Of a DNA stretch of 35,224 nt, positions 1 to 35,224 are shown one piece after another. The position numbers were made by a program, and so were the translations under genes. Location of the stretch: contig CAMOKN010000256.1 of NCBI GenBank assembly GCA_946617595.1, positions 1 through 35,224 of the forward strand, given 5' to 3'. The notes under the pieces are model-generated. The model made no database searches. It had not been told where the DNA came from and was given only the letters and a program-made list of their open reading frames with translations. Within the stretch, counting starts at the first letter, position 1. Each line of letters starts with the position of its first letter. The stretch comes from an uncultured Clostridia bacterium. GTDB lineage: Bacteria > Bacillota > Clostridia > Oscillospirales > Ruminococcaceae.

Positions 1-295
1 CGCGGGTAAGCTCCTCTACTCCGGCGTACCTCTTCAAACGGCTGACAAACTTCTCCACATCTTCCTCGTCCTTGCGGGGCTGCCACTGCTTGGCTTCAAG
101 ATCAGCGACTATCGCGTTAAGCTCTTTCTGGTCTTGTGGATATCTCTGCAACAGGTCGATGCACACATCTTCCGGAACTTTTCCAAGAACCTTGTCCTCG
201 TAGATCTTCGGAATGAGGGCAGAAAGCTCGTCAAGTCTGCGCTTACCGTCTGTAAGCCGCTTTTTATCCTCGGAAGTCTGTTTCGCGTGTTCGGA
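1..295 (-). pseudogene. C-terminal fragment of a large serine recombinase
   Basis: The minus strand is open from an in-frame TAG at 296-298 to the window start. It reads like the linker and coiled-coil region of large serine recombinases of the Tn4451/TnpX type: a helical stretch with KRRLDELSALIPKIYEDKVL, then KVPEDVCIDLLQRYPQDQKE and a charged segment ending VSRLKRYAGVEELTR. In the family this part follows the zinc ribbon and helps the enzyme excise and insert mobile islands. The catalytic N-terminus is absent: upstream of position 298 the sequence turns into a relaxase on the other strand. It is therefore a remnant with no start codon. The C-terminus may continue beyond the window. Assignment rests on motif resemblance. 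Confidence 0.6.
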
Positions 296-297
296 CT

Positions 298-546
298 ACG
301 CATATAGACCGTGGTCACGTTCACAATCACATCATTTTCAACTCCGTGAGTATGACAGATCACAAGAAATATATCAGCAGTCCGGGCAGCTATTACAACA
401 TCCGGCGGATAAGCGATTCGCTTTGCAAAGAATACGGGCTGTCGGTCATTAAAGAGCCGAAAGAACCGGGCAAGTCTTATTACGAAACGCTTGTCTCCAA
501 AGAACAGAAAAGTTGGAAAGAATTACTCCGTCAGAATATCGACCGC
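298..546 (+). pseudogene. Internal fragment of a mobilization relaxase (MobA/VirD2 type)
   Basis: The plus-strand frame reads THIDRGHVHNHIIFNSV, the three-histidine metal motif of HUH relaxases, followed by YYNIRRISDSLCKEYGLSVI and KSYYETLVSKEQKSWKELL, the usual continuation in relaxases of Firmicute integrative elements. Relaxases nick the transfer origin and lead the strand into the recipient. Here the N-terminus with the catalytic tyrosine is missing (the junction with the recombinase scrap lies near 298), and similarity stops after NIDR near 546, where another frame takes over. It cannot make a working relaxase. Together with the recombinase piece it marks the remains of an integrative or mobilizable element. 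Confidence 0.75.
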
Positions 547-707
547 TGTATGCACTTACACCTGAGCATCGTAAGAATCTTAGAGGTTACTTTGGAGGAG
601 GTGCCGATACCAGATTTTGGCGAGCATATCAGAAAGCCATAGCTGATTCAAGACCAGATTTCAATCCGGAAGGATTGAACGAATATTGGCAAAATGAGTC
701 AAAATAA
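540..707 (+). pseudogene. Unidentified C-terminal protein fragment
   Basis: This is an open frame one base out of register with the relaxase fragment. It reads RPLYALTPEHRKNLRGYFGG and then ADTRFWRAYQKAIADSRPDF before ending with QNESK and TAA. The composition (paired aromatics, charged helices, proper stop) looks like the end of a real protein, and no ribosome binding site or start of its own is visible at the junction. I do not recognise the family. It was most likely fused to the relaxase remnant by a deletion. Confidence 0.4.
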
Positions 708-728
708 TATAATGATGATACAAGAACT

Positions 729-1042
729 ATGTTAAAAGAACTCGAATCAAGAATTAAAATGGTCATTTCATCCAAGCTTGAAGACTACTATGGTGAAAGT
801 TGGCTAATAAAAGGTTTGCCCAAAAGCATCTATACTAAAGCAAAAAATGAAGCAGATGAAGCAATCTATGAGAGTGTAGCCAATAATGGTGACGAAGTTG
901 ATATCCCTATATGGGATTATGTTCCCTTATCAGATTGCAAACAGATTATTATAAACGGTAAGAATTGGTCAATGCTTTTTGAAGATATTTTTGTCCGTCC
1001 GTAAGAGGAAAAGATTTCGGGTGGTAAGGAAGCTAAGACTGA
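729..1042 (+). pseudogene. Swt1/HEPN-like domain fragment with an in-frame stop
   Basis: The frame starts at ATG 729 and reads LESRIKMVISSKLEDYYGES and then WLIKGLPKSIYTKAKNEADE, ending at TAA 1002-1004. The same frame continues past the stop as EEKISGGKEAKTEW, so the gene probably suffered a nonsense change and then lost its 3' part at the junction with the IS fragment near 1045. The pattern (basic N-terminal helix, GxxWxxKGLPK, later GGKxxKTEW) resembles the Swt1-type HEPN domain found in abortive-infection and RNA-processing proteins. Family assignment is tentative; the broken state is seen directly. The ATG has no good Shine-Dalgarno, so it may not be the original start. Confidence 0.4.
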
Positions 1043-1608
1043 ATGGGTAATTGGATGTCCTGAGGATATTTGATGTTCTGAGGTGCGCAAGTTGCATCTA
1101 TTATCAATGTTCCGCTATTTTTGGAAGTATTGTATCCTTCAACAATAACTGCATTTTCATCTGTGCCGGAGCCGCTATCATTATTGTCATCATCCGAATC
1201 ATCAGGCATATTGTATTCAATTATCATCTCGTTGATCTCAATCATGATGTCAGCACTCAGCCGCTTGCGAAACTCGACAAGCAGTGAAGGCACAAACGGA
1301 ATCGCATCAACATATCCCGGTAATCCAATGAAATACTGATAGTATGGATTCTCTCTGATCTGCTCTACAAGTTCTTCGTCAGCATATCTGAATTGCTGCT
1401 GTATCAGCAGAGAACCGAGTGCCATTCTCAGCGGCTTCGCAACATTCCCGGTATTGCTCGGGAACAGTCCCGCATACTTGTCCTCTATTTTGTCCCACGG
1501 GATCGTTGCAGCTTTTTTCACCCAACGATTTTCCGGATTCATCTGTAAACCAAGCGGCTGATTAAAGTCTGTGAATGCTATCTGATGATTTTTGTTCTTC
1601 TTATACAT
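1033..1608 (-). pseudogene. N-terminal part of an IS5/IS1182-group transposase
   Basis: The 191-codon frame begins MYKKNKNHQIAFTDFNQPLG and contains the DUF772-type N-terminal domain (PSNTGNVAKPLRMALGSLLI, then ENPYYQYFIGLPGY and VPSLLVEFRKRLS). Near residues 170-185 comes LIIDATCAPQNIKYPQDI, which carries the first catalytic aspartate of the DDE triad. Full-length members have roughly 450-500 residues, so the rest of the catalytic domain is missing. Similarity ends just after PQD (near 1055) and the last few residues are junction sequence. The start is supported by AGGAG seven bases upstream. This is a dead insertion-sequence end, though its promoter and leader are intact. Confidence 0.8.
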
Positions 1609-1620
1609 AGCGCTCTCCTA

Positions 1621-1680
1621 AAAAGTGCAAGCTTTTTGTTTGTTTTTTGCTGTTTTTCCTGCACTTTTATTATACCACAT
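1621..1680 (-). promoter_or_regulatory. Promoter and leader hairpin of the transposase fragment
   Basis: On the minus strand an extended -10 (TGGTATAAT, complement of 1669-1677) lies about 60 bases before the transposase ATG; the -35 region is weak. The leader begins with AAAAGTGCA and ends with TGCACTTTT (1622-1630 pairing with 1660-1668), directly before the AGGAG. The stem would form in the leader and could crowd the ribosome site, a common way for insertion sequences to keep transposase translation low. The hairpin and the -10 are seen; the role is inferred. Confidence 0.5.
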
Positions 1681-1740
1681 TTCTCGCTGTTTGGCTATAT
1701 GATCGGGTTATTTTGTTCGTGAGGTGAGATTAATTAAAGC

Positions 1741-1787
1741 AACGGTATCATTCTGTTTTGGAAGCTCTCGACAGAATAGATACCGTT
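1741..1787. repeat. 16-bp inverted repeat (stem-loop)
   Basis: AACGGTATCATTCTGT at 1741-1756 is answered by its reverse complement at 1771-1787, perfect except for one bulged A at 1778, with a 14-base loop. No coding frame uses it. On the minus strand it would follow the structured-RNA candidate and be followed by a weakly U-rich GCTTTAATTAAT, so it could serve as a terminator. On the plus strand it would be a 5' hairpin of the same transcript. Confidence 0.6.
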
Positions 1788-1823
1788 CGGTTACTGATCG
1801 ACACAGATTATTTTGGTTCTTAT

Positions 1824-2043
1824 CCGGTAGGTGTGGGTATGAAAATGGGTATTTGTACGAGTATGACCGCATTTATTCCACGGTCATCTTGACACGAGCC
1901 TCGATTCAAGTGTGAGACAACACCGGCAGGCACCCCTAAAGGGCTACTGCCGGGCTGCCGGCCTATCACATTTGAAACTCATGTCAAGATGCTTTCGTGG
2001 CATAAACGCTGTATTCTGCGTTTTTAAGACCCACACTTACCGG
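1824..2043 (+). ncRNA. Candidate structured RNA (strand uncertain)
   Basis: The 400-base stretch after the IS fragment has no convincing gene but a coherent nested fold. An outer 15-bp stem (1824-1838 with 2029-2043) has one G-U pair if transcribed on the plus strand. Inside are a small hairpin (1865-1869/1881-1885), a 14-bp stem (1885-1898/1978-1991), an 11-bp stem (1905-1915/1966-1976, one G-U on plus), a GC-rich hairpin (CCGGCAG 1923-1929 with CTGCCGG 1947-1953 or 1955-1961) and a hairpin AAACGC/GCGTTT (2004-2009/2018-2023). A T6 run at 2054-2059 could end a plus-strand transcript. Two of the three single-mismatch stems favour plus, one favours minus. I cannot match it to a named RNA class with certainty; a raiA-type RNA is one possibility to test. 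Confidence 0.55.
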
Positions 2044-2113
2044 AGATGCCTCATTTTTTCTATTTCCACTGGGTTCATATCTTCTGTTCTCTTATATCAT
2101 TCACAATATTACC

Positions 2114-3892
2114 TTACTTTCCGAAATACTTTATCGCAAGCATAGTCAGATCATCGAACTGAGGTGCGTTGCCTACAAACCAGTCCACACTTGTTCTGAC
2201 AGATTTCAGAAGCTCTTCAAGCGAAACATCGCCGGCAGCATTCAGAGCATCTATCATTCTTTCTTCGCCGTACAGTACAAACTCTGTGTTTGTAGCCTCC
2301 GGAATGCCGTCGGTGTAGACGAACAAAGTATCACCGTTCTCAAACTGTATTTCATAATCTGTGTACGAAACCCCGGGTATCATCCCGACAAACAATCCGT
2401 GTTTATTATCGTCAAGCAGCTCAAATTTTCCGCCTGCCCGCTTTATTGCCGGATACTCGTGACCCGCGTTGCAGCAGGTCATTTTTCCTGTGTTGATATT
2501 GAGTATCCCGAGCCATACTGTCACGAACATATCATTCGTGTCATCACGGCAGATACGGTTGTTGACAGCTTTGATGATCTTTGCCGGAGAACCTCCAAAA
2601 ATCGAATAGTTATTTATAAGGTTCTTAGCGTACATCATAAACAGCGCTGCCGGCACGCCCTTGCCCGAAACATCGGCTATTACAAGCCCAAGCGTCTCCT
2701 TGTCGATCATAAAGAAGTCATAGAAATCTCCACCGACTTCTTTGGCAGGGGTCATAGATGCATATATCTCAAATTCTTTATACTCCGGGAATTCTCTCGG
2801 CAGCTGACTCATCTGGATCTTTGCGGCAGTCTCCAGTTCGGTTGCGGTACGCTCTCTTTCTGCGGCAAGCTTTGAGTTCTCTTCGTTGTACCGCTCCATT
2901 TCTTCAGCCATATATTCTATATCCCGCGCCAAAATACTGAACTCGTTGCCGGTCATAATCCCGGACATTTCGTTTACTATGTGTCCGGTATCCTTTGTGC
3001 TGGTATATTCACGGACATTCTTCTGTATCAGAGATAGAGGACGGGTAACTTTTCTGCGCAGAAACAATATCAGGTTTATATCAGTTAAAATAATAAGCAC
3101 GGCGCTTACCACCAGCATCGGAAGCATAAGACCGTTCAGAGTACGAAAAAGAGCGCTGTTATTATGGAATGCGCAAAGAATATAATCTCTTTTTCCGGTC
3201 GATGTCAGGAGCTTATATCCCGCATAGTACGAATTCAATTGACTGCTGTTATCTTCATCTTCGGGAGAGTAAAAGTACAATATCTCAAATCTTGTTTCAC
3301 TGATTTTTTTATGGCATATTTTCTCAACCTCTCTCGAATGGGTCATATCTATTTCGGGTTCAGAACCAAAAAACTTCATCACTTCATCTTCAGAAACATC
3401 ACCGGTCGTTCTACTTCCCTCCATAACTACGTTCGAATTGCCGTTATCGTCTACTGCAAGGACATATACATCTTCGTAATCATAGACATTCATACGGCTG
3501 TTCAGCACACTGAGCAAGACAGTATAACACATAACGGAGTTGAATTCCTTTTCAGTGTCGGTGAGCGCATTAAAAACCTCATCATTATCTTTGAACGCCA
3601 ATTCTTTGATATTCTGATATTTCGTATTCTGAACTTCCATAATTTCAGAATATATCTCGTCTATATTTATATTGCCGACACGATCCAACAAATAATCGAA
3701 TGCGGCACCTTTGAATTTTATTGTATCAAAATTGTGATAGATCACCCCAACGTCTCTGTCCACTGTCTCATTTTTTGCGGCAAAGTATGTCGATGCTGTG
3801 TTTGCGAATACCACAAACATAAATATCACAAGTACAAGCACAAGCATCACCGAGATGACTACGGCAACCTGTACCAACAGTTTTTTCTTCAT
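2114..3892 (-). CDS. Membrane SpoIIE-family PP2C phosphatase, copy 1
   Basis: This 592-residue protein has an N-terminal membrane helix (about residues 7-29), an extracytoplasmic sensor region of roughly 220 residues, a second helix (about 258-282), a HAMP-like linker (RKVTRPLSLIQ), a short coiled coil and a C-terminal PP2C domain. The PP2C motifs are complete: EVGGDFYDFF, DVSGKGVPAALFMM, CNAGHE, YTDGIPEATN and QFDDLTML with the metal-binding aspartates. In the family such proteins remove phosphate from a serine of STAS antagonists and so trip a partner switch. Two STAS genes lie at the head of the same strand run. It is a paralogue of the phosphatase at 5466-7217: the catalytic halves are very alike, the sensor halves differ. 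It is not sporulation SpoIIE, which has about ten N-terminal helices. Confidence 0.9.
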   Translation of the reverse strand: MKKKLLVQVAVVISVMLVLVLVIFMFVVFANTASTYFAAKNETVDRDVGVIYHNFDTIKFKGAAFDYLLDRVGNINIDEIYSEIMEVQNTKYQNIKELAFKDNDEVFNALTDTEKEFNSVMCYTVLLSVLNSRMNVYDYEDVYVLAVDDNGNSNVVMEGSRTTGDVSEDEVMKFFGSEPEIDMTHSREVEKICHKKISETRFEILYFYSPEDEDNSSQLNSYYAGYKLLTSTGKRDYILCAFHNNSALFRTLNGLMLPMLVVSAVLIILTDINLILFLRRKVTRPLSLIQKNVREYTSTKDTGHIVNEMSGIMTGNEFSILARDIEYMAEEMERYNEENSKLAAERERTATELETAAKIQMSQLPREFPEYKEFEIYASMTPAKEVGGDFYDFFMIDKETLGLVIADVSGKGVPAALFMMYAKNLINNYSIFGGSPAKIIKAVNNRICRDDTNDMFVTVWLGILNINTGKMTCCNAGHEYPAIKRAGGKFELLDDNKHGLFVGMIPGVSYTDYEIQFENGDTLFVYTDGIPEATNTEFVLYGEERMIDALNAAGDVSLEELLKSVRTSVDWFVGNAPQFDDLTMLAIKYFGK

Positions 3893-3923
3893 ATTCAGAG
3901 TTCCTGTTCAAGTTCATAAACTG

Positions 3924-3964
3924 CAATATCGCACAAAGAGTTTCCGGCTCTCTGTGCGATATTG
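3924..3964 (-). terminator. Strong hairpin between pyrophosphorylase and phosphatase
   Basis: CAATATCGCACA (3924-3935) pairs perfectly with TGTGCGATATTG (3953-3964), extended after one mismatch by AGAG/CTCT, leaving a 7-base loop. It lies between the stop of the pyrophosphorylase gene and the start of the phosphatase gene. No long U-run follows on the minus strand, so it may be a processing or partial-termination site rather than a full terminator. Confidence 0.5.
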
Positions 3965-3970
3965 ATAATA

Positions 3971-5194
3971 TCACAATTCCACACCGTTCTTTTTCAACAG
4001 TTCCCTTGCACTTTCAACGGAATCTATACCTGTAGGATTCTTGATAGGCGCAAATTCCTTCTCTCTTACTACCTCATATGGCAGGCAAGTAGATAGCTGG
4101 TGGATCATATCGAGAACAAGCTGCTCGAATTTGTAGCCATTGGGTTCTGTTGGTTTGACAAGAGCGCCGTTTTCATCAATGTACGGTATTTTCTTCTTTA
4201 CAACATGAAGCGGCATCTTATCATCTGCCACCGCCGAAAGCTCCCTCACACGGAACAGATAATTGAGTATGACACCATAGTTGTACGCAGGGTCACCGTT
4301 CGCATCCTTCGCGTTCATCATCTCTTCGGAAAGCTCGTAGTATTCTACAATAGACGGTCTGCCGTCCTCAAGACACATTACTCCGACCTTCTCATCGGGT
4401 GCCGCCTTGCGAACCACCTTCGCTCCGACAGATACGTCCGCAAGTATCGTCGCTCCTACGAAACACGGGTCACATATACGCTGAAGAACGTTATCCACGG
4501 CGAATATGTCTATCCACTCTATGCCTTCATTGGTGAGTATCTTATCAAGTCCCGCGCGGCACATTGATGAATACCAGCCCGCATTACCATTCGGGGAGGT
4601 GGAAATGCGGTCTTTTGACTCCATATACAGCTTGCCGCTGTAATCGCAGGCAGGAGCCATATCCTGCTTAAAGAATACTATCCTGTCCTCTTTATATCCG
4701 AAGAAGTTCTTTTCTTTAAGGAATTTTACGGTTGCATCATGGTTTTTCTCGCTGGTCATAATGAATAACCTGATCCATGTGTCCGTCTCTTTTACTACGT
4801 CAAGCAGATTGCTGATAATTCGTTCAAAAATGTACACAGGCTTTGTAAGCCCAATGTCGAACATACCTTTCGGATTATCGGATCCGAGACGTGTTCCCAT
4901 ACCTCCGGCAAGCAGAAGTGCTGCCGTTTTGCCTTCTTTTATCGCCTTTACTCCTGCATCGTGAAGTTCCTGCTCACGCGCTTCAATCTCGCTTCTCTGC
5001 ATTGCCGCAAGGGGGGAGAACACACCGCGATTATCGCTTGCGCCACTGCCTATCCTGCTGAGGACTGCAAAATCTGTCTCCTCGACCTGGTGTATCAGCG
5101 CTGCTTTCTGCGTGTCAGAAAGCTCGTCATAATACTTGAAAACGTGCTCCTGCCCAATAGCGGACATTTTTGCCCTTGCTTCTTCGTAAGTCAT
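3971..5194 (-). CDS. UDP-N-acetylhexosamine/UDP-sugar pyrophosphorylase (UDPGP family)
   Basis: This 407-residue enzyme joins UTP to a sugar 1-phosphate, giving a UDP-sugar and pyrophosphate. LLLAGGMGTRLGSDNPKGMF near residue 95 is the nucleotide-binding signature of the UDPGP (AGX1/Qri1-like) family, distinct from bacterial GalU or GlmU. VDNVLQRICDPCFVGA and VVRKAAPDEKVGVM fit the uridine- and sugar-binding parts, and NGYKFEQLVLDM is the usual late motif. Its ATG overlaps the stop of the debranching-enzyme remnant upstream (TTATGA), so translation may be coupled. The sugar is not known; N-acetylglucosamine, N-acetylgalactosamine or glucose are likely. Its place in the run suggests it feeds the glycosyltransferases. 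Confidence 0.88.
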   Translation of the reverse strand: MTYEEARAKMSAIGQEHVFKYYDELSDTQKAALIHQVEETDFAVLSRIGSGASDNRGVFSPLAAMQRSEIEAREQELHDAGVKAIKEGKTAALLLAGGMGTRLGSDNPKGMFDIGLTKPVYIFERIISNLLDVVKETDTWIRLFIMTSEKNHDATVKFLKEKNFFGYKEDRIVFFKQDMAPACDYSGKLYMESKDRISTSPNGNAGWYSSMCRAGLDKILTNEGIEWIDIFAVDNVLQRICDPCFVGATILADVSVGAKVVRKAAPDEKVGVMCLEDGRPSIVEYYELSEEMMNAKDANGDPAYNYGVILNYLFRVRELSAVADDKMPLHVVKKKIPYIDENGALVKPTEPNGYKFEQLVLDMIHQLSTCLPYEVVREKEFAPIKNPTGIDSVESARELLKKNGVEL

Positions 5195-5425
5195 AATAAT
5201 ACCCCCACTTTGTTTTCTTTTCCGGTTTTCTGTTCACCGACAAGTATTGCGGTAGAACGAGCACCGATTGTTATCCCGGTCTGTTCTTCCAGCCTCTTCT
5301 CGCTTTCCGGCTCTGCCGAAAAGCCGTAAGCCTCAAACGCGAGTTTCCATTCAAATCCATCGGGAATTAGCGGCAGCTTCATACCTTTTGTTATTCCCAT
5401 ATTCTTCATCTGACGGTGTCTGCTC
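5191..5425 (-). pseudogene. Duplicated, internally deleted tail of the debranching enzyme
   Basis: About 180 bases here nearly repeat the 3' end of the debranching-enzyme gene at 7563-7745: both encode IPDGFEWKLAFEAYGFSAEP and GITIGARSTAILVG. Directly upstream, 25 bases at 5398-5422 match 8136-8160 inside the same gene with one difference (encoding RQMKNM). The copy therefore has an internal deletion of about 390 bp. An open frame of up to 72 codons spans the scar and its stop overlaps the pyrophosphorylase ATG. It lacks the whole catalytic barrel. It is the footprint of a tandem duplication and may survive as a translational lead-in for the next gene. Confidence 0.85.
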
Positions 5426-5465
5426 CCTTTATTATATCAAGTTCTTCTATTCTCTTATCATTCCC

Positions 5466-7217
5466 TTATTTTCCGAAATACTTTATCGCAAGCATTGTCA
5501 GATCGTCAAACTGCGGAGCCGCTCCGACAAATTCGTTTACCCTGCTCTTTACTGTTTGCAGCAGTTCGCTCAGGATCCCGTCGGGAGCAGAGTTCAGCGC
5601 CTCTACCATTCTTTCGGCTCCGAACAATTTCAGTTCCGAATTTGTCGCCTCGGGTACGCCGTCCGTGTAAACAAAGACTATATCGTCTTTTTCAAGCTGA
5701 ATCTCATATTCCTTATATTTTATACGGGGCATTACACCGACAAACAATCCATGCTTATCTTTCAGTATCTCAAATTTTCCGTCTGCTCTCTTAATCACGG
5801 GATCTTCATGACCCGCATTGCAGCAGGTGAGTTTCCCTGTACTTAATTCGAGTATTCCGAGCCATACCGTAACGAACATATTATCCATATTGTTCTCGCA
5901 AATACGATTATTTACTGCTTCGAGTATCTCCGCCGGAGTTCCATTATATAGTGAATAATTATTGATCAGCATTCTTGATGACATCATAAACAGCGCTGCC
6001 GGAACACCCTTTCCGGAAACATCGGCAATAACGAGAGTAATATGATCATCGTCTATAAAAAAATAATCATAAAAATCTCCGCCGACCTCTTTTGCGGGAT
6101 CCATTGACGCATAGATATCAAACTCCGTTCTGTCGGGGAAAGGCGGGAATACTCTCGGAAGCTGACTTGCCTGTATACTCGCCGCCACGCTGAGTTCCGC
6201 GCTTATACGTTCTTTTTCGGCAGTGACCGTTCTTACCTCCTTTACGTACCTGTCAATTTCCTCAACCATATCGGAAATATCCGATGCCAACAGAATGATC
6301 TCATTTGGAGCAGATGTGATCCTGCCTATTTCTTTCTTCAGAATACCGCTGTCCTTGCTTTCTTTATAGCTGCTGACACTGTTCTGCATATCTGACAGAG
6401 GTTTTATCGCCACAAAATACAGCATAACAAGCAGAATGATGTTGCCAATAAACAGAAAAACGAAATTTAAAAAAACAATAATTCCTGCTTTAGAATTGAT
6501 CTCATCCTTCACCGTACTCCACAGCTGTGTTTCGCATATCAGTCCTCTGATCTCTCCGTCTGCAATGACCGGAGTGTATACAAAAATATATTCAAGTCCG
6601 TCAGTAGTTGATGTTGCGTGCTCTAATTCCAAAACATCCTCTCCCGTACTGTATATTTTTGATGCGACAGGGTGAAGATCTGCGTGATATACCCATTTCT
6701 TTCCAAGTCCATATTTTGTTGATGGACTGTTTTCATCACGTCCTTCAAAGAATAAAAACGCTTCCTCACTCTCGCGATATAAAGTACAGGATATGCCGAC
6801 CGGATGATATTCATTTTTTAATCTGTCAAAAAAAGCGGCGTTCAGTATGTAGCACATCTCAGCAAATTTTTTTTGTTCGTTTTCAGGTAAAAGCTGAACT
6901 TCTTCCGAGCCCATACTCTTTACAGCAAGGCTGTAGTATTCCTTGTGGTCAGAGATCCATTGTTCATTTTTTAAAGCATCCATAGGAACGTCCATTTCAT
7001 CATAGTGGTTCTCCCAATATATAAACAGCCATGAAAAAGCTTTATAACTCATAAGCTCGTTTCCGGCGTAATCGGTCATTTTCTTTGTCTGCTCATAGAT
7101 CTCTTTCATCTGAAAATCCGTGTTATTCTTAATGATCTGGACGGCATTCAATACAGATGACAAGACAAACATAATAAATGTCAGCATTCCAACTATGGTC
7201 AAAAGACTTTTCTTCAT
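5466..7217 (-). CDS. Membrane SpoIIE-family PP2C phosphatase, copy 2
   Basis: This 583-residue paralogue of the phosphatase at 2114-3892 has the same plan: N-terminal helix (about 5-25), extracytoplasmic sensor of roughly 215 residues, second helix (about 242-265, IVFLNFVFLFIGNIILLVML), HAMP-like linker, coiled coil and PP2C domain with EVGGDFYDYF, DVSGKGVPAALFMM, CNAGHE, YTDGVPEATN and QFDDLTML. The last residues (LTMLAIKYFGK) are identical in the two. The start is ATG 7217, seven bases after AGGTGA, rather than the GTG just before it. The sensor halves have clearly diverged, which suggests two different signals feeding the same switch. Substrates are inferred to be the STAS proteins at 23958-24718. 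Confidence 0.9.
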   Translation of the reverse strand: MKKSLLTIVGMLTFIMFVLSSVLNAVQIIKNNTDFQMKEIYEQTKKMTDYAGNELMSYKAFSWLFIYWENHYDEMDVPMDALKNEQWISDHKEYYSLAVKSMGSEEVQLLPENEQKKFAEMCYILNAAFFDRLKNEYHPVGISCTLYRESEEAFLFFEGRDENSPSTKYGLGKKWVYHADLHPVASKIYSTGEDVLELEHATSTTDGLEYIFVYTPVIADGEIRGLICETQLWSTVKDEINSKAGIIVFLNFVFLFIGNIILLVMLYFVAIKPLSDMQNSVSSYKESKDSGILKKEIGRITSAPNEIILLASDISDMVEEIDRYVKEVRTVTAEKERISAELSVAASIQASQLPRVFPPFPDRTEFDIYASMDPAKEVGGDFYDYFFIDDDHITLVIADVSGKGVPAALFMMSSRMLINNYSLYNGTPAEILEAVNNRICENNMDNMFVTVWLGILELSTGKLTCCNAGHEDPVIKRADGKFEILKDKHGLFVGVMPRIKYKEYEIQLEKDDIVFVYTDGVPEATNSELKLFGAERMVEALNSAPDGILSELLQTVKSRVNEFVGAAPQFDDLTMLAIKYFGK

Positions 7218-7272
7218 CACAACTTCACCTATATAAAAACGCTGTTTTTAAACCTGATCCGTTTTTTCTTTA

Positions 7273-7429
7273 GGGTACCTCTAAAAACCGCTTTGAAAAG
7301 AGAAAATGAGGTAATAGCGCCGAGAGCAAGGAAAGGCTCCGAAAGCGTGCTGACGCACGGTGAGGGGACTTGACGCAGCTATCGGTGCAAGTAGCTCTTT
7401 TTCTCTCAAATGGGTTTTTAGAGGTTCCC
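7273..7429. mobile_element. MITE-like element with 17-bp terminal repeats
   Basis: GGGTACCTCTAAAAACC (7273-7289) is the inverted repeat of 7413-7429 with one mismatch. The 157-bp segment is flanked on both sides by TTTA (7269-7272 and 7430-7433), a likely target-site duplication. Inner sequences are also partly palindromic (AAAAGAGAAAATGAG against CTCTTTTTCTCTC). It has no reading frame and occupies much of the 345-bp gap between the debranching-enzyme gene and the phosphatase. It would be moved by a transposase encoded elsewhere. Confidence 0.75.
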
Positions 7430-7562
7430 TTTAGACACTCTTCCTGACACCATCATCTTCTTCCGTTCCATAATTCTCATACATAACATCGTCAAGTCAC
7501 CAAAATATGTTTCTGTCCGGTCTCAGACGTTTTGGTTCTTGATTCTTCGCAAGTCACTATTA

Positions 7563-9668
7563 TTATCTTTTTCCGTTTTTCTGTACACCGACAAGTATTG
7601 CTGTAGAACGAGCACCAATTGTTATCCCGGTCTGATCTTCCAGCCTCTTCGCGCTTTCCGGCTCTGCCGAAAAGCCATAAGCCTCAAACGCGAGTTTCCA
7701 TTCAAATCCATCGGGAATTACCGGCAGCTCATACCTGTGTTCTTCCCAATGTGCGTTGACTGCGATATAAATAAAGCAGTCCTTTTTAACACCGTATTTC
7801 ATACTGTCCTCCGCATACATATATGCAAGACACAGTCCCGAAGCCTGTTCATCTATATTCCATGCTTTTGTACCGTGGAACGAAAGCTCAGGGTATCCGG
7901 TACCGTTATTACTGTGGTCAAAAGAATTTGCCGAAAGTACCGGGTGTGATTTTCTGAACGCTATAAGTTTCCTTATATAATTATACAACTCTTTGTTTTT
8001 GTCAAGCATCGACCAGTCAAGCCATGATATCTCGTTATCCTGACAATAGGCGTTGTTATTGCCCCATTGAGTGTTTGCAAACTCATCGCCGGACAGCAGC
8101 ATCGGTATCCCCCTGCTTGTGAGCAATATCGTAAGCATATTCTTCATCTGACGGTATCTGAGCGCGTTTATCTCCGCGCTGTCGGTCTCGCCCTCACATC
8201 CGCAGTTCCAGCTGTCATTGTCATTGCAGCCGTCACGATTGTCTTCGCCGTTGGCTTCATTGTGCTTTTCATTGTAGGCGGTGAGGTCATAGAGCGTAAA
8301 TCCGTCGTGACAGGTCACAAAGTTTATCGAAGCTGCCGCACTTCTGCCGCCGTACATATCATTCGAGCCTCTTATTCGCCAATACAGCTCCGGTGCACAC
8401 TCCGCGCCGCCCTTGATGAATTTCCTCAGACAATCGCGGTATTTTCCGTTCCATTCAGACCAGCGTCCGAATGCCGGGAACGAACCTACCTGATAAAGTC
8501 CGCCTGCGTCCCAGGCTTCAGCAATAAGTATGCTTTTTCCAAGCACCGCGTCGTTTGCTATACTGTCCAACAGCGGCGGATCTATCATCGGTGCGCCGTT
8601 CTCATCGCGGGACAGTATGGACGCAAGATCAAATCTGAATCCGTCAACATGATATGCCGACACCCAATAGCGCAGACAGTCAAGCACCACATTTCTTACC
8701 ACGGGATTGTTACAGTTCATCGTGTTCCCGCAGCCGCTGAAATTATAGTAATAACCGTCCGGCGTGAGCAGATAGTAAGTTCGGTTGTCGATTCCTCGGT
8801 AGGATATGGACGGTCCGTTCTCGTTGCCCTCGGCAGTATGATTGAAGACAACGTCGAGTATTACCTCGATCCCCTCCCGATGCAGCTTTCGTATCATGCT
8901 TTTAAGCTCGTCAGCTTCCATTCCGAAAGAAGCTGTGGCCGCATATCCCGCTTTCGGAGCAAAGAAATCGACGGTCGAATATCCCCAATAGTTGTATAGC
9001 TTTCTGTCGTTCACCTCGCGTGAGTTTTCAAATTCATCAAACTCAAATATCGGCATAAGCTCGATGCAATTCACCCCAAGCTCTTTCAGATACGGTATTT
9101 TTTCGGTAATGCCAGCATATGTCCCACGGAACCTTACGCCGCTGCTTTCATGTTCGGTGAACGAACGGACATGCATTTCGTATATAATAAGCTCGTTCTG
9201 CGGAATTTCAAGGGGCTTGTCGCCCTCCCAATTGAAATCATCACGCACGAACTGCCCCCGGTGCTGAAACTGCTTCGACCAATCGGGTTCCCTGCCCCAT
9301 ACGGTCCTGCCCGATACGGATTTTGCGTAGGGGTCGAGCAATACATTGTTCTTGTCAAAGCGCAATCCCTTTTCCGGAGCGAACTCACCGTCAAAACGAT
9401 AACCGTATTCGGTCAATTCAAGCTGAATGCCGAAAACCATCATCGTATAGACATTCCCTATGCGAAACTCCTCCGGAAAAGGTATTTCGATAAAAGGTTC
9501 GTCCTGTCCGTGATGATACAGGACGAGGGTACAGCTTTTGGCTTCCTTTGAGAAAACACTGAAATTAACTCCGCCGTCCGTGACCGTTGCGCCGAACGGG
9601 AATACTCGTCCGATGCAGTATTCAAGGTCACCTATTTTATTTGTGGGGAATGTATCTATAAGTTTCAT
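7563..9668 (-). CDS. glgX: Glycogen-debranching enzyme / isoamylase-type glycosidase
   Basis: This GH13 enzyme hydrolyses alpha-1,6 branches of glycogen-like glucans. An N-terminal CBM48 (about residues 1-130) precedes the TIM barrel with the conserved regions DVVFNHTAEG, DGFRFDLASIL (catalytic Asp), LIAEAWDAGG (catalytic Glu) and NFVTCHDGFTL (transition-state Asp), and YWGYSTVDFFAPKAGY. At 701 residues it has the usual GlgX/TreX length. The start is ATG 9668: AAAGGAG lies six bases upstream, whereas the longer frame from 9698 has no such site. It follows the membrane acyltransferase after a 26-base gap. A damaged second copy of its tail lies at 5191-5425. In this context it could release glucan for sugar-nucleotide synthesis or simply act in glycogen metabolism. 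Confidence 0.92.
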   Translation of the reverse strand: MKLIDTFPTNKIGDLEYCIGRVFPFGATVTDGGVNFSVFSKEAKSCTLVLYHHGQDEPFIEIPFPEEFRIGNVYTMMVFGIQLELTEYGYRFDGEFAPEKGLRFDKNNVLLDPYAKSVSGRTVWGREPDWSKQFQHRGQFVRDDFNWEGDKPLEIPQNELIIYEMHVRSFTEHESSGVRFRGTYAGITEKIPYLKELGVNCIELMPIFEFDEFENSREVNDRKLYNYWGYSTVDFFAPKAGYAATASFGMEADELKSMIRKLHREGIEVILDVVFNHTAEGNENGPSISYRGIDNRTYYLLTPDGYYYNFSGCGNTMNCNNPVVRNVVLDCLRYWVSAYHVDGFRFDLASILSRDENGAPMIDPPLLDSIANDAVLGKSILIAEAWDAGGLYQVGSFPAFGRWSEWNGKYRDCLRKFIKGGAECAPELYWRIRGSNDMYGGRSAAASINFVTCHDGFTLYDLTAYNEKHNEANGEDNRDGCNDNDSWNCGCEGETDSAEINALRYRQMKNMLTILLTSRGIPMLLSGDEFANTQWGNNNAYCQDNEISWLDWSMLDKNKELYNYIRKLIAFRKSHPVLSANSFDHSNNGTGYPELSFHGTKAWNIDEQASGLCLAYMYAEDSMKYGVKKDCFIYIAVNAHWEEHRYELPVIPDGFEWKLAFEAYGFSAEPESAKRLEDQTGITIGARSTAILVGVQKNGKR

Positions 9669-9694
9669 GTACCACTCCTTTCCCGGTTTATTCC

Positions 9695-10777
9695 TCATGC
9701 AGTCTGTTTAGTCTTTTTCCTGTTTCCGAGCAGTTTCATAACGACATGAGTTATCAACAGACATAAGATATAAGTAACAAAACCATATATCAGTTCGACA
9801 GCAAAGGAACCGTAGCCTTCTGAGTTTGCAAAAAATCCGAAATTCTTCTCCACAATAAGGAGTATCACCCACTGGATAAAAATCGCGTGTGCAAGATAGA
9901 CCCAATATGTCAGACCTGAGATATAACCCGCGTCAAAACGGATATTAAGATAAGCAAAGCCCTTGAATAAAAATAATGCCGCGATCTGATTAAGCAGATT
10001 ATACGGTTCGCCCACAGCGAATATGATATCTGAAAAAGGAATGCCTATCCTTTGTCCGAATAAGCTTCCCAACATAGCCCCCGCCATTATCACAAAGGCG
10101 ATCAGGAAATTGAGTGCCGCTTTTCCGTTGCTTCTTTTTGTATCTACCTTTCTGTAGAGAACATATCCCATCATAAACAGACCGACATAAGCCATGACAT
10201 GACCGATACTCCATTTTATGGGATATATCTCGCTCTGTGAGCTTATGAGTCCCCATATAAATATTGCAACGGATATTGCCATAAACCCCTTCTCTCCGAA
10301 CATTTCCTTTGATTTTGCAATAAACGGAGCAAGGATATACAGTCCTATAAGAACGAACATATACCACAGATGATCCGATGCTATGCCGCGCAGTGATTTC
10401 AGAAAACTGTTGAGCAGTTGTTCACCGAACAAATCCCATGATGAGCCATTGTATATTATCGGGTAGATCGGATTCAATATCAAATGAAGTACAGTGAATA
10501 TAAGCGTTGGAATACCAAGCTTTTTCCACGTTTTCTTATAAAACTCCTTTGGCTGCATAGTCGAACTGCGGCCTATAAGAAAAGCTCCGGAAGTCATAAA
10601 GAATACGCCCATTACAGACTTTCCGATTATTGCCAGACCAATGTTCGGAAGTATCAGCTCCACACTTAGCTTTTCAGGAAAAAAAGCTATCAAGACACCA
10701 TAAATATGTACTGTTACAACAATGTACATCACTAAAACACGGCTGAGATCCAAGCCCTTGTTTCTGTTTGCCGGCAT
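9695..10777 (-). CDS. Acyltransferase family 3 membrane protein
   Basis: This 360-residue protein has about ten hydrophobic segments. It opens with NKGLDLSRVLVMYIVVTVHI, the N-terminal block of family-3 acyltransferases (OatA/NolL/WecH type) with the first-helix histidine, and MTSGAFLIGR matches the next conserved region. Such enzymes move acetyl, succinyl or other acyl groups onto extracytoplasmic or exported sugars and lipids. The start has AAGGAGG six bases upstream. It lies 20 bases after the kinase gene and just before the debranching enzyme. In this cluster it is a likely late tailoring step on the exported product; the acyl donor and target are not visible. Confidence 0.87.
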   Translation of the reverse strand: MPANRNKGLDLSRVLVMYIVVTVHIYGVLIAFFPEKLSVELILPNIGLAIIGKSVMGVFFMTSGAFLIGRSSTMQPKEFYKKTWKKLGIPTLIFTVLHLILNPIYPIIYNGSSWDLFGEQLLNSFLKSLRGIASDHLWYMFVLIGLYILAPFIAKSKEMFGEKGFMAISVAIFIWGLISSQSEIYPIKWSIGHVMAYVGLFMMGYVLYRKVDTKRSNGKAALNFLIAFVIMAGAMLGSLFGQRIGIPFSDIIFAVGEPYNLLNQIAALFLFKGFAYLNIRFDAGYISGLTYWVYLAHAIFIQWVILLIVEKNFGFFANSEGYGSFAVELIYGFVTYILCLLITHVVMKLLGNRKKTKQTA

Positions 10778-10796
10778 ATAAAACCTCCTTATGGGC

Positions 10797-11672
10797 TTAT
10801 AACCTGATTTCCGGGAAGAAAAGAAGTTTCACTGTATGGATGCCATCATCCGGCATTTGACCACCCTTAAGAAGCCCAAGCATAAATCTTATCACAGCGA
10901 GAGAATGTATACGGCGGTAGGCTATCTCTCTTTCAGTCTCAGAAAGATCACTGTAATAGTATTTCTTTAATCCTTCCCAAAAGAACAGAGAGGCACTGAA
11001 TTCCATTTTAGTTCTTTCCTTTGCGATCTGATCAATATTCGGTATGGGAAGTACATTATGTACTTCCAGAACCGCAGAGGCTTCGCTCACAATATCATAA
11101 AGCGGATTACCGACTGCACAGTCGCCCATATCTATAAGTCTGATGCCGTTTTTGGTTTCGATAACATTTGCAAGGTTAAAATCCCCATGTATAAATGTAC
11201 TGCTGTCAGGTAAAGAATCAAGAAATGTCAGTATCCTGTCATGCTCTTCTGTTGTGAACACATTATTACGATAAGAAGTTTCCAGTCTGTCATCAAGCAT
11301 AGCCCTTGCCGAAGGGAAATGTGTTCTGTCCATTTTTATGGTATGACACTTTTTCATGATCTGGCAGTGCTTGCGAAGACATTCCTCCGCAGCCGCAGTA
11401 TTATTGGATCTGACGGCGTCAAGAAAAACATCATTGAGAACTGTGCCTTTGATGTACTCATATACAATTCCCTTTCTCCCGTCGATGTCGAGAAGCTCAC
11501 CATACACTTGTGCTGTCGGGATACCGGCTTCATAAGCGAGCCTTGCGGTTTTGTACTCTCGTTCAGCTTCCTGTACCGGAACTTCAGCGAAAAAAAGTTT
11601 AAGTATCTTGTCATCTTCTATCTGGTAAACTTCCGCCGCATTTCCTTTTGCTATCATTTTATCAAGTTTCAT
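10797..11672 (-). CDS. Aminoglycoside/choline-kinase-fold phosphotransferase (TIGR02172-like)
   Basis: This 291-residue protein has the APH fold. It shows an N-terminal lobe with NAAEVYQIEDDKILKLFF (nucleotide loop and lysine), the hinge VYEYIKG, the catalytic loop FIHGDFNLANVI (Asp and Asn) and the metal-binding IRLIDMGDCAVGNPLYD. It resembles the TIGR02172 group, paralogous in Fibrobacter and common in Clostridia. Members phosphorylate small molecules; the substrate of this group is unknown, and resistance should not be assumed. The start is backed by GGAGA seven bases upstream. It comes 26 bases after the ABC exporter genes, so it may act on the exported compound or a precursor. Confidence 0.85.
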   Translation of the reverse strand: MKLDKMIAKGNAAEVYQIEDDKILKLFFAEVPVQEAEREYKTARLAYEAGIPTAQVYGELLDIDGRKGIVYEYIKGTVLNDVFLDAVRSNNTAAAEECLRKHCQIMKKCHTIKMDRTHFPSARAMLDDRLETSYRNNVFTTEEHDRILTFLDSLPDSSTFIHGDFNLANVIETKNGIRLIDMGDCAVGNPLYDIVSEASAVLEVHNVLPIPNIDQIAKERTKMEFSASLFFWEGLKKYYYSDLSETEREIAYRRIHSLAVIRFMLGLLKGGQMPDDGIHTVKLLFFPEIRL

Positions 11673-11697
11673 ATACGATTCTCCATTTTGTTACATT

Positions 11698-13437
11698 TTA
11701 AGCATTTGCAAATTGACTGTTGTATAGTTCAGCATACAGACCTTTTTTTTCAAGCAGCTCATCGTGTGTACCTATCTCTACGACATCACCGTCTTTCATA
11801 ACGAATATCTGATCGGCATTTTTTATCGTCGAGAGTCTATGAGCAATAACAAACGATGTTCTTCCTTCTGTAAGCCTGTCAAGAGCGTTCTGAATAAGCT
11901 TTTCCGTCCTTGTGTCCACCGAGCTTGTAGCTTCGTCAAGAATAAGAACGGGAGCATTCTTAGCCATAGCCCGCCCAATTGTGATAAGCTGTTTCTGACC
12001 GGCGGATATCGCGGAACTTTCCGATATAACTGTATCGATTCCATTTGGAAGAGTATCGACAAAATGACGAAGCCCTATATCCGATATGATCTCATTAAGC
12101 CTGTCTTCACTGACCCCAGGAGTTGAATATACTATGTTTTCACGAATAGTTCCTTCAAATGTCCATGTATCCTGCAATACCATACCGAGCATACTGTGCA
12201 GACTTTCATTGGTATAGTCCGAAACAGGCACTCCGTCAAGCAATATGCTTCCGCTTTCTGACTGATAAAACCTCATCAGCAGATTTACCATGGTACTTTT
12301 GCCGGCACCTGTCGGTCCGACAATAGCTACCTTCTGTCCTGCCTTTACATCGGCACAAAGATCCTTGAGTATGATCTGATCGGGAAGGTAACCGAATCTT
12401 ACATGATCGAATACCACATCACCCTTAACGTTATCCTTACTTACAGCATTTTCCTTATCCGCTTCCTCCGGTTCGTTCATTATTTCCTCGATACGCTCTG
12501 TTGCCGCAAATGCCGGCTGCAGTGCGGCACTTGCGTTTGCAAGGTTTTTGAGAGGATTTGTTACCTGATTGGAGTAAAGAATAAATACAAGCAGATCGCC
12601 TAAAGTTGTATTGCCTATATTGTTGAGTATAAGTATTGTTCCCGTTATTGCTACAATAATATACCCCATATTGCTGACGGTTGACATGACAGGCATTGTT
12701 ATCGACTGGAAAAATGAAGCTTTCCATCCTGTTTCACTCAGGTCATGGTTGGTCTTTCTGAAATGGTCGATAACGTCCTGTTCACAGTTGAACGCCTTTA
12801 TTACGAGATGCCCCCCGAAGGACTCATAAACTTCTGAGTTTACCGCACCCATGAGCACCTGCTGCTTCAAAGCGAAGGGCTTGGACTTTTTTGCAATCAG
12901 CATAGTGATCCCCAAACCGATCAATGAGTTCAGGATCGTTACACCAGACAGTATCAGATTCGTTTTCAGCATCATAAATATGCATACTACAAGTGTAGTC
13001 GCTGCTGTAGTGATTGATGCAAGATTGTTGGACATTGCTGTGGCGACGGCATCCACATCATTTGTAACCCGACTCTGAAGATCACCCGCAGGTCTTGTAA
13101 TGAAAAAGCTGATAGGCAATCTGTCAAGCTTTTCATTGATTTTTCTTTTCATATCACGAGCCATTTTCTGTGATGAAGTTGACAAAATAACGCTCTGAAT
13201 GCTTTCCATCAGAAAACTCGCAAGAATGAAAGCCCCTGCGAAGATCGCCGATTCGGCAATAACTCCGAAATCGTAAATTCCGCCGATATTGGCTTCGAGA
13301 TAATCCATTATACTACGGATATTGTCCGGAGCCATCATTTTCAGGACTGCTCCCATGAAAGCTATGATAATACCAACGATAAATGAGGTTTTGAACGGAG
13401 CCGCATATCCGGCAATAGCAAGTAAATTCTTTTTCAT
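11698..13437 (-). CDS. ABC exporter half-transporter, catalytically competent subunit
   Basis: This 579-residue half-transporter has an N-terminal six-helix membrane domain (about residues 1-310) and a C-terminal ATPase. The ATPase has Walker A GPTGAGKST, a variant signature ISAGQKQL, Walker B VLILDEATSSVD with the catalytic glutamate, and the switch histidine in FVIAHRLST. Its ATG overlaps the stop of the preceding ABC gene (ATGA), with GGAGG inside that gene as ribosome site. The two would form a heterodimeric exporter; this one carries the complete set of catalytic residues. It sits in the middle of the biosynthetic run and probably exports the product, though multidrug export is the alternative. 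Confidence 0.93.
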   Translation of the reverse strand: MKKNLLAIAGYAAPFKTSFIVGIIIAFMGAVLKMMAPDNIRSIMDYLEANIGGIYDFGVIAESAIFAGAFILASFLMESIQSVILSTSSQKMARDMKRKINEKLDRLPISFFITRPAGDLQSRVTNDVDAVATAMSNNLASITTAATTLVVCIFMMLKTNLILSGVTILNSLIGLGITMLIAKKSKPFALKQQVLMGAVNSEVYESFGGHLVIKAFNCEQDVIDHFRKTNHDLSETGWKASFFQSITMPVMSTVSNMGYIIVAITGTILILNNIGNTTLGDLLVFILYSNQVTNPLKNLANASAALQPAFAATERIEEIMNEPEEADKENAVSKDNVKGDVVFDHVRFGYLPDQIILKDLCADVKAGQKVAIVGPTGAGKSTMVNLLMRFYQSESGSILLDGVPVSDYTNESLHSMLGMVLQDTWTFEGTIRENIVYSTPGVSEDRLNEIISDIGLRHFVDTLPNGIDTVISESSAISAGQKQLITIGRAMAKNAPVLILDEATSSVDTRTEKLIQNALDRLTEGRTSFVIAHRLSTIKNADQIFVMKDGDVVEIGTHDELLEKKGLYAELYNSQFANA

Positions 13438-15197
13438 TTCCGTGCAGCCTCCTGTTCCGATAGCTGAGACAGCGCTATCTCACGATAAACATCACACTTT
13501 TCAAGAAGCTCTTCATGCTTCCCGTTTCCAACTATGCGACCGTTCTCAAGCACAAGTATACGATCCGCACTTTTCACAGTTCCTATTCTTTGCGCTATAA
13601 GTATCACCGTGGCACCCTTTGAATGTTCACGCAGCCTCTCGCGAAGAATACGGTCTGTTTTGAAATCAAGGGCCGAGAATGAATCATCGAATATGAAGAT
13701 CTCAGGGTCACGGCAGATAGCGCGGGAGATCGTAAGTCTCTGACGCTGACCTCCGGAAAAATTCATTCCTCCGGCAAACACGGGCGACTGATACGCGCCC
13801 TCCTTCTGTTCGATGAACTCCTTTGCCTGACCTATTTCAGCGGCTTTCTTTATATCGTTCAGAGTTGCTGCCATTTTCCCGTTTTCACCATAATCTATGT
13901 TAGCGGCTATTGTTCCGGTGAACAGATAGCTTTTCTGCGGTACATATCCTATCATATTGCGAAGTTCTGCAACAGGATAGTCCCTTACGTCCACGCCGTT
14001 GACGAGTACACTTCCGCTCGTAGCGTCATAAAGTCTCGGAATCAAATTAATGAGAGTGGTCTTGCCCGAACCTGTTCCTCCTATTATTGCAAGCGTCTCG
14101 CCTTTCTTTACTTTAAAACTGATCTCTGACAGCGTATCACTGGCAGCACCTTCGTAACGGAAACCGATATTTCTGAACTCGACCGCCGTATCTGTTTCCG
14201 GAGCCTCTCCCGTAAATGTACCGTCCTTTATTTCCGTTTCGGTATCAAGTATCTCAGAAACTCTTTTCAAAGATGTTATCGCACGCGGCATCATCATAAA
14301 AATATTTACAAGAGTGATAAATGCAGTAACTATCATTATGGCATAGGAACTGAATGAAAGTATCATCGAAAGACGTTCGGGTCTGAGTTCAATTGGCGAA
14401 GAATCAACTATCTGCGCTCCTATGATAACCATAATGAGATTCAACAGATTCAGACAAAACACAAGTCCGGGGCTAAGAAAAGCCATTATACGGTTTACTC
14501 TTATATTCAGCGATGCCATTTCGTTATTAATCTCACTGAAACGTTTCTGATGAAATCCAGAAGCAAGAAATGCCTTTATGACCTGTATGCCGGAAATATG
14601 TTCTTTAGTCTCGCGGTTGATTCCGTCCGTCATAAGCTGGAGACGTATCGACATCGGTGTAGTTACGAAAATCACTACTACCATAAATGCAACTATCAGC
14701 AAAACAGCTATCAGTGTTGCAACGGTAAGGCTTACATCTGCGGCAGAGATCTTCTGGATTCCCCATATCGCAGTAACAGGTGCTTTTACCAGCACCTGCA
14801 ATCCTGTCACAATGAACAGTTGTATCATAAGAACATCACCGGTACATCTTGTAATAAGGCTTGAGGAGGAAAACCTTCCGACCTCACCCACGGAGAACTC
14901 CATAGTCCTTCTGAAAATATCCTCGCGCATACGCTCTGAAAAGGTCGATGCGATCTGGGAAATAAGATATGCCGCAACCACAGAGAGCAGCAGGCTTCCC
15001 ATAAGAAAAGCAAACATGACCCCACCAAGCTGTACAACGTCAGTGACCTGAACTCCGGGGGTCTGTACAAGCGTAGACACTTGTGATATCTTTTCGGGGA
15101 TCATCATTTCAAACCAGACCTGCAGAACTATACACACCGCCGAAACAGCAACAAATAACCATTCTTTTGCTCTTAAATATCTGAAAATCGTCTTCAT
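13434..15197 (-). CDS. ABC exporter half-transporter, degenerate-ATPase subunit
   Basis: This 587-residue half-transporter pairs with the next gene. The membrane domain is followed by an ATPase with Walker A GGTGSGKTT and canonical signature NFSGGQRQRL. The Walker B reads IFIFDDSFSALD, with aspartate where the catalytic glutamate should be, and the switch region reads ILIAQRIGT, with glutamine in place of histidine. Both changes are typical of the degenerate nucleotide site in heterodimeric exporters (BmrCD, TM287/288 type). Combined with the partner's intact residues, one ATP site should be active and one mainly structural. It is the first of the two genes, about 85 bases after the condensation-fold acyltransferase. 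Confidence 0.93.
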   Translation of the reverse strand: MKTIFRYLRAKEWLFVAVSAVCIVLQVWFEMMIPEKISQVSTLVQTPGVQVTDVVQLGGVMFAFLMGSLLLSVVAAYLISQIASTFSERMREDIFRRTMEFSVGEVGRFSSSSLITRCTGDVLMIQLFIVTGLQVLVKAPVTAIWGIQKISAADVSLTVATLIAVLLIVAFMVVVIFVTTPMSIRLQLMTDGINRETKEHISGIQVIKAFLASGFHQKRFSEINNEMASLNIRVNRIMAFLSPGLVFCLNLLNLIMVIIGAQIVDSSPIELRPERLSMILSFSSYAIMIVTAFITLVNIFMMMPRAITSLKRVSEILDTETEIKDGTFTGEAPETDTAVEFRNIGFRYEGAASDTLSEISFKVKKGETLAIIGGTGSGKTTLINLIPRLYDATSGSVLVNGVDVRDYPVAELRNMIGYVPQKSYLFTGTIAANIDYGENGKMAATLNDIKKAAEIGQAKEFIEQKEGAYQSPVFAGGMNFSGGQRQRLTISRAICRDPEIFIFDDSFSALDFKTDRILRERLREHSKGATVILIAQRIGTVKSADRILVLENGRIVGNGKHEELLEKCDVYREIALSQLSEQEAARK

Positions 15198-15280
15198 TTA
15201 ATCTGTATTCCACCATTTCTCTGTCATTAACAGAACCTTCTCAAGAACAGAAATTTTCACGGCTCTGTCCAGCGTAATAT

Positions 15281-16588
15281 CTATGCTTTTTTCAGCTTTT
15301 CAAGTATCATCAGATTTCCCTGCTCTATGCCGTGATCGAAAAGCTCAGCATCAAGACCAAATGCACGGAATTCATTTGCAATAGCATTTACAAGCTTATC
15401 GCTGTCAAATCTCTGAAGGACTTCTATCTGCATTCTGTCACCATAAGTAACGCCCAGAAGGCTGAATGCTCTTACAAGGGTACATACACTGTAGTTTTCA
15501 ACAAGTCCTGCGTATGCATCGGGAAGATCTATCTTTCCGGGATATGTGAGCGCGTAAGTCACGGGGCGGACAGAACCCAGCGGAGGCGGTGTCGCTCCGG
15601 CTTTCGCGGCTTCAAATATATCGCCTTTGTTCTCGAATGTCTCCACCGCCGCGACCTTGTTTGCGATTATGCGGCAGTAATTGTTTTTTGTCATCTGCGC
15701 TCTCATTATTGTTTTAAGCTCGGACGCGATCTCACCGATCGGCTTTTCGAGCATCTGAGCGCTAACGGGAAGAATAACACCGTCCGACATATTCACCAGC
15801 GTCGATGTTTCAAACTGTGTCCTCAGATTGACAGGAAGCATAGCGTTTATCGGCTTCCCTTCCGTATCATAAACCGAGGCTATCACTTTTGCGGCTATTG
15901 CGCCAAGAAGCGGTACAACCGAAACACCTATCTCCTTTGTTTTTGCAAGGAACTCTTTGACAGATATAGTGACATCAAACACACGAAACGCGTTTTCAGA
16001 CGGGTCATTGGTTTTCTCCGGTATAACGAAAGCTCCGGGATTATCATATTTCCATTCCGGCTCACATGAAGCATCGCCGAATGCACGGTATGGGTCAAAT
16101 GTATCCTGCCTGTCAAGATCGGGTATATCAGACCTATCGAGCCTTATACCGAGCTGCTCCGCGGTGCCTTTCTCTGTCGGTACGGTTCTGCCTGTCCCCT
16201 TCATATAGAAATACAGTGCCGTTCTGACAAAGGAAAATACACCTATTGCATCGGAGATACCGTGATATAACGATATCAACATTTTTCTTCCCTTGCAGAC
16301 GAACTCAAAAAGATAACCGTTTGTATCGTCTGTACCGAAGCAGATTATACGTTCTTCTTCAAATACCGGAGCAGGCGCACTGTTTTCCTCATACCAAAGG
16401 CGGTTTTCCTTTATTACGGGGCGCACCGAAAATTCCGGATACAATTCAAGCGCTCTGCTGACCGAATCCTTCATTACCCGAACGGAAATATCGGATGAAA
16501 AATCAATTCTAAAACGGATATCAAATATCCCGCCCTGACCCGATTGAGTATAATAGAAAAACTCGTTTGAAGCACCTACAAGTCTCAT
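15281..16588 (-). CDS. Condensation-fold acyltransferase (AATase/PapA-like), copy 1
   Basis: This 435-residue protein fits the condensation/acetyltransferase (CAT) fold: two lobes of about 200 residues, with ISLYHGISDAIGVFSFVRTA near residue 110 carrying the HxxxD active-site motif. The N-terminus (FDIRFRIDFSSDISVRVMKD) matches the usual first strand and helix. Family members pass acyl groups from CoA or a carrier protein to an alcohol or amine. A paralogue with the same length and plan lies at 25155-26462. The ATG overlaps the stop of the GT2 gene by 4 bp, with GGAGG eight to ten bases upstream. With the adenylating enzyme in the same run, it is a likely acyl-loading step. Acceptor and donor are unknown. 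Confidence 0.75.
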   Translation of the reverse strand: MRLVGASNEFFYYTQSGQGGIFDIRFRIDFSSDISVRVMKDSVSRALELYPEFSVRPVIKENRLWYEENSAPAPVFEEERIICFGTDDTNGYLFEFVCKGRKMLISLYHGISDAIGVFSFVRTALYFYMKGTGRTVPTEKGTAEQLGIRLDRSDIPDLDRQDTFDPYRAFGDASCEPEWKYDNPGAFVIPEKTNDPSENAFRVFDVTISVKEFLAKTKEIGVSVVPLLGAIAAKVIASVYDTEGKPINAMLPVNLRTQFETSTLVNMSDGVILPVSAQMLEKPIGEIASELKTIMRAQMTKNNYCRIIANKVAAVETFENKGDIFEAAKAGATPPPLGSVRPVTYALTYPGKIDLPDAYAGLVENYSVCTLVRAFSLLGVTYGDRMQIEVLQRFDSDKLVNAIANEFRAFGLDAELFDHGIEQGNLMILEKLKKA

Positions 16589-17712
16589 TTCTTCTCCTCC
16601 GTCTGATTTTCCGCCATACCCTTTATCAGCTCTTTTCCGTATTTTTCCCTTATCTTGATGAGGTAGTTTATATCGGACGCTTTCTTTACATAATCGGGTA
16701 TAGGAGGATAATTCTTGTGAAGCTCCATAAAAGTAAAATACACAAAATCGGAGTTATCACCGTACTTCTCATCAAAGATTTTCTTTACTGTACCGTCTTT
16801 TCGTATCTCTTCCTCACCAAGCTCCTGATAAGCGGGACGTATATATACTCTTTCCAGATTTTCAATAATGAAATCAACCGCTTCCCTTTTATGTACGGGG
16901 TCATCCTCAAAGAACGGGATTCCTTTCATATTATTCTTCATGACATCCGGAGCCGCAAGTACTGAGTTAAGGGATCTTTCAAGAAGCTTTATATAGTCCT
17001 TTCCTCTGCACAGAGAGGTTTCCGACATACGATAAAGGTAGAAATTACCGGGAATCGTAACATACTTCTTGGCATTGAACAGGCACGAAAAGCAGAATGC
17101 AAGATCCTCCGCAAGCTTCATCTCGCCGAAATGTATATCATACTTAAGAAGAAACTCCCTTTTGTACAGCTTGTTCCATACCGCCCAGTGATACATCTGT
17201 TTCTTCCACATTTCAAATCTTTCAGCCATATCGTCGGGAGCTATCCTGACATCGGTCGCGGTCTCGACCCGGTCTGTATTGACATTCAGCCAGTCCTTTT
17301 TCGGTACCGTCAGAAGATTTGCCGGTGCATCGACCATGAGCGGGAATATGCAGCCTGTATTATGGAGTACATCCGCGTCATATTTCTTTGCGTCATTGTA
17401 CATCTTCTCGAACGCATCCGGAACCACTCCGTCATCACTGTCAACAAAGGCTATATATTCTCCCTTTGCCGCTTTTATACCGGTATTGCGCGCAGCACCG
17501 GGTCCCATATTTTTAGGCTGATCTATGAGCTGCACCCTCTCGTTGCCGGCATAATGCTCACGGCACAGTTCCATACTGTCATCCGGAGTGCAGTCGTTGA
17601 CTATTATTATTTCTGTTTCGGAGAGTGTCTGTTTAAGCAGACAGTCAACATTTTCGATTATGTAGTCTCTTGCCTTATACATAGGTATGACCACTGATAC
17701 TTTATAATTCAT
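16585..17712 (-). CDS. Family 2 glycosyltransferase
   Basis: This GT-A glycosyltransferase of 375 residues begins MNYKVSVVIPMYKARDYIIE and has the nucleotide-sugar motifs IIIVNDCTPDD, GPGAARNTGIKAAKGEYIAF and VDSDDG (metal-binding DxD). The C-terminal part is longer than the catalytic core and probably binds the acceptor. The start is ATG 17712, preceded by AGGAGG six bases upstream and overlapping the esterase stop; a longer frame to 17772 has no such support and runs into the esterase gene. It would transfer a sugar from a UDP- or other NDP-sugar in the cytoplasm. Similar N-terminal sequence occurs in the GT2-GH3 fusion at 21250-23868. Confidence 0.9.
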   Translation of the reverse strand: MNYKVSVVIPMYKARDYIIENVDCLLKQTLSETEIIIVNDCTPDDSMELCREHYAGNERVQLIDQPKNMGPGAARNTGIKAAKGEYIAFVDSDDGVVPDAFEKMYNDAKKYDADVLHNTGCIFPLMVDAPANLLTVPKKDWLNVNTDRVETATDVRIAPDDMAERFEMWKKQMYHWAVWNKLYKREFLLKYDIHFGEMKLAEDLAFCFSCLFNAKKYVTIPGNFYLYRMSETSLCRGKDYIKLLERSLNSVLAAPDVMKNNMKGIPFFEDDPVHKREAVDFIIENLERVYIRPAYQELGEEEIRKDGTVKKIFDEKYGDNSDFVYFTFMELHKNYPPIPDYVKKASDINYLIKIREKYGKELIKGMAENQTEEKK

Positions 17713-19223
17713 TTTACACCTCCTAATATGAGTTCTTTCATATTTAGTCTGTTTTTTATTGCCTTTTTCCAAAATGACAGCTTCTTTTCGTCCATCGTTC
17801 TGTTTTCATACCCATTTATGCCGACAGTACAGCAGCCCGTACCGTTATAGGGTTTCCAACCGCCCGCTTCATCCGTTCTTCCCGATGAGGCAAAGCTTAC
17901 AAGCGCACCGCAGAGCTTATCACCGAGAGCTCTGTCGGCATCTGTCCAGTCATTCATTCTTTCATCACTGAATATGTTCCAAAAATACGGCATATCAGAG
18001 GAGTGAAAGGCACCGAACATCTCGCTGCCTTTTCCCGGCATAATATGTATAAATTCGTAGATATATGTATTTCCGGCATTTCTTTCATTGCGTATATCAC
18101 CGAACATATATAAGGAGGCAAGAAAAGCATCATGTCCCATTTGCGTGAATGTTACATCCGGGAACTGCTTATTGAGTTCATACATTGAAAGCAGATCATC
18201 CGCAAGATCACCGAAAAAGTCATTTATTATCGCTAAAGCCTTCTGCTCGTCGATCTGTGCTCCGAATGGAGTGAGTTTATACGCTACTCCATCGCCTGCG
18301 ACCATTCCGGCTATATAATCAAGACCGTCGGTGCCTCCGTTGTTGACAGCATCGATAAATGGTTCGGGAAGTACATATCCGTCCACACACATATTTACGG
18401 GAAATACCTTTTTCAGCATATCCTCAGCCGGTATTCTGCGCATTTCTTCGAGGCTCATTCCGGCGAAAAGCTCATCACCTTTTTTTGAAAGCTCCTTCAA
18501 AGTCGCCCAAGGACGTATTAACCCGATATGACCGTAATCGAGATAGCTTATAGCGAAAGCACGTTTAAACAATCCCTTTGCCAGCGGACTTACCGCAAGA
18601 GCGTTTACATTACATCCGCCGGCGGACAGTCCGGTGATCGTAACATTATCCCGGTCACCGCCGAACTTCGCTATATTATCGCGCACCCATTCAAGCGCTG
18701 CTATCTGATCCAGCAGCATATAGTTTCCGGACACGCCATGTTCATTCTCTTCAGAAAGAGCTGTACACGCAAGCAGCCCGAGTATTCCCACACGGAAACC
18801 CACACTGACATAAACGGCACCTTTGGCTGCAATACTCCGACCATCATATATCTCGCAGGACGGACCGCCGCTTACGAGGTTACCGCCGTGGAAAAATACT
18901 ATGACCGGCTTTTTTCCGCACATATCTTCGGGTGCCCAAACATTAAGGTAAAGGCAATCCTCCGAATAGCCGGTATCTTCGATAATAAATTCCTTTGTCC
19001 AGGCATAGAACGGCTTTTGCTCCATTTGTATCGGACTTTTCTCCCATTTTATGCATTCTTTCACACCATACCAGCTTACCGGAGGCTGAGGCTCTTTCCA
19101 TCTGAGTTCGCCCACCGGCGGAGCCGCATAAGGGATTCCCTTGTATATGTTTATTCCGTTCTCATTGTAGCCGCATATTTTTCCCCCTGCGACATTGACA
19201 GTTTCGGTTTGCCTAATATCCAT
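17709..19223 (-). CDS. Type-B carboxylesterase
   Basis: This 504-residue alpha/beta hydrolase of the carboxylesterase/para-nitrobenzyl-esterase family has YKGIPYAAPPVGELRW near the N-terminus, SEDCLYLNVWAP, oxyanion-hole VFFHGGNLVSGG and nucleophile elbow TITGLSAGGCNV. The late histidine lies in GAFHSSDMPYFWN. No signal peptide is visible, so it acts in the cytoplasm. Family members cleave esters of bulky alcohols; some act in natural-product pathways. It follows the ligase gene by 26 bases and overlaps the GT2 gene by 4 bp, so it is firmly part of the operon. It might trim or release an acyl intermediate, or use transesterification; neither is shown by the sequence. Confidence 0.92.
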   Translation of the reverse strand: MDIRQTETVNVAGGKICGYNENGINIYKGIPYAAPPVGELRWKEPQPPVSWYGVKECIKWEKSPIQMEQKPFYAWTKEFIIEDTGYSEDCLYLNVWAPEDMCGKKPVIVFFHGGNLVSGGPSCEIYDGRSIAAKGAVYVSVGFRVGILGLLACTALSEENEHGVSGNYMLLDQIAALEWVRDNIAKFGGDRDNVTITGLSAGGCNVNALAVSPLAKGLFKRAFAISYLDYGHIGLIRPWATLKELSKKGDELFAGMSLEEMRRIPAEDMLKKVFPVNMCVDGYVLPEPFIDAVNNGGTDGLDYIAGMVAGDGVAYKLTPFGAQIDEQKALAIINDFFGDLADDLLSMYELNKQFPDVTFTQMGHDAFLASLYMFGDIRNERNAGNTYIYEFIHIMPGKGSEMFGAFHSSDMPYFWNIFSDERMNDWTDADRALGDKLCGALVSFASSGRTDEAGGWKPYNGTGCCTVGINGYENRTMDEKKLSFWKKAIKNRLNMKELILGGVK

Positions 19224-19249
19224 TTGATACCCCCCTCAAATGTCGTTCA

Positions 19250-21238
19250 TCAGTTTAAAGGCTCATGCTGCAAAAGGAAATCCTTAATATCGAAATCCTT
19301 GTCGTATGTAAAATCTACAGATACGAAATGCCTTACACCGTCAAGCTGCTTGTATTCCCAGTCGTCCACAAGTTTCAGGATTATAGTTGACGCGATCTTG
19401 TAATTCTTCTTGCGTTCATCGGTCTCCTTAACCTCTGTGATGGTGAAAGAAATACGAAGTGTGTTCTGCATACACTGAAGCATGACTTCGATATCTCCTA
19501 CATCATCCGATGTCTCATTTACACAGGCAATCAGCATCTCCTCAACAGCCTGACGTATTTTAAGCGCTTTTTGTCTGCTGAACCCGAGGTTAAGCGCGAA
19601 TTCCTCGAACATAGCCGCAACCGGAGAAATACTGTAAGTGCTGTTCTTGACGGATGTAGAGATGATCCGGATACCATTTTCAAGCTTTCCTTCAAGTATA
19701 AGCCTGTGCAGTCTGCGAAGCATCTCAATATGCAGATTACGCTGGTCTATCTTTCCGTTTGCGTTGAGCGGGAATTTGTCGAATACGAAATAATATACGG
19801 GCGATTTATATGTGCCGACTTTTTCTTTCATGTATTTTTTGAGAGCTTCCTCATCGAAAGTCTCGCCGGGCGCAAGAACGATGCATGCGCCAAGGTTTTC
19901 ACCGTAAATACGGTCTTTGTAACCGAATATGCGGCAGCATGCAACAGAAGGATGCGACATTACCTGCGCTTCTATCTCTGCGGGAGCGAGGTTCTCACCG
20001 CCCTTGATGATAAGATCTTTGATCCTGCCGACAATACGGAGATTGCCGCGCTCGTCAAGAACGCCGAGGTCACCGGAATGGAGCCAGCCATCCGCGTCAA
20101 TAGCCTGCTTCTCGGGCGGAAGCTTGTAGTATCCGTTTTTCAGGTGATAGCCACGGGTAACGATCTCACCGATCTCACCTGCGGGAAGAATGCCTTTCTC
20201 CTCATCCCATATCGCAAGCTCAACGCCGTCTACCGCCCTGCCGACTGTGTTGTACCGTACAGATACATCATCATCTGGTCTTGTAAGTGTATAAGTAGCC
20301 GATGTCTCTGTCATACCGTAGAGGTTGATGAAAGTTGTGTTATAAAGCGCAGTCTCAAAGCGCATGAACTGTACAGGAGAAGTATAGCTTCCCGCTATGG
20401 AGCAAATATGCACTCTGGGCGCAACCATAGCTGTAAACTCCTCGCTGTCGATGATACCCTGATATATCGTAGCCACCGACCAGAGATCGGATGCATCCTC
20501 TTTCTCAACCAGCTTTGCGATGACATTCGCTTTTATTGCTTCGGGAATTATAAGAGTAGAGCCTGTGGAAAGATATATCCATGTTACGAAAATAGCGTAT
20601 GCATGGAAAAGCGGGACTCCAAGCACAGCCTTGTCTCCGCGGATAGAGTTTATTTCTTTTGTAAGCTGTCTGACTACATTGGTTATGGCATACTGTGATG
20701 TAAGCACAGCCTTTGGGAACGCGGTGGTACCTGAGGTATAAATGATATAAGCATCGTCCCGGACTGTCCAGCCTGTTGTATCGGGCTTGTTAGCGGGAAT
20801 ATCATCAAAGCTCTCGTCCACAATGCTGATGCAGTTGCTTTCTTCAAGCCCAAAAGCCACAGCGAGCAGCTTTGCGTCGTCAGCTCCACCCGCTATATCG
20901 TGTGTTTTGCCGTACATCATATACTTTGTATCAGCAAATTCTACCAACGGCTTTGCGTCTTTAATAGTAAGGTTCGCATTCAGGATAAGCGCGATACCGC
21001 CCGAACGGATAATACCATAGTAGGTATAGAGCCACGCAGGGGACGCAGTGGACCAAAGCGCGACCTTATCCCCCTTTTTCAGCCCCTTATTCAGCAAAGC
21101 GGCAGCAACATTGTCGATCTTAGCAACGAGCTGACTGTATGTAAGTCTGGTGTCGCCCATGATTATTGCTTCGCGGTCGGGAGTTTTCTCTGCCTGCTCA
21201 GACAGTATATCATAATAGTATTTCTCAATTGTCTGCAT
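19250..21238 (-). CDS. Acyl-adenylating enzyme fused to an RsbW-like switch domain
   Basis: Residues 1 to about 510 form a complete AMP-binding enzyme: YIIYTSGTTAFPKAVLTSQY (phosphate loop), NLYGMTETSATY, GWLHSGDLGVLDERGNLRIV, GRIKDLIIKGGENLAPAEIE and FPLNANGKIDQ with the C-terminal lysine. It would activate a carboxylic acid with ATP. After a linker, residues about 525-662 are unlike any ligase: AAMFEEFALNLGFSRQKALK followed by IRQAVEEMLIACVNE closely matches the N-box helix of RsbW/SpoIIAB-type GHKL ATPases (HATPase_c_2). The N-box Asn position reads Ala and no clear DxGxG box follows, so kinase activity is doubtful; binding of STAS partners may remain. No carrier domain is present. AAGGAG precedes the ATG. 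It lies 12 bases after the GT2-GH3 gene. Confidence 0.85.
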   Translation of the reverse strand: MQTIEKYYYDILSEQAEKTPDREAIIMGDTRLTYSQLVAKIDNVAAALLNKGLKKGDKVALWSTASPAWLYTYYGIIRSGGIALILNANLTIKDAKPLVEFADTKYMMYGKTHDIAGGADDAKLLAVAFGLEESNCISIVDESFDDIPANKPDTTGWTVRDDAYIIYTSGTTAFPKAVLTSQYAITNVVRQLTKEINSIRGDKAVLGVPLFHAYAIFVTWIYLSTGSTLIIPEAIKANVIAKLVEKEDASDLWSVATIYQGIIDSEEFTAMVAPRVHICSIAGSYTSPVQFMRFETALYNTTFINLYGMTETSATYTLTRPDDDVSVRYNTVGRAVDGVELAIWDEEKGILPAGEIGEIVTRGYHLKNGYYKLPPEKQAIDADGWLHSGDLGVLDERGNLRIVGRIKDLIIKGGENLAPAEIEAQVMSHPSVACCRIFGYKDRIYGENLGACIVLAPGETFDEEALKKYMKEKVGTYKSPVYYFVFDKFPLNANGKIDQRNLHIEMLRRLHRLILEGKLENGIRIISTSVKNSTYSISPVAAMFEEFALNLGFSRQKALKIRQAVEEMLIACVNETSDDVGDIEVMLQCMQNTLRISFTITEVKETDERKKNYKIASTIILKLVDDWEYKQLDGVRHFVSVDFTYDKDFDIKDFLLQHEPLN

Positions 21239-21249
21239 AATTGTTCTCC

Positions 21250-23868
21250 TTATCTTATGATCCTGGATCTGAAAAATCTTTCACTGACCGGATCGTTTAT
21301 GAATCTTGTCGGTTTTATAAAGTCATGCGGGAACTTTAGTCTGTACATAAGTACGTCTCTGTAAAAGAGCTGAGATTCCGGTTCTACGAAAACCACCTGA
21401 GCCTTTTGCAGTTTTCCGCTCGCCGCAGCGTCACGATACAGTACAACACGCTCTTCAAGTCTTTTATCTACTGTTTCGGACAGCTTACCGACATCATATC
21501 CCGATACATCATCGACTGTCGTTTCGATCAGCAGTACAATGCCGTCCCCCTTCTCATTTTCCATATAAGCATAGTCTGCCACAGACACGCCTGCCTCTTT
21601 TCCGAGTGCTGTCACGCTTTCGAGTATATCACTCTCTGTAATGCTCACTCCGCAGATCGTAATTGTCTGATCGGAATTATACTCGTATGAGAATATCGGA
21701 ACATTGTTCTTTATCTCCGCCACACAGATAACATCACTCAGTCTGTAGCGGTAAAGACCGGAATATGTTGATATGAGCGGATAATAAAGTTTTCCGGGCT
21801 CTGCATTCGGGGCAAGCACCGCATCACCGTCACTGTCTGCCGGAACAAGCTCTATGAAAGCATTCTCCGTACCGAGTTCGTACATTCCCTTTTTTTCTGT
21901 CTCTTTGCCAAGAAGTGCGGAAAATTCAATAAAGGATCCGTTGCAATGCTTTATATTGCCAAGATAGCGTGAAATATTTTCGGTATATATCGAAAAGCTT
22001 CCTCCGCCGAACGCGGTGACATTGGAGAGCTTTCTCCAAATCTTCGGCACAACGGGAGTATCAAAGCCCTGCTTGAATATTCCCATAAGCTCATTCGCTC
22101 TGCCCGGGTCGGAAATAAGCCGATCCTCTACCGCCGCTCTCAGTTCATCGGAAATAGCCTGATTGAAATGATCCGGTTTCCCGCTTTCTATGTCTGCACA
22201 CAAATTTCTCCAATTGTTTTCGAGAAATCTGAATGTGTTCCAAACTTCCCATGTATTCGGTGCGAAAATTCTGTCAAGGAAACGCTCGGACAGCGCAAAC
22301 AGAAGTCTTATATATGTAAAATCAACGACCTCCGTAGGAAACATCACCTCATACGGAGAAGTGAAAAGGTTCCTCTTGGCATATGCCGACAGCTCATTAC
22401 TCTCAAATACTCCCGAAAGTATGGCACCATATGGGGTGTTGACAAAGGAATTATCATTGAATCTGTGTTTTTGCGGAAAGCTTTCGAGCATGATGAACGT
22501 TTTTTTGCCTGTCGCTTCTTCGATCATCATTCTTTCAAGCGGCTCAAGCTGTTTATCTGTACATGGAACAAGCTTCGGATTAGACATACGTCCGAGGAAG
22601 AACATATAATTCTTTATCGGGTCGGCAGTAATTATACCTGATTCGCCGATATTGGTCTGTAGCCTCAGCAGAGGTTCATACATATCGTAATACGATTCGG
22701 GTACTCTTTTCTGATATCCGGAAAGAGTAAGCAGTTCGTCAAACCCGTATCTTCTGCCGATATCGGTGTCATGGTTGCGGTAAAGTATATCACGAAGCAC
22801 AAGCTGATACGGTGAGAGGTTCTGTGATGTTTTGACATCAACAGCGATAAGAGTATCACCGCCACCGTTCCCGCTGTAATTTTCGGGATCAAGTATCACA
22901 GCTCTCGGGAAGTCGTATCTTTCCCTGACCGCCTTCTCGGGATAAAGCTTCGACACTCTGAGAGGCTTGATATTTTCAAGATAAGGTGCGAGTATATCTC
23001 TGATCTCGCGTCTGTCGTCAAGAGTCAGATCGTCAGAAGCTATCATAAAGCGCGCAAGAACGCAGCAAAGGCTTGATATTATAGCATTCATAGAGAAGCC
23101 GTATGAAAGCCCGGCATCAAACACCTTCTTATATCCCTTCGCATACTCGATCAGCGTTTCCGCGCTTTTGCTGCTGTTCTGAACGAGTGAGGAATTGTTG
23201 ATATAATAGTGGTAGCCGATCATCTGAGGAAGATAGCATATCCTGTCTGCGTGACCGTAACATACGAGATTGAACAGATAATCCTCGGCAAACGGAACAC
23301 TGTCATCAAACCAGATATTGTTGCTCTCAATGAAGCACCGATCATATATACGCGATGTGACCATACCGCATACGCCGCTGAACATCTTCTCATCATCCCA
23401 GTTATCCTTGGTGATGATTATCTCTTCCTGCGTCTGATCCCACAGAACAACCTCAGTGATCGGCTTATTTTTGTCACTTTCAAGCTCGTATTCACGTCTG
23501 AACCATGTTATCTGCGTGTTGTTCTTTTCGGTGTACGAAAGAACCTTCTGTAAGCAATGCGGGGTATAGCTGTCATCAGCATCGAGAAATCCGATATATG
23601 GGGCAGTCGCATGTTCTATGCCGCAGTTTCGGGGAGAGGACGGAGTTTTCTTATCGTCATTCAGAACAATTATCTTAACATTCTCATACCCGCCGAGCAT
23701 CTCATTCACATTGTCAAGATACTGCTTATCGGAATTATGTACTACTACTATCCACTCGACGTTTTCAAATCCAATAGTCTGAGCGAACATAGATTCACAG
23801 CATTTTTTGAAATAACCGGGTGCGACATTATGGAACGGAGTTACAACAGATATTGCATAATTTTTCAT
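21250..23868 (-). CDS. Glycosyltransferase 2 - GH3-like fusion protein
   Basis: This 872-residue two-part protein starts with a GT2 domain (residues 1 to about 250): YAISVVTPFHNVAPGYFKKC, SSPRNCGIEHATAPYIGFLD and DADDS. From about residue 345 it resembles plant and bacterial GH3 acyl-acid amido synthetases: NHDTDIGRRYGFDELLTLSG, KRVPESYYDMYEPLLRL, NPKLVPCTDKQ and, near the C-terminus, LISTYSGLYRYRLSDVICV, the most typical GH3 block. GH3 enzymes adenylate a carboxylate and join it to an amine. Here the usual SSGTTGxPK phosphate loop reads FFLGRMSNPK, so ATP use is uncertain. GGAGG stands nine bases before the ATG. It follows STAS 1 by 90 bases. A single protein that adds sugar and acyl or amide groups is the likely meaning. 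Confidence 0.85.
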   Translation of the reverse strand: MKNYAISVVTPFHNVAPGYFKKCCESMFAQTIGFENVEWIVVVHNSDKQYLDNVNEMLGGYENVKIIVLNDDKKTPSSPRNCGIEHATAPYIGFLDADDSYTPHCLQKVLSYTEKNNTQITWFRREYELESDKNKPITEVVLWDQTQEEIIITKDNWDDEKMFSGVCGMVTSRIYDRCFIESNNIWFDDSVPFAEDYLFNLVCYGHADRICYLPQMIGYHYYINNSSLVQNSSKSAETLIEYAKGYKKVFDAGLSYGFSMNAIISSLCCVLARFMIASDDLTLDDRREIRDILAPYLENIKPLRVSKLYPEKAVRERYDFPRAVILDPENYSGNGGGDTLIAVDVKTSQNLSPYQLVLRDILYRNHDTDIGRRYGFDELLTLSGYQKRVPESYYDMYEPLLRLQTNIGESGIITADPIKNYMFFLGRMSNPKLVPCTDKQLEPLERMMIEEATGKKTFIMLESFPQKHRFNDNSFVNTPYGAILSGVFESNELSAYAKRNLFTSPYEVMFPTEVVDFTYIRLLFALSERFLDRIFAPNTWEVWNTFRFLENNWRNLCADIESGKPDHFNQAISDELRAAVEDRLISDPGRANELMGIFKQGFDTPVVPKIWRKLSNVTAFGGGSFSIYTENISRYLGNIKHCNGSFIEFSALLGKETEKKGMYELGTENAFIELVPADSDGDAVLAPNAEPGKLYYPLISTYSGLYRYRLSDVICVAEIKNNVPIFSYEYNSDQTITICGVSITESDILESVTALGKEAGVSVADYAYMENEKGDGIVLLIETTVDDVSGYDVGKLSETVDKRLEERVVLYRDAAASGKLQKAQVVFVEPESQLFYRDVLMYRLKFPHDFIKPTRFINDPVSERFFRSRIIR

Positions 23869-23957
23869 ATTACAAGACCTCCATTGTATGGATATGTGGG
23901 TCCTTTGTTCCCGGACAGCGGCGCCGGAACTATATCATATGACCACCAAAGAGCGGG

Positions 23958-24269
23958 TCATTTTTCGATTTCAAGGAAATCGGTCAGTCCTGTTGCTTTA
24001 AAAATATCAAGAATATCATCGGACAATCCGCATACAGTAAGCTTTCCTTTTTTTGCGATCATCGTCTTCTGCAGAGAGACAAGAACTCTTAAACCGGCGG
24101 AAGAAATGTATTCGACCTGCTTGAAATCAAGAACAAGATCGTCTATTCCGTCAAGCGACAATGACACCTCATTGTCGAGCTGAGGAGCAGTCGATGTATC
24201 CACACGACCGCTGATCTTTGCGGTAAGTTTGTTTTCTTCCTGTGTTTTGGTAATTGTCAGCAAACTCAT
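23958..24269 (-). CDS. STAS-domain anti-sigma-factor antagonist, copy 1
   Basis: This 103-residue single-domain STAS protein (SpoIIAA/RsbV family) starts MSLLTITKTQEENKLTAKIS, then GRVDTSTAPQLDNEV, LVLDFKQVEYISSAGLRVLV and a final helix IFKATGLTDFLEI. The ISSAG serines include the site that a switch kinase phosphorylates and a PP2C enzyme dephosphorylates. ATG 24269 is the start, with AAAAGGAG eight bases upstream; the longer frame to 24302 has no ribosome site. It is about 65% alike by eye to the neighbouring STAS protein. Dephosphorylated protein would bind an RsbW-type domain; the only one in the window is the C-terminus of the ligase two genes downstream. Confidence 0.93.
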   Translation of the reverse strand: MSLLTITKTQEENKLTAKISGRVDTSTAPQLDNEVSLSLDGIDDLVLDFKQVEYISSAGLRVLVSLQKTMIAKKGKLTVCGLSDDILDIFKATGLTDFLEIEK

Positions 24270-24302
24270 AGTTATAAGCTCCTTTTGATTGTATATTCTC
24301 AC

Positions 24303-24406
24303 GCGCCCTGATAGGTGCGTCTTTACCGATAAATAAATAATAAGAGCAATCCCTCGGTCTCTTATCCTTTGTAATAATAAAATTGCGCCGTATTTTCTAT
24401 AACGCT
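24303..24406 (-). promoter_or_regulatory. Hairpins between the two STAS genes
   Basis: The gap between the STAS genes holds two stem-loops on the minus strand: ATAAGAG with CTCTTAT (about 24341-24366, 12-base loop), followed by an A/U-rich tract without a clean U-run, and ACGC-CC with GG-GCGT (about 24301-24322). They could trim or partly end the transcript and so set the ratio of STAS 2 to the downstream genes. No promoter was recognised here. Confidence 0.3.
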
Positions 24407-24718
24407 TTACTGCCTGATATCAAGAAGTTCAGTAAGACCTGTGGCAGTAAATATATCAAGGATCCCCTCCGACGGTGAACATACGGTAAACGATCCTTTT
24501 TTTGCGGTCATTGTCTTATGAAGCCAAACAAGAACCCTCAGCCCTGCCGATGACATATAATCAAGATGCTTTAAGTCAAGCACAAGATCATTTACGTCAT
24601 CAACCTCGGAGGACATTTCGTTTTCAAACTGAGGCGCGGTCGTTACATCTACGCGCCCGACAAGCTCCGCTGTAAGCTTTGTTCCGACCTTTGTTTTATT
24701 TACAGTTAACATACTCAT
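24407..24718 (-). CDS. STAS-domain anti-sigma-factor antagonist, copy 2
   Basis: This second 103-residue STAS protein begins MSMLTVNKTKVGTKLTAELV, then GRVDVTTAPQFENEM, LVLDLKHLDYMSSAGLRVLV and IFTATGLTELLDI. As in copy 1, the MSSAG loop offers the phosphorylatable serine. The start has AAAAGGAG nine bases upstream. It is the first gene behind the promoter at 24981-25009, separated from it by a leader of about 260 nt. Two tandem STAS proteins with two phosphatases suggest a duplicated switch, each pair possibly answering its own signal. The sequence does not show which phosphatase serves which STAS. Confidence 0.93.
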   Translation of the reverse strand: MSMLTVNKTKVGTKLTAELVGRVDVTTAPQFENEMSSEVDDVNDLVLDLKHLDYMSSAGLRVLVWLHKTMTAKKGSFTVCSPSEGILDIFTATGLTELLDIRQ

Positions 24719-24843
24719 AGTAGCAAACTCCTTTTACCTTGAAATTTAGCTCGATCTGTATGCTTGGCTTGAAGTATATCTCGCCCTTTTCGATGACCGC
24801 TAATATCTATTGGCGTTTTAAGCGGCAAGCGGCATCTTTTTTG

Positions 24844-24897
24844 CTAAAAGAGTCGTTTTTGAACATTATGAAAATACACTGATCTTTTATGAATCAT
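24844..24897 (-). CDS. Possible 17-residue leader peptide
   Basis: Within the leader of the STAS operon, AAGGAG (complement of 24909-24914) lies 11 bases before an ATG that opens a 17-codon frame (MIHKRSVYFHNVQKRLF) ending in TAG. A short palindrome, CATCAATTTTGATG, covers the spacer and the start codon. It is basic and has no clear run of one amino acid, so classic attenuation is not evident. It may be chance. Confidence 0.25.
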   Translation of the reverse strand: MIHKRSVYFHNVQKRLF

Positions 24898-24980
24898 CAA
24901 AATTGATGCTCCTTATGTTTGCGTGTTTCACAAAATAGTCCATATTATGGTATTAATAGTACATTACTTTACAGCATAAA

Positions 24981-25009
24981 ATTATACCACAAAATGGTTT
25001 GCAAATCAA
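24981..25009 (-). promoter_or_regulatory. Promoter of the STAS-biosynthesis operon
   Basis: On the minus strand TTGATT (complement of 25004-25009) is separated by exactly 17 bases from TATAAT (complement of 24981-24986), with a TGG extended -10. Transcription would begin near 24974, about 255 bases before the first STAS gene. This is a vegetative sigma-A type site, not an alternative-sigma promoter. The rest of 25010-25154 shows nothing convincing beyond a plus-strand AAGGAG followed by a five-codon frame at 25071. Confidence 0.7.
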
Positions 25010-25154
25010 TGGACGATTTACAGAAAACATATAATTGTTTTTGTGCACTATGCAGTAAGGAGAAAATATTTATGACAATAAATATATAGTTATGCAATAA
25101 AGTCTGTATGCCGCATGGCAAGGACGAGAACGGAAAACGGCATTACCGCTCTGT

Positions 25155-26462
25155 TTAGTATTCAAGAATGTCAGAAAAATAATCCGACTTACGCTCAACA
25201 GTCGCTCCAATCCCTTCACGCGTCAGTATTTCCGCTATCTTATCCGCGAACGCGTCCCGTTCAAAGCACTGTGCCAGCTTTATTCTCAGCTTGTCGCCGA
25301 AGGAAGTTATGAGACAAACCACCTCGCCGGTAAGGCAGACGGAATTGAGCGAAATATCTTCGGTGAAGCGTTTCATATCATCATTAAATTCAAGTGACCC
25401 GATATTCGTCAGCGTGAAAGTGCTTTTTACAGGAGTATTACGAATCGCTTTCAGATAATTCGGATGACTGAGACATTTTGTCGGTTTGAACGATTCCAAT
25501 AGCAGGTTTGTTGATGCCATAGTCTCCGCGTATTCTTTCTCAAAAAAAGGTCTTGTGTTCTGAAGATCAAGCAGAGCCCGCTGTATTTTCGCAGCGGTAT
25601 CTATATCAAGAGCGTTCAGCCGTTTATCATAGGGCAGCTTCACAGTAGTACCGAAGCTCGTAAGCGCTTTGACGCCAAAAAGCTTTCTGCCGTCTATAGG
25701 GCAGGTGGACACAACTGTCCTGTCATCGGGTACGTTATATGTCTCAAATACAGCACGCCCGATAACAGCTCCGAGCCACGGAGTTATCGTGAGTTTATTC
25801 TTTTTTACTCTGCTTATCAGATCACCCAACGATAATTCTATCTCATAGTTTGCAGTGCGTCCTTCGCTGAGGAGAGACATATCTTCATCAACGCAGTAAG
25901 CGTTATCACAAACGATATTATAATACGGGTCGGCATCCGCATTTCCGAAAGTTTCATATTCACAGACACGTTCCGACTCTTCCTCGGGGATCTCATCGGT
26001 AAGTACATCGTCGTGCTTTATATCACCATTTCCCGAAAGAGTCAGATAATAGTAAAACAACGTTTTAAGGAACGATATCCCGCCGTGAGCGTCCGCTATG
26101 CCATGAAATGTACGCACTGTGATACTGTCATCTGTGTAGAGTGTCACAAAAAGATACCCAGCAACCTCTTCCGTACCAAGCTTGAAGCGCTGCCCGTTAT
26201 TGCGGAATACCTTGGGTTCGGAACTGTTATTTACGAAATATACGTTCAGACTTTCATCCAGCTTGGGCTGCAAACGATAGTTCCAGTATCTTTCGGCAGC
26301 CTTCCTGACAGCTTTTTGCAGTATTTCTGGATCAACCTTGAACTTTGTCCTTATCGTTAGCTCAAAACTAAAGCTCGGCATTCCCGAACCAACCGCAAAG
26401 AATGTCTCATTGCCGCTTCCAACATTTATGCGCCCGTTTTTATCCTCTTTGCTTATTACCAA
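25155..26462 (-). CDS. Condensation-fold acyltransferase (AATase/PapA-like), copy 2
   Basis: This protein of about 435 residues has the same two-lobe plan as the one at 15281-16588. Its HxxxD motif lies in TVRTFHGIADAHGGISFLKT near residue 120, and FTLTNIGSLEFNDDMKRF late in the second lobe is the usual structural loop before the active-site cleft. It starts best at TTG 26462: AAAGGAG lies eight bases upstream, while the in-frame GTG at 26471 overlaps that site. It is the furthest upstream gene of the minus-strand run, and the STAS operon has its own promoter just downstream, so it may be separately controlled. It probably transfers an acyl group from CoA or a carrier to an alcohol or amine. 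Confidence 0.72.
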   Translation of the reverse strand: MVISKEDKNGRINVGSGNETFFAVGSGMPSFSFELTIRTKFKVDPEILQKAVRKAAERYWNYRLQPKLDESLNVYFVNNSSEPKVFRNNGQRFKLGTEEVAGYLFVTLYTDDSITVRTFHGIADAHGGISFLKTLFYYYLTLSGNGDIKHDDVLTDEIPEEESERVCEYETFGNADADPYYNIVCDNAYCVDEDMSLLSEGRTANYEIELSLGDLISRVKKNKLTITPWLGAVIGRAVFETYNVPDDRTVVSTCPIDGRKLFGVKALTSFGTTVKLPYDKRLNALDIDTAAKIQRALLDLQNTRPFFEKEYAETMASTNLLLESFKPTKCLSHPNYLKAIRNTPVKSTFTLTNIGSLEFNDDMKRFTEDISLNSVCLTGEVVCLITSFGDKLRIKLAQCFERDAFADKIAEILTREGIGATVERKSDYFSDILEY

Positions 26463-26499
26463 ACTAATCACTCCTTTAGTATAACCTGTATCCGTAAAA

Positions 26500-26740
26500 C
26501 TCTCAGAGAACGCAAAGCCTGCGAATCAGCGCTGTCACGCTAATTGCTGCCCTTAGCATCGACAGAGATATCTTCACCCGCAAAGTGCAGATAAACTGTA
26601 TTACCGAAGCTCCGATAAGCAGAGCTGTCATGCAAATCTCGGACTTTTGCTCCGTTTTTTAGTTTCACGGATTCAAGTATGAATTTTATAGATCTCCATG
26701 TACTTTGACATCTATACTGCTGCTTTATTCGTTTTCATGC
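26500..26740. other. Gene-free stretch with a possible gene remnant
   Basis: Minus-strand codons from about 26739 to 26541 stay open without a usable start (reading RSIKFILESVKLKNGAKVRD, later SFGNTVYLHFAGEDISVDAK, stop TAG at 26541-26543). It may be the tail of a lost gene or a dispersed repeat; I do not recognise it. No clear promoter for the acyltransferase was found here. Confidence 0.3.
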
Positions 26741-26751
26741 GAACAATACTC

Positions 26752-26910
26752 AGGATTCATCAAGAAGTAACTTGCACGTTTCTACTAATCTATTTTTCCT
26801 TGTGCATCGCTGCACTCCCTTGAAATACGACAGTATTCCCGCGGTCGTGCGCATAGCCCAAGAAAAAATATCCGTCGCTTAAACGCACAACTTATTTCTT
26901 GATGAATCCT
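26752..26910. mobile_element. MITE-like palindromic element with 30-bp terminal repeats
   Basis: AGGATTCATCAAGAA starts the element and TTCTTGATGAATCCT ends it. The inverted repeats extend to 30 positions with about four mismatches, and inner parts continue the symmetry (TATTTTTCCTTG against CAAGAAAAAATA). The 159-bp unit could fold into one long imperfect hairpin. It has no reading frame and no clear target duplication. It is unrelated in sequence to the element at 7273-7429. Confidence 0.65.
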
Positions 26911-26923
26911 TATGGAAACAATG

Positions 26924-27005
26924 ATTAAAGACCGTCTGTCGATTGTGCCGAAGGATTTTTGGCGCTGCCTTGTTTAACCGCATACATGACGTAAGTCAAG
27001 GAAAA
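26924..27005. repeat. Dispersed repeat, copy 1
   Basis: About 58 bases beginning ATGATTAAAGACCGT and including GGCGCTGCCTTGTTTA recur with a few differences at 27458-27517. A second shared block, GCATACATGACGTAAGTCAA, follows directly here but lies about 85 bases further on in copy 2. The remainder to 27240 is gene-free, with a small palindrome GCATTGATGC and no supported feature. Confidence 0.65.
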
Positions 27006-27253
27006 TTTGTACAATATGACGGCTGAAAGCATTGATGCTTTCGCAGCTGCAGCCAAACGCCGCAAGGATGCGGCAGAAAGATAGTGGTGCAAGCGGCGTG
27101 CGGGATTTAATCAGCGGTTCCTTATATTCCCTGTCAAGCAGTCTGCAATGATCTGCTACCAATTTCTGTGTTCCTCGCTGATCCGAAAAATATAAACCTA
27201 TGTTTTTGGTATGTTTTCACAGAATAATCCATTTTATAGTAAACGAAATATAT

Positions 27254-27294
27254 TTTTGCACTTTCCCCCCGACGGCGACGGGGAAAGTGCAAAA
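27254..27294. terminator. Perfect 15-bp hairpin, bidirectional terminator-like
   Basis: TTTTGCACTTTCCCC (27254-27268) and GGGGAAAGTGCAAAA (27280-27294) pair without a mismatch around an 11-base loop. Runs of T and A at the outer ends make it look like a terminator in both directions, but no gene ends close by. It may instead be the leftover end of a mobile element; the transposase leader at 1621-1668 also has a GTGCA/TGCAC stem. Confidence 0.6.
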
Positions 27295-27457
27295 GAAAAA
27301 TACGTCAAAGCGCAGAAATGCTCGGCTTTCTCTTAAAATAATGGGTGACTGAATAGTTACATTTAAAGTTTTCACGAGCATCATTTATAATATTTTAACA
27401 AAAAAACAGTAAAATGTCAATAGCTATTTATAAATTTTTATAAAAATTAAGGGAACG

Positions 27458-27613
27458 ATGATTAAAGACCGTATGTCGACTGTACCGCAGGATTATGGCG
27501 CTTCCTTGTTTAGCCGCTTCGTGCGGCATTTGGGGCCGCGCTGTGCTGCAGTCGGCAGATTGCACAGATTTTTAGCAGAGCATTTGCTCGCAAATGCAGC
27601 ATACATAACATAA
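27458..27613 (+). repeat. Dispersed repeat, copy 2, with a small open frame
   Basis: This is the second copy of the repeat at 26924. It contains a 51-codon plus-strand frame (MIKDRMSTVPQDYGASLFSR onward) that exists in copy 1 only for 18 codons before a stop. I judge the frame to be a by-product of the repeat rather than a gene. An extra segment of about 85 bases separates its two conserved blocks. A hairpin (GATGCCG-ACA with TGT-CGGCATC, about 27619-27650) follows. Confidence 0.6.
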
Positions 27614-27653
27614 GTCAAGGATGCCGAACAGCAATTACGGTGTCCGGCATCGT

Positions 27654-27892
27654 CTATACTATGTGTTTTTTCAACCATTCAAGAATGATCTTATCATCAT
27701 TCTCGCCCGCGGCTGTCCCAAGTATCAACGTTATCAGATCATCGTCATCATATTCGATACGATCGATGTTTTTTCTTGAAAGTTGATTGCTTTTTTCAAG
27801 AATATGAACTAAATAATCTCGAGTTTCGACTGATAACGCAAAAATCTAAAGCGTTCTACAAAGACAGTTTCTTTCTTTATTATCTTATCCAT
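27654..27892 (-). pseudogene. Frameshifted small gene of unknown function
   Basis: A minus-strand frame starts MDKIIKKETVFVERFRF at 27892 and runs into TAG at about 27810. In another frame an uninterrupted peptide runs SVETRDYLVHILEKSNQLSR, then KNIDRIEYDDDDLITLILGT and AAGENDDKIILEWLKKHIV, with TAG at 27654-27656. Joined, they give an acidic helical protein of about 80 residues, so a single frameshift near 27846 explains the break. No family is recognised. It could be a recent lesion or a sequencing error. Confidence 0.45.
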
Positions 27893-27958
27893 TTTTTCTC
27901 ACATACACTTTTCAAGCCTGTCGAAAAAACTTCAATGTCAGACTTCTCAAAATAAATC

Positions 27959-28822
27959 TCACAACTGTCCGTTGCTTACGGCTGTTGCTGCCTGCCTTGC
28001 GAGATATGCCCATGCACACATCTCCGCCTTTTCGGGGTATGCGTGACCTCTTTTATCCGCAGCCGTCCTCGCCAGCCTTGCAAACAGCCTGTGAGTTGCC
28101 ATTAATGCCCGCTGACAATCATCACTATTGTAATGTGCAAAACAATCTTTAAGTTCATCAAGCACGGAACCGTCTGCCCAGCGGTCAAGAAATCTTCCGT
28201 CATGCCATACATCCGAATTATCCAAACAAAGTTGATACTGCTCGAGCATTTTAAGCAGCAAAACTTTCAGATACGAATCAATGCACATCTTTGCAGACCA
28301 CAATTCGCCGCGTCTGAGCTTTTTGCAAGCCCATATATTGTGAAAGAAAAAGTCATTTACTGTATTTTCAAACTCCTCTGCGGACATTATTTCATGGGTG
28401 ACTTTAAGCATGGTAAACTGCGGTATCATTTCTGCATAGCTGCCGTCATCATAAAGCAGTTCCCACCCTCTGTTCATCACCCACTCGGCTACACCGTCTT
28501 TGAGTGCATTTTCAAACTGCAAAGGTGTGAAAATTATCATATCCACGTCCCTGTCAGCGTCATAAATACATCTGCGCTCCTTGCCTCCTCCGAGGGTAGG
28601 CTCAATAAATGAAATGCTCACAATCCCCAAAAGCGCAGGGTATTCACCCGAATACCACCTGTCGGGGGCATCTGAAACGATGATAAGGTCAAGGTCCGAA
28701 TATTTGTCGGCAGGCACATCAGAACGTACAGATGAGCCTATCGCTATTACTGCTTTTATATCCTCGTCCTGTCCGGCATATTTACATAGCTTTTGTTTGA
28801 TGTCACAATAACGGTCAGTCAT
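27959..28822 (-). CDS. AadE-like aminoglycoside 6-nucleotidyltransferase family protein
   Basis: This 287-residue protein has the polymerase-beta nucleotidyltransferase motif KAVIAIGSSVRSDVPADKYS followed by DLDLIIV, where the serine and the aspartates bind nucleotide and metal. The downstream pattern (DVDMIIFTPLQFENALKDGV and the helical C-terminal domain with WACKKLRRGELWSAKMCID) matches streptomycin 6-adenylyltransferase (AadE/ANT(6)) and its housekeeping relatives. ATG 28822 has AAAAGGAG eight bases upstream; the longer frame to 28843 has no site. Resistance cannot be claimed from sequence alone. It sits just after a hydrolase remnant. Confidence 0.85.
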   Translation of the reverse strand: MTDRYCDIKQKLCKYAGQDEDIKAVIAIGSSVRSDVPADKYSDLDLIIVSDAPDRWYSGEYPALLGIVSISFIEPTLGGGKERRCIYDADRDVDMIIFTPLQFENALKDGVAEWVMNRGWELLYDDGSYAEMIPQFTMLKVTHEIMSAEEFENTVNDFFFHNIWACKKLRRGELWSAKMCIDSYLKVLLLKMLEQYQLCLDNSDVWHDGRFLDRWADGSVLDELKDCFAHYNSDDCQRALMATHRLFARLARTAADKRGHAYPEKAEMCAWAYLARQAATAVSNGQL

Positions 28823-28826
28823 ATTT

Positions 28827-29060
28827 TTATCTCCTTTTCGCAAGCCACTCTGTCAGAAACCGCATCTGCTCCTCTGTGTGAAACCAATGCTCGCCGCCGG
28901 GCATTACCGTAAGTCCCGAGCCTGTCCTTTCAGCAAATGCATTCACCGTTTCAAGGCTCGTAAGCTCGTCATTTTCGCCGTGAATGTATATCACTTTTCT
29001 CATATCTTCAGCCACCCTCCTTTTCAAATGGCATAGATTCTGACAAAATTCATTAAACAT
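28827..29060 (-). pseudogene. C-terminal stub of an alpha/beta hydrolase
   Basis: The frame reads MRKVIYIHGENDELTSLETV and ends GGEHWFHTEEQMRFLTEWLA, the last third of an alpha/beta hydrolase with the acid (GENDE) and histidine (GEHWF) of the triad. The nucleophile domain is absent. An AGGAGG occurs 12 bases before an internal ATG (29003), so a peptide of about 58 residues might still be made. The gene was probably cut by a deletion that joined it to the sequence before the DinB-like gene. Confidence 0.65.
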
Positions 29061-29124
29061 TATTCTTTGACTTTTTTCATTCCATTCGCAATTGCAGTTG
29101 AATATGAGCCTATATTTGTATATT

Positions 29125-29787
29125 TCATATATGAGTACGTATTTTATTCTCGATACGCAAACTCGCCTCTATATGCATTATCCAATGTCTTGAAAATGGC
29201 ATCTGTATCAAGCCCCGAATATCTTTGCCGCACCAATAGTCAATCAGCCATGCTGCATTCTCGTCACTGCTTACAACATTCAATTTTCGCAGGATCTCTC
29301 GGCGTTCCGGTAATATTCTTTGTTTCAGCATTTCATAAGGCAGTTCACGCAGGATCGCTTCGGTACTTTCTTTGACCTCCGAAATATATGAATATAATTC
29401 ATTTGTATCTAATTGCTTTGAAAAATCAGCAATATCGTTCTTTACAAGCTCGTTGCCTGTTGTGATGACAGGGGATCTGATCCGCTCTTTGTAATTGCCT
29501 GAAAAGAATATCTGTTCATCGCAATTTATCAGCGTGTGCGCGACAATATCCTCAATTCTGAAAATATGCCATAAAGAATATGCGATAGTCTTACTATGAT
29601 AGCCGTCTGCATTTATGAAAGGGATCGCATTAAAATCCTCTCTTGAAAGATCATTCTTGAATGATACTATTGTCTGCATAAGACTGTTACGCAATTCAAA
29701 CAGGGTGCTTATGCCGTCAATATAATTATCTTTCTTTTTCATTTGAACCTGCATTGTTTTGTTCAGTTCATACCATTCTTTATTCAT
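29125..29787 (-). CDS. DinB-like four-helix protein
   Basis: This 220-residue helical protein has DGYHSKTIAYSLWHIFRIED and VAHTLINCD in the first half and SRHWIMHIEA near the C-terminus. These histidines are placed like the metal triad of the DinB/YfiT superfamily, whose better-known members are thiol-dependent transferases or stress proteins. The start is ATG 29787, six bases after AGGTG; the GTG nine bases earlier is less likely. It lies 35 bases after the sugar kinase on the same strand and could be co-transcribed. The actual function is unknown. Confidence 0.7.
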   Translation of the reverse strand: MNKEWYELNKTMQVQMKKKDNYIDGISTLFELRNSLMQTIVSFKNDLSREDFNAIPFINADGYHSKTIAYSLWHIFRIEDIVAHTLINCDEQIFFSGNYKERIRSPVITTGNELVKNDIADFSKQLDTNELYSYISEVKESTEAILRELPYEMLKQRILPERREILRKLNVVSSDENAAWLIDYWCGKDIRGLIQMPFSRHWIMHIEASLRIENKIRTHI

Positions 29788-29821
29788 ATTGTTCACCTGA
29801 ATCCTGATTTGCCGTTCTGCG

Positions 29822-30889
29822 TCATTCCGCGATATCCCGTATTATAAGTTCTTCTGTTTCACGCAATTTAGGTGGGTCGAGCTGCATAGGATATCGGGAT
29901 ATTGCAACACCAGCGCAGGCGCTTGCAAATCTCACAAGCTCATCATCGCACGTGCCGTTTGCCAACGCGTATGTACAGCCGGCTTTGAATGTATCACCCG
30001 CACCGAGCGTGCTTACGACCTCGACTTTGTACGGCTGAAACGATTTTGCAGTCTCGCCTTTTCTGCCGTACAGAAGCGTGTTCCCACCGTTTGTGATTAT
30101 GGTCAATCCGTCAGTATTTTCGGCATAGCGCGAGAAAATCTCCTCGCGGCTGACATCTCCGCAGTGCATTTTAAGCCCTTCGCCGGAGATGACATCAACA
30201 GCAGCGTGACGGTGGATATAGCTGTCATATTTGCAGTCGATCGTAACATAGGGCTTTCCCAGCCGCACACACATTTCGGCTGCGGTCTGTGAATCCTCCC
30301 CGAAAAATGAATCTATCGCAGCAAAATCGCACCATGCTATATCATTCTCTTTAGGTGCGTTCCAGTGCTTAACACCGCCGTTATAGTATTCCCCGAAGAA
30401 ATGTCCGAACATGCCGAATGGAGTGCGGTCACTGCCGGTTATTATCACATAGTCCTCCAGCCCATCAAAACTGTCGTCAAAAGTCAACGAGCGCAAGTCT
30501 ACCTGCTTGTCCCTGTAAAAGTCACGGGTAAGCTGAGCCGTGCTCCTGCCGATATGTGTGCCGTCTATCCTGACCTCAGCGCCGAGGGAAGACAGCACAG
30601 TCGCGCAGGTGCCGGTCTCGCCGCCGATAAAGCGTGCGCTCTGCTGTATCTCGCTGTACTCGTCGGGATTCGGAAACTCATTAAGTTTGAAGCTGTTGGA
30701 GCCGCATATCATGCCGTAAAGATATATTTTCATTGTGCCAGTCCTTTCATCTTTAAAATGCTTGTACAATGACGACTTGACAAGTCCGAGAGATGCAGTA
30801 AGTTCCCGGATATTTGTGCCGTCATAACCTTTCTGCGAAAACATTTCCAGCGCAGCCATAAGTATTCTGTCTCTTGTATCTTTAGCCAT
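29822..30889 (-). CDS. PfkB-family sugar kinase preceded in frame by a TetR HTH stub
   Basis: Two parts share one frame. From ATG 30889 (GGAGG five bases upstream) comes a TetR helix-turn-helix: KDTRDRILMAALEMFSQKGY and TNIRELTASLGLVKSSLYKH. It stops after about 50 residues, without the ligand domain. Then MKIYLYGMICGSNSFKLNEF (ATG 30733, AAAGGA nine bases upstream) begins a 303-residue PfkB kinase with late signature VEVVSTLGAGDTFKAGCTYA, holding the catalytic Asp of GAGD. The kinase transfers phosphate from ATP to a sugar or nucleoside. It is either a true DNA-binding/kinase fusion or, more likely, a TetR gene cut short by deletion with the kinase translated from its own start. Confidence 0.8.
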   Translation of the reverse strand: MAKDTRDRILMAALEMFSQKGYDGTNIRELTASLGLVKSSLYKHFKDERTGTMKIYLYGMICGSNSFKLNEFPNPDEYSEIQQSARFIGGETGTCATVLSSLGAEVRIDGTHIGRSTAQLTRDFYRDKQVDLRSLTFDDSFDGLEDYVIITGSDRTPFGMFGHFFGEYYNGGVKHWNAPKENDIAWCDFAAIDSFFGEDSQTAAEMCVRLGKPYVTIDCKYDSYIHRHAAVDVISGEGLKMHCGDVSREEIFSRYAENTDGLTIITNGGNTLLYGRKGETAKSFQPYKVEVVSTLGAGDTFKAGCTYALANGTCDDELVRFASACAGVAISRYPMQLDPPKLRETEELIIRDIAE

Positions 30890-30910
30890 AACAACCTCCG
30901 GCAGAAGAAT

Positions 30911-30930
30911 AAGTGACCTACAGTTCACTT
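30911..30930. promoter_or_regulatory. Operator-like palindrome
   Basis: AAGTGACCTACAGTTCACTT is a near-perfect 20-bp palindrome lying between the -10 of the promoter at 30938-30966 and the TetR start. A related half-site, GGTCACTT, recurs at 30954-30961 inside the promoter spacer. This is the expected place for autoregulation by the full TetR protein whose stub follows. Confidence 0.6.
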
Positions 30931-30937
30931 AACTTAT

Positions 30938-30966
30938 ATTATAGCGAACGAACGGTCACTTGTCAA
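30938..30966 (-). promoter_or_regulatory. Consensus sigma-A promoter of the TetR-PfkB gene
   Basis: On the minus strand TTGACA (complement of 30961-30966), a 17-base spacer and TATAAT (complement of 30938-30943) match the vegetative consensus exactly. The start site would lie near 30931, inside or next to the palindrome at 30911-30930, so a bound repressor would block it. With the TetR protein now truncated, the gene may be constitutive. Confidence 0.85.
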
Positions 30967-31018
30967 GAGGTTTATATAATTATTGGCTGATGAGCAGACA
31001 TTAATTATTAAGAAAAGA

Positions 31019-31051
31019 TCTTATCCCTGTGATACGGGTATAAGACTTTTT
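31019..31051. terminator. Bidirectional terminator-like hairpin
   Basis: TCTTATCCC (31019-31027) pairs with GGG-TATAAGA (31036-31045, one bulged T) around an 8-base loop. TTTTT follows on the plus strand, and on the minus strand the hairpin is followed by a TTTTCTT run. It insulates the two divergent promoters around it. Confidence 0.55.
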
Positions 31052-31087
31052 CATTTCCGAATTAGCAAATAAAAAAATTTACAAATC

Positions 31088-31139
31088 ATCTTGACAATGT
31101 AAAGATGATAGTGTATAATAAACTTGACACCGTAAAGTT
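31088..31139 (+). promoter_or_regulatory. Promoter with two 19-bp operators
   Basis: TTGACA (31091-31096), 17 bases, TATAAT (31114-31119) form a consensus promoter. ATCTTGACAATGTAAAGAT (31088-31106) covers the -35 and AACTTGACACCGTAAAGTT (31121-31139) covers the start site. Both are imperfect palindromes sharing CTTGACANNGTAAAG. Two such sites around a promoter are typical of TetR autoregulation; the regulator is encoded at the end of this transcript. Confidence 0.8.
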
Positions 31140-31153
31140 CGGAGATGAAATAA

Positions 31154-31680
31154 ATGAAAATGAATAAGAAAGTAAGGCGGAAGCTCATGGTCGCTGTTAT
31201 CATTATGATCGCTTTATAACCCTGCTTTTTGTCGTATGGGTCATTATAAGTCCGGGAACTATAAGAAAATATAAAAGTGAAAATAGTCTTTCGGAAAAAT
31301 TTGTAATGAACATAAACGGCGCACCGAACGGTTTTTTCATCAACAGCGTGGATACCGGCAATCCCGTTCTTTGGTTGGTTTCAAGCGTTCCGGGAACAGA
31401 TGATTATGTTTTTACTGACAAATACGAGGATATGAGACTGGAGGAAGATTTCACGGTAGTATATTGGGATTACAGATCAATGGGATAGCCTATACCTGCT
31501 TATTTTATCAGCGGCGAGTATGATTACAATTAAGAACTGGCCGAGGATTATGAGAAAAAGCTGGGCGCACCACAAAAGGGGTTTTATCTGATACCCGACT
31601 CAGCCCATAGTCCCTTGTGGGAGAATCCGGAAAAGACTTGTGAAATACTAAGAGAGATAAAGGAGAAAAATTCAAAATGA
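31154..31680 (+). pseudogene. Decayed alpha/beta hydrolase
   Basis: ATG 31154 opens a membrane-anchor-like peptide (MKMNKKVRRKLMVAVIIMIA) that hits TAA after 21 codons. Another frame continues the helix (LLFVVWVIISPGTIRKYKS) and then SEKFVMNINGAPNGFFINSV, FTVVYWDYRSMG, TAG, IPAYFISGEYDYN, TAA and GFYLIPDSAHSPLWENPEKT. These are the start and end of a hydrolase of about 340 residues. There is one frameshift, two in-frame stops and a missing middle, including the nucleophile elbow. The end overlaps the TetR start codon (ATGA), so the original operon was promoter-hydrolase-tetR. Confidence 0.85.
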
Positions 31681-32258
31681 GTGACAATTATCATCATGGA
31701 AATCTCAGGCAAGCATTGATAGATGCAGGAATAAAGATCATAAACGAGAGCGGCGAAGCAAATCTTTCACTGCGGAAAGCGGCAGCGATGTGCAAGGTAT
31801 CTCACGCCGCCCCTTATGCTCATTTCAAGGACAAGAGCGAACTTATCGAAGCGATAAAATCAACCGTTACCGAACAGTTTATGGAAGAGCTTTCGGCGGC
31901 AGCAGATGCCTCACCCGATGCTGAAAGTGCGCTGATAAATATGGGCAGACACTATGTGGCTTTCTTTGTCCGCAGACCCGACTATTTCAAATTTATCTTT
32001 GGCAGTGAGAACATAACTGCACATATCCGTTTCGATAAACAATATGAAAATGATTACCCTCCTTTCGCTCTGCTGAAAGAAACATATCTTAAATATCTTT
32101 TGAAGAATCAGCTTGATAAAAGCGAGGAAGAAAAGGAAACAGAATTGCTTAAATTATGGGCTTCTGCCCACGGAATAGCTGCGATAGCCTGTATGTCGGG
32201 AGTAGAAACTTCCTTTGAATGGGAGGACAAAATATTCAGCGATCTGTTGATCAGATAG
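31677..32258 (+). CDS. TetR-family regulator (WHG-type C-terminal domain), tail frameshifted
   Basis: This 193-residue repressor has its helix-turn-helix in NLSLRKAAAMCKVSHAAPYA HFKDK (residues about 24-48) and a ligand domain starting with FVRRPDYFKFIFGSENIT, the pattern of the WHG subgroup. The start overlaps the hydrolase stop, with AAAGGAG nearby. The frame ends at TAG 32258, but the next frame continues without a break as QIGEKRLEQIMEIIQRNITE ADNKS to TGA 32327-32329, like a natural amphipathic last helix. A one-base shift near 32245 has therefore probably removed about 28 residues. It should bind the two 19-bp operators upstream. Confidence 0.85.
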   Translation: MSDNYHHGNLRQALIDAGIKIINESGEANLSLRKAAAMCKVSHAAPYAHFKDKSELIEAIKSTVTEQFMEELSAAADASPDAESALINMGRHYVAFFVRRPDYFKFIFGSENITAHIRFDKQYENDYPPFALLKETYLKYLLKNQLDKSEEEKETELLKLWASAHGIAAIACMSGVETSFEWEDKIFSDLLIR

Positions 32259-32370
32259 GCGAAAAGCGTCTTGAGCAAATAATGGAGATCATCCAGAGGA
32301 ATATTACCGAGGCAGACAATAAATCCTGATTTACCGGCACAATCAATAATTAAAATATAGGAGGTTTACA

Positions 32371-32664
32371 ATGCAGTTTGCAGTAAAAGCTTATGACGGC
32401 GAAGGAATGCTTGAAAAAAGAATGGAAGTGCGTCCCCGCCACCTTGAAGGAATGAACAAACTTGGAAAACACATTATCTGCACCGGAGGAATGCTTGATG
32501 AAAACGGAAAGATGAAAGGATCTGTGCTTATCCTTGATCTTCCTGATCGTGCAGCGCTGAACGAATATTTGACTAACGAGCCCTATGTAATTGAAAAAGT
32601 ATGGGAGAAAATCGAAGTTGAAATCATGAATGTTGTTCTCGTGAACGGTGAAAAGTTTCAATAG
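32371..32664 (+). CDS. YciI-like small protein
   Basis: This 97-residue protein with a ferredoxin-like fold pattern reads MQFAVKAYDGEGMLEKRMEV RPRHLEG with the conserved RxxHL, then GSVLILDLPDRAALNEYLTN EPYV, the block that marks the YciI/DGPF superfamily. Family members are of unsettled function; some act as small hydrolases or binding proteins. AGGAGG lies six bases before the start. It follows the TetR gene by about 40 bases past the restored TetR end, and may be co-transcribed with it and the next gene. Confidence 0.85.
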   Translation: MQFAVKAYDGEGMLEKRMEVRPRHLEGMNKLGKHIICTGGMLDENGKMKGSVLILDLPDRAALNEYLTNEPYVIEKVWEKIEVEIMNVVLVNGEKFQ

Positions 32665-32687
32665 AACGATGGCAGAACGGAGGGAAA

Positions 32688-33143
32688 ATGCAGATATTCA
32701 TTGATGCCGACGGCTGTCCGGTAACTAAGATAGCCGCGCAGATCGCGTCAGAATATAATATCCCATGTACGGTCATCTGCGATACCGCGCATATCATTTC
32801 TATTCCGGGTGTGAACGCAGTAACTGTTGACAAGGGTGCTGACAGCGTGGATTTCAAGCTGGTCAACTTGATACAAAAAGGAGATATTGCGGTAACACAG
32901 GATTATGGTCTGGCGGCAATGTGCCTTTCAAAAGGCGCATTCGCTCTTCACCAGGACGGCAAGCAATATACAGAAGAAAATATCTCCGGATTGCTGGAAT
33001 TCCGGGCTGTTGCCAAAAAGATACGCAGAGCGGGCGGCAGACTGAAAGGCAGTCCTAAACGCTCACCCGAACAGGATAAGGCATTTGCGGCTTCGCTTCG
33101 TCAAATGATATTGGCATTGGCGCATTCCGACGATACAATATGA
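32688..33143 (+). CDS. YaiI/YqxD family protein (UPF0178, DUF188)
   Basis: This 151-residue cytoplasmic protein has the family hallmarks: MQIFIDADGCPV at the N-terminus, VDKGADSVDFKLVNLIQKGD in the middle and IAVTQDYGLAAMCLSKGAFA. The aspartates of IDADGCP, VDKGADSVD and TQDYGLA form a PIN-like acidic site, suggesting nuclease activity, though the family is not well characterised. AGGAGG-like CGGAGGG precedes the start by six bases. It lies 23 bases after the YciI-like gene. Confidence 0.93.
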   Translation: MQIFIDADGCPVTKIAAQIASEYNIPCTVICDTAHIISIPGVNAVTVDKGADSVDFKLVNLIQKGDIAVTQDYGLAAMCLSKGAFALHQDGKQYTEENISGLLEFRAVAKKIRRAGGRLKGSPKRSPEQDKAFAASLRQMILALAHSDDTI

Positions 33144-33181
33144 CCTTTCTGATAGAATTAATGAAAATGGTATGATCACAT

Positions 33182-34093
33182 ATGTTAAACACTACTCACA
33201 ACAAAGCATATTTTCATCTTCCGGGTCTGTTTGAATTCTACGACCTTTACAGTAAGTTTCTGCCACTGTACCGTGAGCACCGGGACTATTTCTATGACTG
33301 GTGCGAAATAGCATCTGTCTATGGTGCTCCGGCTGACTGTATCTGGGGCGGAGGACGTGCAGGATTCGGCGAATGTGAAGCTGAAGAGGTACTTGCACTT
33401 ATGAATGAATACAGTCTCTCTTCAAGGCTCACTTTCAGTAATTCGCTGTTAAAACCTGAAGATCTTACTGATAAAAAATGCAATGCCCTGTGTGAGCTTT
33501 TTGCCGGAAGCAAAGGCGTACAGAATGGTGTAATAATTCACTCAGATCTTTTGCTTGAACATATTAAAGAGAATTATTCCGATCTTTATTTCGTTTCCTC
33601 GACTACAAAGGTTCAGACTGATTTTGATCAGTTCTTAAAAGAAACAGACCGGATTGATTTTAAATATGTCGTTCCTGATTTCAGGCTGAATAAGCTGTAT
33701 GATAAGCTTGATACACTATCGCAGGCACAGAAAGATAAAGTCGAATTTCTGTGCAATGAGTGCTGTTCGTTTTACTGTAAAGACAGAAAGGCGTGCTATG
33801 AAAATGTAAGTCGGATAAATCTCGGAGAAAACATTCCTGACCATATCTGTATCGCACCTGATGCCAAGGACGGATATCGCTTTTCAAAAGCAATGAAAAA
33901 TCCCGGATTTATCGGTATTGATGACATCATCAACACATATCTGCCTCTCGGGTTTTCAAATTTCAAAATAGAAGGCAGAGGACTCGGAAGTGCCGTCAAT
34001 CTCGAATTTCTTCTTTATTATCTCACAAAGCCGGAATACCAGCTTACTGTACGTGAAGAGATCTATCTCGACAGCATGCTGGATCTGTTCTGA
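33182..34093 (+). CDS. Uncharacterised cysteine-cluster protein, weakly U32-like
   Basis: This 303-residue protein probably has a TIM-barrel pattern: repeated strand-helix units such as VIIHSDLLLEHIKENYSDLY, FVSSTTKVQTDFDQFLKET and FKYVVPDFRLNKLYDKL, then a cysteine cluster CNECCSFYCKDRKACYE (four or five Cys within 17 residues) near residue 190-206 and the late block GFSNFKIEGRGLGSAVNLEF. The cluster and the KIEGR-like motif recall peptidase U32-type proteins, which bind an iron-sulfur cluster. I do not recognise a named family. The start has no clear ribosome site, so it could lie elsewhere or be weakly translated. A stable stem-loop follows. Confidence 0.7.
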   Translation: MLNTTHNKAYFHLPGLFEFYDLYSKFLPLYREHRDYFYDWCEIASVYGAPADCIWGGGRAGFGECEAEEVLALMNEYSLSSRLTFSNSLLKPEDLTDKKCNALCELFAGSKGVQNGVIIHSDLLLEHIKENYSDLYFVSSTTKVQTDFDQFLKETDRIDFKYVVPDFRLNKLYDKLDTLSQAQKDKVEFLCNECCSFYCKDRKACYENVSRINLGENIPDHICIAPDAKDGYRFSKAMKNPGFIGIDDIINTYLPLGFSNFKIEGRGLGSAVNLEFLLYYLTKPEYQLTVREEIYLDSMLDLF

Positions 34094-34122
34094 GCGCCGC
34101 CTTGCTGCATAGAAGAACTGTC

Positions 34123-34218
34123 AGGGAGACATTTTTGGTTCTGCTGATTACTAATGGATATATCAGAACTTTGAAACCATCGGATTCATAGTTCTGATGC
34201 TCAAAAATATATCTCCCT
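34123..34218. repeat. Structured palindromic element after the Cys-cluster gene
   Basis: Outer arms GGGAGA-ATTTTTG (34124-34137) and CAAAAAT-TCTCCC (34202-34217) enclose ATCAGAACT/AGTTCTGAT (34162-34170 with 34190-34198). TCA flanks both outer ends, like a 3-bp target duplication. GTTCTG at 34138-34143 can compete for the same CAGAAC, giving two alternative folds. It may be the terminator of the plus-strand gene or a small mobile palindrome. Confidence 0.5.
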
Positions 34219-34282
34219 CATATTCTGCGGCATTGACTCAAACATCATTTCCACCACAGTTTCCGCAGATGTGGTATTGTCA

Positions 34283-34435
34283 TTACTCCTTCTTGACCTC
34301 GGCAAGACGTTTCTCGCTTATGTCACCGAAAAGGATCGTTGTTCCCGCTGCAACTCTGCGAAGTATCGCTGTTCCCATGCTGCCCGCGCCGAGAAGCACG
34401 GATACAGGTCTGTTTTCGTTTCTGTCAAAGATCAT
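34283..34435 (-). pseudogene. N-terminal stub of a short-chain dehydrogenase
   Basis: From ATG 34435 (GGAGG eight bases upstream) the 50-codon frame reads FDRNENRPVSVLLGAGSMGT AILRRVAAG and TILFGDISEKRLAEVKKE, then TAA. This is the NAD(P)-binding beta-alpha-beta unit of an SDR enzyme, with the glycine motif GAGSMGTA and the acidic residue after strand 2. The rest of the enzyme (about 200 residues with the Tyr-Lys site) is missing. It follows the aldo/keto reductase by 60 bases on the same strand. Confidence 0.75.
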
Positions 34436-34495
34436 TGTTTTGTCCTCCAAATCATATTTTTCTGTTGTTTCGTAAGCAGTTTCATATTCCCGATC

Positions 34496-35224
34496 TCAGT
34501 GTATCTTGTACATTCCGAGCGTTACCGCGTTCGTCATATCGTCCGGGTTGTGCGTACCTTTGCCCTTGTCCATAGAACGGATCACCGTCATATCCTCATC
34601 GGCAAGCTCGAAGTCGAAAATGTTTATGTTTTCACGGATATGCTGTTCGGAAGCTGCTTTCGGGATAGCTATGATACCCTCCTGCAAATGCCAGCGGAGT
34701 ATTATCTGCGCAACGCTCTTACCATATTTCTCCGCAAGCTGCACAAGCCGCTTATCGCCCAGCAGATCGCGGTTTGCGTGTCCGAGGGGATACCATGCCT
34801 GCACCCTTATGTTGTACTTATCGAGATATTCACGGAGCTTTTTCTGCTGACAGAACGGGTTGCATTCCATCTGGTTTACTACCGGCATTATCTCCATTTT
34901 CGGAATGAGCCTGTCGAGGAATTTTACAGTGTGGTTGCTTACACCGACAGACTTTATCTTTCCTGCACGGACGGCTTCTTCCATTGCTTTCCACGCTCCC
35001 GCGGTATCTCCGTAGGGCTGGTGCAGCAAGTACAAGTCCATATACTCCGTTCCGAGATTTTTAAGCGAGGTGTCGATCGCTTTTTTGGCAGCTTCATACC
35101 CGTAATCCTGAAGCCACAGTTTCGACTCGATATATATTTCCTCACGGGGAATACCGCTGTTTCTGACTGCCTTGCCCACATCGCTCTCATTCTGATATGC
35201 CGCTGCTGTATCTATAAGGCGGTA
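34496..35224 (-). CDS. Aldo/keto reductase (5' end outside the window)
   Basis: The frame is open from the window edge, reading YRLIDTAAAYQNESDVGKAV, so the true start lies beyond 35224. The tetrad of the family is visible: Asp in LIDTAAAY, Tyr in the same block, Lys in YIESKLW and His in LYLLHQPYGD. IKSVGVSNHTVKFLDRLI, VVNQMECNPF and the late IAIPKAASEQHIRENINIFD match the NADPH-binding parts of AKR5-type 2,5-diketo-gluconate reductases. These reduce carbonyls with NADPH; the substrate is not predictable. It ends with TGA at 34496-34498. Confidence 0.93.
   Translation of the reverse strand, partial: YRLIDTAAAYQNESDVGKAVRNSGIPREEIYIESKLWLQDYGYEAAKKAIDTSLKNLGTEYMDLYLLHQPYGDTAGAWKAMEEAVRAGKIKSVGVSNHTVKFLDRLIPKMEIMPVVNQMECNPFCQQKKLREYLDKYNIRVQAWYPLGHANRDLLGDKRLVQLAEKYGKSVAQIILRWHLQEGIIAIPKAASEQHIRENINIFDFELADEDMTVIRSMDKGKGTHNPDDMTNAVTLGMYKIH

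Follow-up and report, generated by a model that had tools for sequence, protein, structure and literature searches.

Introduction

Partner switching is best known for the freeing of sigma factors, with a few cases in which enzymes of c-di-GMP metabolism are the target. Switches that act on an enzyme are nevertheless already known, as with SiaC and SiaD. In the SiaABCD system of Pseudomonas aeruginosa an enzyme is bound and activated by a switch protein whose state depends on a kinase and a phosphatase and which is active when unphosphorylated; the enzyme, a diguanylate cyclase, is bound by way of a helical stalk, and SiaC belongs to DUF1987 (PMC8457831). A STAS protein controls an enzyme of c-di-GMP synthesis in both HsbA-HsbD and BgrV-BgrR, HsbA binding HsbD when phosphorylated (PMC8457831, PMC6482189), whilst a known sigma factor is not the output of the SypE-SypA and BtrUVW partner switches (PMC8256260; for SypE also PMC12826045). 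Two further points of comparison are the SLC26/SulP transporters, which contain a STAS domain (PMC8256260), and the GH3-like OlsH, a bacterial GH3-family enzyme in lipid acylation (PMC12493201).

We describe here a run of genes, from an uncultured bacterium, in which a protein switch appears to be wired onto an acid-activating enzyme inside a biosynthesis-export cluster. The locus has in common with RsbU-RsbV-RsbW and SpoIIE-SpoIIAA-SpoIIAB a STAS protein with the conserved serine, a PP2C phosphatase and an RsbW-fold domain; however, no sigma factor was found among the ORFs scanned in the window (the whole stretch of DNA analysed, 35,224 nucleotides), and the RsbW-fold domain, a degenerate one, is fused to the end of an acyl ligase. 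The likeness to SiaABCD lies in an enzyme as the proposed switch target and in SiaB-SiaC being the 20th fold match of the ligase tail, whereas the parts of PMC8457831 available to us describe no pseudokinase port or fused switch domain. HsbA-HsbD and BgrV-BgrR offer a STAS-controlled enzyme, as is proposed for the window, but the target there is c-di-GMP synthesis; the outputs of SypE-SypA and BtrUVW are biofilm and secretion, and the available parts of those accounts mention neither an acyl ligase nor a transporter with a tail. The switch-type domain built into SLC26/SulP is STAS, whereas the transporters of related bacteria carry a degenerate RsbW fold and have STAS genes nearby. The GH3 protein of the window is of the same family as OlsH, but at 19.6 bits against the OlsH NCBIfam equivalog cut-off of 620, OlsH-type ornithine lipid synthesis was rejected. 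In the open-licence PMC literature, covered chiefly at title and abstract level, we found no description of pseudokinase ports on ligases and exporters, of partner switching between STAS and acyl-CoA synthetase, or of GH3-SpoIIE-MATE and STAS-aminoglycoside phosphotransferase-MATE-SpoIIE arrangements.

Organisation of the gene run

The genes are given below from upstream to downstream, with Pfam E-values in brackets where these apply.

25155 to 26471, minus strand: COND1, second orphan H...D protein, no Pfam match; 436 bp upstream of STAS1
24407 to 24718, minus strand: STAS1, single-domain anti-sigma-antagonist-like protein of 103 aa, motif YMSSAGLR (PF01740, 3.1e-16)
23958 to 24302, minus strand: STAS2, 114 aa, motif YISSAGLR (PF01740, 3.4e-16)
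21250 to 23868, minus strand: GT2-GH3 fusion, 872 aa in one ORF (PF00535, 1.8e-20; PF03321, 2.3e-43; PF23571, 2.3e-11)
19250 to 21238, minus strand: AMP-forming acyl ligase with tail (PF00501, 1.3e-67; PF13193, 1.1e-12); enzyme at residues about 1-505, C-terminal degenerate RsbW-fold domain (predicted) at residues about 513-635
17709 to 19223, minus strand: carboxylesterase-family protein, COesterase (PF00135, 6.8e-74)
16585 to 17772, minus strand: GT2 glycosyltransferase, start uncertain (PF00535, 3.3e-32)
15281 to 16588, minus strand: COND2, from an orphan family in which H and D are invariant, no Pfam match; condensation-like by motif only
13434 to 15197, minus strand: ABC half-transporter 1 (PF00005, PF00664)
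11698 to 13437, minus strand: ABC half-transporter 2 (PF00005, PF00664)
10797 to 11672, minus strand: APH-like small-molecule kinase (PF01636, 3.5e-18)
9695 to 10777, minus strand: membrane acyltransferase, Acyl_transf_3 (PF01757, 6.7e-27)
7563 to 9698, minus strand: GlgX glycogen debranching enzyme (TIGR02100, 694 bits; NCBIfam cut-off 640.9)
5466 to 7220, minus strand: membrane SpoIIE/PP2C phosphatase B (PF07228, 7e-50)
3971 to 5194, minus strand: UDPGP-family uridylyltransferase (PF01704, 8.6e-35)
2114 to 3892, minus strand: membrane SpoIIE/PP2C phosphatase A (PF07228, 1.1e-46)

Every listed gene lies on the minus strand, in keeping with the single strand of the initial annotation, and Pfam bears out its two STAS and two SpoIIE genes together with the GT2-GH3 fusion, the adenylating enzyme, the glycosyltransferases and the ABC transporters; of the membrane acyltransferases, given there in the plural, one Acyl_transf_3 protein was found and no second. 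The intergenic gaps from STAS1 to GlgX range from -64 to 104 bp, and those around the SpoIIE genes after GlgX are 342, 271 and 78 bp. SpoIIE B thus stands 342 bp from the main run, and the UDPGP gene, which is possibly a neighbour rather than a member of the pathway, sits between the two SpoIIE genes; because of this gap and the intervening gene, co-transcription of the SpoIIE genes with the main run is only putative. No tRNA was detected in the window and no Rfam family matched it, and a promoter and terminator scan gave counts near shuffle level (53 against a mean of 39.2, sd 6.1; 20 against a mean of 16.1, sd 5.0).

The gaps flanking the SpoIIE genes, together with the 13 SpoIIE matches in the window's own genome (two of them in the window), would suit a chance arrangement in which a SpoIIE-rich genome has placed phosphatases beside an unrelated metabolite operon, and with that many matches genome-wide, proximity to SpoIIE alone is weak evidence. 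We consider such a coincidence very improbable, however, as a similar set of genes lies together in genome G011, STAS, GT2-GH3 and ligase genes lie together in G347, of the 17 GH3 genes that stand alone in the genus 13 are joined directly to PP2C, and a control on MATE transporters, given below, returned p=0.0009. For the STAS and ligase genes the idea is already largely refuted: the initial annotation had held that a lack of linkage in other genomes would tell against a switch, and these genes are linked elsewhere too. The result is mixed for PP2C, in that the full set comes together again in G011, but only there.

The G011 cluster comprises two SpoIIE genes, a free RsbW, a STAS-ligase fusion, two COND, two ABC, GlgX, STAS-APH, STAS, a ligase with tail and a further STAS; the RsbW gene, just upstream of the STAS-ligase fusion, is complete and qualifies as a kinase. 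A contig scan for relatives gave 3 loci. In G347 the GT2-GH3 relative is at 49-50% to that of the window, and the ligase relative, at 95%, stops at residue 489, short of any tail. Operons that combine GH3 and SpoIIE occur repeatedly in the genus. Association of the GT2-GH3 fusion with the switch is not universal, locus L201 having no switch genes within its 14 kb and L109 none visible on a contig of just 5 kb.

The ligase tail

Both AMP-binding and AMP-binding_C were found in the ligase by Pfam, which identifies it as an ANL acyl ligase, and the NCBIfam names for it were all sub-cut-off among the matches listed (25 of 107). By sequence, its tail matches PF13581 at E=0.013 and that of the G011 orthologue at E=0.0011, both under the cut-off, and a PDB sequence search with the tail returned zero matches. 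Profile comparison with hhalign placed two ligase tails with free RsbW at 76.0% (E 2.3e-5) and with the MATE tails considered below at 88.3% (E 2.8e-6), and the MATE tails with free RsbW at 97.3% (E 2.5e-11), the maximum of three control comparisons being 0.2%. An AF2 model from the ligase tails only, for which the input was three rows, two of them almost identical, had a pLDDT of 73.3 and a pTM of 0.70; its best 19 PDB matches in Foldseek were chains of anti-sigma-factor entries (SpoIIAB, RsbW and UsfX complexes), followed by SiaB-SiaC, and a second AF2 model with RsbW rows included yielded the same fold matches. The models make a predicted RsbW/SpoIIAB fold clear for the ligase tail. The RsbW-like domain of the initial annotation therefore survives as a predicted fold, although it is weak by sequence, degenerate and not a working RsbW.

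The N-box Asn, the G1 Asp and all three G2 glycines are retained in 43/43 kinase-type domains, whereas the full ATP-box set is retained in none of 48 tails (36 MATE, 7 ABC, 3 ligase and 2 other). The N-box Asn and every G2 glycine are missing from all three ligase tails, two of which show Asp at G1. The ligase tail was rejected as the kinase itself on account of these losses; as an RsbW fold without the ATP boxes, it is probably a docking domain. Tailed ligases are rare, having been found in the window's own genome, G011 and one near-identical relative, and a tail-only search matched 6 of 295 genomes of the order, the window's own being the only convincing one. The link from the ligase tail to other carriers emerged only once the MATE tails had been found.

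The reading that we prefer, and to which we would give a probability of roughly 0.6, is that a partner switch controls synthesis after translation in this biosynthesis-export operon, via STAS docking on the ligase tail. A kinase encoded elsewhere in the genome would keep STAS1 and STAS2 phosphorylated; the two membrane SpoIIE proteins, to judge from their domains, would sense outside signals and dephosphorylate them; and unphosphorylated STAS would then dock on the C-terminal domain of the ligase, a port rather than a kinase, so as to alter ligase activity or bring the ligase to the exporter and the acyltransferase. Relatives may achieve the same coupling through STAS domains fused to a ligase or an APH kinase, fusions which are observed and for which this would be the purpose, and also through MATE and ABC transporters that bear similar degenerate domains and mostly have STAS, SpoIIE or RsbW genes close by. 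The claim in the initial annotation that the switch acts on enzymes is favoured by the STAS-ligase fusions in three genomes, the RsbW upstream of one of them, the GH3-SpoIIE operons and the transporter tails; against it, the tail is not a working RsbW, the window holds no complete kinase, and GT2-GH3 sometimes occurs with no switch genes visible.

STAS proteins, phosphatases and kinases

STAS1 retains the serine at the phospho position within YMSSAGLR, and so do 64 of the 65 STAS domains counted across loci, some of which are near-duplicates; this conserved motif serine we take to be the phosphosite. STAS-ligase fusions are present in three other genomes (G011, G079 and G711), with Pfam confirmation for the first two, and the G011 relative of the APH-like kinase bears an N-terminal STAS domain. 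A Pfam check of 10 proteins confirmed STAS-ligase, STAS-APH, STAS-APH-RsbW and ligase-APH fusions. Ligase searches matched 26/396 genomes of the family at 1e-64 and 49/391 of the class, mainly ordinary ligases in each case, and among the matches inspected a STAS part was found only in G079 and G711.

Two hydrophobic regions are present in each of SpoIIE A and B, as are the GGDFY, DVSGKG, TDG and FDD motifs, the metal-binding motifs of PP2C/SpoIIE phosphatases; the two proteins may answer two outside signals. These STAS proteins, or others, could also be substrates of SpoIIE proteins encoded elsewhere in the genome. PF13581 had no match at E<=0.001 in the contig of the window, C256, and no complete RsbW kinase was found in the window; elsewhere in the genome there are four such matches, three of them above the cut-off, with kinase-type RsbW genes alongside STAS on contigs C280 and C179, and with STAS, RsbW and SpoIIE together on C192. 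These contigs could serve an ordinary transcriptional switch, consistent with the known role of STAS and SpoIIE proteins, in which both feed a distant RsbW and sigma factor, the operon is turned on and the tail is a relic. We judge this decidedly unlikely, since the ligase tail is under constraint (pN 0.263, pS 0.746, window against G011), tails of this type are shared by ligases and by MATE and ABC proteins, for the most part with switch genes close by, a role in sigma control is not obvious for the STAS-ligase, STAS-APH and STAS-APH-RsbW fusions, and the absence of a sigma factor claimed in the initial annotation holds among the window ORFs scanned.

Degenerate tails on MATE and ABC transporters

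Similar degenerate RsbW-fold tails were found on 36 MATE and 7 ABC transporter proteins. A switch gene (STAS, SpoIIE or RsbW) lies within 8 kb of 28/36 MATE-tail genes, the loci of which share common descent and were collected by searching for tails, GH3 or ligases, of 5/7 ABC-tail genes and of all three ligase-tail genes, two of which are almost identical; in the stretches read there is none within 8 kb of 8/36 MATE-tail and 2/7 ABC-tail genes. Locus architectures were assigned with home-made domain models, applied to ORFs of >=80 aa with a threshold of E<=1e-3. An initial comparison in four genomes placed SpoIIE near 4/4 tailed and 1/16 untailed MATEs (p=0.001), the four tailed loci being known beforehand to lie near PP2C. 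The six-genome control, which includes these four, found SpoIIE within 8 kb of 6/9 tailed against 3/34 untailed MATEs (Fisher p=0.0009; 14 long and 29 short genes, entries with two MatE matches being merged). The other 3/9 tailed MATEs lie away from SpoIIE, and one long untailed MATE, in G306, is also near SpoIIE. An order-wide count of 35/197 genomes mixes tails with true kinases.

Some MATE tails may bind nucleotide, as 13/36 keep both the N-box Asn and the G1 Asp. HATPase_c_2 matched 8/11 MATE tails at E<=0.1 (best 2.6e-5), the Pfam check left the MATE tail of L173 and the ABC tail of L245 unnamed, and a PDB sequence search with MATE tails gave 5 matches, none relevant.

A use of the tails other than STAS docking would be to recruit the kinase, through a mixed dimer with an active RsbW, leading to local STAS phosphorylation at the ligase or transporter. 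RsbW/SpoIIAB-type proteins dimerise, the tails keep the fold without the ATP boxes, and a free or fused RsbW is present at many tail loci, all of which would fit. However, the tail loci of the window, L188, L192 and L261 show STAS and PP2C with no RsbW in the stretch read, and the STAS-ligase fusion favours STAS as the messenger; we therefore think kinase recruitment unlikely and retain docking of STAS.

Extended to the transporters, STAS docking would define a non-transcriptional branch of partner switching, for which we see the odds as even. Here acyl-adenylating enzymes, and likewise MATE and ABC transporters, would carry inactivated anti-sigma domains as plug-in docking ports, and membrane phosphatases would gate the synthesis and export of small molecules or lipids from protein to protein, with STAS also fused to ligases and APH-like kinases; the candidate cases to date come from scattered members of a single phylum, presumably Bacillota. 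If the tails are docking ports, then the parts of the switch have become a control line of general use for exporters and metabolite enzymes, a genome sequence could reveal through the tail what a switch acts on, and the contact between switch and target would be a defined domain of ~130 residues, amenable to in vitro study at once.

Enzymes of the pathway

The pathway may make an acylated glyco-metabolite. In the GT2-GH3 fusion, the N and middle domains of the GH3 part are above their Pfam cut-offs and the C domain is under its own (19.5 against 23.6 bits). The condensation fold proposed in the initial annotation is unsupported by any family model: there was no relevant Pfam match in 11/11 scanned members of the COND family, and a PDB profile search gave one match, which was irrelevant. 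COND1 matched PapA5 at E=0.009, a sub-cut-off value and the sole such match. In the COND alignment, compared with the HHxxxDG-type condensation motif, H109 and D113 are invariant in 11/11 rows and the preceding H falls outside the invariant columns; COND1 and COND2 have 23% identity when aligned. The clusters of G011 and G711 contain GlgX as well, and G079 has it in pieces.

Gene organization

The minus-strand run of the window reads, in the order of transcription:

25155-26471, minus: COND1, of an orphan family with invariant H and D, condensation-like by motif alone
minus: STAS1, STAS2
minus: GT2-GH3
19250-21238, minus: AMP-forming acyl ligase with a C-terminal tail of predicted RsbW/SpoIIAB fold
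minus: esterase, GT2, COND2 (condensation-like, as COND1), two ABC genes, APH, Acyl_transf_3
end 7563, minus: GlgX
downstream of GlgX, minus: SpoIIE B, UDPGP, SpoIIE A

Intergenic gaps run from -64 to 104 bp from STAS1 through GlgX, and measure 342, 271 and 78 bp ahead of SpoIIE B, UDPGP and SpoIIE A, respectively. No sigma factor was found among the window ORFs scanned. In the source genome, an assembly of 3.0 Mb in 331 contigs with 87.7% completeness, SpoIIE is matched 13 times, twice inside the window.

A predicted, degenerate RsbW-fold domain on the ligase

HATPase_c_2 matched ligase residues 506-662 weakly (E=0.013), as it did the orthologue in G011, a genome of the same genus (E=0.0011). 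In profile comparisons, two ligase tails scored 88.3% against the tails found on MATE transporters (E 2.8e-6) and 76.0% against free RsbW (E 2.3e-5), with all three controls at or below 0.2%. With an alignment of 32 tail and kinase sequences as input, AlphaFold2 reached a pLDDT of 82.7; because the kinase rows could bias this model, a second was built from the three ligase tails alone, two of which are nearly identical (pLDDT 73.3, pTM 0.70). For both predicted folds the 19 best PDB matches were anti-sigma-factor entries (SpoIIAB, RsbW, UsfX and SigF-anti-sigma complexes), identified by entry name and not by chain.

With the N, G1 and G2 boxes placed at their usual residues, the full set of N-box Asn, G1 Asp and three G2 glycines is present in 43/43 kinase-type domains versus 0/48 tails. 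The Asn position of the three ligase tails holds M, M and A, and the G2 glycines are absent; two of the three have Asp at the G1 position. Both Asn and G1 Asp are present in 13 of 36 MATE tails and the first G2 glycine in none, while the glutamate preceding the Asn is conserved in all 48 tails. Compared with its G011 orthologue, the window ligase is 84.6% identical in the core and 58.0% in the tail, with a tail pN of 0.263 and a pS of 0.746, synonymous sites being near saturation. Judged from these sequences, the tail is constrained, yet evolving faster than the core, and we read it as a pseudokinase domain.

The phosphate on STAS1 and STAS2 would be set by a trans-acting kinase and the two membrane phosphatases, and free STAS would dock onto the pseudokinase tail. 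Candidate kinase genes lie elsewhere in the same genome, on contigs C280 and C179 (each with STAS) and C192 (with STAS and SpoIIE), and the main rival explanation is that the partner of the tail is a kinase and not STAS. STAS docking on the ligase tail is the most likely mode of action. The parts, the lost ATP boxes, the fusions and the repeated linkage are observed and the fold is predicted, whereas phosphorylation and docking, like the direction of control, the signals and the product, are what we infer.

Recurrence of tails and their neighbours

The MATE-tail model matched 35/197 genomes of the order, a count which mixes true kinases with tails, and 6/209 genomes of the phylum at E<=1e-7, including the window's own. 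In the stretches read, tails were counted on 36 MATE, seven ABC and three ligase proteins (two nearly identical) and on two ORFs with no other domain assignment, alongside STAS+APH+RsbW (10), PP2C+RsbW (9), STAS+APH (7) and STAS+ligase (3). A switch gene (STAS, SpoIIE/PP2C or RsbW) lies within 8 kb of 28/36 tailed MATE, 5/7 tailed ABC, 3/3 tailed ligase and 2/2 other tail genes, in a non-random sample of loci picked through the tail, GH3 or ligase. The eight MATE exceptions comprise L171, L270 and L278, where the sequence read extends 5 kb or more to either side, and others on short contigs or close to the end of the stretch read; around two tailed ABC genes of G1142, stretches of 16 and 10 kb showed no switch genes. 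In a six-genome control, SpoIIE lay within 8 kb of 6/9 tailed versus 3/34 untailed MATE genes (Fisher p=0.0009, a value which ignores shared ancestry; most of the tailed loci were known in advance). Tailed MATE with PP2C also occurs outside the class (G1115, G1232, G1128) and inside it (G753).

A genus-wide GT2-GH3 search matched 15/71 genomes with 22 matches. Four of these are GT2-GH3, including one truncated where its contig stops; a further match is GT2 alone, and 17 are stand-alone GH3. SpoIIE directly adjoins 13 of these 17, and a tailed MATE stands directly upstream in 11 of the 13 pairs. Of the other four, L045 sits on a 3-kb contig, L198 has SpoIIE about 1.5 kb off on the opposite strand, and for L197 and L199 none was seen in 16-20 kb of sequence. 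GT2-GH3 with an ABC gene is found without switch genes in the 14 kb read at L201 and on the 5-kb contig of L109.

The related cluster of G011, on contig C6, contains two SpoIIE genes, a free RsbW gene that is complete, a STAS-ligase fusion, a pair each of COND and ABC genes, GlgX, a STAS-APH fusion, STAS, ligase-tail and STAS; both ABC proteins are 48%, GlgX 53% and ligase-tail 78% identical to their window counterparts. The STAS-ligase fusion follows GlgX in G711 and stands between GlgX pieces and two COND genes in G079. As a query it matched 47/396 genomes of the family (E<=1e-90), through its STAS part only in these two; scoring was limited to three candidates in any one genome. G347 carries STAS, GT2-GH3 (49%) and the ligase (95%) on a contig ending at ligase residue 489. 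The 95% identity over 489 residues at this locus (L053), against only 49% for the neighbouring GT2-GH3, suggests that the ligase gene was exchanged between clusters.

Relation to known partner switches

Enzyme-directed partner switches are already known: unphosphorylated SiaC activates SiaD, and diguanylate cyclases are the targets of HsbA and BgrV (PMC8457831, PMC6482189). PMC8256260 describes partner-switch outputs other than sigma factors, as well as STAS domains in SLC26/SulP transporters, and PMC12826045 describes TciR, a REC-RsbW protein affecting indigoidine, whose target may be other than a sigma factor. The passages of these papers and searches of open PMC papers turned up no acyl ligase or transporter bearing a degenerate RsbW domain, and no fusion of STAS to a ligase.

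Further observations

The STAS, APH-like kinase and catalytically complete RsbW triple fusion occurs at 10 loci (L234, L235, L236, L239, L240, L241, L242, L250, L272 and L276), with STAS and PP2C genes both nearby in eight, and several are close to a tailed MATE. On contig C183 of the window's genome G000 (L232, 1396-5513), a 783-aa AMP-ligase-APH kinase fusion overlaps a MATE with a degenerate RsbW tail. At L270 (G011 C10, 5770-15394) a weak-tailed MATE overlaps a 2626-aa protein, putatively NRPS-like by its repeated AMP-ligase domains, and no switch gene was found in the 16 kb read. L245 (5280-8720) encodes an ABC importer of 1146 aa that unites solute-binding, membrane and ATPase parts in a single chain; its degenerate tail is weak, and STAS and PP2C+RsbW adjoin the gene.

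Other features of the window are:

1033-1608: DUF772 transposase fragment, adjoining SpoIIE A
26910-27621: gene-poor, with repeat pieces of 48, 25 and 23 nt, 85-91% alike, spaced ~536-619 bases
27243-27305: inverted repeat, 26 nt
27959-28843: PF04439, streptomycin-adenylyltransferase family protein
29822-30928: single ORF with a TetR DNA-binding head and a PfkB sugar kinase end, which may be a gene fusion, a deletion or an assembly fault
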